From assembly GCF_000154785.2 (NCBI RefSeq), contig NC_015730.1, positions 2,108,001 through 2,172,000 of the forward strand: DNA of 64,000 nucleotides, given 5' to 3'. This document shows, in pieces, positions 1-64,000 of the stretch. The notes below the pieces were generated by a model. That model saw only the letters and a list, made by a program, of their open reading frames with translations, was not told the origin of the DNA and made no database searches. The position numbers and the translations under genes were made by a program. Each line of letters starts with the position of its first letter. Within the stretch, counting starts at the first letter, position 1. The stretch is from Roseobacter litoralis Och 149. GTDB lineage: Bacteria; Pseudomonadota; Alphaproteobacteria; Rhodobacterales; Rhodobacteraceae.

Positions 1-533
1 TCCTCACCATGTCCCGCAAAATTCAGGTAGGCGCGCCCATGATGGCCAAAGCGTTCAGAATTGGACCAACCTTCGCGGGACCAGGCAATGTTTGCATCAT
101 CGTCAGCGGGATCGGTCCAGACACCATCCAGTGAATACATCCACCCCATGGATCGGTCGCCAAAAGCGGTGGCGTCCGCTGCAACCTTGGCGGTCGCTCC
201 ACCAAAGTTCCAAAGCGATGAGAGTGAGTTGTCCGAAGGCGCCGCCAACGCGTTTGCCATGGCAAGTTCAATCATCTTAACTGTAAGGTCTGTCAGATAG
301 CGGGCTTTCCAGTAGCAGCGAAAATCTCCAGCAGGCATAAGACTATCGAAAAGTTGTTGCACATCGCAGTAATTCATTCGCCCGGAAAAATCGGTCGACA
401 TTTCGCCCAGCTCGCGAAGGGGCTGCAGAAGCGTTTCACCTTCAGCTGCGTCACCGTTGTACACGCAAGCCAGTGTAAAGACCCGCTTGCCCCAGTGTTC
501 CTCTGGGAAATCCTCGCCCCCTGCGGATAGCGA
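1..533 (-). pseudogene. FAD-linked oxidase (BBE C-terminal domain), 5'-truncated and running off the window
   Basis: The minus-strand frame is open from 533 to the window edge and reads like the C-terminal half of a berberine-bridge-type FAD oxidase. It has the substrate-domain region (ACVYNGDAAEGETLLQPLRE, then YWKARYL) and the typical closing stretch with GWSNSERFGHHGRAYLNF, close to the usual W..Y.NF ending of BBE domains. The frame is closed on its 5' side by a TAG at 534-536 and nothing resembling the FAD-binding N-terminal half lies upstream, where an IS1182 fragment starts about 170 bp away. I therefore read it as a gene that lost its 5' half. Whether its 3' end is intact cannot be seen. 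Confidence 0.7.
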
Positions 534-695
534 CTAGCGATGCAATGAATGCCCTAATCTGAATCTCTGCCATCTTACGCCTCTCGATAATGCTTTTGGC
601 TAGCCTTTCTCGGCTGAAAGCTAGTCTGTGGCAACGGCAGTTTTGTCCCGCACTGCGGACACACCTCCTGCCACAACTTATGTGCTTAAAACTGC

Positions 696-1448
696 CGATG
701 CTGATGGAAAAACTCCGGCCTTGATCGAGGCCCAGCCGCCTGATTCACTTGCCTTATCACGGGGGAGGATCAGACGATGATGGGACGGCTGGAGACGCAG
801 GAGAACCTGTTTTACCGGTTTCGGATCGAGGATCATGTCCCGCAGGACCACCTTTTGCGTCGGATTGACCGGCTGTTGGACTTCGACGCGATCCGCCAGG
901 AGCTGGCTGCGCTCTACAGCCATACAGGCCGCCCGTCTATCGATCCCGAGTTGATGCTGCGCATGCTGCTGATTGGCTATTTGTACGGCATCCGCTCGGA
1001 ACGACGGCTTGTCGAGGAGGTGCATCTCAATCTGGCATACCGGTGGTTCTGCAAACTGGGTTTGGAAGGTCGAGTGCCGGATCGTTCGACCTTTTCCAAG
1101 AACCGCCACGGGCGCTTTGCCGATGGCGATGTGCTGCGTCGCCTGTTCGAAAGCGTGGTCGAGAAGTGCATCGGCTTCGGCATTGTCGGCGGCACGGATG
1201 CGGCTATCGACGGCAGCACCATCGAGGCGGATGCCAACCGGGACCGCAAGAATGTGCCGGAAGCGGTTCAGAAAATCTGGTCGCGCCAGGAACAGGTGCA
1301 GCACCCGGTGGCTGAATATCTGGAAAAGTTGGCCGACGCTGAAGGCACGGTACAATCCGGCCCGAAGAAGAAACCGCCCAAGTATATCTCGGAGACCGAC
1401 CCGGAAGCGGCATGGTCGCTCAAAGACGGGCCCGGACGGTTCAGCTAG
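696..1448 (+). mobile_element. IS1182-family insertion sequence, left part
   Basis: The fragment consists of a probable left terminal repeat (about 700-720, GATGGAAAAACTCC) and the 5' half of a transposase gene that stops abruptly at about 1447. The terminal repeat resembles GTTGAAAAAGTC at 9469-9480, the outer end of the second IS fragment in this window. The right end of this element is missing: the LysR sequence begins at the last transposase codon. The left boundary is approximate because no target duplication could be identified. Confidence 0.6.
777..1448 (+). pseudogene. IS1182-family transposase, N-terminal half only
   Basis: The 223-residue product is the N-terminal part of an IS1182-type (DUF772/DDE) transposase. 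It has the DUF772 region with PSIDPELMLRMLLIGYLYGI and RSERRLVEEVHLNLAYRWF, then the first catalytic Asp region (VGGTDAAIDGSTIEADANRD), and ends in SLKDGPGRFS where family members normally continue with the rest of the DDE domain. Full-length relatives are about twice as long, so this copy cannot transpose. The final TAG is created by the junction with the adjoining LysR sequence. A fragment encoding the missing C-terminal part lies on the opposite strand at 9532 to about 10130. Confidence 0.85.
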
Positions 1449-2164
1449 CATGGCAATACTGATACGCCAACTCCCCACTTCGTCGCCCAAAACATGTCCA
1501 GAACAGAATTGCTCCGATACCGGCATAACTGGTCGTAGCCATTGATACGCATCCAGTTCTGCAACGTGGGGTAGTGAATGCTGTCATCGGGTCCGATCCA
1601 CGCCAGACGGGAAAGATCTACATCGCCAAGGTTGGGAGACACTTTGTCTTGTGACGCATACACGGCCTGCTTGATCACTCCAACTTTCTTAACAGACATT
1701 GAATTTGGGGACGTACTTGAAGGTCTTATCGCGAGGTCTGCCTCTCGTCTCGTCAGGTTTAGAAAGTCGTTCGAAACCACAACTGACAGATCGATATCGG
1801 GGTACTTCTTGCCGAAGCTGGCAAGAACTGGGCTGAGCCAGCCGAACAGCAGTGAATCTGTTGTCGTCAACCGTACGCTGCCAAAAGGGCGAAAATCCTG
1901 TCCGGTTATCTGCCGTTCCGTGATATCGACTTCGTGCCGCAGCTTATCAAACAAGTCGCAAATTTCGATGGCCGCGGCAGTTGGCGTGTAGCCTGTCCTT
2001 GACCGCTGAAAGAACACCGCGCCGAGTTTGTCTTCGATGAAATTGAGTTTTCTGTAAATGGTTGGGTGGCTAACGCCTAAAGCACGTGCTGCGCCACTTA
2101 ACGTTTCTGTCGAGCGAATTGCATGGATAAGGCATATGTCGTCCCAAGATAGTCGATTGTACAT
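1445..2164 (-). pseudogene. LysR-family transcriptional regulator, 3'-truncated at an IS junction
   Basis: The 239-residue product has a LysR winged-helix N-terminus (SGAARALGVSHPTIYRKLNFIEDKLG, residues about 24-50) and most of the effector-binding domain. It ends at GVGVSVLPC, where about 50-60 more residues are normal for this family. The stop codon falls exactly where the IS1182 fragment begins, so the truncation is due to the IS or a deletion next to it. It is transcribed divergently from the flavodoxin-fold oxidoreductase gene at 2258, the usual arrangement of a LysR regulator and its target. DNA binding may persist; ligand response is doubtful. Confidence 0.8.
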
Positions 2165-2257
2165 TTTTGTAAGTCAACTCGCCAATATTTTTCCTAACCA
2201 CGTCACAAACGTACATGATATCTCTGTTTGAAAGCAACTTTCGAATGGATCACTTTG

Positions 2258-2992
2258 ATGAAAGCCCTGATCGTCCTTTGCCACCCAGAGCGTAACTCTT
2301 TCAATGGCGCGCTGGCAAAACTGGCGAAAGCAACGCTCGAAGCGCAAGGCTACACAGTGAGAATAACCGATCTGTACCAAGAAGGCTTTGACCCGGTCGA
2401 GTCTGAGAAGCACTTTTTGCACCGCGAAAATCCAGATGAATTTTCGGTTCTGGGAGAGCAACGGCACGCATTTCAGACTGGTCGGCTTTCAACGGATGTG
2501 GAGCGTCAAATAGCGCTTTTGGAAGAGGCCGACTTTGTGCTGTTGCAGTTCCCAATCTGGTGGCACAGCGTTCCTGCAATGATGAAAGGGTGGATCGATC
2601 GTGTGTTTGTGAGCGGCGGCCTTTACACCAGCACCAAACGGTATGATCGGGGTCACTTCAGCGGCAAGGTTGCAATGTGCGCCGCGACGATTGGCGCGCC
2701 TGCTATCGTGATGCAACCTGGTGGTCGGGGTGGAACCATTGAGCAGATCTTTTGGTCGACCCAGTATTCCCTTCATTACATGGGGTTTTCCGTTCTTCCT
2801 CCATTTCTGGCAGATAGCGTTCAAGGGCATGGATATGCCACGGACAGTGCAGAGACGAATAAACTTCGTTTAGAAGGCCATAAACAGAGCTTGATTGATC
2901 GGCTGCGGGCGATTCCTACAACCAATTCGATTGCGTACGCCACGTGGAAGGATTGGGACGAACTCGGCGTAGCCAAGAGAGTTTCTCAATAA
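2258..2992 (+). CDS. NAD(P)H oxidoreductase, flavodoxin-like fold (MdaB/KefF/NQO type)
   Basis: The 244-residue protein probably reduces quinones or similar electrophiles with NAD(P)H using FMN or FAD. It begins MKALIVLCHPERNSFNGAL, the FMN/FAD phosphate-binding start of this family. It continues with ADFVLLQFPIWWHSVPAMMKGWIDRVF (residues about 88-115), the signature of flavodoxin-like NAD(P)H dehydrogenases. I chose ATG 2258 because the family motif starts there; an upstream TTG at 2228 adds ten residues with no family match. It stands alone, divergent from the truncated LysR gene, which probably regulated it. The substrate is unknown. Confidence 0.85.
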   Translation: MKALIVLCHPERNSFNGALAKLAKATLEAQGYTVRITDLYQEGFDPVESEKHFLHRENPDEFSVLGEQRHAFQTGRLSTDVERQIALLEEADFVLLQFPIWWHSVPAMMKGWIDRVFVSGGLYTSTKRYDRGHFSGKVAMCAATIGAPAIVMQPGGRGGTIEQIFWSTQYSLHYMGFSVLPPFLADSVQGHGYATDSAETNKLRLEGHKQSLIDRLRAIPTTNSIAYATWKDWDELGVAKRVSQ

Positions 2993-3715
2993 TAAAGAAA
3001 ACGATAAAGCTTCTTGCGCAATTTCCTCGGCGCTAGTGCGTTTTGAACCCTCTCCAGCAGACGTGGGCGCAGCTCCAGCGAAATGACGCAAAGTCCCGCA
3101 CTGCCGACCTCGGGCAACGCCACAATCTCGCGGGAGCAGCGAATGGCAGGTTAGGTGAAGCTGCATTGCGGTGTAGTCTGGCACGATAAATGGCTGGTGA
3201 GGGCCGTCTGTGACATGGGTCCAGGCCGTGATTTGACAGATGCTGCGCCGCATACGATGGCCGCTGAGAGCCCAACCTGTGAATTCACTTTTTTAGCTGC
3301 GAGCGCGCGCAGCAAGAAAATCGCTGCACATGCTCGAAAAGCGATGCCGCTGTGCGGAGGGACAACCGGCCATTGATGTTGTTTGCAGCGAAGTTGGAGC
3401 AGGCAATGCACGTGTCGCATGACAAACCTGACTTCCGCGACAGCAGCGGCCATTGCTGACGGAGCATTTCATCGCAAACGCAGGGTCGCTTGTTTTGTAG
3501 CTCTGCGGATTTTGCCTGACCGGACGTTCATGGGGGCAGAAGCGTGTAGTTCCGAACCGTCCATTCGCTTCGAGCACAAGCAACAATCAAGTCGCGGGCT
3601 TGGCCAAACTTGCCCCCTTTCTACTTCAGCCGCAGGTTTTGGCGCTTAATGATCTCAACGGAACAAACAACAAAGCGTCAAGATCGACGCTCGTACTGAA
3701 TAGAGTAGTCGATTG
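2993..3715. other. Gene-free stretch between convergent genes
   Basis: About 720 bp lie between the oxidoreductase and the 3' end of the RND gene. Short open frames occur on both strands but none has a ribosome-binding site or a recognisable product. The string GTCCCGCACTGC recurs here (about 3091-3102) and near 644-655, both times in non-coding DNA, so it may be part of a degenerate dispersed repeat. I see no tRNA and no clear terminator. Confidence 0.5.
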
Positions 3716-6700
3716 TTACTCGGCCCCCACTATTTGCTGCGTATTTTCGCGATGCAACCGCTTTGATGCCATGCCCGGTGCCGCCCCCCAAGCCGCAATC
3801 AATCGATAGAAAACAGGGGTAAGGAAGAGTGTGAAAACCGTGGCAAAGCCCAAGCCGCCAACAATCACCCATCCCACTGCGATGCGCGCCTCGGCACCTG
3901 CCCCAGACGTGAGAACCAACGGTATACCACCAAACACGGTCGATACCATGGTCATCATCACGGGCCTGATCCGCAGGCGCAGCGCATCACGGATTGCGGT
4001 ATCGATGTCTTGGCCTGCCTCGCGCAACTGGTTTGCGAATTCGACAATTAGGATTCCGTTCTTTGCCATGACACCAATCAGCATCACCAGACCGATCTGG
4101 CTGTAGTAGTTTAACGATCCCCCTGTCAGCGAGATCGCAAACAACGCCGCCGCCAATCCAAACGGCACGGTCAACATGATGACCACCGCGCTGGCAAAGC
4201 TCTCGAATTGGGCCGCGAGCACGAGGAATACGATAAAAAACGCTACGCCAAAGACCAAATACATTCCCGTCTGACTGTTTGTCAGGGTTGCGGCCTCACC
4301 GGTGAATGTGATGCCCATACCATTGGGCAAGGTCTCGTCCGCGATTTCGGTCAGACGTGTCATCGCCGTGCCAAGATCAACGCCTTCGTTGAGATTGCTC
4401 TGGACCGAAACCGCAAGCGATCCGGCTTGACGTTCAATGACGGATTGACTGACCACCGCTTCAAGCGTCGCAGCAGAGGAAAGCGGAACGTAAGCTCCAC
4501 CAGGCAATCGTAGATAAATAGAGTCGATGTCGGAGGGATCATCGATCGGGCGCCCTCCGGGCACCACAATGACCTCGGTTTCCGTGTCATCTTCAAAGAC
4601 CGTGACGGCAACGTTCCCCTGCACCATTGCACTGACCGTCTCTGTAATCTCTGCTTCCGTCAGTCCAAAAACGCGGGCCATGTCTGGATCGACCTTCACC
4701 TCAAACTGAACCTCGGCGCTTTCACCAGACAGTTGCGGTGTGGTAAAGACGCTGTCTGCTGACATGACCTCAATCACATCTTCAGCAGCAGCGGTAATTT
4801 CCTCAAGGTTCGTACCGGTCACAGCAAACTGTAATCCGCGCCCTGCACCACGAATATTCAAGCTATTGGTAAACCGCGTACTGACCTGAACACCGGGCAC
4901 AGACGCAAGCTCGTCCGTCAAATCAGCGATCAGATCAGACTGCGACCAATCGCGCTCTGCCCAGTCGGGCAAGCGCACAATGATAAAAGCATCGTTCCCT
5001 CCCCCAACACCGATGATACTTTGCACCACCTCAATCTGACCGGTTGCGCGGTAGGGTGTGAGAATGTCTTCAACCAAGACCACCTGCGTTTCGAGATAAT
5101 CAACCGTCGTATCGGTCGCGCCCCGGGCTTGAATTAGGAAAAAGCCTCTATCTTCCTCGGGTGTGATGCTGGACGACAAGGTGCTCGCAGCACCGGCAGC
5201 AATTATTGCAAACCCACCCGCAATCGCCAATACGATCAGAGGTGCACGGATTGCGTGGTCCATGACGAAGTCGAATGTGCGTACAAGCCGGCCTGGTGTG
5301 TCTGGCGCGCTTTCCGCTTTTGGTTTTCCGGGGTCCAAAAATGCGGCCAGCACCGGCGTCAAGGTCAAAGCGGTCATCGATGACAGGGTCACGGCAAAGG
5401 CCAGGACAAATCCGAATTCGCTAAACACGCCGCCCGCTTGGCCAGGTAAAAACGAGATCGGAATGAACACCGCAGCCAGCGTAGCGGTGGTCGAAATGAC
5501 AGCAAAAAAAACCTCGTTGGTCCCGGCGGCAGCAGCGGCAAAGGCGCCCATACCCTGCTTGCGCTTGCGAACGATGTTTTCGATCACAACAATGGCGTCA
5601 TCTACGACCATTCCGGTCGCCAAAACCAACGCCAAAAGGCTGATGGTGTTAACAGAAAAATCCGTCAACCAGATCGCACCAACTGTACCAACCAACGCGA
5701 CCGGTATCGTGACCGCAGGGATGATCGTTGCGCGCGGCGACCGCAGGAAAGCGAAGATGACCACAATGACAATGATCGTCGCAAGTCCAATGGATTTTAC
5801 GACCTCATTGATAGATCCTTCGATGAACACCCCATCGTCAGACACAATGAGAAGCGACACGCCTTCCGGCAAATACTCCTGTAAATCAGCAACCGCTACG
5901 CCAACCTCTCTGGAAATTTTGAGCGTGTTCCCAACGGATTGCCGGCTGATGTCCAGCCCAACCGCAGTTTCGCCATTGACCCGGGCAAAAACGGAGCTGT
6001 CCTCCGGTGTTAACTGCACAAAGGCCACATCAGACACCCGCGTCGTCTCATCAATCAAGAGCTGGCCAACCGTATCGGTAGTCACGTTGGCGTTGCCAAC
6101 TCGAAGCGCAATCGATTGCGCCGACGTCTCCAGCGATCCAAGTGGCGTGTCATCCCGCAAGGCAGCCAATGCGTCCGACACATCAAACACCGTCAATCCC
6201 CGGCTCAGCAGCGATGGCATATCAAGCGTCACGCGAAATTCATTTGCGCGATTGCCGCGCACCGTGACCTCGGCGATACCGTCAATCAGCATCAAACGGT
6301 CATATATGACGCCTTCAGCAAGCTCCGTCAGTTCGTCAAAACTGGCGTCACCCAAGATCGCCAAACGGATGATGGCATCGGCGTTGCTATCACTTTTCGA
6401 CACGCTCGGGTCGTCGTCCAGATCATCTGGAAGCTGACGGAGGGTGGCCGATACAATCTCGCGGGCCTCGTTTGCTGCAACATCAACATCGGTGCCTTCG
6501 GACAGGTCAATCGTGATGCGGCTTGAACCCGTTTCCGAACTGGATTCGATGTACGAAAGCCCCTCCAGGGCGCTCAGTGCGTCTTCAAGCGGCCGTGTGA
6601 TTCCTTGTTCAACCGTCGCTGGCACCGCCCCTTCATAGTCAGTCCGTACCGATAAAACCGGCTGGTCCACGTCCGGCATTTCACGCACATCTACAGCCGC

Positions 6701-6823
6701 GATCGCCGCGAGCCCTGCGATCAAAATTAAGAGGTTGATAACAAGCCCGAAAACGGGGCGGGCAACAAATAGATCAGCAAAGCCGGTTTTTCGGTTCAGG
6801 GGAGCCGTCTGAGGGGTGGTCAT
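3716..6823 (-). CDS. RND efflux transporter, inner-membrane pump (AcrB/MexB superfamily)
   Basis: The 1035-residue protein is a proton-driven resistance-nodulation-division pump of standard length for the HAE-type family. It has TM1 near residues 24-44 (PVFGLVINLLILIAGLAAIA) followed by the porter motif DVDQPVLSVRTDYEGA. TM4 carries the paired acidic residues Asp408-Asp409 (GMVVDDAIVVIENI), matching the proton-relay aspartates 407/408 of AcrB. The protein is duplicated, with a second TM block near residues 870-1015. Its ATG overlaps the stop of the upstream adaptor gene (ATGA), so the two are co-translated. No outer-membrane factor is encoded nearby, so a TolC-like protein must come from elsewhere. 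The substrate cannot be predicted. Confidence 0.95.
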   Translation of the reverse strand: MTTPQTAPLNRKTGFADLFVARPVFGLVINLLILIAGLAAIAAVDVREMPDVDQPVLSVRTDYEGAVPATVEQGITRPLEDALSALEGLSYIESSSETGSSRITIDLSEGTDVDVAANEAREIVSATLRQLPDDLDDDPSVSKSDSNADAIIRLAILGDASFDELTELAEGVIYDRLMLIDGIAEVTVRGNRANEFRVTLDMPSLLSRGLTVFDVSDALAALRDDTPLGSLETSAQSIALRVGNANVTTDTVGQLLIDETTRVSDVAFVQLTPEDSSVFARVNGETAVGLDISRQSVGNTLKISREVGVAVADLQEYLPEGVSLLIVSDDGVFIEGSINEVVKSIGLATIIVIVVIFAFLRSPRATIIPAVTIPVALVGTVGAIWLTDFSVNTISLLALVLATGMVVDDAIVVIENIVRKRKQGMGAFAAAAAGTNEVFFAVISTTATLAAVFIPISFLPGQAGGVFSEFGFVLAFAVTLSSMTALTLTPVLAAFLDPGKPKAESAPDTPGRLVRTFDFVMDHAIRAPLIVLAIAGGFAIIAAGAASTLSSSITPEEDRGFFLIQARGATDTTVDYLETQVVLVEDILTPYRATGQIEVVQSIIGVGGGNDAFIIVRLPDWAERDWSQSDLIADLTDELASVPGVQVSTRFTNSLNIRGAGRGLQFAVTGTNLEEITAAAEDVIEVMSADSVFTTPQLSGESAEVQFEVKVDPDMARVFGLTEAEITETVSAMVQGNVAVTVFEDDTETEVIVVPGGRPIDDPSDIDSIYLRLPGGAYVPLSSAATLEAVVSQSVIERQAGSLAVSVQSNLNEGVDLGTAMTRLTEIADETLPNGMGITFTGEAATLTNSQTGMYLVFGVAFFIVFLVLAAQFESFASAVVIMLTVPFGLAAALFAISLTGGSLNYYSQIGLVMLIGVMAKNGILIVEFANQLREAGQDIDTAIRDALRLRIRPVMMTMVSTVFGGIPLVLTSGAGAEARIAVGWVIVGGLGFATVFTLFLTPVFYRLIAAWGAAPGMASKRLHRENTQQIVGAE

Positions 6824-8049
6824 GTTGGTGCCTGACTTTGCTCGGTTTCAGAATTCGCATCTGCCGCAGGACTACGCCCGGGTGCGCCACCACCGTCCTC
6901 TTCGCCGTCTCGCGACCTTTTTGGGGCATCGTCACCCACTGTTGCGATCCGAGCGCCTTCACGCAATTTCTGCGCTCCTTCGGTCACAACGAGCGTGCCT
7001 TCAGCGACATCAGCGTCGATCCAGACCAACTCATCACGTCGAAACAGGATCGTGACGGGAACCGGTTCGGCGATCCCGTCAGCGTCAATCCAAACCTTCG
7101 ATCCCTCGCGAGACCATGTTATCGCCGTTGAGGGTACGGCAGCCATCGGTGCGCTTTCGTGAATGATACGCACCTCAAACGTCATGCCCGGCCAAAGCAC
7201 GCCGCCGGGGTTTTCGATACGCGCTTCGACGGTCACGCTGCGGGTCACACTATCAAGGCGGCTGTCAAACGCGACGATATTGCCATCAAAAACCCGCCCT
7301 GTGAACGAAGGTGTGCTCGCCAAAACGGTATCGACCTCAGACAACATGCCAATCGCACGTTCCGGTAACTCAAATGAAACCAACAATGCGTCGGCATCAT
7401 CAATCGTCACGATCTCTGCTCCCGCCGCCAAAACGTCGCCGACCTCGACATCGCTTAAGCCCAGCCGTCCTGAAATTGGGGCGCGGATCGTACGGTCATC
7501 AAGTGCCACTTCCATCAGCCCAACGTTTGCTTGCGCCAATCGCTGTGCGACAACGGCATCCGAAAGTGTCACAGCCGTGATTGTTGAATTCCCGTTTGCC
7601 TGCAAACGCGCATAGCGGTTGACGGTATCGCGGGCCTGCTCGAGTTCGGCCTGCGCAATTTCCAAGTTCAGCGTTTCGGTACGCGCATCAAGGGTCACAA
7701 GAACGTCGCCTGCCTCGATCTCGCCATTGGAGGGCAAATGCGCTTCGATCACTTCTCCCGCTGCATCTGAAAGCACGCTCACACTACGCAGGGCCTCTGC
7801 GCTACCGACCGCGTTTAAGGTGCTCTCGTAGGGCATCATGGTTAGCGGTGCGGTCACGACGGTGGTCGAGGTACTGCCGCGTCGGCCTCTTCCTGCCCCG
7901 AGCGCATCACCCCGAAGCGCGTCCGCAGCATCACTATTTTCTACCTCAACGCCAAATAGCGCTGTGGCAAGCGCAGGTATGCCGAACGTTAAAACGTAAG
8001 CTCCCATCAAGATCCCGACGGCAGTAATAAGCGTTAAGAACATACGCAT
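6820..8049 (-). CDS. RND efflux membrane-fusion (periplasmic adaptor) protein
   Basis: The 409-residue HlyD/MexA-type adaptor links the RND pump to an outer-membrane channel. It has an N-terminal membrane anchor (LTLITAVGILMGAYVLTFG), a lipoyl half-motif (GEVIEAHLPSNGEIEAGDVL), an alpha-helical hairpin region (LNLEIAQAELEQARDTVNRY), the second lipoyl half (DRTIRAPISGRLGLSDVEVG) and beta-barrel/membrane-proximal domains. The C-terminus is unusually hydrophilic and acidic/basic mixed (KRSRDGEEDGGGAPGRS). The frame is open upstream to 8430 but the extra residues are unlike the family, so I start at ATG 8049, just before the anchor. It is the first gene of a two-gene operon with the pump. Confidence 0.88.
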   Translation of the reverse strand: MRMFLTLITAVGILMGAYVLTFGIPALATALFGVEVENSDAADALRGDALGAGRGRRGSTSTTVVTAPLTMMPYESTLNAVGSAEALRSVSVLSDAAGEVIEAHLPSNGEIEAGDVLVTLDARTETLNLEIAQAELEQARDTVNRYARLQANGNSTITAVTLSDAVVAQRLAQANVGLMEVALDDRTIRAPISGRLGLSDVEVGDVLAAGAEIVTIDDADALLVSFELPERAIGMLSEVDTVLASTPSFTGRVFDGNIVAFDSRLDSVTRSVTVEARIENPGGVLWPGMTFEVRIIHESAPMAAVPSTAITWSREGSKVWIDADGIAEPVPVTILFRRDELVWIDADVAEGTLVVTEGAQKLREGARIATVGDDAPKRSRDGEEDGGGAPGRSPAADANSETEQSQAPT

Positions 8050-8556
8050 CAGTGGAAGCACCCTTTCGTCATTTGGTTCATTAAACGTTAGAAGTATGAC
8101 TTTCCGTCGAACTGCGGAGTCGGTTTGTTCAGTACGGTGCGGGCCTCGCCTGATGGCGGTGGTTTTTCGCGCCGGCGAGTACCTAAGCGAAACCAGTTCA
8201 AAGCCTTTGTTGCGCAACTGTTTTTGGAATTCGTCAACAGTACATTCTGCTTTGGAGGATTGGATGAGCTTGACAGCGCGGATGGCTGGTTTCCGCAGAA
8301 GCGAGCGACATAGTGCGCAAGCGCAAAACTTTCCCCTAGAGTATTCCGAACACACGCCGCCAATTTTCCGTTGAGCGAGGAATGCCAGCTTCCGTGAGGT
8401 GGATGCCAGCCTAGAATGTATTTTGGTCAATCGGCAGGGGCTTAAGGTGGCATATGGTCCATGAGATTGATTGCGCGCCCATACCCTCCGATAAAAAGAA
8501 CGACGGAAACTCCGTTGGTGCCCGTTAAACTTTTATCCAAGCATCTGGAGGGTATC
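8050..8556. other. Intergenic region between divergent adaptor and YHYH genes
   Basis: About 500 bp separate the adaptor gene (minus strand) from the YHYH gene (plus strand). The stretch must contain both promoters. Open frames extend into it from each side but lack family similarity. No TetR/LysR gene that might control the efflux operon is present. Confidence 0.5.
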
Positions 8557-9360
8557 ATGAAAACACTTAGTACCACGCTCGCGCTGACGCTTTTGACCGC
8601 CGGTGCGGCTCAGGCACATGTGACTATTACTGTGGATGGGGATCAGCGCTGTATCGCATCCGATGGCGTGCCCGATCACGAAACCGGCCCATGGCGAGCC
8701 GGGGCGACGGTGGAAGAGCAGAACCATAGGTTTTGTATGGATGCAACGCCCGAGCTTACGGATACCATCACCCGGCGCGCTCGTATCTCGGGTATTACGC
8801 TGACCGGGATTCCACTGCGTCCGGGCACCGCGGAATACTATGATCCCACGTCAGAGCGCGGCTATTCCCGCGACCGGTCCTCAGGATGGAATGTTGAAGG
8901 CATGGGCGGGCTCGTTATGGACGCACAGAATGCCCATGTGGACGGTCAGGGCATGTACCACTATCACGGCATTCCCTTTGCAGTAACAGACGCGCTGGAA
9001 AGTACCCTCTTTGGCTTTGCTGCAGATGGGTTCGAAATCCACTACGTGGGCGACCAAGCGCAATCATCCTGGCAACTGAAAAGCGGGGAGCGCGAGTCTG
9101 GTCCAGGTGGCGCACATGATGGCACCTACGTGCAGGATTACGAATTCGTTGCGGGCTCCGGAACTTTGGATGAATGCAACGGCGCAGTGCGCGATGGGCA
9201 GTATGCCTATTTCGTAACCGATACCTACCCGTTCTTTCCACGCTGTTTCAAAGGCTCGGTGTCGAGCGACTTTATCGGGGGGCGCGGCGATCGGCCGTTG
9301 CGAGATGGCGATCGGCCCCCGCCGGATGGCGACCGACCTCCACGGGGTGACGACGGCTGA
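8557..9360 (+). CDS. Secreted YHYH-domain protein
   Basis: The 267-residue protein has a clear Sec signal peptide (MKTLSTTLALTLLTAGAAQA) and a YHYH domain. The name-giving GQGMYHYHGIPF lies around residue 135, followed by FAADGFEIHYV and then LDECNGAVRDGQYAYFVTD, with FPRCF near the end of the domain. The family is widespread but its biochemical role is not established; it is found in secreted or envelope proteins. The C-terminal 26 or so residues are a low-complexity tail built from the repeat DGDRPP with variants. A GGAGG Shine-Dalgarno sequence sits 7 bp before ATG 8557. It stands alone, between the efflux operon and an IS fragment. Confidence 0.88.
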   Translation: MKTLSTTLALTLLTAGAAQAHVTITVDGDQRCIASDGVPDHETGPWRAGATVEEQNHRFCMDATPELTDTITRRARISGITLTGIPLRPGTAEYYDPTSERGYSRDRSSGWNVEGMGGLVMDAQNAHVDGQGMYHYHGIPFAVTDALESTLFGFAADGFEIHYVGDQAQSSWQLKSGERESGPGGAHDGTYVQDYEFVAGSGTLDECNGAVRDGQYAYFVTDTYPFFPRCFKGSVSSDFIGGRGDRPLRDGDRPPPDGDRPPRGDDG

Positions 9361-9466
9361 AAGAAACTGCCAACCGGGGCACTGCGTTCAATGATGAGTT
9401 GGATCCAGCAGCATGCATATGCCGCGTCAGCAAAGGCGTGAAAACGTATGTCGGGAGAGTCCGGAT

Positions 9467-10130
9467 AGTGTTGAAAAAGTCGGCATTGGAGCTGCCGATG
9501 GGTGAAGCCCAGATTAGCTGGGCTGTTTCTGTCAGCCTGTTGGTTCCGATTGCGGAACCGGTTTTGCAAGTTTTCTGAGGTTCAGGGCTGTGGCTGCGAG
9601 CTGGAACTGTTCATATGCGCCTTTTGGTCCTCGGAACCGCATCATCGGCAGGCCGATGTATCGCTTCAGGTGAGCAAACAGCATTTCGACTTTCCATCTC
9701 TGAATGAATGAAGTCATGTAAGCATCCGTTTTGCGGATATCGCGGGCGACGTCCCGAGCCGCTTCGTGAACTGATCGCATCACGCGTCGGCCAGGGTCCC
9801 CGGGGCAGCATTGCGGCTTTAGCGTGTAAGAATCGCAGTCATGTTTTGATGCGCGGTATCGGGTGAACCCGTCTTTACCGCCGTTGGGTTTTCGCGGTTT
9901 GGAGAAGTTCCGGCAGTATGTCCACAGTACCTTCTTGCCGGGGCATGTGTAGCTATCGGCTGCGGGGTCGTAGACGAAGTCTTCGCGTGAGAATGTGCCA
10001 TCGGTACGCTTGGGTTTGTCCCAGACCTGAATGTGTGGGGCGATGCCGCGCTCTTCTACCAACCAACCCAAGATCGCTGCTGATCCGTAGCTAGTATCGC
10101 CAACGAGCTTGTCCGGTATCATGTCCTGCA
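9467..10130 (-). mobile_element. IS1182-family insertion sequence, right part
   Basis: This is the 3' portion of an IS1182-type element in minus orientation, ending in a terminal repeat (9467-9488, GTGTTGAAAAAGTCGG). The 5' boundary, around 10128-10131, lies where transposase similarity stops and trbI similarity starts on the other strand, so the element is fused directly into the conjugation gene. The 5' half of the element and its left end are missing here. Confidence 0.65.
9532..10130 (-). pseudogene. IS1182-family transposase, C-terminal half only
   Basis: The frame encodes the C-terminal part of a DDE transposase. It has KLVGDTSYGSAAILGWLVEE around the second catalytic Asp, then DGTFSREDFVYDPAADSYTC, YRASKHDCDSY with paired cysteines, and the conserved final block VEMLFAHLKRYIGL followed by FQLAATALNLRKLA with the catalytic Glu. 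Residues encoded upstream of about 10130 in the same frame are antisense to trbI and have no transposase character, so the protein lacks its N-terminal half. It is not functional. It may be the partner of the N-terminal fragment at 777-1448. Confidence 0.83.
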
Positions 10131-11050
10131 AAGTCCTCGCCGTCATCACGGCTATCGGCATCGGCGGCGCGCTGATCTTTGCCTTGCAAGATCGCCCGGC
10201 CCGGGGCGGCCCTGGCGAGCTCTTCACCACGGAAAACCGCCCCACGGCCGACGAGCCGCGCCGCATGGCCGAAGAAGAGGCCGCCCGCACAAGCTAAGTG
10301 CTCTTCGCAACACAAACACCGACCGTTCCATCGGGCTTCGCTGCACCAAGTCTCGCAGCTCCAGGTCGCTTCATCACGCCACAATCCGGCGGTGGCGCAC
10401 AGACGGACCAAGACAGCCAACTCGCTTTCTTCAATGCCGCCGTCAACCGACGCATCTTCGCGCCCGACAGGGTCACACAGCCTGCCTCGCCTTATGTCCT
10501 TTAGGCCGGGTCCATCATTCCCGCCGCCCTCGTCACTGGCATTCGCTCTGACCTCCCCGGCCAGATCGTGGCTCAAGTGACCCAGAACATCTATGACAGC
10601 CCCTCGGAGCGCTATCTCCTGCTGCCGCAAGGATCCCGCCTCATCGGCGAATATGACAATGGCGTGGGTTTCGGCCTACGTCGCATCCTGCTGGTCTGGA
10701 CGCGGATCATCCTGCCCGATGGCCAATCCATTGTCCTGGAAAGACAGCCCGGAGCGGATAGCACAGGCTATGCAGGACTCGAGGACGGTGTCGATCACCA
10801 TTGGGGCGGTGTATTGAGGGCGGCGCTTCTTTCTACACTGCTCAACATCGGTGCCGAACTGGGGGCCGACGATGACGATCCGATCGCCAGCGCCATCCGC
10901 GATGGCGCGCAGGACACCATAGGCGACGCGGGTCGCGAGATCGTGCGTCGTCAGATTGATATTCCGCCAACACTCACGATCCGGCCGGGGTTTCCTGTGC
11001 GCGTGATCGTGACCCGCGATCTGATCCTTGAACCGCAAGGAGGCCACTGA
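10131..11050 (+). pseudogene. trbI: TrbI/VirB10-type conjugal transfer protein, broken
   Basis: One frame encodes a TrbI-like protein (VirB10 family scaffold of type IV secretion). It starts inside the TM region (KVLAVITAIGIGGALIFALQ), passes the proline-rich periplasmic part, and reaches the conserved domain with IIPAALVTGIRSDLPGQI, YLLLPQGSRLIGEYD, GYAGLEDGVDHHW and LTIRPGFPVRVIV. The frame is interrupted by TAA at 10295-10297 and TAG at 10502-10504, both without any shift of frame. The sequence reads on correctly after each stop (SPYVL, stop, AGSIIPAAL). The N-terminus is replaced by the IS1182 fragment. It is therefore a decayed remnant of a conjugative element; no other trb or tra genes are in the window. 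Confidence 0.9.
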
Positions 11051-11301
11051 TGACCAAATTGAAACTGGACGCGTTGCCGGACGACAAACCGGTGAAAGTG
11101 ACAGTGGCATTGCCTGCTCAAATCCACCGCGACCTTGTCGCCTACGCGAAAGTGCTGGAGCGACAAAACGGCCGGACGATTGCAGAACCGGCAAAACTGA
11201 TCGTACCGATGGTTGAACGCTTCATGGCAACGGATCGATGCTTCGCGAAGCTGCGACACCAAGGAACAAGTGGTAGTTCACCGCCTGGAAAGGGCGAATA
11301 G
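11050..11301 (+). CDS. DUF2274 protein, trbI-associated
   Basis: The 83-residue protein begins MTKLKLDALPDDKPVKVTV followed by LPAQIHRDLVAYAKVL, typical of the small DUF2274 proteins encoded directly after trbI in conjugative islands of Proteobacteria. Its ATG overlaps the trbI stop by one base. The early part and PMVERFMATDRCFAKLR match family expectation. Relatives often end soon after this point, so the tail (HQGTSGSSPPGKGE) may be added by loss of the original stop. With trbI broken it is probably a relic. Confidence 0.75.
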   Translation: MTKLKLDALPDDKPVKVTVALPAQIHRDLVAYAKVLERQNGRTIAEPAKLIVPMVERFMATDRCFAKLRHQGTSGSSPPGKGE

Positions 11302-12410
11302 AGCAAACGACATCTTGCGCATTCACGTCATCAGCAAGTTAACAGGCATCGGATTGTGCTGCACCATGGCATCCGCACCCAAAGACAACGATCAATCTGG
11401 CTGAATTAAAGTCTCATTTCAGTTGGAGTATCGTTTTCCGTCGCCCAGTTTGTCCTTTGGCCAGTTATTTTGTTGGCAACTTCAGTTCATGTTGCACTTC
11501 AGTCTCGCAACTCGATGAATCGTGTTGCTTACCAATAGTTTCAGACCGTAGCGTGCACGAGAAAAAGACGAAAAATCCAATGATTACAAAAACCGCCCCT
11601 TTTGACGACCTCTTTGACAGTAAATGTGAATGGAAAAATATACTCGTCTGTTAATATCAGATTCAAAAAAGATCCGTTGATAATCGAATGGAAATAATTC
11701 CCCGAAGTTAAAGCACCTGAGTGCCCGCTTCGCGAGGAACTAGCCTGTGTTTTAGATAGGCACAAACCAGTGGGTATTTCGCGGCGATGATCGACCAAGC
11801 CTTGCTGCGACGTTTCGGCATAGAAGGGCGTTTCGCCAACGACCGGGGCGCAAATACTGCACTTCGGGGCGAAGCATACGACCGGTTGACGTGACTTGGT
11901 CATGCAACGGTTTCTGGCGTTTTCAGCATGATTGCGCAGGCACTTGACCGCTATTTCCCCTCAATCGAGCGTTTCGTCAGCGAGATCAACGGGTTGTTTT
12001 CGTTTGCGCTTTCCGGGTGCGCTTCGTTGTCGTCCCTGCGGCATTCCTTTCCTTGTAACTGGGCCAGTCTTCGATGAGGGCGCGCGACTCGGTAGAACGC
12101 TTTCCTGACCCGGCTGATTGTTTGAGCTCCCCATCAAAAAGCAGGATACCATCTGCCTTTTTTACCAACATCAGTCCAAAAGCCCTTTTCGCTGATTGGC
12201 GCACATATGTCGCCAGAGGGCTTGATGTTCAAACACTGCCGCAAGCAGCACGAACACGCGCAGTTGAATATGAAATTGCCTTTGTCTCACGCACCGAGAA
12301 AAAGGCTGGCGACCGTTTCCGGTACAAAATTACCGCCCGGCATTTCAATGCATCAGGCGAAACTGGCCCCACAGATTTTGCGCGACCAGCCTGCTTTTTC
12401 GAATGTAGGC
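11302..12410. other. Gene-poor stretch, partly AT-rich
   Basis: About 1.1 kb lies between the conjugation remnant and the arylsulfatase gene. Bases about 11400-11700 are clearly more AT-rich than the surroundings, as often seen at edges of acquired DNA. Open frames of up to about 180 codons occur on both strands from 12000 onward, but none has a ribosome-binding site combined with recognisable protein character. A basic minus-strand frame near 11961-12152 (QRSAPGKRKRKQP) is the most protein-like but is not convincing. Confidence 0.45.
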
Positions 12411-13988
12411 TTATTGCGACATACCGCCTTCGCTGGAGATTTGTTTTTCAACAGCGGCTTGGTTGGCCACAACAGACCCACGTGGCGGAAATTCCTCAAA
12501 GCTTTTCAGGTGTCTTTGAACCAGCCGCGCAGCAGGCCCAAAGGCCCACATCTTTTTGCCCATCCAGTTTACATACATCCCCGACTCATCAAATGCTTTT
12601 TCATATGGATCGCGGCGCAGGTTAATCAGCAAGGGCGCGTTCATCTCGTCTTTCGGCCCTCCCCATCCGTGATGCTGAACCACGAAATGCGCTTTCCAGT
12701 CTTTGTATCGAATGGCCTGCAGGTTGGTGCCTTCATAATATATGATTTCATCACGGTTGCTCTCTTCGCCACCGGTCAGGTAGGAGAGCTGATTGTACCC
12801 ATCCAGATGCACCCTGTAGCCCTCGAAACCCGTCAGGAGTTCTTCGGGCAGATTGTCAGGCCCACCGGCAGCCGCGACAAGCGTCGGCATCCAGTCCATA
12901 CCTGAGAAAATACCGTTTCCAACCCGACCTTCGGGCACTTTGCCCGGCCATCTGATGATCGCGGGCACGCGGAAGCCACCTTCCCAGGTCGTCCCTTTCT
13001 CTCCACGAAATGGCGTCGTGCCACCGTCCGGCCACGTCATCGTCTCAGGGCCATTGTCTGATGTGAAAACAACAATCGTGTTGTCGCGTTGCCCCAGTTC
13101 GTCCAGACGCGCCAGAACTTTGCCGACATTGTCGTCAAGCTCTTTCATAACAACGTCCTGCAAGCCACGGCCGTTGCCAAGCATCGCCTCGTATTCGGGA
13201 CTCAGATGCGTCCAGACATGCGCACGCGCCGGCGCCATCCATACAAAGAACGGTGTGTCTCCTTCCACGGCGCGATCAATGAAATCAATCGTCTTTGCCG
13301 TGACTTCGTTGTCCAGAGTTTTTTGCCGTTCCGGCGGGGCGGGACCATCATCCACGATACGCTGTTTGCCAACAGGACCCCAACGCGGATCAACGGTTTC
13401 ATCGGCTTCGTCAATTGCATAGGAATGAATGATATTGCGCGGTCCGAATTCCGCTTCAAATTCAGGATCATCCGGCCAGTCGGGGTCTGACGCGTATTCC
13501 ATCGCGTTCAGATGATAGAGCCATCCCCAGTATTCGTCGAAACCCTTTGTGGTGGGCAGGAACTGGTTCTGATCGCCAAGGTGGTTTTTGCCAAACTGCC
13601 CTGTGCTATATCCCAGGGATTTCAGCATATCGGCAATCGTCGGATCCTCATCGCTCAATCCAACTGGGTCGCCGGGCAATCCGACAGTGTGCATTCCGAC
13701 ACGCACCGGAAACTGACCTGTCAAAAAGGCAGACCGCCCGGCCGTGCAGGAGGGCTCCGCATAATAGTCGGTCAGGCGCATGCCGTCGCTTGCCAATTGG
13801 TCGAGGTTGGGCGTTTCAATGCTCTTGATACCCTGATGATAGCTGCCAAGGCTCGCCCATCCAACGTCGTCGGCCATGATCACGAGGATGTTCGGGCGGT
13901 CTTCCTGCGCTATGGCCGCAGACATCCCGACGATCGTTGTCACCAATGCACCGATCAGTGGGCCGGCTGTTCTTGAAAGAATTTGCAA
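12411..13988 (-). CDS. Arylsulfatase (type I, formylglycine-dependent)
   Basis: The 525-residue sulfatase hydrolyses sulfate esters. It starts with a probable signal peptide (residues about 1-28, ending SAAIAQ), then RPNILVIMADDVGWASLG with the metal-binding Asp pair at about 40-41. The active-site motif is PSCTAGRSAFLTGQ: Cys81 is the residue converted to formylglycine, with Arg85 in place. Alanine replaces the usual proline of CxPxR, a variant known in this sulfatase branch. VFTSDNGPE supplies further metal ligands. I prefer TTG 13988 because AAGGAG lies 6 bp upstream; the frame extends to TTG 14042 without such a site. It follows the DUF302 gene on the same strand. No maturase gene is nearby. 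Confidence 0.9.
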   Translation of the reverse strand: MQILSRTAGPLIGALVTTIVGMSAAIAQEDRPNILVIMADDVGWASLGSYHQGIKSIETPNLDQLASDGMRLTDYYAEPSCTAGRSAFLTGQFPVRVGMHTVGLPGDPVGLSDEDPTIADMLKSLGYSTGQFGKNHLGDQNQFLPTTKGFDEYWGWLYHLNAMEYASDPDWPDDPEFEAEFGPRNIIHSYAIDEADETVDPRWGPVGKQRIVDDGPAPPERQKTLDNEVTAKTIDFIDRAVEGDTPFFVWMAPARAHVWTHLSPEYEAMLGNGRGLQDVVMKELDDNVGKVLARLDELGQRDNTIVVFTSDNGPETMTWPDGGTTPFRGEKGTTWEGGFRVPAIIRWPGKVPEGRVGNGIFSGMDWMPTLVAAAGGPDNLPEELLTGFEGYRVHLDGYNQLSYLTGGEESNRDEIIYYEGTNLQAIRYKDWKAHFVVQHHGWGGPKDEMNAPLLINLRRDPYEKAFDESGMYVNWMGKKMWAFGPAARLVQRHLKSFEEFPPRGSVVANQAAVEKQISSEGGMSQ

Positions 13989-14108
13989 CAGTATCTCCTT
14001 TGCAGACGTTTCAACTCCATGCGTACGTTCAGAGTTTTTCAAGATTTAGAAACTTTAGGTTAAAGCGTTGTTAACTTTGTTGGGTCAGCGGATAAACCCT
14101 GCCGGGCC

Positions 14109-14975
14109 TCACTCCACAGCACCGCGAAAGGTCGCGAACAGTCTTTGGTTGAGCAGGTCATGAGGCTCTATCGAGCGGCCATAGCGAAGGCGCGCGAGTG
14201 CGGCTATGTCGTTGAATATCAAAACGGCGTTTCCATCCTCGCCTTCATAAACCAACAGTTTCTGGCAAAATGCGTCCAAACCGATGGCCGGGAATTCTGC
14301 CATCGCCACACCCCCCGGTGCTGGACCGCCAAACAAAAGCAACCTCGCAGGCCTCAAAGTGACATTTTGGCTTGCTGCTTCTGCCTGAAAGTCGATGTCA
14401 CCAAACCAGATTGTATCCGATTGCGCGGTGACCGCTTGCTTGAGGCGTTCGACAGATACATCGACCCCATACTTGGATTTGATCTCAAGGACCGCAAAAT
14501 CAGGCTCGACGCCTTTTGTTGAGACTGCCCGAGGCGACGTCACTGTCAATTGCGATAGAACTTCATTCAGCCTGTCGTCGAAATCAACAAGGGCGGAAGC
14601 CGTGGTTAAGCCATGACGCTGCGCCAGAAACGCAGACGACGTATAGGACAAAGCAGACGTTCCCCGGTCATCAAAAGACAATACACGGAATGGCAAATCC
14701 AGACCTGCTCGGATGTTGTCCGATAACACAACCGCATTGAGAGCAGGATCGGAAAACAGTTGAACCCGGGCGGGTGGCATTGTTACGCCCTCGGCGGCAG
14801 CCAACCTTGCGTGATCAATCTGAATGACCTCTGTCAGCCCTGCGGCAGCAGCGGCGGTTTTCACCGCCTCGAAGGACTGATCGACTGCGGCCTGCTGAAC
14901 GTCATCGGCGCGGGCGGCCACACCCGCACACATCACGGTCGCCACCAGCATCATTAAACGCCAAACCTGCCTCAT
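14109..14975 (-). CDS. Secreted protein with two DUF302-type domains
   Basis: The 288-residue protein has a signal peptide (MRQVWRLMMLVATVMCAGVAARA, cut to RLMMLVATVMCAGVAARA as the core) and two copies of a DUF302-like domain. The repeats share the pattern QIDHARLAAAEGVTMPPARV / GDIDFQAEAASQNVTLRPAR, then LFSDPALNAVV / LFGGPAPGGVA, then LPFRVLSFDD / FCQKLLVYEG. DUF302 proteins are small ligand-binding folds of unknown exact role. ATG 14975 is preceded by GATGGGAAA and begins the signal peptide. The arylsulfatase gene follows on the same strand after about 120 bp, so the pair may be co-transcribed. Confidence 0.8.
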   Translation of the reverse strand: MRQVWRLMMLVATVMCAGVAARADDVQQAAVDQSFEAVKTAAAAAGLTEVIQIDHARLAAAEGVTMPPARVQLFSDPALNAVVLSDNIRAGLDLPFRVLSFDDRGTSALSYTSSAFLAQRHGLTTASALVDFDDRLNEVLSQLTVTSPRAVSTKGVEPDFAVLEIKSKYGVDVSVERLKQAVTAQSDTIWFGDIDFQAEAASQNVTLRPARLLLFGGPAPGGVAMAEFPAIGLDAFCQKLLVYEGEDGNAVLIFNDIAALARLRYGRSIEPHDLLNQRLFATFRGAVE

Positions 14976-15260
14976 GTGTTTCCCATCCACTTCATGCTTG
15001 TTTCCGGACCGCAAGCAACGCGATCACAGCGCACAGATTTTGAACATCACCACCACCAGGACGAAAGAACGGCAGGTGATCATTCCAGTGTTTCCTTCGC
15101 CATTGCTGGCTCAGTAACCATCAGGGTTCAGAAAATGCAAGCTGTGCGAGCACCAGATTGAGGGGCTCAGCAGCGCGTGCAGCACCCAATTTCTACTTAT
15201 GGCGCTGGTTCTTGCCCTGTCCTGACCATCACACACGTATATCGCAAGTTGCCAATGATG

Positions 15261-16400
15261 CTAAATCGTACTGCCAGGCTGGATCGCCAACCGTGCCGGT
15301 CCAAGGTCATCGGACGTCACATGGTACGCCTGAAAATCACTGGGCAACCTCGCGTCCTGTGCGAGCGATGCGACGGCCCTTGCCAGTGCTGGCGCCATCA
15401 TGATGCCATAACCGCCCTGTCCGGCGTGCCAGATAAATCGAGGCACCAACGGGTCAAAGCCGACAACAGGGTTTTCGTCGGGCACGAAAGAACGCAGCCC
15501 CGCCCAACTGTGCGCGATACGTCGCACGGGAATCAGTGTCTGACGTTCCAGCCAGTCCGTCAGCATGGCGACATCCATCTCGTCAGGTTGCGCATCTTGC
15601 GGCGGTGTCGCAGTCGCATCTCCCGGGGACACCATCAGTTTGCCTGCATCGGGCTTGATGTAGGCTTCATTCTCGGCAAAGTCGACGCAAGGCAAGGCAG
15701 CAACATCATATCCCGGCGTGGCATCAACGATGATCGCCGTGCGCCGCTTGGCGACCAGCCCGATGCGTGCAGCCCCGGCCAGCGCCCCGACTTCATCGGC
15801 CCAGGCGCCACATGCATTGATAATCGTCTTGGCGTGATAGGTTTCCCTGCAGGTCGTGACTGCCCAATTTTTGGCAATTTGATTGAGGGCAGCGACCGGC
15901 TCTCCGGTTTTAATCTGACCACCGCGACGCTTGAAGCCCTTCAGATAGGCCCAGAGCAATGTCGAAACTTCAATGTCACTGACGCCGGGTTCAAACGCCG
16001 CGCGAGCGATGTATTGAAGACGCAGGAATGGAACCATTTTCACAGCTTCACGCGACGTGACTTGATGAACCGGATGGTCCGGTGTCGCGGCTGCAAGAAC
16101 AGCATCAATCTTGTCGCCATGGTTCGCCCCTGCAACCGCCAGCGCTCCGCGCGGCCGCAGCAGTGGGCCGTCGGCAAAGCCTTCGGGCGGAGTTTGGAAA
16201 AACGGTTCGCTGAGCGCATTGATCTTGCGCACAAGTGCTGTGCCGTAGTTACGGGTGAACAAGGCCGCTGATCGCCCGCTGCTATGATAACCGGGCTGCC
16301 TTTCTGCTTCGATGATCAAGACACTGGCGCTTTGTGAAAGCTCGTAGGCGGCGGATACGCCCGCCATCCCGGCTCCCATCACGATAAAATCATAAACCAT
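15261..16400 (-). CDS. FAD-dependent amino-acid oxidase/dehydrogenase (DadA/DAO family)
   Basis: The 379-residue flavoprotein begins MVYDFIVMGAGMAGVSAAYE, a Rossmann FAD-binding motif (GAGMAG), with VLIIEAERQPGYHSSGRSAA placing the ribose-binding acidic residue. The C-terminal region IWHAGQGGYGIMMAPALARA is the second FAD contact of DAO-type enzymes. Such enzymes oxidise D-amino acids, glycine derivatives or similar secondary amines. The start at ATG 16400 directly precedes the Rossmann motif; an open extension upstream to 16529 overlaps the regulatory region. It is transcribed divergently from the RpiR gene and the dipeptide-type ABC importer, suggesting that it oxidises a compound brought in by that importer. 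The substrate is unknown. Confidence 0.85.
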   Translation of the reverse strand: MVYDFIVMGAGMAGVSAAYELSQSASVLIIEAERQPGYHSSGRSAALFTRNYGTALVRKINALSEPFFQTPPEGFADGPLLRPRGALAVAGANHGDKIDAVLAAATPDHPVHQVTSREAVKMVPFLRLQYIARAAFEPGVSDIEVSTLLWAYLKGFKRRGGQIKTGEPVAALNQIAKNWAVTTCRETYHAKTIINACGAWADEVGALAGAARIGLVAKRRTAIIVDATPGYDVAALPCVDFAENEAYIKPDAGKLMVSPGDATATPPQDAQPDEMDVAMLTDWLERQTLIPVRRIAHSWAGLRSFVPDENPVVGFDPLVPRFIWHAGQGGYGIMMAPALARAVASLAQDARLPSDFQAYHVTSDDLGPARLAIQPGSTI

Positions 16401-16496
16401 CGCGTGACGCCTTTTGTGCACTGCTGCGCGCGATGCGCCGCTTGGTCCCACCACACAACGCCGAACCGGGGACACTTGCAAGTTTACATTAAAGAT

Positions 16497-16532
16497 TTGA
16501 CATAATGAAAGTTTTCTTACAAAATTCATTAT
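16497..16532 (+). promoter_or_regulatory. Candidate promoter and operator of the rpiR/ABC operon
   Basis: TTGACA at 16497-16502 is followed after 17 bp by CAAAAT (16520-16525), a plausible sigma-70 promoter reading toward the rpiR gene. A perfect 8-bp inverted repeat, ATAATGAA (16502-16509) and TTCATTAT (16525-16532), overlaps both boxes. That position suits autoregulation by RpiR and joint control of the divergent oxidase gene. Confidence 0.55.
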
Positions 16533-16551
16533 CTGCGACCGGGAGAGTCAC

Positions 16552-17448
16552 GTGACAGATCCATTGCGAACGCGCCTGTCAGAGGCAAGCCAATCTGCAT
16601 CTAAGGCCGACCGTACGTTGGCAGGTTACATGTTGGCACAAATTGCAACGCTCCCTTTTGAGACAGCCGCCAGCCTTGCGGAAAAGGTCGCGGTGAGCGA
16701 GCCGACCGTGGGGCGGTTTTGCCGGACGCTGGGATACAGAAGTTTCAAGGACCTGAAGGCGCATTTGCGTCAGGACATGGGTGACCAGCCGTGGCTTATC
16801 GGCGACCGGTTGCGGGATTTGCAGGCGCGAAACCGTGCGGGCGAAGATCAGCTTGTCCGCGGGCTGGAGCTTGAGATGGCGGCGCTGGTGTCGGTTTACG
16901 AACTGGCTCACACCGATGAATGGGCCGCTGTCGTGAAACGTCTGGCAACGGCTAAAGCCGTGTTTGCCACAGGGTTCCAGACGGAACGCGGCATGGCGCA
17001 GATTTTCGTCAATCAACTGCAATACCTGCGCGACGGTGTCGAACTTCTGGACCTTGCGGGTGGTAATTTTGCGCAGGTACTGGCGCGCGACGAGACGGAT
17101 GCAGCCCTCGTGATATTTGAAGCGCGGCGGTATTCCCGTCTGGCGCGCGATTTGGCGGTTGCGGCAAAGGCCGCTGGAATTCCCGTCACATTGATCACCG
17201 ATCCTTATTGCGACTGGGGCCGGGACGTTGCGACCGAGATGTTCGTGGTCCCCACGGAATTCAACTTGTTTTGGGAATCCACCGCCCAGATGGCCAGCCT
17301 CGCCAACCTGCTTGTTGGCGGCGTGTTCATGGAGTTGGGCCCCGAAGTCGAAGACCGAATGAACCGGATTTCGGTCCTCTACGGTCAATTCACAGGTCAT
17401 GTGGGCAGCGCCCCAACCCGAAAGACGGAGACGAAGAAACGAAGCTGA
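16552..17448 (+). CDS. MurR/RpiR-family transcriptional regulator
   Basis: The 298-residue protein has an N-terminal RpiR helix-turn-helix (SLAEKVAVSEPTVGRFCRTL followed by GYRSFKDLK, residues about 38-70) and a C-terminal SIS-like ligand-binding domain (around residues 120-255). Such regulators usually sense phosphorylated sugars or related metabolites. The GTG start at 16552 follows GGGAGAG. The gene is the first of a run that continues with the ABC importer 33 bp downstream, so regulator and importer are likely one transcript. It probably controls both this operon and the divergent DadA-like gene. Confidence 0.9.
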   Translation: MTDPLRTRLSEASQSASKADRTLAGYMLAQIATLPFETAASLAEKVAVSEPTVGRFCRTLGYRSFKDLKAHLRQDMGDQPWLIGDRLRDLQARNRAGEDQLVRGLELEMAALVSVYELAHTDEWAAVVKRLATAKAVFATGFQTERGMAQIFVNQLQYLRDGVELLDLAGGNFAQVLARDETDAALVIFEARRYSRLARDLAVAAKAAGIPVTLITDPYCDWGRDVATEMFVVPTEFNLFWESTAQMASLANLLVGGVFMELGPEVEDRMNRISVLYGQFTGHVGSAPTRKTETKKRS

Positions 17449-17481
17449 AACGATCCATTTTCACATTAGAGGACGAAACCG

Positions 17482-19059
17482 ATGCGCTATGCGACAAAGA
17501 CGAGACTTCTGTCAGGAACGGCAATTCTCGCCGCCAGTTTCTTTGCAAACGCCGCAATGGCGCAAGATATCATCATCGCTTTTTCCGCGGATGAACTGGG
17601 GGCCACATCGTATAATCCAGTGACGTCAAGCAACCTCAATTCGGCGACATCGCTGATCTACGACCGCTTGGTCGAGCAGGATGCAGACCAGTCCTATCAT
17701 CCCCATCTGGCAACCTCATGGGAAGAAGCCGCTGACGGTTTGTCATGGACCTTCCAGCTCAAGGACGGCGTGACATTCCATGACGGGACTGCGTTCAACG
17801 CGCAATCCGTCGCGGATTGGATTCCGGATTTCGCGGACACCGAAAACGCCTATCTTGTGGGCGCTGTCGCGTCCGTCGAAGTGATTGATGAGCTGACGGT
17901 GAAATTCGTCATGTCTCGTCCCGAGCCAAACTTTCTTTTCAACCTGTCGTCGTCATTCATGGGTATTCCGGGACAGGTTGCATTTGACGAATTGGGGGAT
18001 GATTTTGGTGTGACAGGCGCGGTTGGTACCGGACCTTTCAGGATGGAGAGCTTTACGATCGGTCTGCAAACGGTGCTGACGCGCAATGACGACTACGCAT
18101 GGGCATCGAACCTGTCCGAAAACCAAGGCCCTGCGCATATAGCGCAAATCACGTTTCGCGAAGTCCCTGATCAATCAACTGCTTTTCTGGAACTGAAGAC
18201 AGGCGGCATTGATCTTTTGTTGGGTGTTCCGACGGATTTCCTGCAAATTCTGGAGGTTGAAGCCAACATTGCGGTCATACAAATGCCCGGCACCGGCATC
18301 AACTACATGCCAATTAACGTTACCGCACCACCCTTTGATGATATCCTCGTGCGGCAAGCGACGGGACTTGCGATCAATCAGGAAGCCATTGTTGCATCCA
18401 TCTATAATGGTGTCGGGGCACCTGCGCATAACTTTCTGATTTCGTCACTGCCCGAGGCGCAGGTCGATCCGGCTCTGAACGTGAGCTACGATCCTGACCG
18501 CGCAATGGCGCTTCTGGATGAAGCCGGTTGGATCATGGACGATGGCGGCGTGCGTATGAAAGACGGGGAGCCATTGTCGGTAAAACTGTTCACCCAGAAC
18601 GGCACTGAATTCACAGCCTTGACCCAAGTGGTGCAGGCACAACTGGCCGAGATCGGCATGGAGGCGGTGATCACCGTGTTCGACAGTTCGACCATTCGTG
18701 ACGAATACAAGGAAAACCGCCACCAGCTGGCCGTACGCGGGTACGACTGGAACAATTCCGACATTCTGGATTGGTTCTTTTCGGGTGAACGTCTGGGCTA
18801 TCCGAATGTGTCCATGTGGAGTGACGTCGAAGGCCAGCGCCTGAATGACGTTGCGATGAAAGAAAGCCTGAATTCCGACCAACGGATCGCCAATTTCACG
18901 GCCTACCATGAATACGTCCTGTCGCAGCATCTGTTCGTGCCGATCTATCAGCCGACACAGAACATTGCCTATAATTCGGACCGTGTGAACGTCCCTGACC
19001 CTGTGCGCGGCACGCGGTTTCGCTCGCAGACAGTGCAGGACATGACTGTCGTCGAATAA
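17482..19059 (+). CDS. ABC importer solute-binding protein, family 5 (peptide/nickel type)
   Basis: The 525-residue periplasmic binding protein has a signal peptide ending in NAAMAQ (residues about 1-28) and the SBP_bac_5 layout. The segment YDRLVEQDADQSYHPHLATS is followed by WTFQLKDGVTFHDGTAFNAQ, and later GTGPFRMESF, both family hallmarks. The ligand may be a peptide, an opine-like compound or another amine; sequence alone does not decide. It is the first structural gene of a complete importer (two permeases and two ATPases follow), and a stable intercistronic hairpin separates it from the permeases. Confidence 0.92.
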   Translation: MRYATKTRLLSGTAILAASFFANAAMAQDIIIAFSADELGATSYNPVTSSNLNSATSLIYDRLVEQDADQSYHPHLATSWEEAADGLSWTFQLKDGVTFHDGTAFNAQSVADWIPDFADTENAYLVGAVASVEVIDELTVKFVMSRPEPNFLFNLSSSFMGIPGQVAFDELGDDFGVTGAVGTGPFRMESFTIGLQTVLTRNDDYAWASNLSENQGPAHIAQITFREVPDQSTAFLELKTGGIDLLLGVPTDFLQILEVEANIAVIQMPGTGINYMPINVTAPPFDDILVRQATGLAINQEAIVASIYNGVGAPAHNFLISSLPEAQVDPALNVSYDPDRAMALLDEAGWIMDDGGVRMKDGEPLSVKLFTQNGTEFTALTQVVQAQLAEIGMEAVITVFDSSTIRDEYKENRHQLAVRGYDWNNSDILDWFFSGERLGYPNVSMWSDVEGQRLNDVAMKESLNSDQRIANFTAYHEYVLSQHLFVPIYQPTQNIAYNSDRVNVPDPVRGTRFRSQTVQDMTVVE

Positions 19060-19074
19060 ACGTCCAGCGACATC

Positions 19075-19099
19075 GCCCATCCCCGCGCTGGGGGTGGGC
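19075..19099 (+). terminator. Intercistronic hairpin after the binding-protein gene
   Basis: GCCCATCCCC (19075-19084) pairs with GGGGGTGGGC (19090-19099) across a 5-base loop, with a single G-U pair. There is no T-run, so it is more likely an mRNA-stabilising or attenuating element that favours the binding protein over the permeases than a full terminator. Confidence 0.6.
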
Positions 19100-19127
19100 A
19101 ACCACCGCGCAACCGGAGACGTTTGAC

Positions 19128-20057
19128 ATGCTGCTACGATACATTTTCCTTCGTGCATTGATGCTGATACCGGTATCGATCTCGATCTCGGTCGTGATCT
19201 TCATGATCGTTCACTTGCTGCCCGGTGACCCGATAGACAACTTGATCCGCGTTGGATCATCGCCGGAAGACCGCGCGGCGCTGGTCGTCAAATACGGGTT
19301 GGATCAGCCCTTGTTTGTCCAGTACTTTCGATGGGTCGGTGCCATGTTTCAGGGCGACTTCGGAGAGGCCATCGTGCTGCGCCGCCCCGTCGCCGATCTG
19401 ATCGGGCAGAACCTGCCTTATAGCCTGCAACTAGGTGCGCTCGCGTTCCTCTTTTCGAGCACGGTAGGTATCATCCTCGGTACGATTTCCGCCACGACCC
19501 GGTCAGCGATTGTCGAACAGTTTGTGCGGGGGTTCATCCTGCTGGGTTCGACCGTGCCGGGCTTCTGGCTGGCGCTGTTGATGATCCTGTTCTTTGCAGT
19601 GCAATTGCAGTGGTTCCCCGTATCAGGTGCGCGCAGCTGGGAATCGCTGGTCCTACCGGTTCTGACGATCGGCTTTGGGGGCGTTGCGCTCGTGGCCCGC
19701 GTGACACGCGTGGCCCTGTTGGATGTGCGCCGCGAGGACTTTGTCATGCTTCTGCATGCGAAGGGTCTGTCATCGCGCACCATTCTGTTCCGCCACCTGA
19801 TGCCACATGCGATGCTGCCGGTTGTTACAATTCTGGCCCTGCGGATCGGGTGGATACTGGGTGGCGCCGTTACCGTCGAATTCGTCTTTGGCCGCCCCGG
19901 GCTCGGATCGTTGCTGATCCGCGCTTTGGGGCAGCGTGATTATCCTGTTGTTCAGGGGTGTTTGCTGATGCTCGCCCTTGCCGTGATGCTGGGAACGCTG
20001 ATCGGTGATGTGGCGCAAGCCGCGATGGACCCCCGCATCCGAGAGGCAAAAAAATGA
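19128..20057 (+). CDS. ABC importer permease, DppB type
   Basis: The 309-residue inner-membrane permease has an N-terminal TM helix (LMLIPVSISISVVIFMIVHLLPGDPID) typical of DppB/OppB proteins, the region KYGLDQPLFVQYFRW, and the cytoplasmic coupling loop near residues 205-235 (RREDFVMLLHAKGLSSRTIL followed by FRHLMPHA). It overlaps the next permease by the ATGA motif. Together with the DppC-type partner it forms the channel for the substrate delivered by the upstream binding protein. Confidence 0.93.
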   Translation: MLLRYIFLRALMLIPVSISISVVIFMIVHLLPGDPIDNLIRVGSSPEDRAALVVKYGLDQPLFVQYFRWVGAMFQGDFGEAIVLRRPVADLIGQNLPYSLQLGALAFLFSSTVGIILGTISATTRSAIVEQFVRGFILLGSTVPGFWLALLMILFFAVQLQWFPVSGARSWESLVLPVLTIGFGGVALVARVTRVALLDVRREDFVMLLHAKGLSSRTILFRHLMPHAMLPVVTILALRIGWILGGAVTVEFVFGRPGLGSLLIRALGQRDYPVVQGCLLMLALAVMLGTLIGDVAQAAMDPRIREAKK

Positions 20058-20938
20058 CAAGTATGACAGGCACTGCTGCCCGCATGATGGCCGGTTTCGG
20101 CAATACCTCCGTGGGGCGCGCCTTCGGGTCGTGGCTTGGCAAAATTGCCGGCGGATTCTTGGTTCTTCTGGTTCTGACGGCGATCTTTGCGCCCTGGATT
20201 ACGCCGTTTGACTATGCCGCTCAGGATTTGACGAACGGCAACGCGCCTCCCGGGTGGCCGCATCTGCTGGGCACCGATCAGTTCGGCCGCGATGTTCTGA
20301 GCCGGGTCATCTACGGCGCGCGCACGTCGCTGTCGGTCAGTGCCACGGCGATTGCAATTTCAATCACTGCAGGCATGACATTGGGTGCCGCAGCAGGATA
20401 TTTCGGCGGATTATTCGAACGCGCGGTCATGACCGTGGTCGATCTCACATGGTCTTTCCCCGACATTCTGATTGCCTTGATCTTTGTCGCCATCATCGGT
20501 CCCGGCCTGACTTCGACCACCTTCGCCATCGCCATTGCATATCTGGCGCAGTTCACCCGGCTCACGCGGGCGCAGATTGTCCGGCTCAAGCGCGAAACGT
20601 TCATTGAGGCGACCATCAACCTTGGGGCAAAACCGCACCATATCCTGCTTCGACATCTGCTGCCCAACGCCATCGCCCCTGTCATCGTCGTTGGTATGCT
20701 GGCCATCGGCGACGGCATCGTGCTGGAGGCGACGCTGGGCTTCTTCGGCCTTGGCGCGCAGCCGCCAACCCCAAGCTGGGGCGCGATGATGTCCAGCGGC
20801 ACCGCGCAACTGTTCCTGTCGCCCTGGGTCATCATCTTTCCCGGTGTCGTCGTCGCCGTCACGGTCATTGCAGTGAACCTGTTCGGGGATGAATTGATCC
20901 GCGCCTTGAATATCCGCGACCGGATCAGAGGGACATGA
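20054..20938 (+). CDS. ABC importer permease, DppC type
   Basis: The 294-residue permease carries the DppC/OppC layout: one N-terminal TM helix (FLVLLVLTAIFAPWITPFD), the periplasmic motif HLLGTDQFGRDVLSRVIYGARTS (residues about 72-94), five further TM helices and the EAA-type coupling loop (RETFIEATINLGAKPHHILL, then RHLLPNAIAPV). Its start overlaps the previous stop and its stop overlaps the ATPase start, so all are translationally coupled. Confidence 0.93.
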   Translation: MTSMTGTAARMMAGFGNTSVGRAFGSWLGKIAGGFLVLLVLTAIFAPWITPFDYAAQDLTNGNAPPGWPHLLGTDQFGRDVLSRVIYGARTSLSVSATAIAISITAGMTLGAAAGYFGGLFERAVMTVVDLTWSFPDILIALIFVAIIGPGLTSTTFAIAIAYLAQFTRLTRAQIVRLKRETFIEATINLGAKPHHILLRHLLPNAIAPVIVVGMLAIGDGIVLEATLGFFGLGAQPPTPSWGAMMSSGTAQLFLSPWVIIFPGVVVAVTVIAVNLFGDELIRALNIRDRIRGT

Positions 20939-21891
20939 GCATGCTGGAGGTTCGCGATCTCGAAGTGGCGTTCGGTCCTGTCGCCCCCTTGTCAGGTGTC
21001 AGCTTTTCACTGGCCAAGGGAGAAACGCTTGGCATCGTGGGCGAAAGCGGATCAGGCAAATCCCTTACCGCGATGAGCGTGATGGGTCTGCTGCCCTTGT
21101 CGGGGGGGCGGATCACTGCGGGATCGATCGTTTTCGACGGTCAGGAACTCACACAACTGGCGGAGCCTGCGTATCGCAAACTGCGCGGCGGGCGCATTGG
21201 ACTGATTACCCAGAACCCGATGACGTCACTGGACCCGTTGCAAAAGATCGGCCCGCAGGTTGATGCAGTCGCCGTTTTGCATCTGGGCATGACCGCAACA
21301 CAGGCCCGCGCGCGCACCGTCGAAATTCTGGGCACGTTGCGTATTCCCGAACCGGCGCTGATTTGTAACCGCTATCCGCACCAGATGTCTGGTGGCATGA
21401 AACAGCGGATCGTCATCGCCATGGCACTGGCCGCCGATCCTGACGTTCTGGTCGCTGATGAGCCGACCACGGCGCTCGACGTGACCGTGCAGGCGCAGAT
21501 CATTCGATTGCTGGATGATCTGGTCAAGGACCGCGATCTGGCGTTGGTGCTGATCACCCATGACATGAGCGTCGTTGCCCAGAGCTGCGACAAGGTCGTG
21601 GTGATGTATGCTGGCCGCGTAATTGAACACGGGCCCGTCAACGCGATTTTTGATGCGCCACAACATCCCTACACACAGGCGCTGATCGGCTGCATCCCGA
21701 GGGGGCTTGGTGCCGACGAGCATCTGACCGGGATCCCCGGCACGGTTCCCACCGTATTGAACTACCCCAAGGGCTGTCCGTTTCATCCACGGTGTGAACG
21801 CGCGCAGGATGTTTGCACCATCGACAGGCCAGCCTTTGTCGCCCAGGGTGGTGGCGCCGCCGCCTGCCATTTTGCGGGGGCCGCCACATGA
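20935..21891 (+). CDS. ABC importer ATPase, DppD type
   Basis: The 318-residue ATPase has Walker A GESGSGKS (residues about 36-43), a Q-loop in LITQNPMTSLDP, the signature MSGGMKQR, Walker B VLVADEPTTALD and the switch His in LITHDMS. The C-terminal oligopeptide/dipeptide extension includes GCPFHPRCERAQDVC, the cysteine cluster that binds an iron-sulfur cluster in some Dpp/Opp ATPases. It pairs with the next gene as the heterodimeric motor of the importer. Confidence 0.94.
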   Translation: MSMLEVRDLEVAFGPVAPLSGVSFSLAKGETLGIVGESGSGKSLTAMSVMGLLPLSGGRITAGSIVFDGQELTQLAEPAYRKLRGGRIGLITQNPMTSLDPLQKIGPQVDAVAVLHLGMTATQARARTVEILGTLRIPEPALICNRYPHQMSGGMKQRIVIAMALAADPDVLVADEPTTALDVTVQAQIIRLLDDLVKDRDLALVLITHDMSVVAQSCDKVVVMYAGRVIEHGPVNAIFDAPQHPYTQALIGCIPRGLGADEHLTGIPGTVPTVLNYPKGCPFHPRCERAQDVCTIDRPAFVAQGGGAAACHFAGAAT

Positions 21892-22841
21892 GCAACCTTC
21901 TTGAAGTGCGCAATCTGTCTAAGGTTTTCACAAGCCCTGGCGGCCCGTTCCGCAAGGCACGCGCGATGCACGCGGTCAACGATGTGTCTTTTGATCTTCC
22001 CAAGGGGCGCGTGATCGGCGTTGTCGGTGAGAGCGGCTGTGGCAAGTCCACGCTGGCGCGTCTTATTCTGCGGCTGATCGAACCGAGTTCAGGAACGCTG
22101 CGGTTTGACGGGGATGATCTGTTGGCCAAAACATCCGCCGAAATGCGCAAGCTGCGTGCCGACATGCAGATGGTGTTTCAGGACCCCTACTCCGCGATTG
22201 ATCCACGCTATACCGTGGCCCGCGCCGTGATGGAGCCGTTCGATGTTCAGGGGCGCGAACATGCCGGGACGCGCGAAAGCGTCATCGCGGAATTGCTGGA
22301 AATGGTCGGGATGAATGCTGGCCTTGCCGGGAGTTTCCCGCATCAGATTTCGGGTGGTCAAAAGCAACGGGTCGGGATTGCACGCGCCTTGGCGCTTCGC
22401 CCATCGTTGCTGGTTCTGGATGAACCGACTGCATCGCTGGATGTATCTGTGCAAGCGCAAATTATCAGCCTTCTGGAACAACTGCGTGATGATCTTGGAC
22501 TGACCTATCTGTTCATCAGCCACGACCTGAGCCTTGTGCGATATTTCTGCGACGAAATCATGGTGATGTATCTGGGCCGCGTCGTCGAAGCCTTGCCTGA
22601 TACGGAGCAGCCAGCGCGCCACCCCTATACCAAGACGCTGATGGACAGCACCTTTGCCCCGACCCCCAACCAGCGCCGTGTCATTACCCCTTTGGAAGGT
22701 GAGGTTCCCAGCCCGTTTGATCTGCCACCCGGTTGCGCCTTTGTCGATCGCTGCCCGCATGCGACGGCCATTTGCACCAGTGAGACACCTGTCCTGTCTG
22801 CACGCGGCGGCCATGCGGTGGCCTGCCACAATCCATTGTAG
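21888..22841 (+). CDS. ABC importer ATPase, DppF type
   Basis: The 317-residue ATPase has Walker A GESGCGKST, the Q-loop MVFQDPYSAIDPR, signature ISGGQKQR, Walker B LLVLDEPTASLD and the switch His in FISHDLS. A C-terminal cysteine block (PPGCAFVDRCPHATAIC) is present as in its partner. I start it at ATG 21888, overlapping the DppD stop (ATGA). It is the last gene of the operon; the next gene is convergent. Confidence 0.94.
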   Translation: MSNLLEVRNLSKVFTSPGGPFRKARAMHAVNDVSFDLPKGRVIGVVGESGCGKSTLARLILRLIEPSSGTLRFDGDDLLAKTSAEMRKLRADMQMVFQDPYSAIDPRYTVARAVMEPFDVQGREHAGTRESVIAELLEMVGMNAGLAGSFPHQISGGQKQRVGIARALALRPSLLVLDEPTASLDVSVQAQIISLLEQLRDDLGLTYLFISHDLSLVRYFCDEIMVMYLGRVVEALPDTEQPARHPYTKTLMDSTFAPTPNQRRVITPLEGEVPSPFDLPPGCAFVDRCPHATAICTSETPVLSARGGHAVACHNPL

Positions 22842-23188
22842 AGACAAGCCAGTGGCCTTTCACCTTCTGTCCGCAGAAACTTCGACCAAAAGCTATGCGC
22901 TCAGCATGCACCCGACTGGTATCAATTACTTTTTGAATCCGTTGGTCCAGCCGCATGTGGAACTCCGCACAATTGGCCAGCACACTGCTAAACTGCGTTG
23001 GTAGCATTACGCGCGACAGCACACCCGTGCCCATCACCCCTTGCGCAAGGCGCGATTGCTCGGGGCACTGACACTGGCCCGATGTGGCGCATGCGCTTGA
23101 AGCTCGCAAGGGTGTTTATACGATCAGGGCTGACGTCCATCAACGCTGGGCACGGTCCTGATCGTATCTGAAAGTCGGCTTGCAGGCG
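22842..23188. other. Region between convergent operons, with a perfect inverted repeat
   Basis: About 350 bp separate the dpp-type operon from the SorC gene. No gene is supported. The notable element is a perfect 11-bp inverted repeat at its right side, listed separately. Confidence 0.5.
23119..23168. repeat. Perfect 11-bp inverted repeat
   Basis: ATACGATCAGG (23119-23129) and CCTGATCGTAT (23158-23168) are exact reverse complements separated by 28 bases. It lies 20 bp beyond the stop of the minus-strand SorC gene. It could fold at the transcript end, but the long loop and lack of T-run make an ordinary terminator doubtful. Confidence 0.6.
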
Positions 23189-24202
23189 CTACGCACTCAT
23201 TGCCAGCAGCTCTTTTGCAACCCGCGTGCTGGTCGCAAGATGGGTCACGAACCCACCCTTGATCGCGGCCTGCGCTGGTCCCGCGCGCCCGGACCCGGCA
23301 GCAACCAGAAGCGCCATGTCTTTACCCCGCATCTGGTTCAGCGAGACGCCGATCATCCGCTCTTCGACATCGGCGACCATGGGCCGCCCCTCGGCATCAA
23401 TCAGGCGGCCGCAAATCACGCCCGCCGCCCCTTTTTCGCAATATCTGGCGATACTCTCCGCGCTCAGGATGCCGCTGCGCACGACATGGGCATCCGCGTC
23501 GCAGGTGCCACAGGCCAGGACGGTCTTGTTGCAGGTCGCCAATGCCCCAAGCTGGTCACGCACCACCGGTTCCTCGCAGAGCGCATCGCGCAGTTTTTTG
23601 CTCGACAGCACCAGTGGCACATGCAGGTTAATGCACTGCCCATCCAGACGGTGCGCCAGCATCGACGTACAGGCCTCCGCCTCGAAACCGAGTGCGGCGG
23701 GGCGCGACCCCAACAGCTGGATCACGGTCAGATCCGGCACTGGCGTGTAAGGGACCTGCTGGGCCATTTGATAGACGGTTGCGCCCCAGGACACGCCCAA
23801 GCTGTCGCCCGGTTCCAGCAAGCGGGGCAACCAATCCGCAGCAGCCCGCGTCACCCGCGCGACGCTCGCGGCAGCCGCGTCGTGATCGGACGCGCCCTCA
23901 GGTACCACCAAAGCCTCGGCCAGCCCATATTTGGCGCAGAGTTGCGCCGCCAAGCGATGCCCCCGAAATACGTCACTATCCAGATGCACCCGGACCCAGT
24001 CCCGCGCGCGCACCTCATTGAGGTAGTTCACCACCGACGCACGGCTGATCCGCATGCGCGCCGCAATCTCGTTCTGGTTCAACCCGTCGTGGTAATAAAG
24101 CCACGCGGCCTCAACATAAAGCGCGTCATCGCGCGCGGGGAACCGCGCCAGATCAGGTGCGGCACTTTTGGCCTTGCCCGTGGACCCTGCCGGCAGCGAC
24201 AC
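23189..24202 (-). CDS. SorC/DeoR-family sugar-binding transcriptional regulator
   Basis: The 337-residue protein has an N-terminal SorC-type helix-turn-helix (YYHDGLNQNEIAARMRISRA, then SVVNYLNEVR) and a C-terminal sugar-phosphate sensing domain (GDSLGVSWGATVYQMA, then LLGSRPA). SorC proteins such as LsrR and DeoR sense phosphorylated pentoses. Here the gene lies 3 bp downstream of mtnA, after mtnK and mtnA, so the natural ligand is likely a phosphorylated methylthioribose intermediate. A long palindrome between mtnK and the ribose-type importer is its probable operator. The start is GTG 24202. Confidence 0.88.
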   Translation of the reverse strand: MSLPAGSTGKAKSAAPDLARFPARDDALYVEAAWLYYHDGLNQNEIAARMRISRASVVNYLNEVRARDWVRVHLDSDVFRGHRLAAQLCAKYGLAEALVVPEGASDHDAAAASVARVTRAAADWLPRLLEPGDSLGVSWGATVYQMAQQVPYTPVPDLTVIQLLGSRPAALGFEAEACTSMLAHRLDGQCINLHVPLVLSSKKLRDALCEEPVVRDQLGALATCNKTVLACGTCDADAHVVRSGILSAESIARYCEKGAAGVICGRLIDAEGRPMVADVEERMIGVSLNQMRGKDMALLVAAGSGRAGPAQAAIKGGFVTHLATSTRVAKELLAMSA

Positions 24203-24205
24203 GTT

Positions 24206-25309
24206 CTATTCTGCCGCCTTCGCAAAGTCGGGAAACAGGTCGGACAACCCGGCCTCAGAGGCATCGCAAACCCCGCGTTCGGTGATCAGGCCCGTGACCA
24301 ATCGGTTCGGTGTCACATCAAAGGCCGGATTGCCCCCTTCGGTTCCGGTTGGCGCGACCTGCACGGTGCCAAGTACACCACCGTCGGTCAGCCCCTGCAC
24401 ATGGGTGACTTCTTGCGCATCACGTTCCTCGATGGGGATTTCAGCCACGCCATCGCTCACCGTCCAGTCGATGGTCGGGGATGGCAGTGCGACGTAGAAC
24501 GGCACGCCATTATCATGCGCGGCCAACGCCTTGAGGTAGGTGCCGATCTTGTTGCACACATCACCGCGCCGCGTCGTGCGGTCGGTTCCGGTGATGACCA
24601 TATCGACCATGCCGTGCTGCATCAGATGCCCGCCCGCATTGTCGGTAATATAAGTGTGGGGCACGCCGTGCTTGCCCAACTCCCACGCGGTCAGGGCACC
24701 CTGATTGCGCGGGCGCGTCTCATCCACCCAGACGTGCAGCGGGATGCCCGCGTCCTGTGCGTGATACATTGGGCTTGTCGCGGTGCCCCAATCGACGGTC
24801 GCCAGCCACCCGGCGTTGCAATGCGTAAGCAATCGGACAGGTTCGCCCGCCGGTTTGCGCGCCGCGATTTCGCGGATCAGCGCCAGACCATTCTCGCCGA
24901 TGCGGCGGTTGATCTCCACGTCCTCGTCAGCGATCTCATGGGCCAGCGTCAGGGCAGCAGCGGCGCGGTCAGCTTCCGGCAAGGGGCGCAATGCCGCGCG
25001 GCACCGATCCAGCGCCCACCGCAGGTTGATCGCGGTCGGGCGGGTTTTTTCCAGAAAGGTCCAGGCCGCATCCATATTTGCGTCCGATGCATCCTCGGCC
25101 ATCGCCAATGCCATACCGTAGGCCGCCGTGGCCCCGATCAAGGGCGCACCGCGTACCCGCATCTGATAGATGGCATCGGCAAAATCCTGCATCGTCGCCA
25201 CGGGGATGACGCGAAATTCATGCGGCAACCAGCGTTGGTCGATGATCTCCAGAACGTGGTTTTCGCTGTTCCACCACAAGGATCGGTAGTGCGTGCCGTC
25301 GATCTTCAT
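24206..25309 (-). CDS. mtnA: S-methyl-5-thioribose-1-phosphate isomerase
   Basis: The 367-residue enzyme converts 5-methylthioribose 1-phosphate to 5-methylthioribulose 1-phosphate in methionine/MTA salvage. It has the MtnA motifs [20 protein letters not shown] (residues about 49-68), [14 protein letters not shown] with the catalytic Cys, and [20 protein letters not shown] with the catalytic Asp. It starts 4 bp inside the mtnK stop (coordinates 25306-25309 shared) and is followed by the SorC gene, forming mtnK-mtnA-sorC on one transcript. Enzymes for the later steps (MtnB, RLP, aldolase) are not in the window. Confidence 0.93.
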
Positions 25310-26565
25310 AGAACGTCCTTTCGGTTAAAATTCCGCGCAAGCGCGCAAACCGCCTGCGCATCCGCAATTGTGTCTGCCGTGTGGATCAATTCCGCGCCCA
25401 TGCTGAGGTTTCGCGCCTCAAGCCGCGCGCGCAGAGCGACATCCGCGACCTCTTCAAAATCCGCGTTGTGCGCGAGGGACAGACACCGCCGGTGCATCTC
25501 GATCCCGCAGACCGCCCATGCATCATGCCAAATCCCGGCCAGAACCGCATCGCAGGCCGCAGCGCTGTCGTGGCCCTGATCCTCGAACAGGGACGCCGGG
25601 TACAGGATGCCCGTCCGCTCTGTCGCCCACAGATGGCGGAACTCTGCCTCAAAGCTGCGCGCGGTGTCTGCGATGACCTGCAGTATCCACTCCTGATACT
25701 CAGACAGGTCCGCACCGCGATGCGCAGGCTGGCTGAAATAAGCCATCAGGAAATTCGCACAGAGCATGCCGATGTCAAAGCCCATCGGGCCATATTGGAC
25801 GAATTCCGGGTCAATCACCCTGCTGTCGCTGTCCGTCGACATGATGGAGCCGGAATGCAGATCGCCGTGCACCATGGTTTCCGTATTAGACACAAAGTGT
25901 TGCAGCATCTGCTGCACCTTGATTTTAAGCGCCGCATCCCCGCGCAATTGGGCAATGACAGGCCCTAAACCATCGGTGTGGCTGTTCATCTCCGCATCAA
26001 AGTAAGGGTCGGTGAAAACCAGCGCCTCCGTAATCGCGGGGATTTCGACGTTACCTGCAAAAAGCGCCACATCCGCTTTCTTGTCGGGGCTTGGCATCGA
26101 AAGCTCGGACCCACGAAAGGCCGTCCGCGCGCAGAACCGGCCCAGAAAATCGGCCAGCCCTGCGACCTTTTCCCCGGCGATCAGTTTGCGGCGCAGGATC
26201 ACATGAGGCGCGAGGAACTCCATCACGATCAGCGCCTGCGCTTCGTCAAAATGGTAAATCTCCGGCACCGCGCCGGGATCGCGCGCAGCCTGACGAGTCA
26301 GCGCGTGATACTCATAAAACGCGCGGTAAAGCGGCAAGGGCCAACTGTCCCCCACAAGGCGCACATACGGCAACGCCTGTTTGACGATGACCTTGCCGAC
26401 CGATCCACTCACGATGAAGACGAGGTTGAGATTGCCGTCCCCGACCTCCTGCACGTGCCATACCGCGGCATCCGGTCCGACGTGTTGGACAAGCGCAGGA
26501 ACATCTCTCAACCGCTGCGGCAGAGTATCGACGCTCAGGGCCTCATACGACGTGTTTGAATTCAT
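25306..26565 (-). CDS. mtnK: S-methyl-5-thioribose kinase
   Basis: The 419-residue kinase phosphorylates 5-methylthioribose with ATP. It has the aminoglycoside-phosphotransferase-like fold with the MtnK motifs [13 protein letters not shown] (glycine-rich loop), [13 protein letters not shown] (catalytic loop) and [20 protein letters not shown] (metal-binding DPEF). I chose ATG 26565, preceded by GGGAGG; an upstream TTG-type start at 26613 has no such support. It is the first gene of mtnK-mtnA-sorC and faces the ribose-type ABC importer across a shared regulatory region. Confidence 0.94.
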
Positions 26566-26625
26566 GCCTAGCCTCCCTCTCATGCTCAAAGCAGCGCTTT
26601 GCCTCAATGACATACTTGGCGATTT

Positions 26626-26656
26626 ATACTTATGTCAAACTGTTTGACAAAAGTAT
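26626..26656. promoter_or_regulatory. 31-bp palindrome between mtnK and the ribose-type importer
   Basis: ATACTTATGTCAAAC (26626-26640) and GTTTGACAAAAGTAT (26642-26656) are reverse complements at 14 of 15 positions around one central T. The site lies in the 132-bp region between divergent mtnK and the ABC operon, so one bound regulator could control both. The nearby SorC protein is the obvious candidate. A partial half-site, ATACTT, also occurs at 26612-26617. Confidence 0.75.
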
Positions 26657-26697
26657 TTCACCCTGCCTATCGTCAGGCCACCAAGGGGAGGAAGTGA

Positions 26698-28215
26698 GTG
26701 GCTGGCGACGCGCTCAACGTGAACGGTCTGCAAAAATCGTTCGGGAAAAATAACGTCTTACGCGGCATTGACCTGACCCTGTCACCGGGGTCCGTGACGG
26801 TTCTGATGGGGGCGAATGGCGCCGGGAAATCCACGCTGGTCAAGGTGATTTGCGGCCATCACCGCGCGGATGGTGGGACGGTGACCCTGACCGGAACGCC
26901 TTTTGATCCTGTGGACGAGGCAGACGCCATCCGCAAGGGGGTGGTGACCGTGCACCAATCCATCAATGACGGCGTCATTCCCGATCTGGACGTGGCCAAC
27001 AACCTTATGCTGGACCGTTTGGTCGAACGCGGCCACGGGTTTTTCGTCCGCGAACGCCACCTGCGCGCCGAGGCCGCCAAAGTCGCTGCCGCCATGGGCA
27101 TTCATGTCGATCTGCGCGCACGGGTGTCGGATCTGTCGGTTGCCGACCGCCAGATGATCGCCATCGCCCGGGCCATGGCGCGCGCGCCCAAAGTGCTGAT
27201 CCTGGACGAGCCGACCTCCTCGCTGTCCGCCTCGGAGGCCGAGCGGCTCTTTGATCTGATTGATCGGCTGCGCGCCCAAGGCGTCGCAATCCTGTATATC
27301 TCGCACCGCATGTCCGATATCCGACGCATTGCGGACCGGATTGTGGTGATGCGGGACGGCGCGATTTCCGGGCTTTTTGAAAGCGCGCCACTTGATTACA
27401 ACGCCGCCGTCACCGCCATGCTGGGGCACCGCATGACGGATGTGGATGTCACCGTTCAAACCGGGACCGCGCCGGTGCTGGACGTGTCCGATCTTTGCCT
27501 TTCTGAAGGGACAGACCCTTTCAATCTGACCGTGCGTGACGGGGAAGTCGTCGCACTCGTGGGCCTTCTGGGCAGCGGCAAAAGCCGATTGGCCGATATC
27601 CTTTTTGGCATCGCACACCCCGCGCGGGGCCAGATCCGCATAAATGGAGACACCTACACCCCCCGTTCCGTTGAGGATGCGGTGGCACAGGGCGTGTTCA
27701 TGTCGCCGAAAGATCGCAGCAGCAATGCGGTGATCCCTGCCTTTGACATCGCCGATAACATGACCCTGCCCTTTCTGCGGGGTCTGAGCGCCGGACCCTT
27801 CCTGAAATCGCGCGCACAGCGCAACCGCACCGATCACATGGTGGATCAATTGGGCATTGTCTGCCAATCGGCAAATGACGGCATTGGCACCCTGTCGGGC
27901 GGCAACCAGCAAAAGGTCATGATCGCGCGTTGGCTGCTGGAACCTGCGAAGGTGCTCTTGCTGGATGAGCCGTTTCAGGGCGTGGACATCGGCGCGCGGC
28001 GCGACATCGGGCGGCATATCCGCAGCACGGCGAAAGGGCGCGCAACACTGGTGTTCCTCGCCGAGATCGACGAAGCGCTGGAGATCGCCGACCGTATTTT
28101 CGTGATGAGCGAGGGCACCCTTGTTGGCGAACATGTGAACAAGGATGTCGACCTTGCCGCGCTGATCGCAGACGTCACCGGAACAACATCAAAGGCAACA
28201 GGCATATCCGCATGA
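26698..28215 (+). CDS. Ribose-type ABC importer, double ATPase (RbsA family)
   Basis: The 505-residue protein contains two ABC domains as in RbsA/MglA. The first has Walker A MGANGAGKST, Walker B VLILDEPTSSLS and the switch His in ISHRMSD. The second has a degenerate Walker A (GLLGSGKSR), signature LSGGNQQK and VLLLDEPFQGVD. The GTG start at 26698 follows AAGGGGAGG by 7 bp. It begins a three-gene importer operon divergent from mtnK-mtnA-sorC. The shared operator suggests that it imports methylthioribose or another 5-substituted ribose. Confidence 0.93.
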   Translation: MAGDALNVNGLQKSFGKNNVLRGIDLTLSPGSVTVLMGANGAGKSTLVKVICGHHRADGGTVTLTGTPFDPVDEADAIRKGVVTVHQSINDGVIPDLDVANNLMLDRLVERGHGFFVRERHLRAEAAKVAAAMGIHVDLRARVSDLSVADRQMIAIARAMARAPKVLILDEPTSSLSASEAERLFDLIDRLRAQGVAILYISHRMSDIRRIADRIVVMRDGAISGLFESAPLDYNAAVTAMLGHRMTDVDVTVQTGTAPVLDVSDLCLSEGTDPFNLTVRDGEVVALVGLLGSGKSRLADILFGIAHPARGQIRINGDTYTPRSVEDAVAQGVFMSPKDRSSNAVIPAFDIADNMTLPFLRGLSAGPFLKSRAQRNRTDHMVDQLGIVCQSANDGIGTLSGGNQQKVMIARWLLEPAKVLLLDEPFQGVDIGARRDIGRHIRSTAKGRATLVFLAEIDEALEIADRIFVMSEGTLVGEHVNKDVDLAALIADVTGTTSKATGISA

Positions 28216-29222
28216 ACGACCGCATCCTCGACTTTGCCATTCGGTATGGCTTTTTGATCCTTCTTGTCGGGCTGATCGTCTATTTCAGCCTCGCCGCACC
28301 GGGGTTTTTTGGCCCCTTGTCGGCCGCCTTTGTGCTGCAATCGGTTGCCATCACGGGCATCCTTGCGCTTGGCGTGACCTGCACGCTGGTTGTGGGCGGG
28401 TTTGATCTGTCGATCGGTGCTGTGGCCACATCAGCGCTGATGCTGTCGGCCTATTCCATGGTGATCCTCGAACATCCCGCGATTGTCGCGGTAGCGCTTT
28501 GCCTCGTCATGGGCGCGCTCGTGGGTTTGATAAACGGGCTGCTGATCGTAAAGTTCCGCGTGCCGGACCTGTTGGCGACGCTGGGCATGATGTTTTTGCT
28601 CATCGGTCTGCAACGCATCCCGACGCAGGGCAATTCAATCTCAACCGGTATGACGCTGTCAGGCGGCACCGTGGCGGAGGGCACTTTTTCCGCAGCCTTC
28701 CTCTGGCTGGGTCGTCACCGCTTTGATGTGATCATCGAACGCCTGTTGCCCATGCCTGTGGTGATTTTCGTGGTGATCGCAGTTCTGATCTGGCTGTTCC
28801 TCGGCTTCACCCGTCACGGACGGCTGATGTATGCCATCGGCTCGAACGCGCGCGCCGCCGGCCTCGTAGGCACGCCGGTCAACCGGTATAAGGTCATCGC
28901 CTATATGATATCCGGCGTCACGGCCTCTGTCGGCGGGATCCTGTTGGCCGCGCGGCTGGGGCGCGGGGATATTGCCAGTGGAAACAACCTGTTGCTGGAC
29001 AGTGTTGCGGCAGCACTGATCGGGTTTGCCGTGCTGGGCGCCGCGCGGCCGAACGCTTTTGGCACCGCCATGGGCGCGCTCTTTGTCGGCATCCTGCTGC
29101 AAGGCATGACGATGATGAACGCGCCCTATTACACGCAGGATTTCGTCAAGGGCGCCGTTCTGGTCGCAGCCCTTGTGTTCACATTTTACCTATCCTCGCG
29201 CCGCACCGGCACGGGGCATTGA
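28212..29222 (+). CDS. Ribose-type ABC importer permease (RbsC family)
   Basis: The 336-residue polytopic permease shows the BPD_transp_2 motifs: GILALGVTCTLVVGGFDLSI followed by GAVATSALM (residues about 56-85) and, further on, GRLMYAIGSNARAAGLVGTP, then VASGNNLLLDS-like DIASGNNLLLDSVAAALIG. About nine or ten hydrophobic helices can be traced. Its ATG overlaps the ATPase stop (ATGA). It is the membrane partner of the double ATPase and of the binding protein that follows. Confidence 0.92.
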   Translation: MNDRILDFAIRYGFLILLVGLIVYFSLAAPGFFGPLSAAFVLQSVAITGILALGVTCTLVVGGFDLSIGAVATSALMLSAYSMVILEHPAIVAVALCLVMGALVGLINGLLIVKFRVPDLLATLGMMFLLIGLQRIPTQGNSISTGMTLSGGTVAEGTFSAAFLWLGRHRFDVIIERLLPMPVVIFVVIAVLIWLFLGFTRHGRLMYAIGSNARAAGLVGTPVNRYKVIAYMISGVTASVGGILLAARLGRGDIASGNNLLLDSVAAALIGFAVLGAARPNAFGTAMGALFVGILLQGMTMMNAPYYTQDFVKGAVLVAALVFTFYLSSRRTGTGH

Positions 29223-29247
29223 TCATCAGCAATAGGGAGGACTATAT

Positions 29248-30288
29248 ATGCTGAAACGTCACTTCATGGCCCTTGCAAGCGTGGCAGGTCTCGCGCTTGG
29301 CGCGGGCGTCGCCGGGGCGCAGGACGCCCCTGCCCCTCTTGACAATCCAGAGGACGTCACAATCGCACTTGTGCGCTATCTCTCCACGGGGGATTTCTTT
29401 CAGGCCTATCTGTCCGGTGTCGAAACGCAGGCCGCCGCCCTTGGCGTCAATCTGCGCGTGCTCGACAGCCGTCAGGACGCCGCCCTTCAAGCCGATATGG
29501 TGGAACAAGCCATCGCCCTTGGTGTGGACGGGATCATCATCCAGCACGGGTTGACGGAATCCATGCGCGAGGCGGCACAGCGGGCTGTGGATGCTGGCAT
29601 CAAGGTGGTTGCCTTTGACGTGAATGTCGAAAACGATGCCATTCCGCAGATTGAGCAATCCGATTACCTGCTGGGCAAACTGGCGCTGGAACAGGCGATC
29701 AAGGACAATGGCGACAGCTTCTCCGCAGGCTACGTCTATGTGCCGGGAATCGCGCCGCTTGATCGTCGTCACGTCGCCTGGGAAGAGGTGAAGGCCGCAA
29801 ATTCCGGCATTACCGAGGCCGCACGCATCGGCACGCTCGACAACCCGATTGCCAATGCCAACGCCAATCAGGCGCGCGCGGCGCTTCAGGCCAACCCCGG
29901 TATTTCGGTCTTTTTTGCACCTTACAACGAGTTCGCAAAAGGCGTTAAGATTGCTGCGGACGAATTGGGCGTCAGCACGAACATGTCCATCTATTCTGCC
30001 GATATCTCAACGGCCGACATTGCCCTGATGCGCGAAGCCGACAGCGCGTGGAAAGCCACAGTGGCCACGAACCCTGCCGTGGTCGGCGAAGTTTCAGTGC
30101 GCGCGCTGGCCCTGATGCTGGTGGGCGAAGATCCCGGCGCTTCGGTCATCGTGCCGCCGACCCTGATCACGCAGTCTTTCCTGAACGACAACAACATCCG
30201 CAATATGGAAGATCTGGGCGTGAAGATGCCCCAGTTCCAGCATGCTGATGTGGCGATGGCCGACTGGATGCCCCTGCCCGCGCGGTAA
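29248..30288 (+). CDS. Ribose-type ABC importer binding protein (periplasmic)
   Basis: The 346-residue protein has a signal peptide ending at VAGAQD (residues about 1-24) and the sugar-binding Peripla_BP_4 fold. It has IALVRYLSTGDFFQAYLSGV, then DMVEQAIALGVDGIIIQHGL and VDAGIKVVAFDVNVEN, the usual hinge and ligand-loop segments. AGGGAGG lies 9 bp before ATG 29248. It is the last gene of the importer operon and is followed by a strong hairpin. The ligand is inferred from context to be methylthioribose-like, not shown by sequence. Confidence 0.9.
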   Translation: MLKRHFMALASVAGLALGAGVAGAQDAPAPLDNPEDVTIALVRYLSTGDFFQAYLSGVETQAAALGVNLRVLDSRQDAALQADMVEQAIALGVDGIIIQHGLTESMREAAQRAVDAGIKVVAFDVNVENDAIPQIEQSDYLLGKLALEQAIKDNGDSFSAGYVYVPGIAPLDRRHVAWEEVKAANSGITEAARIGTLDNPIANANANQARAALQANPGISVFFAPYNEFAKGVKIAADELGVSTNMSIYSADISTADIALMREADSAWKATVATNPAVVGEVSVRALALMLVGEDPGASVIVPPTLITQSFLNDNNIRNMEDLGVKMPQFQHADVAMADWMPLPAR

Positions 30289-30298
30289 AGTTGATCCC

Positions 30299-30324
30299 CC
30301 CGGCCCCATCACCTTGGGGCCGGG
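30299..30324 (+). terminator. GC-rich hairpin after the ribose-type importer operon
   Basis: CCCGGCCCC (30299-30307) pairs perfectly with GGGGCCGGG (30316-30324) over an 8-base loop, 11 bp after the stop codon. There is no T-run, so it may act as a weak terminator or 3'-end stabiliser. Confidence 0.65.
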
Positions 30325-30524
30325 AGACCTGAAAGACCAAAGCAGAGCGCGCCGTCAGACCAGCGCTGTGCCGGGTCACTCTCCTCCACTTGAAAAACGT
30401 GAAACGCGTGTTCGACCACACCCGGTGCAGCAACGTAGGGTGCTTGTGCCTGGCACGTTGTCGATACTGCGTCATTGCCCAAATCCGTGGGACGTTGAAA
30501 AAGCTATCCATACGCTCAGGAATG

Positions 30525-30561
30525 TTCGTATAATGAGACAGAATCACAGAATACGAGACAA
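30525..30561 (+). promoter_or_regulatory. Promoter/operator region of the IclR gene
   Basis: TATAAT at 30529-30534 is a consensus -10 box 30 bp before the IclR start; the -35 region is poor. TCGTAT (30526-30531) and ATACGA (30551-30556) form an inverted repeat around it, and ACAGAAT is directly repeated at 30538-30544 and 30546-30552. The arrangement suits autoregulation by IclR. Confidence 0.5.
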
Positions 30562-30563
30562 AA

Positions 30564-31388
30564 TTGCATCTGGACCGCCTTGTCACAATTCTTGAACTCA
30601 TCGCGATGGCAGGCCGTGGCCTCACGGCGGTTGAGGTGCAGAAAGCGACTGGATTGCCAAGGCCAACGTGCTATCGGCTATTGCAGACCCTCGCTGAAAA
30701 CAGGTTGATCGACGATCCGGAGAGGTCTTCGCGCTATGTGATCGGTGAACGTTTGATCGGGATCGCATTGCTTGGGCAATCTGACATCGACGTCCGGCGT
30801 GTCTGCGCGCCTGTGCTGCGTGAAGCTGCGTTGAACCTTGAAGACAGCGTGTTTCTTGCACGGTTGCGCAGCAGCGATGTTGAAATCATCCACGTCGAGA
30901 CCCCGAGCAACTCCACACGCGGTTTCATCCATCCCGGGTTTGGCGTCCGCCCGATGCACGCCTGCTCCTGCTCCAAGGCGATTGCCGCCTTTGCCAAGGA
31001 GAGCTTTCAGGAAAACATACTCTCGGGTATGTTCAACGTTTACACGCCGCACACAAAAACAATGCGGGCACAGCTCGAAACGGAGTTTGCCGCCATCGTG
31101 CAGCAGGGCTATGCCGAATGCCACGAGGAAATCGACATCGGTGTTTCCAGCGTCGCGGCCCCCGTGCTCGTGGGCAAGATTGGCACGACATTCAGCGTGG
31201 GCGCTGTCGGCCCTGTGCGCCGCTTCACAAAGCAATACCGCAAGAGGTTGGGCGAAGACCTCATCGCCATTTCTGCAAAACTCGGTGCCGCGATCCAGCT
31301 TTGTGCTGTATCTCAGGACCGGATTGCAGAAATGCCAGGACCAACAGAACCACAACAGAAGGCAAAACAACTGCCAAACCACCACTAA
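30564..31388 (+). CDS. IclR-family transcriptional regulator
   Basis: The 274-residue protein has an N-terminal IclR helix-turn-helix (GLTAVEVQKATGLPRPTCYR followed by LLQTLAENRLI) and the C-terminal effector domain with RPMHACSCSKAIAAF and YAECHEEIDIGVSSVAAPVL (residues about 135-220). The start is probably TTG 30564, since the family helix begins immediately after it; the next ATG at 30606 would remove part of the DNA-binding domain. It lies 12 bp before the methanethiol oxidase gene on the same strand, so it is probably cotranscribed with and controls that gene. Confidence 0.87.
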   Translation: MHLDRLVTILELIAMAGRGLTAVEVQKATGLPRPTCYRLLQTLAENRLIDDPERSSRYVIGERLIGIALLGQSDIDVRRVCAPVLREAALNLEDSVFLARLRSSDVEIIHVETPSNSTRGFIHPGFGVRPMHACSCSKAIAAFAKESFQENILSGMFNVYTPHTKTMRAQLETEFAAIVQQGYAECHEEIDIGVSSVAAPVLVGKIGTTFSVGAVGPVRRFTKQYRKRLGEDLIAISAKLGAAIQLCAVSQDRIAEMPGPTEPQQKAKQLPNHH

Positions 31389-31400
31389 GGGAGCGAGACC

Positions 31401-32765
31401 ATGACAGAGACAAACGGAAGCTGCTGTGCAGGCCCCGGCTATGCATCACCAGAAGACGCCATAAAGGCACCACGCGAAAAGGTCGTCTATACGATTTGCA
31501 TCTACACCGGTACGGGCATCGAGAAACCCGACTACCTTGCCACCATTGATGTGGACGAAGACAGCCCGACCTACGGCGAGGTCATTCACCGCACGGAAAT
31601 GCCCGTGATCGGAGATGAGCTTCACCACATGGGTTGGAACGCCTGTTCGTCCTGCAACACCGACGGCAGCATGGAGCGGAAATATCTGATCATACCAGGC
31701 GTGCGCACGACGAATTTCTACATCGTAGACACCGCAACCGACCCGCGTAAACCAACGCTGTTCAAGACGATTGATGGCGAGGAGATCAAGGCCAAGACCA
31801 ACCTGTCTGCACCCCACACGGTGCATTGTCTTGGCGCGGATATCATCGTGTCGATGCTGGGCGATGCCGATGGCAACGGACCGGGTGGATTCCTGCATCT
31901 GGACAAGGAATTCAACATCATCGGGCGTTGGGAAAACGATCTGGGTGACATGAAATACAATTATGATTTCTGGTATCAACCGCGTCACAACATGATGATT
32001 TCGACCGAATGGGGCTCACCCAACACCTTCATGCCGGGGTTTGACCTTGAGGATGTGGCCCGTGGCAATTACGGCCAGCACGTCCATTTCTGGGATTTCG
32101 AGAACCGCAAGGTCGAGCAGAGCATTGATCTGGGGCCCGAAGGCATGATCCCGCTGGAGGCGCGGTTTCATCACAATCCCGACAGCACCCATGGCTTTGT
32201 CGGCGCGGCGCTGGCCTCGAATATCTTTCATTATCACAAGGACAACGGCAAGATCGAGATCAACAAGATCATTGACGTGCCCACCGTGGATGTCGAAGGT
32301 TTCCCCGTCCCGATGCCCAGCCTGATCACCGATATTCTGGTGTCGATGGATGATAAATACCTCTACTTCTCCAACTGGCTGCACGGGGATTTGAGGCAAT
32401 ATGACATCTCTGATCCGGCCAACCCCAAACTGACCGGTCAAGTCTGGATCGGCGGGCTTTTGGGCAAGGCACCCGAGGTCAACGGACGCACCGTGGATGG
32501 CGCGCCGCAGATGATCCAGTTGTCGCTGGATGGCAAACGGCTCTATGTCACCACCTCGCTGTTCTCGACATGGGACAACCAGTTCTACCCCTCGATGAAA
32601 GACAAGGGCGGGATCATGCTGATTGTGGATTGCGACAATGAAAATGGCGGCATGACGATCCGCGACGACTTCATCGTCGATTTCAATGACGAGCCGCACG
32701 GCCCTGCCCGCGCGCATGAAACGCGCTATCCCGGCGGTGATTGCTCATCTGACATCTGGGTCTGA
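31401..32765 (+). CDS. mtoX: Methanethiol oxidase, SELENBP1/SBP56 family
   Basis: The 454-residue protein matches the selenium-binding-protein family along its whole length. Segments such as ELHHMGWNACSSC (Cys82/Cys85), YDFWYQPRHNMMISTEWGSP, LYFSNWLHGDLRQYDISDP and the C-terminal AHETRYPGGDCSSDIWV are almost those of animal SELENBP1. Characterised bacterial and human members oxidise methanethiol to formaldehyde, hydrogen sulfide and hydrogen peroxide with a copper centre. No signal peptide is visible, unlike the periplasmic enzyme of Hyphomicrobium as I recall it. GGGAG precedes ATG 31401. Ferredoxin and DUF2182 genes follow. Confidence 0.9.
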   Translation: MTETNGSCCAGPGYASPEDAIKAPREKVVYTICIYTGTGIEKPDYLATIDVDEDSPTYGEVIHRTEMPVIGDELHHMGWNACSSCNTDGSMERKYLIIPGVRTTNFYIVDTATDPRKPTLFKTIDGEEIKAKTNLSAPHTVHCLGADIIVSMLGDADGNGPGGFLHLDKEFNIIGRWENDLGDMKYNYDFWYQPRHNMMISTEWGSPNTFMPGFDLEDVARGNYGQHVHFWDFENRKVEQSIDLGPEGMIPLEARFHHNPDSTHGFVGAALASNIFHYHKDNGKIEINKIIDVPTVDVEGFPVPMPSLITDILVSMDDKYLYFSNWLHGDLRQYDISDPANPKLTGQVWIGGLLGKAPEVNGRTVDGAPQMIQLSLDGKRLYVTTSLFSTWDNQFYPSMKDKGGIMLIVDCDNENGGMTIRDDFIVDFNDEPHGPARAHETRYPGGDCSSDIWV

Positions 32766-32782
32766 CCCAGCGATGACACCTG

Positions 32783-32808
32783 CCCCGGCCTGACACTTTG
32801 GGCCGGGG
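32783..32808 (+). terminator. Hairpin between mtoX and the ferredoxin gene
   Basis: CCCCGGCC (32783-32790) pairs perfectly with GGCCGGGG (32801-32808), 18 bp after the mtoX stop. No T-run follows, so partial termination or mRNA stabilisation that lowers expression of the downstream genes is likely. Confidence 0.6.
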
Positions 32809-32826
32809 TCTCAGCCGGGGGGGCTC

Positions 32827-33180
32827 ATGCGAAAACACAAGGTAACATTGCGAAACCGCGATAACCTGTCTTTTGAGGTGGGCGAAGACGAGGCGATCAT
32901 CGACATCGTCGAGGCCGCAGGCCACGTGCTGCCGATTGCCTGCCGGTACGGCGGCTGTATCACCTGTGCTGCACGGATGATCTCTGGCTCTGTGCGCCAA
33001 CCAAAAGGCACCGCGCTGAACAAACGTCAGTCAGAGGCGGGTTATGTGCTGCTTTGTGTGGCGCGCCCGACGGCGGATTGCGTGTTTGACGTCGGTGTTG
33101 AAAGCCATACAACGCTTTATCAAAACCCATTCGCCAGTGCTGCGGCAGCCAGTCAATTGGCCCGCGCAAACACAGAATGA
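32827..33180 (+). CDS. Plant-type 2Fe-2S ferredoxin
   Basis: The 117-residue protein has the ligand pattern of a 2Fe-2S ferredoxin: CRYGGCITCAAR (Cys-x4-Cys-x2-Cys, residues about 38-46) and a fourth Cys in YVLLCVARPTADC (about residue 77). The N-terminal VTLRNRDNLSFEVGEDEAII is the usual beta-grasp start. It overlaps the DUF2182 gene by 4 bp and follows mtoX. It could carry electrons to an oxygenase; no ferredoxin reductase gene is adjacent. The Rieske oxygenase at 42310 lacks a partner and is one possible client. Confidence 0.9.
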   Translation: MRKHKVTLRNRDNLSFEVGEDEAIIDIVEAAGHVLPIACRYGGCITCAARMISGSVRQPKGTALNKRQSEAGYVLLCVARPTADCVFDVGVESHTTLYQNPFASAAAASQLARANTE

Positions 33181-33968
33181 CAACGCTGCCAGACATCCCC
33201 ATCGGCATTCATGCCGGGCGCCAGTCGGACAGGCTGATCTTTGCTCTGATCGCACTTGGCTGGATCTATGCGCTGGCGCAGGTGCTGACGCTGGATACGC
33301 CCGGATCGCTCGCGCAGGCCGGTCCGGGGATGGCGGTTTTCGCCCATATCAAGGCACAGTTGTTTGGCGACCCATTTGCTTTTGAAACCGCGCTTTCCTT
33401 CTGCGCTGCCAGCACCGGTAACTGGGGCGTTCTGGATATTCTCAAGGCGGCAGCCATGTGGCTGGGCATGATCTGTGCCATGATGGTGCCAGTCCTTCTT
33501 GTGCGCGGCCAGTCATCGGCCAGAAATCCGCATACATGTTCGGGGGTTGCGGGATATGTCGCCGCTTGGCTGCCGTTTTGCGCCGTGACCGTGGGGGTTC
33601 AGTGGGCGCTGCAAAATGCGGACCTGCTGAGCGCGCATGCGCTCTTGCGCCATGACGGCCTGAGCGTTGCGATCCTGCTGGGGATCGCTTGCCTCTATTT
33701 TGGCAGATACGTTTTTGCGGCGAAACAGATCGACAACGATGCCGAGGGCTTGACCAGCTTTCGCGCGGGTCTGGCGCTGGGGCGGCGCTGCCTGCCCTGC
33801 TGCGGGCCGCTGATGCTGATCATGTTTGTCATCGGCCTGATGAATGTCGTGGGTATGCTGGTCTTGACCGGTCTGATGGTCCTTTTGATGGCCGCGCGAT
33901 CAAAAGAACTCTCACTGGTTTTGAGTGTCGGCGCGTTGCTCTGGGCGGTGCTGCTGGCTGCTGTTTAA
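33177..33968 (+). CDS. DUF2182 polytopic membrane protein
   Basis: The 263-residue protein has about seven hydrophobic helices and the DUF2182 signatures AAMWLGMICAMMVPVLLV (methionine-rich helix, residues about 92-109) and LGRRCLPCCGPLMLIMFVIG (cysteine pair and CCGP, residues about 200-220). Met/Cys-rich helices suggest metal handling, and DUF2182 proteins are annotated as putative metal-binding membrane proteins, but no function is proven. Since methanethiol oxidase is a copper enzyme, copper delivery is an attractive but untested role. Its start overlaps the ferredoxin stop. Confidence 0.82.
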   Translation: MTTLPDIPIGIHAGRQSDRLIFALIALGWIYALAQVLTLDTPGSLAQAGPGMAVFAHIKAQLFGDPFAFETALSFCAASTGNWGVLDILKAAAMWLGMICAMMVPVLLVRGQSSARNPHTCSGVAGYVAAWLPFCAVTVGVQWALQNADLLSAHALLRHDGLSVAILLGIACLYFGRYVFAAKQIDNDAEGLTSFRAGLALGRRCLPCCGPLMLIMFVIGLMNVVGMLVLTGLMVLLMAARSKELSLVLSVGALLWAVLLAAV

Positions 33969-34143
33969 CCCCGCAATATAGACGCGCACGATGCAGCATC
34001 CGGCTGTTCACCCGCATGCCACACCACCGCCATCAACCCGCAATCCATTATTTCAAAATCATATGACAGAATAAAAACAATAAATTTTATAAATCATCAA
34101 GCCAATGATAACCTCGGCGAAACACGCGAGATTGAGGGTAGAC

Positions 34144-34881
34144 ATGAACCGGCAAGACTTCCGAAAAAGATTTGGCACCTCAGGTCCGGTCATTTTGCCT
34201 GTCATTCATGTGATTGATTCCGATCAGACGCGCAGGAATATCGAGACCGCAATCGCGGGCGGCTGTCCCGGTGTTTTTCTGATCAATCACGATTTTGAAA
34301 AGGAAAAGCTGGTTCCGCTCATCAGGGAGATGCGGCAGGCATTTCCGGACATCTGGATCGGCATCAATTTTCTGGCTGTGACGGGTAAATTCGCGTTCCC
34401 CATTCTGGGCGCGCTTCAGGCAGAAGGGTGTCAGGTTGACGGCTACTGGGCCGATGATGCCCGCATTGACGAGCGCCGCGCCGAAGACGACCAGCCCGAG
34501 GCCGACGAGATCGCCAGCATCCGCAAGCAAAGCGGGTGGAATGGTCTCTATATTGGCGGAACCGCCTTCAAGAAACAGCGCGAGGTCGACCCGGCAGATT
34601 ACGCCAAAAGCGCGCGCATCGCGACGGGGTACATGGATGTCGTTGTCACATCCGGCGTGGCCACGGGCCATGCGGCCGACGTTGGCAAGATCGGGATTTT
34701 TCGCGAACACTGCGGGGACACGGCCCTTGGCCTTGCCTCCGGAATCACACCTGAGAACGCCGCGCAATACGCGGACGCGGTTGACCTTTTCATGGTGGCC
34801 ACAGGCATCAACTTCGACGGGGATTTTTACAATATCGACCCTGAACGCCTCAAGCACCTCATGGACCTCACATCGAAATAA
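34144..34881 (+). CDS. BtpA/SgcQ-like TIM-barrel protein
   Basis: The 245-residue protein resembles the BtpA family of TIM barrels. It starts PVILPVIHVIDSDQTRRNIE, continues with GVFLINHDFEKEKLVPLIRE, then VVVTSGVATGHAADVGKIG, and ends with LGLASGITPENAAQYADAVD and FMVATGINFDG, the phosphate-binding end of such barrels. Family members have been linked to photosystem assembly (BtpA) and sugar operons (SgcQ), without a proven reaction. GAGGGTAG precedes ATG 34144, and an AT-rich promoter-like stretch lies at about 34045-34110. It is followed 14 bp later by a phosphoribosyltransferase gene, hinting at a ribosyl-phosphate substrate. Confidence 0.72.
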   Translation: MNRQDFRKRFGTSGPVILPVIHVIDSDQTRRNIETAIAGGCPGVFLINHDFEKEKLVPLIREMRQAFPDIWIGINFLAVTGKFAFPILGALQAEGCQVDGYWADDARIDERRAEDDQPEADEIASIRKQSGWNGLYIGGTAFKKQREVDPADYAKSARIATGYMDVVVTSGVATGHAADVGKIGIFREHCGDTALGLASGITPENAAQYADAVDLFMVATGINFDGDFYNIDPERLKHLMDLTSK

Positions 34882-34895
34882 GGGAGAACTCAAGA

Positions 34896-35516
34896 ATGGC
34901 TGACGACAAAGGACCCAGAGACGACCGTTGGTATTTCTCGCTCATGGCGCCGAACACCAAGGGCGACAAATTTGCATGGCTGGACCCGACCTCCATCTAC
35001 ATCAATGGCAAGGCCTATCACGATCTGCTCGACGATCTGTGCAACGATCTGGATGCGGACGAAATAGACGTCGTCGCAGGGCTGGACGCGATGGGGTTCG
35101 TGTTGGCTGCAGGTATCGCGGCGCGCATCGGGCGTGGGTTTTTGCCCATCCGCAAGCCCGGCAAGCTGTGTGTGGACACGGACAGCGCGTCAATGACAAA
35201 CTATTCCGGCCAGACGCAGTCGATGGAAATGCGCACGCCTGCCTTTGCGCCGGGAACACGGGTTTTACTGGTGGATCAATGGGTTGAAACCGGCGGCACG
35301 ATGCATGGTGCGGTGCAGCTTGTTGAACAACAGCAGGGCAAGGTCGCCGGCATGGTCGCCATTGTCATGGAAGAAAACGACAACACCGCTGAATACCGCA
35401 AGAAATACAATTGCGTAACGGCCATTCAGCCCGGCACCGAATGGCAACGCCAAGCCAATGCGCAGTATCTCGAAAGCTTCAAGACATATAAGCCCGAGAT
35501 GGCGTTCCCCGTCTAA
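34896..35516 (+). CDS. Adenine phosphoribosyltransferase-like protein
   Basis: The 206-residue protein has the type I PRTase fold. DVVAGLDAMGFVLAAGIAAR and GFLPIRKPGKL (residues about 58-91) match the APRT base-binding region. The PRPP loop reads VLLVDQWVETGGTM (residues 123-136), whereas classical APRT has two consecutive acidic residues there; the second is Gln here. The enzyme may therefore use an altered base or act in reverse. GGGAGAA precedes ATG 34896. It is paired with the BtpA-like gene and precedes the LysR/Pot-type operon. I do not assign a substrate. Confidence 0.8.
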   Translation: MADDKGPRDDRWYFSLMAPNTKGDKFAWLDPTSIYINGKAYHDLLDDLCNDLDADEIDVVAGLDAMGFVLAAGIAARIGRGFLPIRKPGKLCVDTDSASMTNYSGQTQSMEMRTPAFAPGTRVLLVDQWVETGGTMHGAVQLVEQQQGKVAGMVAIVMEENDNTAEYRKKYNCVTAIQPGTEWQRQANAQYLESFKTYKPEMAFPV

Positions 35517-35705
35517 GGCCGGGGCACGGCGCTCATTCAGCTTGGGGGCGCGCCCGTTTCGGCGTGCCCTGCTTGCGCTGGAAACCGATTGCTGCACGCG
35601 ACGGGCGTTTCGCAAGATACCCGGTCGCGGGGTGGTAACGGGCGTGCGGATATTCAGAACCTTAATGGCTTCTCAATTTGAATTTCCGTTGTTAATGTGG
35701 CTCGC

Positions 35706-36590
35706 ATGGGCCCCATCAACCTTCCGACAGAGCTTTTGCGCGCTTTCATCACCGTTGTGGAAGTTGCGAGTTTTACCCGTGCTGCGGAAATACTGGGGCG
35801 CACGCAACCTGCGATCAGCCTGCAGGTCAAGCGGCTGGAGGAGTCGGTCGGCTGCACGCTGATCGAGCGTAAAGGCAAGGAAATATCCCTCACCGAACGC
35901 GGCGAGGCGCTGGCGATCCATGCCCGGCAGATCCTGCGGCTGAACGATCTGGCAATGGCGCAGTTCGAACGACCAAACCCTCTGGCCAAATTGCGTGTGG
36001 GCCTGCCGGTGGATTATGCGGTCAACGCGCTGCAGTCCTGCCTGACCGATGTCGTCAAACAATACAGCGACATCCAGATCGAGATACGTTGCGATCTGTC
36101 CAAACATCTGCTGTCGGCCATGCGCAGCAATGACATTGATATCGCGGTAGCCCTGTTTGACGGGGATGATCAGCAGTTCCTGTTCCGCAATTGGAAGGAA
36201 CAGCCCACATGGGTCGGGGCCACGGATTTTGAAATTTGCGGTCAAACCGATATCCCGCTTGTCGTGCACCCCTATGGTTGTGTCTACCGGGACCGGATGG
36301 CGACCGCATTGAAACTGGCGGGGAAAAGCTGGCGCATCGCATATTCAAGCCCGGGGATTGGCGGGCTTCAACGCGCGGTTCAGGATGGGCTCGGCCTGTC
36401 TTGTCTGACCGCGCCCACGGTTCAAAGTGGTATGCGCAAATTTACGGAACAAGACGGCCTGCCCGTCCTGCCGCCCCTGCACATCGGCTTGTTTGCGCGC
36501 CAGACACAATTGGGCGCGGGCGGATATGCGGCGATTGATGCGATGGTCACAACGCTGGAGGCGCATGCATCGGGCACGCAATCTGGATAA
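35706..36590 (+). CDS. LysR-family transcriptional regulator
   Basis: The 294-residue LysR protein has its helix-turn-helix at residues about 18-45 (ASFTRAAEILGRTQPAISLQ, then VKRLEESVG) and an effector-binding domain starting near LRVGLPVDYA. GTG 35697 is an alternative start three codons upstream; neither start has a clear ribosome-binding site. It is on the same strand as the Pot-type importer and heterocycle-degradation genes that begin 147 bp downstream, and is probably their regulator. Confidence 0.88.
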   Translation: MGPINLPTELLRAFITVVEVASFTRAAEILGRTQPAISLQVKRLEESVGCTLIERKGKEISLTERGEALAIHARQILRLNDLAMAQFERPNPLAKLRVGLPVDYAVNALQSCLTDVVKQYSDIQIEIRCDLSKHLLSAMRSNDIDIAVALFDGDDQQFLFRNWKEQPTWVGATDFEICGQTDIPLVVHPYGCVYRDRMATALKLAGKSWRIAYSSPGIGGLQRAVQDGLGLSCLTAPTVQSGMRKFTEQDGLPVLPPLHIGLFARQTQLGAGGYAAIDAMVTTLEAHASGTQSG

Positions 36591-36666
36591 GCGCTCATTA
36601 TGCAAGCATATCAACGATAAATTTCACAAAATCTGCATTTTACAATAGCATTCTTTCAAACACCGA

Positions 36667-36719
36667 CCGAACCTGAAGTTCGGCAAGACAATAATGGCTC
36701 TTTTGTTGAAAAAAGAGCA
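36667..36719 (+). promoter_or_regulatory. Two inverted repeats upstream of the Pot-type operon
   Basis: CCGAAC (36667-36672) and GTTCGG (36678-36683) form a perfect palindrome with a 5-base spacer. A second element pairs GGCTCTTTT (36697-36704 region) with AAAAGAGC (36711-36718), forming a hairpin of about 8 bp just before the binding-protein start. The first could be a LysR binding site; the second could be a 5'-UTR hairpin or a lysR terminator. Neither role is proven. Confidence 0.45.
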
Positions 36720-36737
36720 TCCAACCGGGAGACGACG

Positions 36738-37877
36738 ATGACTAAGACAACACCAGGATCATTCATGAGCGCACCAAGCCGGCGCCAATTGCTCAAGGCG
36801 GGCGGTGCCGCTGTGCTGAGCACGCCCTTTGTGAGCCGTGCATGGGCCTCAACCACCGAGATCAACATGCTGGCGTGGTACGGACACGGCGAGCCGGATA
36901 TCGTTGCGGAATACGAAGCTGCCAACAACGTGAAATTCGTCCCCAAATACTATGCAGGGGGTGACAACATGCTGGCGCTGATCGCGCAGTCCCCGCCGGG
37001 CACTTACGATCTGATCCTGTCGGACGCGGAGTTTGTGCAGCAGCTCAACCTCGCGGAATATATCGAAGAGATGAACCCCGGCGACTATCCGCTGGACGAT
37101 ATGCTGCATGAGGATTTCACACAATTTCCCGGCCACTGGGCCGATGGCAAGATGTATTCCATGATGCTGCGTGGCGGCCATCTGGGTGTGTCTTACAACA
37201 CGAATTCTGTGTCTGCCGAAGAAGCGGAAAGCTACGCCTGCTTCTGGAAACCGGAGCTTGAGGGTAAGGTCGGTCACTTTGACTGGCACCTGCCGACGCT
37301 GGGCATGATGAGCCTTTATGACGGCAATGGCGCAAACCTGTGGAACCTTGATGATGACCAGTGGGACAAGGTGCAGGAAACCACCATGAGCCTGCGCAAA
37401 CAGGTCGGCGGTTTCTTTGATTACGGCGGCACGTTCAACGGTCTCAAGAACGGCGAGATGCAGGCGATGGTCGGCATCGGCGACTGGATCACCGGCGTTC
37501 TGGAGAAAGACGGCGCACCGGTCGCATCCGTGATCCCGAAAGAAGGCGGCATCCAGTTCACCGAGAGCTATTCCATCGGCAAGGGCAGCGAAAAAGTGGA
37601 AGAGTCCAAGAAATTCATCCAGTATATGATGTCACCTGCAGGTCAGGTGAAATCCGCGCAGATGGCGGCATATCCGGGCTTCTGCGTGACCAAGGCAGGT
37701 CGCGCCGCCCTGATTGAAGCGGACCCGGCCGAAGCACAACGCTCGCATCAGATTGACGGTGATCCACAAGACCCCATCACGCTGATCAAAGAGGGTCGCA
37801 TCCATTACCGTGACATCCCACAGCAGCAATCGCTGGAGGATTGGAACGACTTCTGGTCCGAGTACAAGAACGCCTGA
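36738..37877 (+). CDS. Spermidine/putrescine-type ABC importer binding protein
   Basis: The 379-residue PotD-like protein carries a Tat signal (SRRQLLKAGGAAVLSTPFVS; twin Arg at 15-16). Its mature part has EINMLAWYGHGEPDIVAEYE and PPGTYDLILSDAEFVQQL, characteristic of the PotD/PotF group. GGGAG precedes ATG 36738. It is the first gene of a run of importer and enzyme genes extending to 42 kb. PotD-type proteins bind diverse cationic or heterocyclic amines; from context the ligand may be a nitrogenous heterocycle rather than a polyamine. Confidence 0.9.
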   Translation: MTKTTPGSFMSAPSRRQLLKAGGAAVLSTPFVSRAWASTTEINMLAWYGHGEPDIVAEYEAANNVKFVPKYYAGGDNMLALIAQSPPGTYDLILSDAEFVQQLNLAEYIEEMNPGDYPLDDMLHEDFTQFPGHWADGKMYSMMLRGGHLGVSYNTNSVSAEEAESYACFWKPELEGKVGHFDWHLPTLGMMSLYDGNGANLWNLDDDQWDKVQETTMSLRKQVGGFFDYGGTFNGLKNGEMQAMVGIGDWITGVLEKDGAPVASVIPKEGGIQFTESYSIGKGSEKVEESKKFIQYMMSPAGQVKSAQMAAYPGFCVTKAGRAALIEADPAEAQRSHQIDGDPQDPITLIKEGRIHYRDIPQQQSLEDWNDFWSEYKNA

Positions 37878-37901
37878 GCAACCGCTGAGAGACGTCAAAG
37901 A

Positions 37902-37921
37902 GGGCGGCCCGCGGGTCGCCC
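37902..37921 (+). terminator. Intercistronic hairpin after the PotD-type gene
   Basis: GGGCGGCCC (37902-37910) pairs with GGGTCGCCC (37913-37921) at 8 of 9 positions with a minimal loop. There is no T-run. It sits between binding-protein and permease genes, as does the hairpin at 19075, and likely adjusts stoichiometry. Confidence 0.55.
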
Positions 37922-37948
37922 CCCTTCCCCAAAGAGTGCGAAAGCCCC

Positions 37949-38812
37949 ATGTCATCCAAACCCGAGACGCGACCGAATATCTATGCGCTGACCTGGCGCC
38001 TGCCGATCATCTTCTGGCAATTCATCTTCTTTGTCGGGCCTGTCCTGTTCATGGTCGCAATGTCGTTTTTCCTCGTGAAAAACTACCGCATGACCGAAGC
38101 GTTCGAATTTGTGAACTGGTCCAGAATGCTGTCGCGTGGCTATTTCTGGGACAGTTACTGGTATACGGTCTTCATCGCCTCGGTTTCGACCGTCTGCGCG
38201 ATGTGTATCGCATTTCCCGCAGCCTTTGCTTTGGCCTTCCGCGCCTCTGAAAGCACGCGTCGCTGGGCGATTTTTCTACTGATCATTCCTTTTTTCACCA
38301 GCTATCTGGTGCGCACCTTTTCTTGGTTCGTGATCCTTGCGGAAAGCGGCGTGCTCAACGCCATGCTGGGCACGATCGGCCTTGGGCCCTACACGATGCT
38401 GAACACCAACTTTGGCACCTTGGTCGGATATATGACCCTGACCCTGCCCCTCGTTGTGATCCTGCAAACCGTCACCATGGCCAATATCGACAAGAACCTG
38501 ATCGAAGCGGCCCGTAACCTCGGCTGCTCGCCGCTCAGAACGATCTGGCAGGTGATCATTCCGCTCGCCAAGACCGGCCTGATCATTGCCGCGATCTTTT
38601 GCTTCATCCTGTCGTTTGGTGATTTCGTGGCCCCGTTTTACCTTGGCGGATCACAGGAACCGACCCTGCCGATCCTGATCCTTGATACGACCAAATCGGG
38701 TCAGCAATGGCCCCGCGCCGCTGTGGTCGCCATCATGATGATGCTCACGTTGTTCGCCATTGCCTTCACCGGCATCGCCTTGGCCTACCGCAAAGGAAAG
38801 GGCGCGAAATGA
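37949..38812 (+). CDS. Spermidine/putrescine-type ABC permease, PotB type
   Basis: The 287-residue permease has six hydrophobic helices, the first at residues about 20-45 (WQFIFFVGPVLFMVAMSFFL), and the EAA coupling loop DKNLIEAARNLGCSPLRTIW followed by QVIIPLAKTG. It is 71 bp after the PotD-type gene and overlaps the next permease gene by ATGA. It forms the heterodimeric channel with that partner. Confidence 0.92.
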   Translation: MSSKPETRPNIYALTWRLPIIFWQFIFFVGPVLFMVAMSFFLVKNYRMTEAFEFVNWSRMLSRGYFWDSYWYTVFIASVSTVCAMCIAFPAAFALAFRASESTRRWAIFLLIIPFFTSYLVRTFSWFVILAESGVLNAMLGTIGLGPYTMLNTNFGTLVGYMTLTLPLVVILQTVTMANIDKNLIEAARNLGCSPLRTIWQVIIPLAKTGLIIAAIFCFILSFGDFVAPFYLGGSQEPTLPILILDTTKSGQQWPRAAVVAIMMMLTLFAIAFTGIALAYRKGKGAK

Positions 38813-39603
38813 AACAAAGCCGTTCCCTGAACTTTGCCCTCGCCCTTTATGTCGCGCTGATCTTTGTGTTCGTTTTTGCGCCGATCGTGTTCAGCATGAT
38901 CTTCTCCTTCAACTCGCAACGGTTTCCGACCATCCCGCTGGGCGAATTCACCACCGAGTGGTACGCAAAAATCCTTGCGGACCCTGATGTCTGGGAGGCC
39001 GCGCTGAACAGCCTGATCGTGTCTTGTTCGACAGCAGTCATCGCGACCTTTCTGGGGTTCAGCACGGCCTATTCCGATTTCCGCTATGGTTTCCGGTTCA
39101 AGGGCCCCTATCTGGCGCTGATCCTGTTGCCGCCGACCATTCCGTTGATCATCATGGCGCTGGCGATGCTTGCGTGGTTTTCCAAGATCGGCATGTCCGG
39201 GCAGCTTTATTCGATCATCATCGCGCACAGCGTTCTGACAGCGCCTTTTGCCATGGCCGTGATCCGGTTGCGCCTCAACCAGATGGACCCTGATCTTGAA
39301 TCCGCCGCGTGGAACCTTGGCGGTTCAGAATGGCAGACCATGCGTCATGTCATCGTGCCTTTCTGCAAGCCTGCGATCTTTTCCAGTCTCTTTCTGACAG
39401 CCGCGGTTTCCTTTGATGAATTTGCCGTCTCATGGTTCGTCTCGGGCCTGAACAAGACACTGCCCGTTGTCGTGCTCGAAATCGTTCAGGGCAACATTGA
39501 CCCGCAGGTCAACGCCATCGGCACATTTGTTTTCCTTATCTCAATGACCCTTGTTGTGCTGGCGCAGTTGTTTTTCGCCAGTCGCCAAATGAAGAGCACT
39601 TAA
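38809..39603 (+). CDS. Spermidine/putrescine-type ABC permease, PotC type
   Basis: The 264-residue permease begins with an N-terminal TM helix (LALYVALIFVFVFAPIVFSM) followed by the PotC motif FTTEWYAKI. The EAA loop is DPDLESAAWNLGGSEWQTMR, then HVIVPFCKPA. The frame is open upstream, but ATG 38809 overlaps the PotB stop and starts at the TM helix, so I use it. Together with PotB and the ATPase it completes the importer. Confidence 0.92.
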   Translation: MKQSRSLNFALALYVALIFVFVFAPIVFSMIFSFNSQRFPTIPLGEFTTEWYAKILADPDVWEAALNSLIVSCSTAVIATFLGFSTAYSDFRYGFRFKGPYLALILLPPTIPLIIMALAMLAWFSKIGMSGQLYSIIIAHSVLTAPFAMAVIRLRLNQMDPDLESAAWNLGGSEWQTMRHVIVPFCKPAIFSSLFLTAAVSFDEFAVSWFVSGLNKTLPVVVLEIVQGNIDPQVNAIGTFVFLISMTLVVLAQLFFASRQMKST

Positions 39604-39605
39604 TC

Positions 39606-40691
39606 ATGAACAAACCACTGGTTGTCTTTGACAAAGTAAAAAAACACTTCGGCAATTTTGTCGCCGTGAAGGAACTGGATTTCGAAATCCGCGAGGGTGA
39701 GTTTCTGGCGATCATGGGTCCATCGGGCTGTGGCAAGACCACCACCCTGCGCATGCTGGCCGGTCTGGAGGCCCCGAGCATGGGCGAAATCCGCCTTAAT
39801 GACCGGGTCATGAATGATGTCGCCCCGCATGAACGCGACACACCGCTGGTCTGGCAATCGCTGGCGCTTTTCCCTTTTCTGACCGCGCGTGAAAACGTGG
39901 AATTCGGCCTCAAGATGCGCGGCGTCGACAAGGCAGAGCGGCGTGAGCGCGCCCTGAAGTGGCTGGACAAGATGGGCATTCTGGAATTCTCCGACCGCCA
40001 TATCTCGACCCTGTCGGGGGGGCAGAAACAGCGCGTCGCCCTTGCGCGTTCGCTGGTGATGGAACCGCAGATCCTGCTGTTGGACGAACCGCTTTCGGCG
40101 CTGGATGCACATCTTGTCATCCGCATGCAGGCTGTCCTGACGGACCTGCAGCGCGAACTGGGCATCACCTTTGTCTATGTCACCCATTCGCAATCCGAAG
40201 CTTTTGCCATGGCCGACCGGGTCATTATTATGGGCAAGGGCGAGATTGCGCAGATCGGCACGCCAAAGGACATCTACCGCGAACCCGCCAACCAGTTTGT
40301 TGCGGAATTTGTCGGGCGCAACAACATCCTGTCGGGCAAGGTGGCATCAGTGGACGGCGACACGGCGCGCATCACCACGCAATCCGGGGCCTTTACCGTG
40401 CCCACCAATGAGGTGCATCTCATCGAAGGGCATGATGCGAGTTTCGTGATTTCAGCCGACCTCGTCCATATCGCCAAGGATGAACCGGCCGAAGCGAACA
40501 ACGCCTTTTGCAAGCTGATCTCCGAAGAGTTCGTGGGCTCCATGGTCACGCTCTTTCTTGAGGATGCGCAGGGTCATGAGTTCAAGGTACAGATGCAGGA
40601 ACGCGAACTGTCGAAGTTCGATCTGCACAGTGGCGATGAAATCTGGCTGTCATGGGACACGCAGAGCGCGCATGTCCTGAACCAGAGCTGA
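39606..40691 (+). CDS. Spermidine/putrescine-type ABC ATPase, PotA type
   Basis: The 361-residue ATPase has Walker A MGPSGCGKTT, the Q-loop WQSLALFPFLT, signature LSGGQKQR, Walker B ILLLDEPLSALD and the switch His in YVTHSQSE. A C-terminal TOBE domain (residues about 240-355) starts with EFVGRNNILSG, as in PotA. It begins 3 bp after the PotC stop and is followed 4 bp later by the deacetylase gene, so transport and metabolism are tightly coupled. Confidence 0.93.
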   Translation: MNKPLVVFDKVKKHFGNFVAVKELDFEIREGEFLAIMGPSGCGKTTTLRMLAGLEAPSMGEIRLNDRVMNDVAPHERDTPLVWQSLALFPFLTARENVEFGLKMRGVDKAERRERALKWLDKMGILEFSDRHISTLSGGQKQRVALARSLVMEPQILLLDEPLSALDAHLVIRMQAVLTDLQRELGITFVYVTHSQSEAFAMADRVIIMGKGEIAQIGTPKDIYREPANQFVAEFVGRNNILSGKVASVDGDTARITTQSGAFTVPTNEVHLIEGHDASFVISADLVHIAKDEPAEANNAFCKLISEEFVGSMVTLFLEDAQGHEFKVQMQERELSKFDLHSGDEIWLSWDTQSAHVLNQS

Positions 40692-40695
40692 CAGC

Positions 40696-41589
40696 GTGAT
40701 CCGCAACCCGATCCCCTGGCCCAATGGGGCAAAATGTGCCGTTGCGATCAGCTTTGACATGGATGCGGACAGCCTGATCCATATCGCCAAACCCGAAGAC
40801 GCCCATGAGCGGCTCTATCCCATTTCGATGGGGCGCTATGGGCCGATGGTCGCCCTGCCCCGCATTCTGGATACCTATCGTCGCCTCGGTCTCAAACAGT
40901 CGTTCTTCATCCCCGGCTGGTGTCTTGAGACATACCCGGATGTGGCCGAGGCCATTCTGAAAGACGGTCATGAGATTGGTCATCACGGCTATCTGCACGA
41001 GGACCCGGTCAAAACGCGCGGCGCGCAGCGGGAATGGTTTGAACGCACGCTTGATGTCCATCTGCGCATTTGCGGACAAAAGCCGCAAGGGTACCGCGCG
41101 CCTGTCTATAACATCACACAGGAAGTGGTCGATCTGATGATTGAGCACGGGATGCGCTATGACAGTTCCATGATGGCGGATGACATTCCCTACCGGTTGC
41201 AGACCGCCAATGGGGTGCTCTATGAAATGCCGGTGCATTGGGGCACGGATGATTGGCCCCCCTTCGCCCATTACGATGAAATCGGGTATATGATGCCCGT
41301 CGCCGGGCCCTCGCACGGTCTCAGTGGTTTTTGGGAGGAGTTCGAGGCGCAATACGACGCGGGCGGGTTTTTCATGCTGATCATCCATCCATTTCTGACC
41401 GGACGTCTGGCGCGCTGGAAACAGGTCGAGGCGTGGATCACCCGGACACGCGACACGCGGGACGTCTGGTTTGCAACGCTGAGCGAAATCGCCGATCATA
41501 TGGACACATTGCAACGGGACGGCATCTGGCACCCAAGTGTCGAGACGCTTCCCTATTATCAAGGTCCGGTTTTGGGTCAAAAGGAATGA
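40696..41589 (+). CDS. Polysaccharide-deacetylase-family hydrolase (PuuE-like)
   Basis: The 297-residue protein has a NodB-type catalytic domain: AVAISFDMDADS (metal-binding Asp pair, residues about 16-27), HEIGHHGYLHED (His pair, about 93-104) and GYRAPVYNI. It lacks a signal peptide, so it acts in the cytoplasm and is unlikely to deacetylate a polysaccharide. Cytoplasmic members such as PuuE hydrolyse cyclic amides (allantoin). Placed 4 bp after the importer ATPase and directly before a cytosine deaminase gene, it is a good candidate for ring opening of an imported heterocycle. The start is GTG 40696. The exact reaction is unknown. Confidence 0.85.
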   Translation: MIRNPIPWPNGAKCAVAISFDMDADSLIHIAKPEDAHERLYPISMGRYGPMVALPRILDTYRRLGLKQSFFIPGWCLETYPDVAEAILKDGHEIGHHGYLHEDPVKTRGAQREWFERTLDVHLRICGQKPQGYRAPVYNITQEVVDLMIEHGMRYDSSMMADDIPYRLQTANGVLYEMPVHWGTDDWPPFAHYDEIGYMMPVAGPSHGLSGFWEEFEAQYDAGGFFMLIIHPFLTGRLARWKQVEAWITRTRDTRDVWFATLSEIADHMDTLQRDGIWHPSVETLPYYQGPVLGQKE

Positions 41590-41594
41590 CAGAT

Positions 41595-42038
41595 ATGAAT
41601 GACGCCGATATCCGCCTGCTGCGCATCGCCTACGACGAGGCAAAAGCCGGTTTTGACGAAGGCGGCTGCCCCATCGGCTCTGTTCTGGCGCGCGGTGGTG
41701 AGGTCGTGGCACAGGGCCGCAATCAAAGGGTGCAAAAGGGCGATCCGATTGCTCATGGCGAGATGGACGCGCTGCGCAAGGCGGGCCGTCAGAAGAGCTA
41801 TCGCGACACGACGCTTTATACCTCGCTCAGCCCCTGCATGATGTGTACGGGCACGATCATTCAATTCGGTATCCCCCGCGTTGTGATTGGTGAAAACAAG
41901 AACTTTGGCGGCAATGAGGACTTTCTGCGCTCCAAAGGGGTTGAGGTCATCGTGGCAGATGATCCCGATTGCATCGATTTGATGCAGCGTTTCATCACCG
42001 AGAAGCCCGAACTCTGGGCCGAGGACATTGCCGAATAA
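41595..42038 (+). CDS. Cytosine deaminase of the fungal (FCY1/CDD-fold) type
   Basis: The 147-residue zinc deaminase has AHGEMDAL (His54, Glu56) and SPCMMC (Cys81, Cys84), the zinc and proton-shuttle set of the cytidine-deaminase fold. It resembles yeast cytosine deaminase along its length: GGCPIGS near the start, TTLYTSLSPCMMCTGTIIQF with GIPRVVIGENKNF, and the acidic C-terminal ending PELWAEDIAE, comparable to the WFEDIGE tail of the yeast enzyme. Most bacteria instead use the unrelated CodA amidohydrolase. The likely reaction is cytosine (or a 5-substituted cytosine) to the uracil. AAGGA lies 9 bp before ATG 41595; ATG 41586 is an alternative start. Confidence 0.88.
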   Translation: MNDADIRLLRIAYDEAKAGFDEGGCPIGSVLARGGEVVAQGRNQRVQKGDPIAHGEMDALRKAGRQKSYRDTTLYTSLSPCMMCTGTIIQFGIPRVVIGENKNFGGNEDFLRSKGVEVIVADDPDCIDLMQRFITEKPELWAEDIAE

Positions 42039-42309
42039 CCCATGACATCCGAGTTCGGGTCGCACATGGCAAAACCCGCTGCGGTGCGAACATATCGTTA
42101 CGCATCATCGGCAAACGGGCAAAACGCGCGCAGGTCATGATCTGATTGCACAATGTCCTGCATCTGGCAGACCTGCCCTGCGCGCTCAATTCCACCAGCT
42201 GAGCCCGCAGCATATATCTGCCAAGACCACCAAATTTACGGTTGACGGAACCTGCCCCGGCCACAATACTTAGCGCACAAACTAAATTCAATGCTACGGG
42301 GATAAAACC

Positions 42310-43380
42310 ATGACGACATTGGTACGCAACGCCTGGTATGTCGCTGCCTGGTCTACAGAAATTGACGATGAGCTGAGACGCTTTGTTATTCTGGGCGATC
42401 CGGTCTTGCTGTTCCGCCGCACCGATGGGCGCGTCGCAGCGCTTGAAGATGTTTGCCCACACCGCCAACTGCCGCTGAGCATGGGCAAACGCATCGGCGA
42501 TACGGTGCAGTGTGGATACCACGGGCTGACCTTTGATACGGACGGAAAATGCGTGCGCGTGCCCGGACAGGACCGCATCCCCCTATCCGCCTGCGTCGAT
42601 GCCTATCCCATCGAAGAGCGCAGCGGGATCGTCTGGATCTGGATGGGCGAGCCGGAACGCGCCAATCCCGACGACATCTTTGATTTGCCGCAGTTTCACG
42701 ATGACAGCTGGCACATGCACCACGGCGGCGCGCTGCATATCGAATCGAACTATCTGAATGTGGCCGAAAACCTCGTTGATCCTGCGCATGTGAGCTTTGT
42801 GCATGAAACAACGCTGGGCAATTCCGCTTCCGAGAACGTGCCCGTGCATGTTTCAACCGAAGGTGAAGAGATCATTGCATGGCGCTGGATACGCGACTCC
42901 GAGCCGATCGGTTTCTTCAAGGCATTTGGCGGCTTTACCGGCAATGTGGACCGCTGGCACTATTACCATCTGCGCCTGCCCTGCACCGCCTATATCGACT
43001 TTGGCTCTGCCGATGCGACCCGTGAAATCGCAGAGGATGACCGCGACAGCGGCACCCGTATTCTGGCCCTGCATTTCATGACACCGGTAACGGAGACCTA
43101 TACAATCGACCGCTGGATGCACCTGCGCAATACCGCGGTCGGCTCCGATGAGGCCTCTGACAAGATGGATGCACTGTTCGAGATTGCCTTTGGTGAAGAC
43201 AAGGAGATCCTTGAAGCGGTTCACATCGAAGAGCAACGCCCGCGCAAGCGTCGTCCGATCCGCCTCGCGATTGATCACGGGCCCATGGTCTACCGAAAGC
43301 GCATCGCCGAAATGCTCGAACGCGAGCGCACCGATGATGCGTCAGCGCCCACCAATGGGGCCTACGTCATCCATAGTTGA
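42310..43380 (+). CDS. Rieske non-heme iron oxygenase, VanA-type
   Basis: The 356-residue oxygenase component has a Rieske centre, CPHRQ (Cys49, His51) and CGYHG (Cys68, His71), and a mononuclear iron site ENLVDPAHVSFVH (His160, His165, with the bridging Asp157). The overall layout is that of VanA/DdmC-type aromatic demethylases and hydroxylases. It needs a reductase and possibly a ferredoxin, but none is adjacent; the ferredoxin at 32827 is the only candidate in the window. GGGGATAA precedes ATG 42310. It is separated by 271 bp from the deaminase gene and may have its own promoter. The substrate is unknown; hydroxylation or demethylation of a heterocycle is my inference. Confidence 0.9.
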   Translation: MTTLVRNAWYVAAWSTEIDDELRRFVILGDPVLLFRRTDGRVAALEDVCPHRQLPLSMGKRIGDTVQCGYHGLTFDTDGKCVRVPGQDRIPLSACVDAYPIEERSGIVWIWMGEPERANPDDIFDLPQFHDDSWHMHHGGALHIESNYLNVAENLVDPAHVSFVHETTLGNSASENVPVHVSTEGEEIIAWRWIRDSEPIGFFKAFGGFTGNVDRWHYYHLRLPCTAYIDFGSADATREIAEDDRDSGTRILALHFMTPVTETYTIDRWMHLRNTAVGSDEASDKMDALFEIAFGEDKEILEAVHIEEQRPRKRRPIRLAIDHGPMVYRKRIAEMLERERTDDASAPTNGAYVIHS

Positions 43381-43533
43381 TAGCGTCCGCAGGCGTGCGG
43401 GCACCGCAGCCCGCGCGCCTGCGATGGCGGTAAGGTGCTGCTTGCCAAGCGCCAAATCGCGCGTTTACTGATATGACCGCGCGGCATGAAAGCGGCAAGG
43501 ATCACGAAAACTGAACACTTCAGGGGGTTTCAC

Positions 43534-44211
43534 ATGCAACGCTACGAACTCGACCCGGAATTTGAGGCGCGTTACGAATGGACACGCGGCCCGACCCATT
43601 TGTTGGAAGAAGCCGATCCGAAAACCACTGCGCATCTGGTCATTGACATGCAGAACGGTTTTCTGCGGCCCGGCGCATTGCTGGAAACACCTCCTGCCCG
43701 CGAAGTCGTACCGCAGATCAATGCGATTTCGTCGGCCCTGCGCGCGGCGGGCGGCATGGTCGCCTTTACCCGCTTTGCCTATGATCCGACTGAAAAAGCG
43801 TGGGATGCCTTTTATCGTCGCTTCCTGAACCCTGTGCGCTCCTCCGCCCAGCAGGAGGCCTTCGGACCGGACGCGCATGACCTGCAACTCTGGGACGGGC
43901 TTGATATCGATCCGAGCGATCTGGTCGTCGACAAGACCCGGTTCAGCGCCTTCATCATGGGCACCTGCGATATGCATGAGATCTTGCAGGAACGCGGTAT
44001 CCGCACGCTGATCATCTCTGGTACAATGACCAATTGTTGTTGTGATTCAACAGCGCGCGATGCGATGCAATATGGCTATGACGTTGTCTTTGCGGCAGAT
44101 GCCACCGGGACCGTATCCAAAACGGAACAGGATGCCGCCGTGCTCAATATGGCGCTGCTGTTTGCAGAGGTCGCAAATACCGAAGATATCGTTTCAGCAT
44201 TCACGCGCTAA
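43534..44211 (+). CDS. Isochorismatase-family amidohydrolase
   Basis: The 225-residue cysteine hydrolase has the family triad: Asp38 in LVIDMQNGF, Lys134 in VVDKTRFSAF, and a cysteine in TMTNCCCDSTARDA (Cys168-170, of which Cys169 aligns with the nucleophile). Such enzymes cleave C-N bonds in substrates such as ureidoacrylate (RutB), N-carbamoylsarcosine, maleamate and nicotinamide. ATG 43534 follows CAGGGGGTT; an earlier ATG at 43486 lacks a good site. In this locus it could perform the final amide or carbamoyl cleavage after ring opening. It is convergent with the amide-type importer operon. Confidence 0.88.
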   Translation: MQRYELDPEFEARYEWTRGPTHLLEEADPKTTAHLVIDMQNGFLRPGALLETPPAREVVPQINAISSALRAAGGMVAFTRFAYDPTEKAWDAFYRRFLNPVRSSAQQEAFGPDAHDLQLWDGLDIDPSDLVVDKTRFSAFIMGTCDMHEILQERGIRTLIISGTMTNCCCDSTARDAMQYGYDVVFAADATGTVSKTEQDAAVLNMALLFAEVANTEDIVSAFTR

Positions 44212-44277
44212 TCGCTGCTACAGACACAACGCACGTCAGGGCGGACAGCATGCGCAGCCTGCCTCATGGCCTTTGGT

Positions 44278-45246
44278 TTATGATTTGCGCCGCGCGGAAA
44301 GGTCCAGCACCCGGCCGAACAGACCGCGCGGGGCCACCACAACGATGACGATAAACAGCAGACCCGTCGCAAGCAGCCAGTATTGGCCAAGCTGGTCGGA
44401 CAGTTGATCTTCGCCCCAGCGGACCAAAAGCGCGCCCGCCACCGCCGCCAGCAAGACACCGCGCCCGCCCACGGCCACCCAGATCAAGACTTCTGTTGAT
44501 AGCGCAAAGCCGATCAACTGCGGTGAGACAAAGCCGAACTGCGCCGCAAACAGCCCCCCGGCAAGACCTGCCACCATGCCCGAGAGCAAAAAGGCAAAAA
44601 GCTTGGCGATGGTGACATCAAAGCCGAGAAACCGGGTTCTTTCCTCATTGCTGCGGATCGCGGCAAGCAGCGTGCCAAAGGACGTCTGCGTTAGCCACAA
44701 CAGCAGAAAGTAGACCAGCACAAGGATGCCGAAGACCAGAAAATACGTCTCGAGCCCACTCAGGTAGATATCTTCGCGCGGCCAGGGCGTGGTCAGGGGC
44801 GGCACCCCGCACAGGCCGTTATAACCGCCGATAAAGGCCCAGCGACCTGCAGCGATTTCGATGACCACCGCAGCACAAAGCGTAACGACGGCCAAATGCG
44901 CCCCGGTGATGCCGCGCCCACCAAAGAGGAACAGCCCCAGCACAAAAGCGACACCCCCCGCCGCGAGGGTCGCCAAAAGCAGCCCCATCAGCTGGCTGTC
45001 GCCCAGCATCGGGAATTTGCCCAAGGTCACCAGCGCCATGACATAGGCGCCGACCCCAAAGAAAATCGCTTGTCCGAAACACAGGATACCCACCTGCCCC
45101 CAGATGAACGAGAGGCTGAGCGCAAAGAGCCCGTATGTCAAAAGCTGGGCCAGCTGGCTGAGACGCCAGTCATCAAGACCAAGCGGCGCGAGCAAAAGTG
45201 CAAGGCCAAAGGCGATCGACAAGAGGATTGGAAGACGGGGCAACAT
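44278..45246 (-). CDS. Branched-chain amino acid/urea-type ABC permease, LivM/UrtC
   Basis: The 322-residue permease has about ten hydrophobic helices and the LivM motifs SLSFIWGQVGILCFGQAIFF followed by GVGAYV, and the coupling loop SNEERTRFLGFDVTIAKLFA. It starts 1 bp after the LivH stop, at ATG 45246, and is the last gene of the five-gene importer operon. It pairs with the LivH/UrtB-type protein. Confidence 0.92.
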   Translation of the reverse strand: MLPRLPILLSIAFGLALLLAPLGLDDWRLSQLAQLLTYGLFALSLSFIWGQVGILCFGQAIFFGVGAYVMALVTLGKFPMLGDSQLMGLLLATLAAGGVAFVLGLFLFGGRGITGAHLAVVTLCAAVVIEIAAGRWAFIGGYNGLCGVPPLTTPWPREDIYLSGLETYFLVFGILVLVYFLLLWLTQTSFGTLLAAIRSNEERTRFLGFDVTIAKLFAFLLSGMVAGLAGGLFAAQFGFVSPQLIGFALSTEVLIWVAVGGRGVLLAAVAGALLVRWGEDQLSDQLGQYWLLATGLLFIVIVVVAPRGLFGRVLDLSARRKS

Positions 45247-45247
45247 G

Positions 45248-46102
45248 TCAGCGAAACCCTTTCCACAAGCCTTGTGGCACAAAACGGATGATGAGAATGG
45301 CAATCAGGAAGACGACGATCTGCGCATCTGCCTGCTCCATGTTTGCCGACAGAATGCCGGTGGTGCCCCCGATGGTGCCTGCGCCGACCACGGCCCCGAC
45401 GAGGGAATTCAAGCCCCCCACCAGTACCGAAAGGAACGCCGGAATTAGAAAGCCCACGCCCATCTGCGGATCGACGCTGATCATGGGGGACATGATCGCC
45501 CCGGCGATCCCCGCCAGTGCTGAGCCGACAGCAAAGGTCGCCCGGTCCATCCGGCGCGTGTTCACCCCGAGCGAGCCCGCCATGGCGCGGTTCGAGATTA
45601 CCGCGCGCACCTGAAGGCCAATCGTGGTGCGATAGATCACAAGATAGGTCGCAAGCGCCAAAGCAGCAGCCAGCGCCATGATCACCAGCCGATAGGCCGG
45701 ATAATCCACGCCCATCAGGCTGACCGAGCCGGGCACGGGGTTGGTAATGCTGACCGCGCCCGGCCCGAACAGGATGATGATCAGCTGTTTCAGCGCAATC
45801 GACAGCCCCCAGGTCGCAAGGATCGTATCAAGGGGGCGGCCATAGACATGCCGGATCACCACTTCCTCGATCAATATGCCCGCCACGCCCACGACTATGG
45901 GGGCGGCCATGATGCAGATCCAGAAAGGCACCCCCGAGGCCAACAGAGTGGCCACGGTATAGGCCCCGATCATGAACAGCTCGCCATGCGCCATGTTGAT
46001 GATGTTCATCATCCCGTAGATGATCACCAACCCCAGCGTGACAAGCAGCAGCGTTAACACGTAGCTGAACGTGTCGAGACCGATCAAGATTACGATGTCC
46101 AT
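45248..46102 (-). CDS. Branched-chain amino acid/urea-type ABC permease, LivH/UrtB
   Basis: The 284-residue permease has the LivH signatures GLVIIYGMMNIINMAHGELF followed by MIGAYT, and RAVISNRAMAGSLGVNTRRM, the EAA-like coupling loop. About eight hydrophobic helices are visible. It lies 15 bp after the LivF-type gene. The operon order SBP-LivG-LivF-LivH-LivM differs from the usual urt order (A-B-C-D-E), so I keep to the family name. Confidence 0.92.
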   Translation of the reverse strand: MDIVILIGLDTFSYVLTLLLVTLGLVIIYGMMNIINMAHGELFMIGAYTVATLLASGVPFWICIMAAPIVVGVAGILIEEVVIRHVYGRPLDTILATWGLSIALKQLIIILFGPGAVSITNPVPGSVSLMGVDYPAYRLVIMALAAALALATYLVIYRTTIGLQVRAVISNRAMAGSLGVNTRRMDRATFAVGSALAGIAGAIMSPMISVDPQMGVGFLIPAFLSVLVGGLNSLVGAVVGAGTIGGTTGILSANMEQADAQIVVFLIAILIIRFVPQGLWKGFR

Positions 46103-46117
46103 GGATAGGTGTCCTCG

Positions 46118-46828
46118 CTAGACGGAAAGATATCGAGCGATCAACTCGCTGTCGTTTTGCAATCGGGCCATGTCGTCGATCCGCTCAACAATAGCGCCAT
46201 TCTCCATGAACAGCGCGTGATGGCCCAGAAGACCTACCAGATCGAGGTTTTGCTCGACGAGCAACACGGTCAGCCCGTGCGCGCGCGCGTATTCCCTGAG
46301 GGCAACGCCGATGTCATGGACGATGGACGGCTGGATCCCTTCGGACGGCTCATCAAGGATCAGCAGATCCGGCTGACCCAGAAGCGCGCGCATGATGGCA
46401 AGCTGCTGTTGTTGTCCGCCTGACATAGTGCCCGCCTGCTGGCTGCGGCGTTCCTTGAGGATCGGAAAGACATCATAGGCCCATTCCGGCACGGTAGACC
46501 CAAGGCCCGGCTTGCCCAAAAGCCCCATGCGCAGGTTCTCTTCAACGGTGAAGTCACCAAATATCTCGCGCCCCTGCGGCACATAGCCGATTCCGGCGCG
46601 CGCGATCTTGTAGGAACTGGCCCCGGTAATGTCCTCGCCTGCAAAGCGAATGGAACCGGCACTTGCCTTGATTTGCCCGACGATGCTGCGCATCAGGGTG
46701 GTCTTGCCCATGCCGTTGCGGCCCAGCAAGGCCACGAAATCACCCTGCGCGATGCTCAGGTTCAAATCCTGCAACACCAAAGAGCCCTTGATGTACCCGG
46801 CGTGCAGTTTATCGATTTCAAGGATCAT
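46118..46828 (-). CDS. Branched-chain amino acid/urea-type ABC ATPase, LivF
   Basis: The 236-residue ATPase has Walker A GRNGMGKTT, the signature MSGGQQQQ, Walker B LLILDEPSEGIQ and the switch region VLLVEQNLD, in which Glu-Gln replaces the usual His as in LivF proteins. IARAGIGYVPQGREIFGDFT is the LivF Q-loop segment. ATG 46828 overlaps the LivG stop (ATGA). Confidence 0.93.
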   Translation of the reverse strand: MILEIDKLHAGYIKGSLVLQDLNLSIAQGDFVALLGRNGMGKTTLMRSIVGQIKASAGSIRFAGEDITGASSYKIARAGIGYVPQGREIFGDFTVEENLRMGLLGKPGLGSTVPEWAYDVFPILKERRSQQAGTMSGGQQQQLAIMRALLGQPDLLILDEPSEGIQPSIVHDIGVALREYARAHGLTVLLVEQNLDLVGLLGHHALFMENGAIVERIDDMARLQNDSELIARYLSV

Positions 46829-47571
46829 GACGCCTGCCCCAGATAGCATTCGATGACCTGCGGGTTGTTGCGCACCTCGTCATAGGTGCCCTCAGCAATC
46901 ACCGTGCCGCGCGCCATCACAGTGATCCGGCAATCAAGGTCGAGCACAAATTGCATGTCATGCTCAATCACCAGCACCGTCTTTCCAAACTCGGAAGTCA
47001 GCCTGCGGATGAGGGCCGCAATGGTCGCGGTCTCCCCTTTCGACATGCCCGCCGTCGGCTCATCAAGCAGCAGCAAATCGGCATCCACCGCCAAAAGCAT
47101 CACGATTTCCAGCCGTTGCTTTTCGCCATGGGCAAGATCGCTGGCCAGCACATCGGCCTTGTCGGTCAACCCGGCAAAGTCGAGCAGTTCAGCCAGCCGC
47201 GCAGGGTCGATCTTGTGCCAGATCAGCGAGCGCAGGGTCGGTTTGCGTGACGCGGCCGCCATCGGCAGCGCCACGTTCTGCAACACCGTCAGTTCGGGAA
47301 AAATCCCCGGCACCTGAAACTTGCGCGAAACGCCGCGCCTCGAAATCGCAATCGGTCCCTTGCCGCTGATCGCCTCGCCGCGAAAACGCACCGTGCCCGA
47401 TGTTGGCTTGAACGCCCCGGTCAGCACATTGAACAGAGTGGTCTTGCCACAACCATTCGGCCCCAGAATGCAGCGCAATTCACCCGGCTGTAGCGACAGG
47501 TTCAATGCGTCCAAGGCAACGATTCCACCAAAACGCTTGGTGATATCGTCAACTTCCAGCAGGGCCGTCAC
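46825..47571 (-). CDS. Branched-chain amino acid/urea-type ABC ATPase, LivG
   Basis: The 248-residue ATPase has Walker A GPNGCGKTT, the LivG-type insertion around ISRRGVSRKFQVPGIFPELT, signature LAHGEKQR, Walker B LLLLDEPTAGMS and the switch His in LVIEHDM. I use GTG 47571, which has AGGA 9 bp upstream; GTG 47592 is a further possible start that would overlap the binding-protein gene. Its stop overlaps the LivF start. Confidence 0.91.
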   Translation of the reverse strand: MTALLEVDDITKRFGGIVALDALNLSLQPGELRCILGPNGCGKTTLFNVLTGAFKPTSGTVRFRGEAISGKGPIAISRRGVSRKFQVPGIFPELTVLQNVALPMAAASRKPTLRSLIWHKIDPARLAELLDFAGLTDKADVLASDLAHGEKQRLEIVMLLAVDADLLLLDEPTAGMSKGETATIAALIRRLTSEFGKTVLVIEHDMQFVLDLDCRITVMARGTVIAEGTYDEVRNNPQVIECYLGQAS

Positions 47572-47582
47572 CTCCGTGCGTC

Positions 47583-48878
47583 CTAGCTGCACTGGCTGGG
47601 TGCATCAATCCGGCCCAGATCCCGCTGCACGGCCATTTCACCATTGCGCGCCGCAACGATCAGCCCATTCAGCTCGGCATGCCGGTCAGAGCGGCGGAAT
47701 TGCACCTCGCCATTGCCCGACATCACGGGAAGCTCCAGCATGGCGTCGCCAAAGGCTTCGGCGTCGGTGCTTTCCGCTTTCTTGATGCCCTCGATCAGCA
47801 AGCGCGTGGCCGTGTAATGAGCATCCACCGTGTTGGAAACGATCGCATCCGTGCCATAGCGGGCACGCACCCGCGACACCAGATCCTGAGCTTCGGGCTT
47901 GTCGAGGCTGGCCACGAAATTCGCAGGCCCGATGATCCCTTCGGCTTCTTCGACCGTCAGGCCCGACAGGTAGTTTTCGCTGAAGCCGAAACAGATGATT
48001 TCAACCTGACCTTTCAGGGGGGAGGCTGCGAATTGCTTGAGGAAAGTGATCGCGTCGGCCCCCACGATGGTCAGCACGACCGTATCCGCGCCGGAGCGTT
48101 CGATCTTGCGCAATGTCGGCGCATAGTCCTGCGCGCCCCATGCCCCGTACTCTTCGGCCACCACGGTGGCACCGCGCGCGTCAGCCGTCGCCCTGAACGA
48201 CGCGTTCATCTTCTGTGGCCAGATATAATCGCTGCCCAGCAGGAAAAAGCTACCCAGATCATTTGCAAGCGCATAGTCGACCAATGGGGCGACCTGATGC
48301 TCGGGCAGCGCGCTGTAGCAGGTCAAAAACGGGCTGCACACACCGCCCTCATAATCGGTTGCGTAAATCAGCGGCGTGCGGAAGCGCTCATATACCGTCT
48401 GGATCGCATCCCGCGATGCGCTGGTCACCGGACCGACAACGGCAGAAACACCGCGCGCACGGATCAGCTCGTTAGAGCGTTCAACTGCGGTCGTCGGGTC
48501 GGTTTCCGTGTCGGCCTCGATAATTTCGAACATACGCCCACCCAGAACGCCGCCCGCCTCATTGGCCTCAAGCAGCGCCATTTCCGTACCCTGCGCGCCC
48601 TGACGCCCCAAAAGCTCCAGCCCGCCGGACAGTGGCTGCAAAATACCCACGGGGATGGTGTCCTGCGCGCGCAGAATAGATGGCGTTCCCAGCGCAGCAA
48701 GGGCCATGCCCCCGGCGCCGTATTTCAGAATATCCCGTCTGCTGGCGGCTGGCTTGAGCTTGCGTGTCGTGTTTGGTGATCTCCCTCTTTGGACCCTTGA
48801 GTTTGTTTTCTGCGACAGTGCCCAGCTTGCGACATGCGAGCGCGGTGTCAGCGCCGGATCTTTCTTGCGCCAGCCCAA
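47583..48878 (-). CDS. Amide/urea/branched-chain-type ABC binding protein (Peripla_BP_6)
   Basis: The protein is a Peripla_BP_6 binding protein of the UrtA/AmiC kind: IPVGILQPLSGGLELLGRQG followed by VLGGRMFEIIEADTETDP, and VSAVVGPVTSASRDAIQTVY. A Tat-like signal lies at SRRDILKYGAGGMALAALGT. The only standard start in frame, TTG 48878, has no ribosome-binding site and adds about 36 non-signal residues. An ACG codon at 48770 lies 9-10 bp after GGGAGA and would give a textbook signal beginning TRKLKPAASRRD, so translation may really begin there (395 residues). It is the first gene of the importer operon, divergent from MarR. The ligand is probably a urea-, amide- or carboxylate-type product. 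Confidence 0.88.
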   Translation of the reverse strand: MGWRKKDPALTPRSHVASWALSQKTNSRVQRGRSPNTTRKLKPAASRRDILKYGAGGMALAALGTPSILRAQDTIPVGILQPLSGGLELLGRQGAQGTEMALLEANEAGGVLGGRMFEIIEADTETDPTTAVERSNELIRARGVSAVVGPVTSASRDAIQTVYERFRTPLIYATDYEGGVCSPFLTCYSALPEHQVAPLVDYALANDLGSFFLLGSDYIWPQKMNASFRATADARGATVVAEEYGAWGAQDYAPTLRKIERSGADTVVLTIVGADAITFLKQFAASPLKGQVEIICFGFSENYLSGLTVEEAEGIIGPANFVASLDKPEAQDLVSRVRARYGTDAIVSNTVDAHYTATRLLIEGIKKAESTDAEAFGDAMLELPVMSGNGEVQFRRSDRHAELNGLIVAARNGEMAVQRDLGRIDAPSQCS

Positions 48879-48917
48879 GGAAAAGATGCCTTTCTACCGA
48901 CGTATTCTCAGGTTAAA

Positions 48918-48954
48918 GTTAGTGAACGAAGTGTCAACTACTTTGTACACTAAC
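48918..48954. promoter_or_regulatory. MarR-type operator between the amide importer and marR
   Basis: GTTAGTGAACGAAGT (48918-48932) and ACTTTGTACACTAAC (48940-48954) form a 15-bp-arm inverted repeat matching at 13 positions, with a 7-base spacer. It sits about 64 bp before the MarR ATG and upstream of the importer operon, in the divergent control region. Size and position fit a MarR dimer or dimer-pair operator. Confidence 0.75.
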
Positions 48955-49017
48955 AGATTTGACATCGGGATAACCGCATCAGCGGAAATAGTTTTCCGGG
49001 ACAGAGGGGTAAGCGCA

Positions 49018-49509
49018 ATGGATGACGCGACCGGGTCGATTCAGCCAGATGATACCCGGCAACGGGCCAAGACCTATCACCTTCAATCACAGGTCGGATT
49101 CCAATTGCGAGTTGCAAGCCAGATCGCAATCGAACAGTTTTCACAGGTCTATGGAGAAGAGGCCGAAACCGCAAAAATCACCACTAGCCAATTTGCTGTG
49201 CTGACCACCCTTTGGGAGGCGTCCGATTTGTCCCACAAGGAACTGGCACGGCGCACCTCGATGGACATGCCGACACTCAACGGGCTGCTCAAGCGCCTGT
49301 TGGCCAGAGCACTTGTGACGATCAGCATCTCCAAAAAGGACAAGCGCTATAAGGTCATCAATCTGACGGCCCAGGGACGGGCGCTGGCGGAACATCTGCG
49401 CGCGCGCGGCCACCTCGTCACTCAGCGCGTCTTGCAACCTTTGTCCGATGACGACCAAAAAACACTGAATGAAGTGCTCACCCGTCTGATTTCCGGCCAT
49501 CGCGGGTAA
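49018..49509 (+). CDS. MarR-family transcriptional regulator
   Basis: The 163-residue protein has a winged helix-turn-helix at residues about 58-110: TSQFAVLTTLWEASDLSHKE, then LARRTSMDMPTLNGLLKRLL, with the wing ISKKDKRYKVINLTAQGRAL. The DxR-type wing motif is present as KDKR. ATG 49018 follows GAGGGGTAA. It is divergent from the amide-type importer operon and has a strong palindromic operator in between, so it probably represses that operon and itself until an aromatic or heterocyclic ligand binds. Confidence 0.92.
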   Translation: MDDATGSIQPDDTRQRAKTYHLQSQVGFQLRVASQIAIEQFSQVYGEEAETAKITTSQFAVLTTLWEASDLSHKELARRTSMDMPTLNGLLKRLLARALVTISISKKDKRYKVINLTAQGRALAEHLRARGHLVTQRVLQPLSDDDQKTLNEVLTRLISGHRG

Positions 49510-49622
49510 AAGCCGGAATGAGCGCCCCTACTCTGGCCTGCGCCGGATGCTGCGAACACCTGCCTTTCCGACAAATCCATGGACATAGATCAAACAGCCG
49601 CCCTCGTGTCAAACGGCCCCGA

Positions 49623-51359
49623 TCACCGAGGGGCAGTGACAGTTGATTTGCCGGACAATTGCACCCAGGCATCATATTGCGACAGGAACACCTGACCGCC
49701 CATGTCATCCAGAAAATGCGAGCGTTTGAGGCGATCCATGACCGGCCCTTTCACCTCTGACAGGTGCAGACGAACGCCCATATCCTTGAGCCGCAAGTTA
49801 ATCGCCCCAAGACTTTCCAACGCAGAAAAATCCACGTCATTCACAGCAGAGCACATCAGCACCACGTCCGTTACCGCGCAGCCCTGCGTGACACGGTTCT
49901 GGATCAGGTCCTCAAGAAAGCGCGCATTCACGAAGTAAAGGCTTTCATCCACACGCAGGGTCACGAGGGTCGCAACGGTGTTGACCGCATGGCGATGAAT
50001 ATTACGGAAATGCTGCGTATCAGGCACAAGACCGACTTCAGCCACATGCGGGCGGGAGGTCTTGTAAAGGTGCAGGAAAACCGAAATGACCACCCCCGAC
50101 GCGACACCAACCTCCACCCCCAGACCAAGGGTCAGCAGGATGGTCACCGCAACCGCCACGAAATCGGCCCGCGCGTAGCCCCACGTCTTTCGCAGAATCG
50201 ACAGATCCACAAGGCTGAGCACTGCCACGATGATTGTCGCAGCGAGCGTGGCGTTGGGCAGATAATAGACCAAAGGTGTCAGCGCCATGGCCGCGATGGC
50301 CAGACCCACAGCCGTGAAAGCACCTGCCGCCGGCGTCTCGGCACCCGCATCAAAGTTCACGACAGAGCGTGAAAATCCGCCCGTGACAGGGTATCCACCG
50401 GTGAATGCCGCACCCAGATTGGCCGCCCCCAGACCAATCAATTCCTGATCGGGATCAATGCGTTGACGCCTCTTGGCGGCGAGCGTCTGCGCCACGGAAA
50501 CGGATTCGACGAAACCGATGACAGAAATCAGGATTGCAGGGACCAGCAGCGCCCCCACCAGATCCGGGGACAAGCCCGGCAGCGTCAGAGGCGGCAGGCT
50601 TTGCGGCACATCCCCCACGATACGCACCCCCTTCCCGTCCAGCCCAAAGGCCCAGACCGCAAGGGTCGTCGCGACCACAGCGGCCACAGGTCCGGCCTTG
50701 GTCAGGATATCCGCCAAAAGCAGCCCGGCCCCAAGGTTGCGCAGCGTCGGTTTGAGGTGTTTGCGCACCCAAAACAGAAAGGCGGACGCCGCGACTCCGA
50801 TCAGCATTGTGATCCAGTTGATCTCCCCCAGATGGGCAAGGATCGACACCAACATCTCGGGGAGCGTGTGGCCATGCGCGCTCACTCCAAGGATATGCTT
50901 CAACTGGCTGGTCGCGATCAGGATACCCGAGGCGGTAATAAAGCCCGCAATCACCGGGTGGCTGAGGAAATTGGCCAGAAACCCGAGGCGAAACACGCCC
51001 ATCAGCACCAGAAACCCGCCCGACAAAAACGCCAGTGTCAGCGCCGCCACGGCGTAACCCGCGGTGCCCTGCTCTGCCACCTGACCAATGGCCGAGGCCG
51101 TCAGCAAGGACACCACCGCAACCGGTCCCACCGCGAGCGCACGCGATGTGCCAAAGATCGCATAGAGGATGATCGGCGCGATCGAGGCATAAATCCCGGC
51201 CTCCGGCGGCAAACCGGCCAAAAGCGCATAGGCCAGCGACTGCGGGATCAGCATGATCGTTACAATCACCGCCGCGATCAGGTCGCTGGATAACGCCTTG
51301 CGGTCATAGGTCCGTCCCCAATCAAGGATCGGGAAGAAGCGGCGCAGATTTATGTGCAT
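49623..51359 (-). CDS. SulP-family anion transporter with STAS domain
   Basis: The 578-residue transporter has the SulP start DLIAAVIVTIMLIPQSLAYA followed by LLAGLPPEAGIYAS (residues about 26-60), some 10-12 hydrophobic helices and a C-terminal STAS domain (about residues 445-560). SulP proteins carry sulfate, bicarbonate or organic anions. It is the last gene of the sulfur operon, 23 bp after the SQR-type fusion gene, so sulfate or sulfite movement is likely, but bicarbonate cannot be excluded. Confidence 0.92.
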   Translation of the reverse strand: MHINLRRFFPILDWGRTYDRKALSSDLIAAVIVTIMLIPQSLAYALLAGLPPEAGIYASIAPIILYAIFGTSRALAVGPVAVVSLLTASAIGQVAEQGTAGYAVAALTLAFLSGGFLVLMGVFRLGFLANFLSHPVIAGFITASGILIATSQLKHILGVSAHGHTLPEMLVSILAHLGEINWITMLIGVAASAFLFWVRKHLKPTLRNLGAGLLLADILTKAGPVAAVVATTLAVWAFGLDGKGVRIVGDVPQSLPPLTLPGLSPDLVGALLVPAILISVIGFVESVSVAQTLAAKRRQRIDPDQELIGLGAANLGAAFTGGYPVTGGFSRSVVNFDAGAETPAAGAFTAVGLAIAAMALTPLVYYLPNATLAATIIVAVLSLVDLSILRKTWGYARADFVAVAVTILLTLGLGVEVGVASGVVISVFLHLYKTSRPHVAEVGLVPDTQHFRNIHRHAVNTVATLVTLRVDESLYFVNARFLEDLIQNRVTQGCAVTDVVLMCSAVNDVDFSALESLGAINLRLKDMGVRLHLSEVKGPVMDRLKRSHFLDDMGGQVFLSQYDAWVQLSGKSTVTAPR

Positions 51360-51382
51360 GGGATCGTCCGGAAACCAGGGGC

Positions 51383-53062
51383 CTATTCAGCCGCAACTTT
51401 GATCTTTTCAGGCTTGGCCATCCATTCCTTGCCCGTGAGCATGGCCTTCCAGTAGATCGGCGGCAGCAGGGTTTCCTTGAGGAACCATGCCGCCCGGCTT
51501 GGCTTGGTGCCATCCAGCAGAAAGGGCGGGAAACTGGGCTTGAGCACACCGCCATAGCCGAATTCGGCCAGCACGATCTTGCCCCGCTCCACCGTCAGAG
51601 GGCATGATCCATAGCCATCATAAGCAGATGTGGGAGAGCGTCCGGCGATGTCAGCGATGATGTTATCCGCAACTGTCGGGGCCTGTTTGCGCGCGGCGGC
51701 GGCGGTCTTGGCGTTGGGGGCGTTCATCGCGTCGCCAAGGCTCCAGATGTTATCGTATTCGGTGTGGCGCAGGGTGGCCTGATCCACATCGACCCAGCCG
51801 CCCGCATCCGCCAGCGGGGACACGCGGATGAAATCCGGTGCCGTTTGCGGCGGGCAGACATGCATCATGTCAAATTCCACTGTGACCTCGGACGGCGCGG
51901 TATCTGGCTTGGCCACCCTGAACGTGGCCTTTTTCGCAGGCCCATCCACAGAAATCAGATTGTGAAAAAAATTGAGCGTTGCGTCGTATTTGTCGACGTA
52001 CTCCATCAGGGCTGGCACGTAGTCTTTGACGCCAAACAGCACACCCCCCGCATTCATGAACTGAATGTCGATGCCTTTGAGCGCTCCGTTCCGGTGCCAC
52101 GCATCCCCAGACAGATACATCGCCTTTTGCGGCGCACCTGCACATTTTATCGGCATGGGCGGTTGCGTAAACAGCGCGCGGCCACCCTTAAGGCTTTGCA
52201 CAAGGTTCCACGTGTATGGTGCTAAATCATAACGGTAATTCGACGTTACACCATTGCGTCCCAGCGTCTCCTCCAGCCCCTCGACAGCGGCCCAGTCCAG
52301 CTTCAGCCCCGGACAGACCACCAGACGGTCATATTTGACCACCCGGCAGCCATCGAGGATCACCGCGTTGTTGCCGGGCTCAAAGGCCGCCACGGCGGAT
52401 TTGATCCAATGCACATCCTTCGGGATTAGACTGCCCATGGTTTTGGCCGTAGACTGCGCATCAAAGATACCGCCCCCCACCATGGTCCAGCCGGGCTGGT
52501 AATAATGAATATCCGCCGGATCGATCACCGCGATGTTCAAACCAGATTTGCGCGCCTTGAGGCTTGCCGCAACCGAAATGCCGCCCGCACCTGCCCCGAC
52601 GATCACCACATCGAAATGCGCATCCCCCGTGTCGGTGGGTGTTTTGCCCCCATTGGCGATGCGCCGCGCAACACCATTCATGTCATAGCCCGCCGCCTTT
52701 GTCGCGGCGAGAATGTCCGGCATGGGGCGCTTGATGGACTCGTGAAACGACCAGAGCGTGGCGGAGCGCGTACCGGTCCGGCAATAGGCCAGCACGGGGC
52801 GCTGCACTTCGTCCAGTGCTGTGCCAAAGGCGTCTACATCCTCGTCTTTGACCATGCCGGATTGCACGGGCACATAGCGCGCCTCGATGCCCACCGCTTT
52901 GGCTGCGGTCTCGATCTCCTCAAAGCTGGGCTGGTCCGCGCCCTCCCCATCGGGCCGGTTGCAAATGATGGCGCGAAACCCCGCGTCCCGGATCGCGACC
53001 ATGTCATCGACCATGATTTGTGGACTGACAGTGACTTTTTCGGTGATTTTTCTAAGATCCAT
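51383..53062 (-). CDS. Fusion of a TIGR01244-type phosphatase-like domain and a sulfide:quinone-reductase-like flavoprotein
   Basis: The 559-residue protein joins two domains. Residues about 1-125 form the DSP/Blh-type domain with the loop AYCRTGTRS (Cys94, Arg99), also described as a sulfur-transferase-like domain. Residues about 148-540 form an FAD/NAD-linked oxidoreductase beginning DVVIVGAGAGGISVAASLKA, with YYQPGWTMVGGG and PPMPIKCAGAPQKAMYL, typical of SQR-related proteins. It probably oxidises sulfide to a persulfide and may pass the sulfur between domains. ATG 53062 begins the family match; the upstream extension is not conserved. It lies 12 bp after the EF-hand gene. Confidence 0.88.
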   Translation of the reverse strand: MDLRKITEKVTVSPQIMVDDMVAIRDAGFRAIICNRPDGEGADQPSFEEIETAAKAVGIEARYVPVQSGMVKDEDVDAFGTALDEVQRPVLAYCRTGTRSATLWSFHESIKRPMPDILAATKAAGYDMNGVARRIANGGKTPTDTGDAHFDVVIVGAGAGGISVAASLKARKSGLNIAVIDPADIHYYQPGWTMVGGGIFDAQSTAKTMGSLIPKDVHWIKSAVAAFEPGNNAVILDGCRVVKYDRLVVCPGLKLDWAAVEGLEETLGRNGVTSNYRYDLAPYTWNLVQSLKGGRALFTQPPMPIKCAGAPQKAMYLSGDAWHRNGALKGIDIQFMNAGGVLFGVKDYVPALMEYVDKYDATLNFFHNLISVDGPAKKATFRVAKPDTAPSEVTVEFDMMHVCPPQTAPDFIRVSPLADAGGWVDVDQATLRHTEYDNIWSLGDAMNAPNAKTAAAARKQAPTVADNIIADIAGRSPTSAYDGYGSCPLTVERGKIVLAEFGYGGVLKPSFPPFLLDGTKPSRAAWFLKETLLPPIYWKAMLTGKEWMAKPEKIKVAAE

Positions 53063-53073
53063 GATGCGGCTTT

Positions 53074-53508
53074 CTATGGGCGGCCAAAGTCGGCGGGTGT
53101 GATTGAACCGTCGGAATTGCGGTCGAGCAGCGCCATCCAATCCCCGGTATGAGACAGGAATTCCGCGTGGGAAACTTCGCCATCTCCATTCGTGTCATTG
53201 AAGGCAAGCGTCATCCCCTCAGACGCACGACGCAAACCCTTGCCGTTTCCACGACCGGCAGCCGCCTTCATGTCATTAGCGCGCGCTTCGTTGAAATAGA
53301 CGTACTCGCTTGCATCCAGAGCGCCATTTTCATCCGCATCAAAGGCGGCAAAAACATCGCCGCGCCGGGTCGTGATGTCGTCAAGGCTGACGATTCCATC
53401 GCCGTCGACATCCCAGTTTTCGATAAAATGCGCCCCGGGTTGCCCATTCTGAGCAAGCGCAGGCACGGACATGGCAAAAAGCACGAGGACAGTAAGCGTC
53501 GCTTTCAT
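53074..53508 (-). CDS. Exported EF-hand calcium-binding protein
   Basis: The 144-residue protein has a Sec signal peptide (MKATLTVLVLFAMSVPALAQ) and four EF-hand loops: DVDGDGIVSLDD, DADENGALDASE, DTNGDGEVSHAE and DRNSDGSITPAD. GAGGGAAAA precedes ATG 53508. It lies between the persulfide dioxygenase gene (10 bp) and the SQR-type fusion gene (12 bp), so it is part of the sulfur operon. Its partner is unknown; a calcium-dependent structural or sensing role in the periplasm is possible. Confidence 0.87.
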   Translation of the reverse strand: MKATLTVLVLFAMSVPALAQNGQPGAHFIENWDVDGDGIVSLDDITTRRGDVFAAFDADENGALDASEYVYFNEARANDMKAAAGRGNGKGLRRASEGMTLAFNDTNGDGEVSHAEFLSHTGDWMALLDRNSDGSITPADFGRP

Positions 53509-53518
53509 TGGTTTTCCC

Positions 53519-54403
53519 TCACAGCGTGTTGACCGGCACTTTGAGCATCGGGTTGCCGTCACGGTCCTTGGGCACCTCGCCGGCGCGCATGTTCACCTGA
53601 AGCGACGGGATGATCAGCCTCGGCATCGCCAGCTGCGCATCGCGTTCGGTACGGAACTTGATGAAATCTTCCCTCGTCTTGCCCCGGCCGACGTGGATGT
53701 TGTGCTCTTTCTCTTCTGCCACCGTGGTTTCCCAGGCGATGTCGCGGCCGTTCGGGCCATAATCGTGGCACATGAACAGGCGCGTCTCATCCGGCAGGGC
53801 CAGCACTTTCATGATGCTGTCATAGAGCTCTTCTGCGCTGCCACCGGGGAAATCACAACGCGCAGACCCACCGTCGGGCATAAACAGCGTATCACCCACA
53901 AAGGCGGCATCCCCCATCACATGCACCATGCAGGCAGGCGTATGGCCGGGCGTATACATGGCAAAGCACTGCATCTCGCCGACCATATATGTATCGCCAT
54001 CTTCAAACAGCGCATCGAACTGGCTGCCGTCGCGCTGGAACTCCGTGCCTTCGTTAAAGACCTTGCCAAAGACGTCCTGCACCACAGTAATTTTGGAACC
54101 GACCCCGATCTTGCCGCCCAGCTTGCCTTGGATATAAGGGGCGGCGCTCAGGTGGTCGGCATGGACGTGCGTCTCGATAATCCATTCCAGTTCAAGACCT
54201 TGCGCCTCAACCTGCCGGATCAACTCATCCGCGTGATCAAAAGTGATGCGGCCTGCGGCGTAATCGATATCCATGACACTGTCGACAATCGCACAGGCGT
54301 TGGAGGCCGGATCCTTGATGATATAGGTGATGGTATTCGTGGCCTCATCAAAAAACGCCTGAACGTGTGGTTTGACGCTCATGTTTACAGGGTAATCAGT
54401 CAC
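53519..54403 (-). CDS. Persulfide dioxygenase-like MBL-fold protein (ETHE1/Blh group)
   Basis: The 294-residue metallo-beta-lactamase-fold protein has the metal motif THVHADH (His79, His81, Asp83, His84) and the later ligands in YTPGHTPACMVHVMGD. It also has GDTLFMPDGGSARCDFPGGS, typical of the ETHE1-related persulfide dioxygenases. The reaction is glutathione persulfide plus oxygen to sulfite. AAGGAG precedes GTG 54403. It sits between the YeeE/YedE pair and the EF-hand and SQR-type genes, giving a sulfide-to-persulfide-to-sulfite route. Confidence 0.9.
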   Translation of the reverse strand: MTDYPVNMSVKPHVQAFFDEATNTITYIIKDPASNACAIVDSVMDIDYAAGRITFDHADELIRQVEAQGLELEWIIETHVHADHLSAAPYIQGKLGGKIGVGSKITVVQDVFGKVFNEGTEFQRDGSQFDALFEDGDTYMVGEMQCFAMYTPGHTPACMVHVMGDAAFVGDTLFMPDGGSARCDFPGGSAEELYDSIMKVLALPDETRLFMCHDYGPNGRDIAWETTVAEEKEHNIHVGRGKTREDFIKFRTERDAQLAMPRLIIPSLQVNMRAGEVPKDRDGNPMLKVPVNTL

Positions 54404-54422
54404 TTTCGTATCTCCTTCGGGG

Positions 54423-54866
54423 TTAGGGTGAGACCACAGGTGCCGCGCTGTGCGCGATCCGGGATTGGATGAATTTTGCCAGAAAAATCCCGATCAGAAG
54501 GGCCGCGACAAAGGCAAAGACCTCCCACCGGCCTGTGCCAAGGGCGGGCAATGCACCGCCCGGACAGAACCCTGCGATGCCCCAGCCGATGCCAAAGACG
54601 GCGGAGCCACCGACAAGCCGCGCGTCTATCCTGCGCGCACTTGGCACAAGGAATTCAACCGCAAACACAGGGGCCGCGCGCCCAAACACCAGCTTGTAGC
54701 CAATAAACGTGGTGATCAGCGCCCCGCCCATCACAAAGATCAACGAGGGGTCCCATGTGCCAAAAAGGTCAAAGAAATTCAGAACCTTGGCCGGGTTGAT
54801 CATGCCGGAGATGGCAATCCCGACGCCAAAGACAACGCCTACCAGATAAGTTGCGATCAGTTTCAT
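54423..54866 (-). CDS. YeeE/YedE-family sulfur transporter half (DUF6691-type)
   Basis: The 147-residue membrane protein has four hydrophobic segments and the motif GIAGFCPGGALPALG with a conserved Cys, as in PmpB/YeeE halves. It starts at ATG 54866, 4 bp after its partner. Whole-length YeeE (TsuA) imports thiosulfate through conserved cysteines; split pairs such as this probably do the same or move another reduced sulfur compound. Confidence 0.88.
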   Translation of the reverse strand: MKLIATYLVGVVFGVGIAISGMINPAKVLNFFDLFGTWDPSLIFVMGGALITTFIGYKLVFGRAAPVFAVEFLVPSARRIDARLVGGSAVFGIGWGIAGFCPGGALPALGTGRWEVFAFVAALLIGIFLAKFIQSRIAHSAAPVVSP

Positions 54867-54870
54867 CGAC

Positions 54871-55305
54871 TTAGCCCCCAATCACGTGGCGAATGACAAA
54901 GACGGTGGCAAAGGTGAACACCATGAAGGTCATCGTCGCGACGATGGATCGCGGGCTGAGCCGCGCCATCCCGCACACGCCATGCCCAGAGGTGCAGCCT
55001 GCCCCAAAGGTGACGCCGACCCCGACGATCAACCCGCCGATCAACAAGGCCGGGGTCGATACGGGCACTTGCACGGCTGGCATTTCGCCCGTGGCGATCC
55101 AGACGATGACCGGCCCTGTTACCATCCCCGCCACAAGGGCGGCGCGCCACAGGAAATCATCGCCTGATGCGGGCTGAAACAGCCCCGCCAGAACGCCCGT
55201 GGCCCCCATGACGCGCCCCAACAGCAACATCAAAAGCGTCGCGGAAATGCCAATCAGGACACCCCCCGCAAGCGATGCCCAAGGCGTAAAAGTGGTCGCA
55301 ATCAT
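54871..55305 (-). CDS. YeeE/YedE-family sulfur transporter half
   Basis: The 144-residue membrane protein has four hydrophobic segments and the signature GVGVTFGAGCTSGHGVCGMA followed by RLSPRS, the cysteine-bearing motif of PmpA/YeeE halves. It overlaps the DUF2892 stop by ATGA. Together with the following gene it makes one YeeE-type transporter. Confidence 0.9.
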   Translation of the reverse strand: MIATTFTPWASLAGGVLIGISATLLMLLLGRVMGATGVLAGLFQPASGDDFLWRAALVAGMVTGPVIVWIATGEMPAVQVPVSTPALLIGGLIVGVGVTFGAGCTSGHGVCGMARLSPRSIVATMTFMVFTFATVFVIRHVIGG

Positions 55306-55514
55306 CAGCAGTCCTTGCAGGTCTTGAGGCCCACAATGCTATAAAGCGGACAGTTGCCAACAAAGGCCGTCAGCGTAAAGACCGCCGCCACCGCCAATGC
55401 GATCCAGAACAGGACGCCACCACCCAGAACGGTCGTGCCGAGGGCGAGGAATACCAACACTGCTGCAATGGCCAGACGGCCCCCGCGATCGAATTTTCCC
55501 ATGTTCGTTGTCAT
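55305..55514 (-). CDS. DUF2892 (YgaP-like) small membrane protein
   Basis: The 69-residue protein starts MTTNMGKFDRGGRLAIAAVL, has two hydrophobic helices and ends GNCPLYSIVGLKTCKDC. DUF2892 is the membrane domain found fused to rhodanese in YgaP. GGAGAG precedes ATG 55514. It is the first gene of the seven-gene sulfur operon, immediately downstream of a perfect palindrome. Confidence 0.9.
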   Translation of the reverse strand: MTTNMGKFDRGGRLAIAAVLVFLALGTTVLGGGVLFWIALAVAAVFTLTAFVGNCPLYSIVGLKTCKDC

Positions 55515-55567
55515 TTTGCTCTCCAATCAGAATCTATGCTTTTATTGTCGCATGTCGCCGCGCAGAA

Positions 55568-55590
55568 CTTTGGTGACTTGGTCACCAAAG
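55568..55590. promoter_or_regulatory. Perfect 10-3-10 palindrome upstream of the sulfur operon
   Basis: CTTTGGTGAC (55568-55577) and GTCACCAAAG (55581-55590) are exact reverse complements with a 3-base spacer. The site is 54 bp upstream of the DUF2892 start codon and 19 bp beyond the methyltransferase stop. It could be a regulator-binding operator or a hairpin at the transcript end. It does not resemble the ATTC-N8-GAAT site of BigR/SqrR-type regulators as I know it. Confidence 0.7.
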
Positions 55591-55609
55591 CGGCGAAAAA
55601 CCGGCGCTC

Positions 55610-56236
55610 TTAAAGCTTCCTTGCCACGATGAAACGGCTGGGGGGTCGTTTTGGGTAATCGTCGCTTTCCAGTATCTCGAAACCCGCAGATGTGATGTCG
55701 TGCTCAAGCCTTTCGGGCGTCAGAAACCTGATATCGGGGGCTTTGCCTGCCCACCGCAGGAGCGCCACAAGCGGCCGAAACACGCTGAAAACACCGCCGA
55801 GACATGGCGTTTTAGTGATGAAAAGCCCTTGGTCAGGCAACATATCATGCACGTCGCCAAGGGCTGCATGTCGGTCGGGCAACAAATGCAGCAGGTTAAA
55901 CGCAAGTACGACATCGAAGGGCCCGTCAGGCAACGTATCATCGCCGCAGCCCGCCGTGCACAGATCAAGCCCCTCAATTCCTGCTGCGGCGCATTTCTCA
56001 CGCGCGACAGAAATCATTTCCGCCGCGCGATCACTGGCCGTATATTGCCGGACGTGGGGTGCCAGCCTCAGCGCGGTTGTGCCTGATCCGCAGCCCAGTT
56101 CCAGCACACTGTGCGCCGGTTTCAAATAAGTCCGAACACGCGCAAGCGTCGCCTCATAGGCCACCGGATTGCGCATGGGCATCGCAGAACAGCGACGCGC
56201 GACACGGTTCCAGAAATCGCGGCGCGCGTCAGACAT
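55610..56236 (-). CDS. Class I SAM-dependent methyltransferase
   Basis: The 208-residue protein has the SAM-binding motif VLELGCGSGTTALRLA (residues about 45-60), the acidic residue of motif II in YTASDRAAEMI, and FDVVLAFNLLHLLPD as motif IV. It resembles UbiE/arsenite-type small-molecule methyltransferases, but the substrate is not evident. It starts 17 bp after the orphan Rieske gene and ends just before the palindrome. In a sulfur locus it could methylate a thiol or a quinone; both are guesses. Confidence 0.82.
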   Translation of the reverse strand: MSDARRDFWNRVARRCSAMPMRNPVAYEATLARVRTYLKPAHSVLELGCGSGTTALRLAPHVRQYTASDRAAEMISVAREKCAAAGIEGLDLCTAGCGDDTLPDGPFDVVLAFNLLHLLPDRHAALGDVHDMLPDQGLFITKTPCLGGVFSVFRPLVALLRWAGKAPDIRFLTPERLEHDITSAGFEILESDDYPKRPPSRFIVARKL

Positions 56237-56253
56237 GCTCACCAGTTTCAGGA

Positions 56254-56826
56254 TTAACCTTCATTGGAGCCCAGTTGAATTGTCGTTTCGTCCACGAAAG
56301 ACGCCACCGGAATATCGAGATTGCGGGGCGCAGGTCCTTTTCTGATCCGACCCGCCACATCGTAATGGGAGCCGTGACAGGGGCAGAACCAGCCGCCAAA
56401 ATCGCCCGCCTCGCCCAACGGAACGCAGCCAAGGTGGGTACAAATGCCCATCTGGACCAGCCAGACACCATCTTCTGACAGGGCGCGGTTTTCGTCAGCA
56501 GCATCCGCATCGCCCGCCAGATTGGCGTTCTGTGCCAGTTGATCGGGCAAATCTGTCAGGTCCGTGGCGCGGGCCTGTGCGATCTCTTCCTCGGTGCGCG
56601 CCCGGATGAAAACGGGTTTGCCCTGCCACTTGAGCGTCAACTGCGTGCCGGGTTGAACCCCACTCACATCAACGCGCACGGTCGAGAGGGCCAGCACATC
56701 CGCAGACGGGTTCATCTGGTTCACCAAAGGCCAGACAGCACCGCCAACTGCAACGGCCCCTGCCCCGGCTGTGGCAAAATAGAGAAAGTCACGACGGGTT
56801 TCGACGGGTTCTTCAACGGTTGACAT
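56254..56826 (-). CDS. Rieske iron-sulfur protein (bc1 type), orphan
   Basis: The 190-residue protein is a ubiquinol:cytochrome c reductase-type Rieske subunit. It has a Tat-like N-terminus with [20 protein letters not shown], a membrane anchor and the cluster motifs CTHLGC (Cys129, His131) and CPCHGSH (Cys148, His151), with the disulfide cysteines 134 and 150. No cytochrome b or c1 gene is adjacent, so it is a second, specialised copy. AGGAGG precedes ATG 56826. It could accept electrons from quinol produced by SQR-type activity. Confidence 0.9.
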
Positions 56827-57004
56827 CAGATGTGCCTCCTGATCGCCGGGTGTCTCGGGTGATAGTGTCGATCCGGGTCGTTGCAAACCGCCCATCCGCG
56901 CGTGCTGGTTGTTTTTTCCGGATCGGGTGCAAAAGCGACCTGAGCCAAAACAGGATCACCAGTGATAAAACGAGAAACAGCGTGAGCATCACAAGAAAGT
57001 TCAT
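56813..57004 (-). CDS. Small single-span membrane protein
   Basis: The 63-residue protein has one N-terminal TM helix ([20 protein letters not shown]) followed by a basic cytoplasmic tail. AGGAGA precedes ATG 57004. Its last codons overlap the start of the Rieske gene by 14 bp, so the two are translationally coupled. I do not recognise the family; a role in membrane insertion or complex formation of the orphan Rieske protein is possible. Confidence 0.72.
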
Positions 57005-57157
57005 GGGTGTCGTCTCCTTTTCCCATCAAGAGTACCTGATACACGGCATCCAAGACGGTGATTAAGTCACCATACAGATCAGGTTTTTGACATGTCGGTT
57101 TTGCGGGGATATCCATCACCTTGGGGTGCATTTGGCACGTGGCACGCAAGGGTTCTG

Positions 57158-57748
57158 TCACTCCTCAGCGCGCATGTAGATTTTGTCGGGGTTGAGTTGA
57201 TACCCCCAAGGCAAGCCTGAGTTTTTCCAACCGTTTACCGAGCGGAAGGGTCCGTTCGGGTTGTCTTTGGCAGTGCTTCCTTCGAAGCCATCAACCACGA
57301 CATAGACCTGACTGAGGCCTGACCCCTCCAATGCGCGCGCCGAGGGTGCACCCCTTGTGCCGCCAGACCGGCACATCAGAATGATCGGCGTGGATTTATC
57401 AAGGCCCCTTTCCTCAAGGGCGGCGAGGATACCGGCGCTGAAATCCGGGTTCTTTTCCATCTTCAGAACCGGTTTTTCAGCATGCCACTGCGACGGGTTC
57501 ACCAGCAGAAACGGTATGTTCTCATCGACAACATCCGTGAACCCGGTGAACATGATTTCGACAGGCTCGCGAACATCGACGAACAGAACCTTGTCGCCCT
57601 CAAGCTGTTTCATTTCAAAGGCTTCCCGAGACGTCAGGTAGAGACCCCAGGGCGTTTGCCGGGCGGGATCAGCGGGTTCCGGCGCGGCAAACGCAGTGAA
57701 AGGCAGAACGATGGCAAGCGCCACTCCAGTCAGATAGTTAAATGTCAT
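57158..57748 (-). CDS. Exported rhodanese-family protein
   Basis: The 196-residue protein has a signal peptide (residues 1-22, ending FTAFAA) and a single rhodanese domain with the active-site loop LMCRSGGTRG (Cys126). Periplasmic rhodaneses of this kind occur near thiosulfate and sulfide genes. The domain contains the usual VLFVDVREPVEIMFTG (CH2A-type) motif. It lies upstream of the small membrane protein and orphan Rieske genes on the same strand. It probably handles persulfide or thiosulfate sulfur in the periplasm. Confidence 0.9.
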   Translation of the reverse strand: MTFNYLTGVALAIVLPFTAFAAPEPADPARQTPWGLYLTSREAFEMKQLEGDKVLFVDVREPVEIMFTGFTDVVDENIPFLLVNPSQWHAEKPVLKMEKNPDFSAGILAALEERGLDKSTPIILMCRSGGTRGAPSARALEGSGLSQVYVVVDGFEGSTAKDNPNGPFRSVNGWKNSGLPWGYQLNPDKIYMRAEE

Positions 57749-57785
57749 TTCCTGTCCTTGCTTATGTAAACGGTTAAGAGAGGCA

Positions 57786-57814
57786 CAGTCGCACGGTGAT
57801 GGTCCGCGCGACTG
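57786..57814. promoter_or_regulatory. Inverted repeat upstream of the rhodanese gene
   Basis: CAGTCGC (57786-57792) and GCGACTG (57808-57814) are exact reverse complements with a 15-base spacer. The element lies between the DsrE-like stop and the rhodanese start. The T-run that follows is on the plus strand, the wrong side for a terminator of these minus-strand genes, so an operator or a 3'-end hairpin without T-run is more likely. Confidence 0.45.
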
Positions 57815-57835
57815 TTTTGCGGATGCTGGTGCAGA

Positions 57836-58276
57836 TCAAAAGCTGAGAACGCGGGTGTCATCGTCCATCAGACGGCGCGCCATCGCGTCGGGCATGGCGA
57901 CACCAATCCCATCCAGAAGCACGGATTGATCCGCCCCCCTGCCCGGCAAATAGATCGCGCAGACCTCAACCGTCGCACCGGTTTTGTCCCGGATCATCTG
58001 CATCAACCCCTGCGGGCTCATGTCGCGTGGCGGCTGGCCTGCGGTGGCACTTGCAGGCGCGTCTTTCAGGGCGAGATCGCCCGCCGGGCCACAGAGCATG
58101 ATGTGCGTATCAGCGCCCTGTTGCGCAGCCTGCATGGTCAAAACCATGGCCATCAGCTGTGTTTGCGCATCCGGCGAGGTAACGATGGTCACGAGCTTTT
58201 CCTCAGCCTCGGAACTGGCGACTGCAGATGCGGCTGCAACTGCGGCAACAGCGGTGGCCAAAATAAGTTTTTTCAT
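57836..58276 (-). CDS. Exported DsrE/DsrF-like family protein
   Basis: The 146-residue protein has a signal peptide (MKKLILATAVAAVAAASAVA) and a DsrE-like fold: KLVTIVTSPDAQTQLMAMVL, then DTHIMLCGPAGDLAL and VEVCAIYLPGRGADQSVL. Two cysteines (LCGP and VCAI) may carry sulfur. DsrE-like proteins are sulfur carriers or small-molecule binders. It is the most upstream gene of the minus-strand sulfur block. ATG 58276 directly starts the signal peptide. Confidence 0.78.
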   Translation of the reverse strand: MKKLILATAVAAVAAASAVASSEAEEKLVTIVTSPDAQTQLMAMVLTMQAAQQGADTHIMLCGPAGDLALKDAPASATAGQPPRDMSPQGLMQMIRDKTGATVEVCAIYLPGRGADQSVLLDGIGVAMPDAMARRLMDDDTRVLSF

Positions 58277-59212
58277 TTGGTATCTCCATAGGTTGGGTGT
58301 TTGTGGGATTTCGGTGATTGAAAATTCGCCTGCACTGCCGACCGAAAACGGCGCGGGCTGAGCGGGAGAATGCAAAGACCGACGGGGTTGTCAGTGCTGC
58401 AGCGCATGAACCGAACGGACAAAGTGGATCGGTCGGTTTTTGATGGGATGTATCACAGCGAATCTCCTGCATTGCTCAGGGAATGATGCAGGACAACGGC
58501 CCGGAATGACGGTGACAAGATCACTGAACACACGGAACTTCTGACGCTAAATCATAGGTCTGATCTCGGCGGCACAGCTCAGAGGGTTGCGCCACGAGTG
58601 TCGTAAAGCAGCTCTGCTCGCCCGCATCCGGACAAACCACTGATGCATGACGCATCTTCCGAAGCCTACGGTGCAAGGCCGCATCGCATCTCACCATGGC
58701 GGCGCCTGATCTCGCGCCCCTCCCCACCAGATGTTTGGCAAACACGCGCCGGTCTGTGATAGCAAAGTACCAATGCAAACGCACGATGATGAAAGACGGC
58801 ACTGCGTTTTCGTTGCAGCATCGGCCAATGTGCACGCAAAACCGGGGATACCTGATCCGCCGTTTGGCATATGCTCTTATGATCTATGCACGTAGGATCG
58901 GGCACGCTTTGGGGCCTGCCGGACATCTTATCGTTTTCAGTGCTCAGAACATCCCGACTTGCGCCGAAGGACGGCCACCCGTCGGCACATGCCGGAACGC
59001 TTCATCGCTGCATAAGTATTTGCCCGCACGGGGTTGCCTCACGTCCCGCGCACAGGGCATGGCGAGCGGCAGCGGAGACGCCAAGGGTTCAGCGGCAAAC
59101 AACACGGCTCGTTTGCTCAATGTGATCCACCGGGGTATCAATCCTGAACCAGCAGGCTGTTGTTTCAGACGAACAACCATGGGCTCGGGTCACGTTTAGT
59201 AAGGGAACACCT
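58277..59212. other. Gene-free region between divergent sulfur block and MscS gene
   Basis: About 940 bp hold no convincing gene. Open frames of 80-167 codons exist on both strands, the longest at 58696-59199, but they have rare-looking composition for coding DNA here, no ribosome-binding site and no known family. The region must contain promoters for the DsrE-like gene and for the channel gene. Confidence 0.5.
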
Positions 59213-60736
59213 TTGAATTTCTTGAGTTCATTTGAAATGCTGGAAGGCAATTTTGCGATTTCCTTGATGATTGCTTTGGTCACCCTGTGTTGGGTTGCAG
59301 TAAAGTTCAGCTTTCGCAACGCGCCACTGGATGCGCGATACCCAAAACTCAGCGTTGCTGTTGACTTGGTGATCATGCCCTTAGCGGTATTGCTCGTGGG
59401 GAGCCTTACGTACAACGGGCACAAGTGGCTCGGGGTTGGCGACCTGAGCGAATTTATAAACGCGTTGACCCTGTTCAGTTTATTGATGGTTTTAGGGTGG
59501 TGTTGCGCCCGCTTGGTTGAGCTTTTCGTGCTGTCGAAACGCAAGGATGACGACGCAACTTATCTGCCCGGACTTCAGCGTGGCCTGCTGTTCGCGGGGT
59601 TTCTGCTGGCCAGTGCCATCGCGTTTTTCAACATCATGGATTACTCGGTGACCGGAATTTACCTTTCAACCGGGGCCCTCGCCGCTTTGATCGCTTTCGC
59701 GATGCAAAAGACACTGGGTGATCTTTTTTCAGGCATCGCCCTGAGTGTGGAACATCCCTTCCGCTTGGGCGACTGGATCGAACTGGAAGACGGGACGCAA
59801 GGTCAGATCATCGACATCAACTGGCGTGCGACGCGACTGCGCGGGTGGGACAACGCCACCGTCGTTGTGCCAAACAGCACTCTGGCACAGCAGCGCATCA
59901 ACAACATGCATGGAACAAATCACGTCTATGCGGAGTGGTATGAAATCAAGATCCCTGCGGACGTCGATCCAGCCATGGCAAAATCTCTTTTACTCGAAGC
60001 GGCCCTGCGATGCGACAAGCTGTTGAAGAAACCAATTCCCGCTGTGCGTTTGGCAGATGCGTCGACAATACCGTATGTATACACGGTTTGGGTGCATTTC
60101 CCCAACTTCCTGTCCATGTTCGCAGGGCGCGAGCAGCTCTTTCGGGAAATACACTATGCGCTGAAAAGTGCAGGCATTCAGATCGCGCCGGAAACATATG
60201 AGCTGCATTCGCGCAGAGCTGATGTTGTCAAGATAGAGCCCCCTACTTCTCTTATGACGCTCAAAAAACTGGATATTGCCAAGTTCCTGACCGATGAAGA
60301 GCTTGAACAACTGGTGCAGACCAGTGAGAGGCTCATCTTTGATGCGGGAACCACCATCATTGCCGAAGGTGAAGTCTCCCAAGCTTTTGATATCATTGTA
60401 CACGGTGTTGTAGAAACCAGTGTCAAATCCGGCAGCACGTCGTTCAGGCCGATCGACGAGCTGAAACCGGGCCAATACTATGGCCTTTACGCGATGATCG
60501 TAGACGCCCCGTCATTTCAGCAATTTGCCGCCGCAACGGATGTTACGGTCATTCGCGTTCATATCGAGTGTATCCGGGCGCTTTTGACAAACAGACCAGA
60601 TCTGAGTGAAGAGCTCGCACGGATCGTAAAGCAGAGAATGGACACCGCAGAAGAGATGCGGCTCAGGACGGACAATGCGCCTGCACGTCTCACGTTTCAG
60701 GACATCTTGCGCAGGGTCGATGCGCTGATGCGTTAA
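59213..60736 (+). CDS. Mechanosensitive channel (MscS family) with C-terminal cNMP-binding domain
   Basis: The 507-residue protein has about four N-terminal TM helices and the MscS core (ALIAFAMQKTLGDLFSGIAL, then SVEHPFRLGDWIELEDGTQG and RGWDNATVVVPNSTLAQQRI, residues about 160-230). A cyclic-nucleotide-binding domain occupies about residues 350-470 (FDAGTTIIAEGEVSQAFDII, then HGVVETSV). This is the bCNG-type architecture; many such proteins open on cNMP rather than tension. The start is TTG 59213, with AAGGGAAC upstream; ATG 59237 is an alternative. It stands alone and is convergent with the PagL-type gene. Confidence 0.92.
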   Translation: MNFLSSFEMLEGNFAISLMIALVTLCWVAVKFSFRNAPLDARYPKLSVAVDLVIMPLAVLLVGSLTYNGHKWLGVGDLSEFINALTLFSLLMVLGWCCARLVELFVLSKRKDDDATYLPGLQRGLLFAGFLLASAIAFFNIMDYSVTGIYLSTGALAALIAFAMQKTLGDLFSGIALSVEHPFRLGDWIELEDGTQGQIIDINWRATRLRGWDNATVVVPNSTLAQQRINNMHGTNHVYAEWYEIKIPADVDPAMAKSLLLEAALRCDKLLKKPIPAVRLADASTIPYVYTVWVHFPNFLSMFAGREQLFREIHYALKSAGIQIAPETYELHSRRADVVKIEPPTSLMTLKKLDIAKFLTDEELEQLVQTSERLIFDAGTTIIAEGEVSQAFDIIVHGVVETSVKSGSTSFRPIDELKPGQYYGLYAMIVDAPSFQQFAAATDVTVIRVHIECIRALLTNRPDLSEELARIVKQRMDTAEEMRLRTDNAPARLTFQDILRRVDALMR

Positions 60737-60761
60737 TCTGCACGGCGCTGTCCCACTCTCT

Positions 60762-61247
60762 TCAGAACGAAAACGCGTACCTTATCGAAACAGTCTCTCT
60801 TCCCGGGTTGTGACTCTCGATCCCTGCATTTGAGAGATGATCGACGGCCAGTGATATCCGAGATCCGTTGGTCAGCCTGTACCCAAGGCCGATCAGCGTT
60901 CTGAAGTGCCAGTTGCCGCCCAGATCCATGCCGCCGCTGCCTTCATCATAGTACCCGGCGGCGAGGCTGCCCTCGACAAACCAATTGCCCGACAGGTTCC
61001 AGATGCTCGACAATCCTGCGCCGACATAGACGGTTGAATCGTCTTCGAGCTGGAGGAGCGCAAGGCCCGACACGCTGCCCCATTGGTACTTGCGGACCGG
61101 GTTCGTGTGATATTCGAGTTGAAACGCGGGGGACCCGGAGGAGGAGGAGCCGATATCGCTGGCCCCGAGGCCGAGCACAATGTCCGACGCGGTGGCCGGT
61201 GTTGCACCGACTGCAATAGACAGTGCTGATATGTATAGGAATTTCAT
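60762..61247 (-). CDS. Lipid A 3-O-deacylase (PagL-type outer-membrane enzyme)
   Basis: The 161-residue protein has a signal peptide ending PATASD and beta-barrel-like alternating strands to a final aromatic residue (RYAFSF). The motif AVDHLSNAGIESHNPGRE provides His137, Ser139 and Glu151. The His-Ser-Glu spacing (2 and 12 residues) equals that of the PagL catalytic triad His126/Ser128/Glu140. It therefore probably removes the 3-position acyl chain of lipid A and alters endotoxin and outer-membrane properties. Length is as in PagL. It stands alone. Confidence 0.87.
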   Translation of the reverse strand: MKFLYISALSIAVGATPATASDIVLGLGASDIGSSSSGSPAFQLEYHTNPVRKYQWGSVSGLALLQLEDDSTVYVGAGLSSIWNLSGNWFVEGSLAAGYYDEGSGGMDLGGNWHFRTLIGLGYRLTNGSRISLAVDHLSNAGIESHNPGRETVSIRYAFSF

Positions 61248-61395
61248 TTTGTGTGTCTTGATCTTTAAGGTTGTCTAAAAGGGCCAAAACTTCTGCGCAG
61301 CCGCCGCCGGTCAAGGGGTTTAACAGCGCAGAATGTTCATAGGGATCGGCCGCGAATCCATGCTAGGGCCAGTCGCAACGCGGCACAAGTGACCT

Positions 61396-61791
61396 TTAGT
61401 TTCTATTCAGGGTCGCAATACCGAGGGGCACGTTGAACTGCGTGCACCAGATGTAAACCTCATTGAAGTCATCGATATTGATGCGCGCGGCCACCACATA
61501 GGTTTGCAGCCCTGAGAGGTTTTCCAACTTGCCGACATCGCTGGTTGCCACATATTTCCCGTCCCTGCCAAAACCGACGCGCGGATCAGGCGCGCCATCG
61601 AGGCTGAAGTTCGAATCCAGAATGACCAAAGCACCACCATCAGCGGTTTTGATGACCTGCACACTCCCCGTGGTGATATGGTCGCTGGCTCCGGTAAATG
61701 TACCATGGGTTGTTGACTGTTGCGCAAAAGCAGTGAGCGGTGCACATGCCACGATCGTCGCTGTGACTGGAATGAGGAGTTTTTCAAGCAT
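61396..61791 (-). CDS. Exported DM13-domain protein
   Basis: The 131-residue protein has a signal peptide (LIPVTATIVACAPLTAFAQ) and a single DM13 domain: HGTFTGASDHITTGSVQVIK, then GALVILDSNFSLDGAPDPRV and YVVAARINIDDFNEVYIWCT with the conserved near-terminal Cys. DM13 has been proposed to take part in electron transfer. ATG 61791 starts the signal peptide; GTG 61803 is an alternative start. It stands alone between the PagL-type gene and the broken AraC gene. Confidence 0.82.
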   Translation of the reverse strand: MLEKLLIPVTATIVACAPLTAFAQQSTTHGTFTGASDHITTGSVQVIKTADGGALVILDSNFSLDGAPDPRVGFGRDGKYVATSDVGKLENLSGLQTYVVAARINIDDFNEVYIWCTQFNVPLGIATLNRN

Positions 61792-61986
61792 CGCTATGGT
61801 CACTTTCTAACTGGGTGTTTCGACTTTTGAAGCTAAAGCCGTCACGTCGAGACTAGAGAAATTTTCGCGGCATTAATTCCAACCTCGTGCTGTTGCGGTG
61901 ATAAGACTTCAGAATTCCTGAGCGAGGCCTGCCGGACACGTAGTGACGGTAATTTCAATATAAAACATCACTTTATACTCGCTTCT

Positions 61987-62943
61987 TCAAGCTCCAAAAA
62001 CTACCAGAACGAACCAAACCACCCGTTGATCCCCGCCATGCGCAAGATCTTGATAGAAGTCATCGCCTACTCGCGCTGTCTTGCTCTGGTTGGAGTTCTT
62101 GCGCACGACACCCGGGGTCACATCAAGGATCTTCTTGAATGTGTCGGTCATATGGTTTTTCGAGCTGAAGCCCGAAACATGTGCGATTACCGCGAGTGGT
62201 TTGTCTGACTGGCTCAGCCTGCGTTTGGCATCAGCAAGCCGTCGCTCGACGACATATTGATGCGGGCTGCGGCCCATGGCGGTGCGAAAGACGCGCGCGA
62301 AATTATATGTGCTCAGATTGGCAATCTAGGCCAGCTTGTCCAGCGGGAGCGGGTCCGCGAGGTTGCATTCGACGTAATCCAGCACGTCCTGTATCCGGGT
62401 GGCGGTCGCGTTGGCTTGCGATTGAAACCCCGACACCTGTGACAGAAGCAGGTATTTGACGCGCAGACGGAAGAGGCTCGCGAATGCATCGAGCTGCCGT
62501 TCGCTCAGCTGTGTCATGCCATTAGTCCAGCTGTTCACCAGCGTCTGGGCAATTGAGACCAATGCGGGGTCTTCTGCATGATATATTGCCTTTGGCTTGG
62601 ACAATCCGATCACTTTCTCACCAGGCAGCGCCGGACGTGGCCGCGACTGGGCCAGAATGGCAGTTGCGAATGTCATCTGTACGCTCCACCCCGATCTGGT
62701 GGCGAGAATTTCCTGTTCATTCCCCGCGGGCAGAAACACGAACGTAGAGGGCGGCGCGATCTCGCCCCCCATTTCCGACCCTGAGATCGCATAGCTTGCC
62801 GTGGATTTCCCGAGATGGACGTCCAGAAAATCATCGCCTTTCGGAACCCACATGCGATGCGCACCCGGCCTGCGGGCGACCAGCCTGTAGCCGTCCCCAA
62901 CGTGATGAAATCCATCTTCGCGATGAGCATCCGGTTCTATCAT
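61987..62943 (-). pseudogene. AraC-family regulator interrupted by an in-frame TAG
   Basis: One frame of 318 codons encodes an AraC regulator with an N-terminal cupin-like sensing part (residues about 1-200) and a C-terminal double helix-turn-helix. A TAG at 62326-62328 splits it inside the first helix-turn-helix: PLPLDKLA, stop, IANLSTYNFARVFRTAMGRS, then PHQYVVERRLADAKRRL and the second motif ending in KKILDVTPG. The frame does not shift. CAG or GAG is expected at this position. The truncated product (205 residues) would lack all DNA binding. Either the gene is dead or the stop is a very recent mutation, since everything downstream is still well conserved. Confidence 0.88.
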
Positions 62944-63214
62944 TGCTCAGCCATCCCTCGGTTATGTCGGTGGCTTGAATAACAGGGCGCTGATCGGGGC
63001 GTATTTCACGCAGTGTTACATTTTCGAAAAATTGTGAGGGATGACACCTGCATATGCCCGGTCTTTGCGCGACCCAACTCACACGTCGCCGACACAGCAA
63101 TTCTGCAAGACGATTCAGCAAGAGGGTGGAAGAAACGACCCCTGTTCTGCACATAGCCTGACTGCAACGCCGACGCAGTTGACCATTGATCAGCCCCATA
63201 TCAAGGAGGTTCAG

Positions 63215-63523
63215 ATGACAAAAGACAGCGTTACCTTACGCAGCGTGGCCCATGATATCAAAGGTCTGCTCACCCGGGCCAGTCTGGCGGCTGAATTGCT
63301 GGGGCGGCATGATGATGAGACGGTGCGCCTCAAGGCGGATCGCATCATGCGGGCCGTGGATCAGATTGCGCTGATCTGCCAGCGCGACCTCGCCCCCCCG
63401 ATCAACTGTAGCCGCGCAGAGCTTCATGAGTGCGGCGAGGTGGTCAAGCTGATGGAAAAGGTCGTATCGAACGCGCGATCAGGCCATGAGCCGCAGCCCC
63501 GACCCGTTCCATATTTTGACTAG
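63215..63523 (+). CDS. Short histidine-kinase-like (HisKA/DHp) protein
   Basis: The 102-residue protein starts at ATG 63215 with AAGGAGG 5 bp upstream. TLRSVAHDIKGLLTRASLAA followed by ELLGRHDD and LKADRIMRAVDQIALICQRD looks like a HisKA dimerisation helix with an H-box-like HDIKGLLT, comparable to HDIRNPL in kinases. There is no catalytic ATPase domain and no receiver, so it may be a phosphotransfer or inhibitory protein or a relic of a kinase. I cannot assign a partner. Confidence 0.65.
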   Translation: MTKDSVTLRSVAHDIKGLLTRASLAAELLGRHDDETVRLKADRIMRAVDQIALICQRDLAPPINCSRAELHECGEVVKLMEKVVSNARSGHEPQPRPVPYFD

Positions 63524-63717
63524 ACTTTAAATCCCTGTCTGAGATGCCGTCACCTTCCCCCGGATGGCGTCACTCCACCCGATCAGACAGTTGAAGAGGC
63601 GGGTTTTCTTCCTGTTGACCGCCTCGGATTGTCCCGTCCGCACCTGCCGATCTGCGGACGGGGCGCATGCATTGAATTGATGCAAAAAAACTGTGACCAC
63701 TTTAGGAGGATAATGTG

Positions 63718-64000
63718 ATCAAACCATCTGTATTGCCCAGAGAGGCGCGGATACATTCCGGCAAACCAACCCACGGATCGCCCGCCTCACCTGCACATGC
63801 CAGCGATCTCGCCCTGAAGGCGCGGGTGCAGCTTGACAGTCGGGCCGGGGATCAGACGGGGAGACCGGACCCCCCGGCACCGCATGTCTGACACAGGTCC
63901 TCACACAGATTGCATCCGGGCTGCGCGTGCCGCCGCATCAGGCCTATCTGCACAATATCATCCACCTGCATGTGCTTGATCCGATTGACTTTCACTGCAC
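63718..64000 (+). CDS. Unidentified gene, running off the window, possibly frameshifted
   Basis: A strong AGGAGG lies 5 bp before GTG 63718, which opens a frame of 58 codons (IKPSVLPREARIHSGKPTHG and onward) ending at TGA 63891-63893. A second frame overlapping its end is open to the window edge and looks coding (LTQVLTQIASGLRVPPHQAY, then LHNIIHLHVLDP). The two frames can be joined by a one-base change at the run of six C at about 63870-63875. So this is either two overlapping genes or one gene with a homopolymer frameshift. I do not recognise the product. Confidence 0.45.

Follow-up and report, generated by a model that had tools for sequence, protein, structure and literature searches.

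Several described systems resemble parts of the locus analyzed here. The creatininase-creatinase route consists of a P. putida-type creatininase (PF02633) and a creatine amidinohydrolase, and in other genomes both enzymes are encoded beside an importer of the family found here. The genome of Roseobacter litoralis OCh149 shares the creatinase, whereas it has no close creatininase, and a PuuE-like protein of another family stands instead. The CrnT-CodA system of Corynebacterium glutamicum, as far as passages of PMC8864220 describe it, likewise combines an importer with a cytosine-deaminase-type enzyme; here, however, the importer is of the ABC type and the deaminase is of the fungal type, in contrast to the amidohydrolase CodA. 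The PuuE allantoinase and cyclic imide hydrolases (P. putida imidase, A. nidulans HxnM, HpPgdA) belong to the same family as the PuuE-like protein and have the same active-site-type residues, but the latter stays far below the cut-off of the PuuE model TIGR03212 (56.7 versus 424.6 bits). The URC pathway (UPRT, URC1, URC4) shares a PRPP-dependent logic, and URC genes are joined to the cluster at two loci (L059, L103), whereas R. litoralis has no URC4 and has a BtpA-phosphoribosyltransferase pair instead. With the BtpA/SgcQ family (E. coli SgcQ, cyanobacterial BtpA), the locus shares a Pfam BtpA domain barely above the cut-off; its protein falls below TIGR00259 and NF045918 and is paired or fused with a phosphoribosyltransferase.

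The window, i.e., the whole stretch of 64,000 nucleotides that was analyzed, contains, as intact ORFs at the given positions, all genes that an earlier note had named. Their families were upheld by profile searches, with permeases and ATPases assigned from reading the sequence. The genes are listed below, with their presence among 47 loci that were collected with the BtpA protein as query and in which members were counted by identity floors.

34105..34881, plus strand: BtpA/SgcQ-like protein, a predicted phospho-sugar or nucleotide enzyme (PF03437, 33.2 bits, cut-off 30; 46 of 47 loci)
34896..35516, plus strand: APRT-like phosphoribosyltransferase (PRTase; PF00156, APRT models below cut-off, divergent PRPP motif VDQWVETGG; 44 loci)
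35697..36590, plus strand: LysR regulator (PF00126 and PF03466; 30 loci)
36738..37877, plus strand: periplasmic substrate-binding protein (SBP) of a Pot-type importer (PF13416, SBP_bac_8; twin-arginine-like signal judged by eye; 34 loci)
37949..38812, plus strand: ABC permease 1 (ORF; PermB, 34 loci)
38806..39603, plus strand: ABC permease 2 (ORF 38707-39603, later start picked; PermC, 33 loci)
39606..40691, plus strand: ABC ATPase (ORF; 32 loci)
40696..41589, plus strand: PuuE-like, cyclic-imidase-like hydrolase (Polysacc_deac_1), a candidate non-homologous creatininase or N-methylhydantoin hydrolase (27 loci)
41595..42038, plus strand: fungal-type cytosine deaminase (FCD; dCMP_cyt_deam_1), a candidate creatinine and/or cytosine deaminase (23 loci)
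42310..43380, plus strand: Rieske VanA-type oxygenase (PF19112, VanA_C, and PF00355), a neighbor outside the recurring unit
43486..44211, plus strand: isochorismatase-family hydrolase (PF00857), a neighbor so far only in this strain
44278..48740, minus strand: Liv/Urt-type ABC importer of five genes (ORFs, SBP by profile), a neighbor so far only in this strain
48922..49509, plus strand: MarR regulator (PF01047), a neighbor common to the sister genome G011

The isochorismatase-family protein stayed below the RutB cut-off (TIGR03614, 84.4 versus 377.95 bits), and the UrtA-like SBP reached 202.7 bits at a model cut-off of 492.75. A motif scan yielded a sigma-54-like match at 44663 on the minus strand, within the Liv genes.

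The recurring unit is 34105-42038 and comprises the BtpA-like protein, PRTase, LysR, the Pot-type ABC importer, the PuuE-like hydrolase, and FCD. These genes recur together, patchily, across marine Alpha- and Gammaproteobacteria. At none of the 47 BtpA loci was a Rieske, isochorismatase, UrtA, LivH, or MarR gene found (50% identity floor). Several loci stop short of the Rieske-to-MarR positions, and where the gene order is that of the window, the 10-kb flank takes in the Rieske position and ends before the Liv genes; the absence is therefore better supported for Rieske than for isochorismatase, Liv, and MarR. In G011, the Rieske and MarR genes come after the operon, and the 20 kb at the site contain no stretch matching 43401-48949, i.e., isochorismatase and Liv genes. 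The earlier note had united all genes from BtpA to MarR in one system. The part from BtpA to FCD stands, whereas the Rieske protein, which elsewhere lies beside the operon in the sister genome only, the isochorismatase, the second importer, and MarR are not supported as members. What is upheld is a recurring combination of an importer with hydrolases for a small nitrogen heterocycle, and to our knowledge it matches no textbook gene cluster. No account of the operon or of a PuuE-type creatininase was found in titles and abstract openings of the literature, few subscription papers included. Within the genus, a close BtpA protein is present in just 3 of 19 genomes (the strain's own, G000, as well as G011 and G018), and a survey of 398 genomes of the phylum with the SBP (E 1e-90) retrieved the own genome and two relatives with 42–43% identity.

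The SBP is 67–79% identical to SBPs that adjoin true creatininase and creatinase genes at four loci (L145, L146, L147, L102). G074 and G091 contain a compact operon with the order creatininase-SBP-permease-permease-ATPase-creatinase (SBP identity 67–68%); these two genomes are MAGs titled Oceanospirillaceae and Pseudomonadales. In G360, the genes for creatinase, creatininase, LysR, SBP (74%), permeases, ATPase, and FCD all adjoin, and in G266, the first four (SBP 79%) share one short contig, with permeases, ATPase, and FCD on another; neither genome has a PuuE-like gene at E 1e-40. In G160, two creatininases separate the ABC genes from FCD, and the G160 enzyme aligns over 251 residues with a solved creatininase (E 5e-101). 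In G092, CodA, a creatininase, and a further amidohydrolase come before the ATPase and a permease. In a 44-row tree of the SBP, from which one further row (L052) was removed, the creatininase label requires three changes, each forced by well-supported branches, one of them being the remote, long-branched L114 row.

The best solved relatives of the PuuE-like hydrolase turned out to be 3rxz (E 3e-53) and HpPgdA (3qbu, E 8e-26), while PuuE chains matched at E 3e-13 and 1e-10. Six residues, D21, D23, H97, H101, R134, and H231, are invariant in 21 of 21 aligned proteins; by analogy, we take them to be of the metal/catalytic type. Cyclic imide hydrolase and HpPgdA are tied to small cyclic imides in passages of PMC9304392, which bears on the protein of the window because HpPgdA is its relative. 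Among 56 genomes, the PuuE-like hydrolase and true creatininase excluded each other: 38 had only the former, 6 only the latter, none both, and 12 neither, with a p-value of 0.0006 that is indicative only, because the genomes are related; the PuuE-like cut (at least 58% identity) was picked after the matches had been viewed. When a PuuE subgroup with 48–50% identity was counted as well, the respective numbers were 41, 4, 2, and 9 (p 0.02, equally indicative). Only 6 of 69 genomes have a true creatininase, and the own genome contains no match to the P. putida type at E 1e-20, a search limited to close members of PF02633. The own genome has no CodA match at E 1e-60 either.

A creatinase-type protein is encoded in the own genome at G000:C3:136917-138122 (80% identity; the creatinase query matched solved creatinases at E 1e-149 to 1e-153). 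Creatinase is present in 35 of 38 genomes with the PuuE-like protein, the exceptions being G079, G093, and G097, and also in 7 of 12 tested genomes without it. Co-occurrence by itself was set aside as a weak argument, creatinase being common. In six genomes (G059, G060, G061, G065, G068, G071), creatinase lies 1–3 kb downstream of FCD; four of them have a second near-full creatinase elsewhere, and G061 has a second match of 128 residues. According to passages of PMC3141670, R. litoralis OCh149 grows on creatinine and the enzyme for the initial step was not found; they also discuss creatinine among algal osmolytes and call the pathway clear in R. denitrificans. G011, likely the R. denitrificans genome, has no close creatininase either. 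Growth of R. denitrificans on creatine without a homolog of the transporter CreT is described in a passage of PMC8864220.

On balance, we consider it probable that the operon imports and degrades creatinine, that the PuuE-like protein replaces creatininase, and that creatinine and/or cytosine is the substrate of the deaminase. The earlier note had favored a cytosine-like substrate. Creatinine is likelier than a purely pyrimidine substrate because other genomes have creatininase and creatinase genes on the flanks of this importer family, and because R. litoralis is reported to grow on creatinine although the first step is unexplained (PMC3141670, in the passages mentioned); cytosine is possible as well. 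Gene content, recurrence, the pattern of replacement, and the catalytic residues were observed, whereas we infer the substrate, each reaction, and the link between the BtpA-PRTase pair and the deaminase product. The Pot-type ABC importer would bring in creatinine, and perhaps also creatine or cytosine. The PuuE-like protein, with its polysaccharide-deacetylase/cyclic-imidase fold, would preferably hydrolyze the ring lactam of creatinine to yield creatine, which the creatinase encoded on C3 would convert to sarcosine and urea; alternatively, it might open N-methylhydantoin to N-carbamoylsarcosine. FCD would strip the exocyclic amino group from creatinine and/or cytosine; the creatine route can do without it, since FCD coexists with creatininase (L102, L114). 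Several points argue against creatinine, among them that true creatininase is rare, that creatinase is common anyway, that the BtpA-PRTase pair has no obvious place in creatinine breakdown, and that the pathway statement for R. denitrificans in PMC3141670, as worded in the passages cited, rests on a gene not matched here.

FCD itself points to cytosine. Its closest solved relatives are yeast-type cytosine deaminases (E about 1e-42), and H54, E56, C81, C84, N43, and W141 are invariant in 17 proteins, with F104 and D144 nearly so; H54/E56 (HxE) and C81/C84 (PCxxC) presumably form the zinc site, and the remaining residues presumably correspond to base contacts of the yeast enzyme. Because FCD keeps these residues and adjoins uracil genes in other lineages, the operon could import cytosine, which FCD or CodA would convert to uracil for use by PRTase, UPRT, or URC enzymes, the creatininase neighbors serving a second substrate. 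L059 has URC1-URC4-UPRT within the cluster, in L103 FCD is followed by a TetR_C_3 (RutR-like) regulator and URC1, and L105 and L112 show the orders URC4-UPRT-FCD and UPRT-FCD; the URC1 and URC4 labels are based on Pfam domains and general pathway knowledge, RutR-like on TetR_C_3, and the UPRT and MtoX labels on sequence judged by eye. In line with a cytosine operon, CodA-type deaminases occur in some genomes without FCD, and the two tend to replace one another (among 55 genomes, 32 with FCD only, 10 with CodA only, 7 with both, and 6 with neither). However, this explanation, which we regard as rather unlikely, gives no role to the PuuE-like hydrolase or to the creatininase and creatinase genes beside the same importer, and URC4 (DUF1688, PF07958) exceeded the cut-off in just 4 of 51 genomes or records, with no match in G000. 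URC-type uracil degradation was thus rejected as the main role of the operon in this strain.

Creatinine might also be degraded by the deaminase route alone, with FCD yielding N-methylhydantoin, the PuuE-like protein N-carbamoylsarcosine, and an isochorismatase-type hydrolase sarcosine. CodA is reported to convert creatinine to N-methylhydantoin in C. glutamicum (in a passage of PMC8864220), and all three enzyme types are neighbors in the window, where the isochorismatase at 43486-44211 could be the N-carbamoylsarcosine hydrolase. Nevertheless, the isochorismatase is not a recurring companion of the operon, and the operons of G069 and G073 carry the PuuE-like gene without FCD, though with CodA elsewhere, so we judge this sequence of steps to be unlikely. 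The enzyme classes that adjoin in this strain had led the earlier note to an oxidative route, in which a cytosine-like compound is deaminated, oxidized by the Rieske protein to a barbiturate-type ring, opened by the PuuE-like protein, and cleaved by the isochorismatase. This route was dropped on recurrence and is extremely improbable: the Rieske gene is missing from all 47 loci, the isochorismatase is unmatched at the site even in G011, and no reductase gene was noticed adjoining the Rieske gene. The D-hydantoinase/dihydropyrimidinase model TIGR02033, which also spans hydantoinases, was exceeded in 31 of 36 genomes, including the own one; a new uracil route therefore need not be assumed there.

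The BtpA-PRTase pair may represent a phosphoribosyl-dependent branch. The PRTase has profile matches to APRT structures and stays below every APRT equivalog cut-off tried (best 97.6 bits versus 125 to 243), and BtpA gave a single, chance-level match to solved structures. Both form a single ORF in L068, L069, and L114, and they sometimes adjoin PRPP synthetase, UPRT, or URC uracil genes; PRPP synthetase is also annotated for the L019 copy. The pair was not found at E 1e-20 in G266, G360, and G384, and six Oceanospirillaceae/Pseudomonadales genomes have it while lacking FCD and a close PuuE-like protein; among these six, only G074 and G091 have creatininase. It would most likely serve a PRPP-dependent side branch acting on the deaminated base. 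A doubtful extension is that BtpA, PRTase, and PRPP synthetase constitute a second phosphoribosyl-driven ring-degradation route like URC, in which the deaminated base (N-methylhydantoin or uracil) would be ribosylated with PRPP. Either the PuuE-like hydrolase or BtpA would then open the ring of the ribotide, BtpA would cut the N-glycosidic bond, and ribose-5-phosphate would be recycled to PRPP.

With creatinine as the probable substrate, a candidate importer and a candidate ring-opening enzyme can be named for two gaps, the first step of creatinine degradation in R. litoralis and growth on creatine without a CreT homolog in R. denitrificans. If this is true, creatininase activity evolved at least twice in unrelated families, the usual annotation as polysaccharide deacetylase or PuuE-like protein conceals it, and it would be clear how a seaweed bacterium lives on creatinine although it lacks the first enzyme of the textbook pathway. 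The BtpA-PRTase pair would supply a biochemical setting for the little-understood BtpA family.

All open reading frames named in the earlier note were intact and belonged to the families stated there. The part of the operon at 36738–42038 looks like a single transcription unit preceded by BtpA-PRTase and LysR, because the five gaps from the solute-binding protein (SBP) gene to the fungal-type cytosine deaminase (FCD) gene are short (one of 71 nt, four of at most 5 nt or overlapping), whereas LysR has gaps of 180 and 147 nt on its two sides and a distance of 271 nt sets off the Rieske gene. A PRPP synthetase gene between PRTase and LysR was not found in the window. Upstream of the operon, 31401–33968 carries a methanethiol-oxidase-like gene (SBP56, recognised by eye), a ferredoxin-like gene and a membrane protein gene.

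Searching genome contigs with BtpA as query gave 47 loci; identity floors were applied to some genes, and the counts are limited where loci end. BtpA was present in 46 loci, PRTase in 44, SBP and PermB in 34 each, PermC in 33, ATPase in 32, LysR in 30, DUF1989 in 8, creatinase in 4, and URC1 and URC4 in 1 each. The earlier note had proposed one catabolic system including FCD, the PuuE-like protein, a Rieske oxygenase and an isochorismatase. The first two indeed recurred (23/47 and 27/47 loci), but Rieske and isochorismatase, as well as UrtA, LivH and MarR, were found in 0/47 loci, within the limits set by locus ends. In the sister genome G011, 34857–42037 was matched at 94.8% identity, followed by Rieske (88.8%) and MarR (75.6%). 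Window 43401–48949, about 5.5 kb with the isochorismatase and the Liv-type importer, had no match there within the 20 kb compared at the operon site. Going by record titles, the loci come from Phaeobacter, Sulfitobacter, Roseovarius, HTCC2255, Ahrensia, Granulosicoccaceae and Oceanospirillaceae, among others, and gene order varies, the ABC genes being divergent from BtpA-PRTase in L049–L056 and L060–L066. The unit is patchily distributed: a close BtpA occurred in 3 of 19 same-genus genomes, and among 385 genomes from the class 20 had FCD (E 1e-30).

The recurring marine operon most likely serves creatinine. The known routes of creatinine breakdown are treated in passages of PMC10215027. According to passages of PMC3141670, R. 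litoralis grows on creatinine and has the second-step enzymes of both possible pathways, while the initial-step enzyme is not encoded as far as its authors could see. For each missing first step the operon has a candidate, the PuuE-like hydrolase for creatinine to creatine and FCD for creatinine to N-methylhydantoin. A passage of PMC8864220 describes R. denitrificans as a creatine user that lacks a homologue of CreT, and the ABC importer is a candidate for this uptake too.

The genomic context of the importer links it to creatinine enzymes. In G074 and G091, the same importer family (SBPs 67–68% identical to the window SBP) sits between creatininase and creatinase, in the order divergent LysR, creatininase, SBP, two permeases, ATPase, creatinase. 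SBPs with 74–79% identity adjoin creatininase and creatinase in G360 and G266, and in G092 the ATPase and a permease are preceded by CodA (amidohydrolase-type deaminase), creatininase and a further amidohydrolase. For the creatinase query, structures of creatine amidinohydrolase gave matches with E values from 1e-149 to 1e-153. G160, where two creatininases and FCD separate the ABC genes from a BtpA-PRTase fusion, is a remoter case, because its SBP is only 42% identical to that of the window, the conserved C-terminal aspartate is missing from its FCD, and the M24 gene next to these has only 38–40% identity to creatinase. The G160 creatininase matched solved creatininase structures of the P. 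putida type (E 5e-101).

In 56 genomes (50 BtpA-bearing and six from the FCD class search), the PuuE-like protein, at an identity cut of at least 58% chosen after the matches had been seen, and true creatininase excluded each other (PuuE-like only 38, creatininase only 6, both 0, neither 12; Fisher p 0.0006). When a PuuE-like subgroup at 48–50% identity was counted, the numbers were 41, 4, 2 and 9 (p 0.02). In an SBP tree of 44 rows (L052 dropped), the creatininase label required three changes: G360/G266 branch next to G447/G369, which carry PuuE, within a fully supported group, and the long-branched G160 row accounts for the third. The PuuE-like protein is a probable non-homologous replacement of creatininase. 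A tendency to mutual replacement was seen for FCD and CodA (55 genomes: FCD only 32, CodA only 10, both 7, neither 6), and a Rhodovulum plasmid has a CodA-type gene at the place expected for PuuE and FCD. A GlxA-type AraC regulator (DJ-1 + HTH_18) lies 3′ of FCD and faces a creatinase gene in L025 (10143–11189), L027, L031, L034 and L037. In L055 (584–3594), L060 and L066, genes recognised by eye as a P450-reductase-type fusion and an SDR adjoin FCD or PRTase.

The closest structure to the PuuE-like protein was 3rxz (E 3e-53), which carries no name beyond polysaccharide deacetylase, followed by HpPgdA (3qbu, E 8e-26) and PuuE chains (E 3e-13, 1e-10). HpPgdA is related to cyclic imidases that act on small rings, as stated in a passage of PMC9304392. 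The metal-type residues were invariant in 21 PuuE-like sequences, including the 48–50% subgroup, which in L123, L124 and L125 lies near short-chain dehydrogenases. Relatives with 64–69% identity adjoin DUF1989 in L128, L133 and L136. Counted without an identity floor, DUF1989-like proteins, possibly ureido or guanidino enzymes, occur next to the cluster or PuuE-like genes in 15 of 88 loci, for example:
L026, 5829–6599, DUF1989-like protein
L138, 5375–6043, DUF1989-like protein
L103, 2415–3077, DUF1989-like protein
L128, 7769–8446, DUF1989-like protein
L136, 1555–2223, DUF1989-like protein

We know of no PRPP-using step in creatinine breakdown. BtpA adjoins PRTase in 44/47 loci, PRPP synthetase accompanies the pair in 13/47, and BtpA and PRTase are fused in three:
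L068, 4394–5776, fused BtpA-PRTase
L069, 10007–11386, fused BtpA-PRTase
L114 (G160), 10355–11737, fused BtpA-PRTase
In L059 (Magnetovibrio MAG), 1289–11390, the genes for importer, PuuE-like protein, FCD, URC1, URC4 (DUF1688), UPRT, BtpA and PRTase follow one another.
UPRT, like URC1 and URC4 part of the URC uracil pathway, is near the pair in 9/47 loci, on the opposite strand in six (L040, L043, L044, L046, L057, L067), where it may be a chance neighbour. URC4 converts ribosylurea to urea (a passage of PMC7530994); the L059 protein has a weak, sub-cut-off Q_salvage match, a hint of an N-glycosidase. Plasmids of Variovorax, Bosea, Delftia and Pseudomonas (L021, L022, L023, L024) carry distant BtpA relatives (29–35%) next to hypothetical genes, in one case with a Thg1-like gene nearby. 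At E 1e-20, BtpA was not found in G266, G360 and G384, all with importer and FCD. Among 50 BtpA-bearing genomes, 44 had FCD or CodA and six neither (G077, G080, G087, G098, G101, G105). The pair thus loosely tracks a deaminase, which suggests a deaminated base as its substrate.
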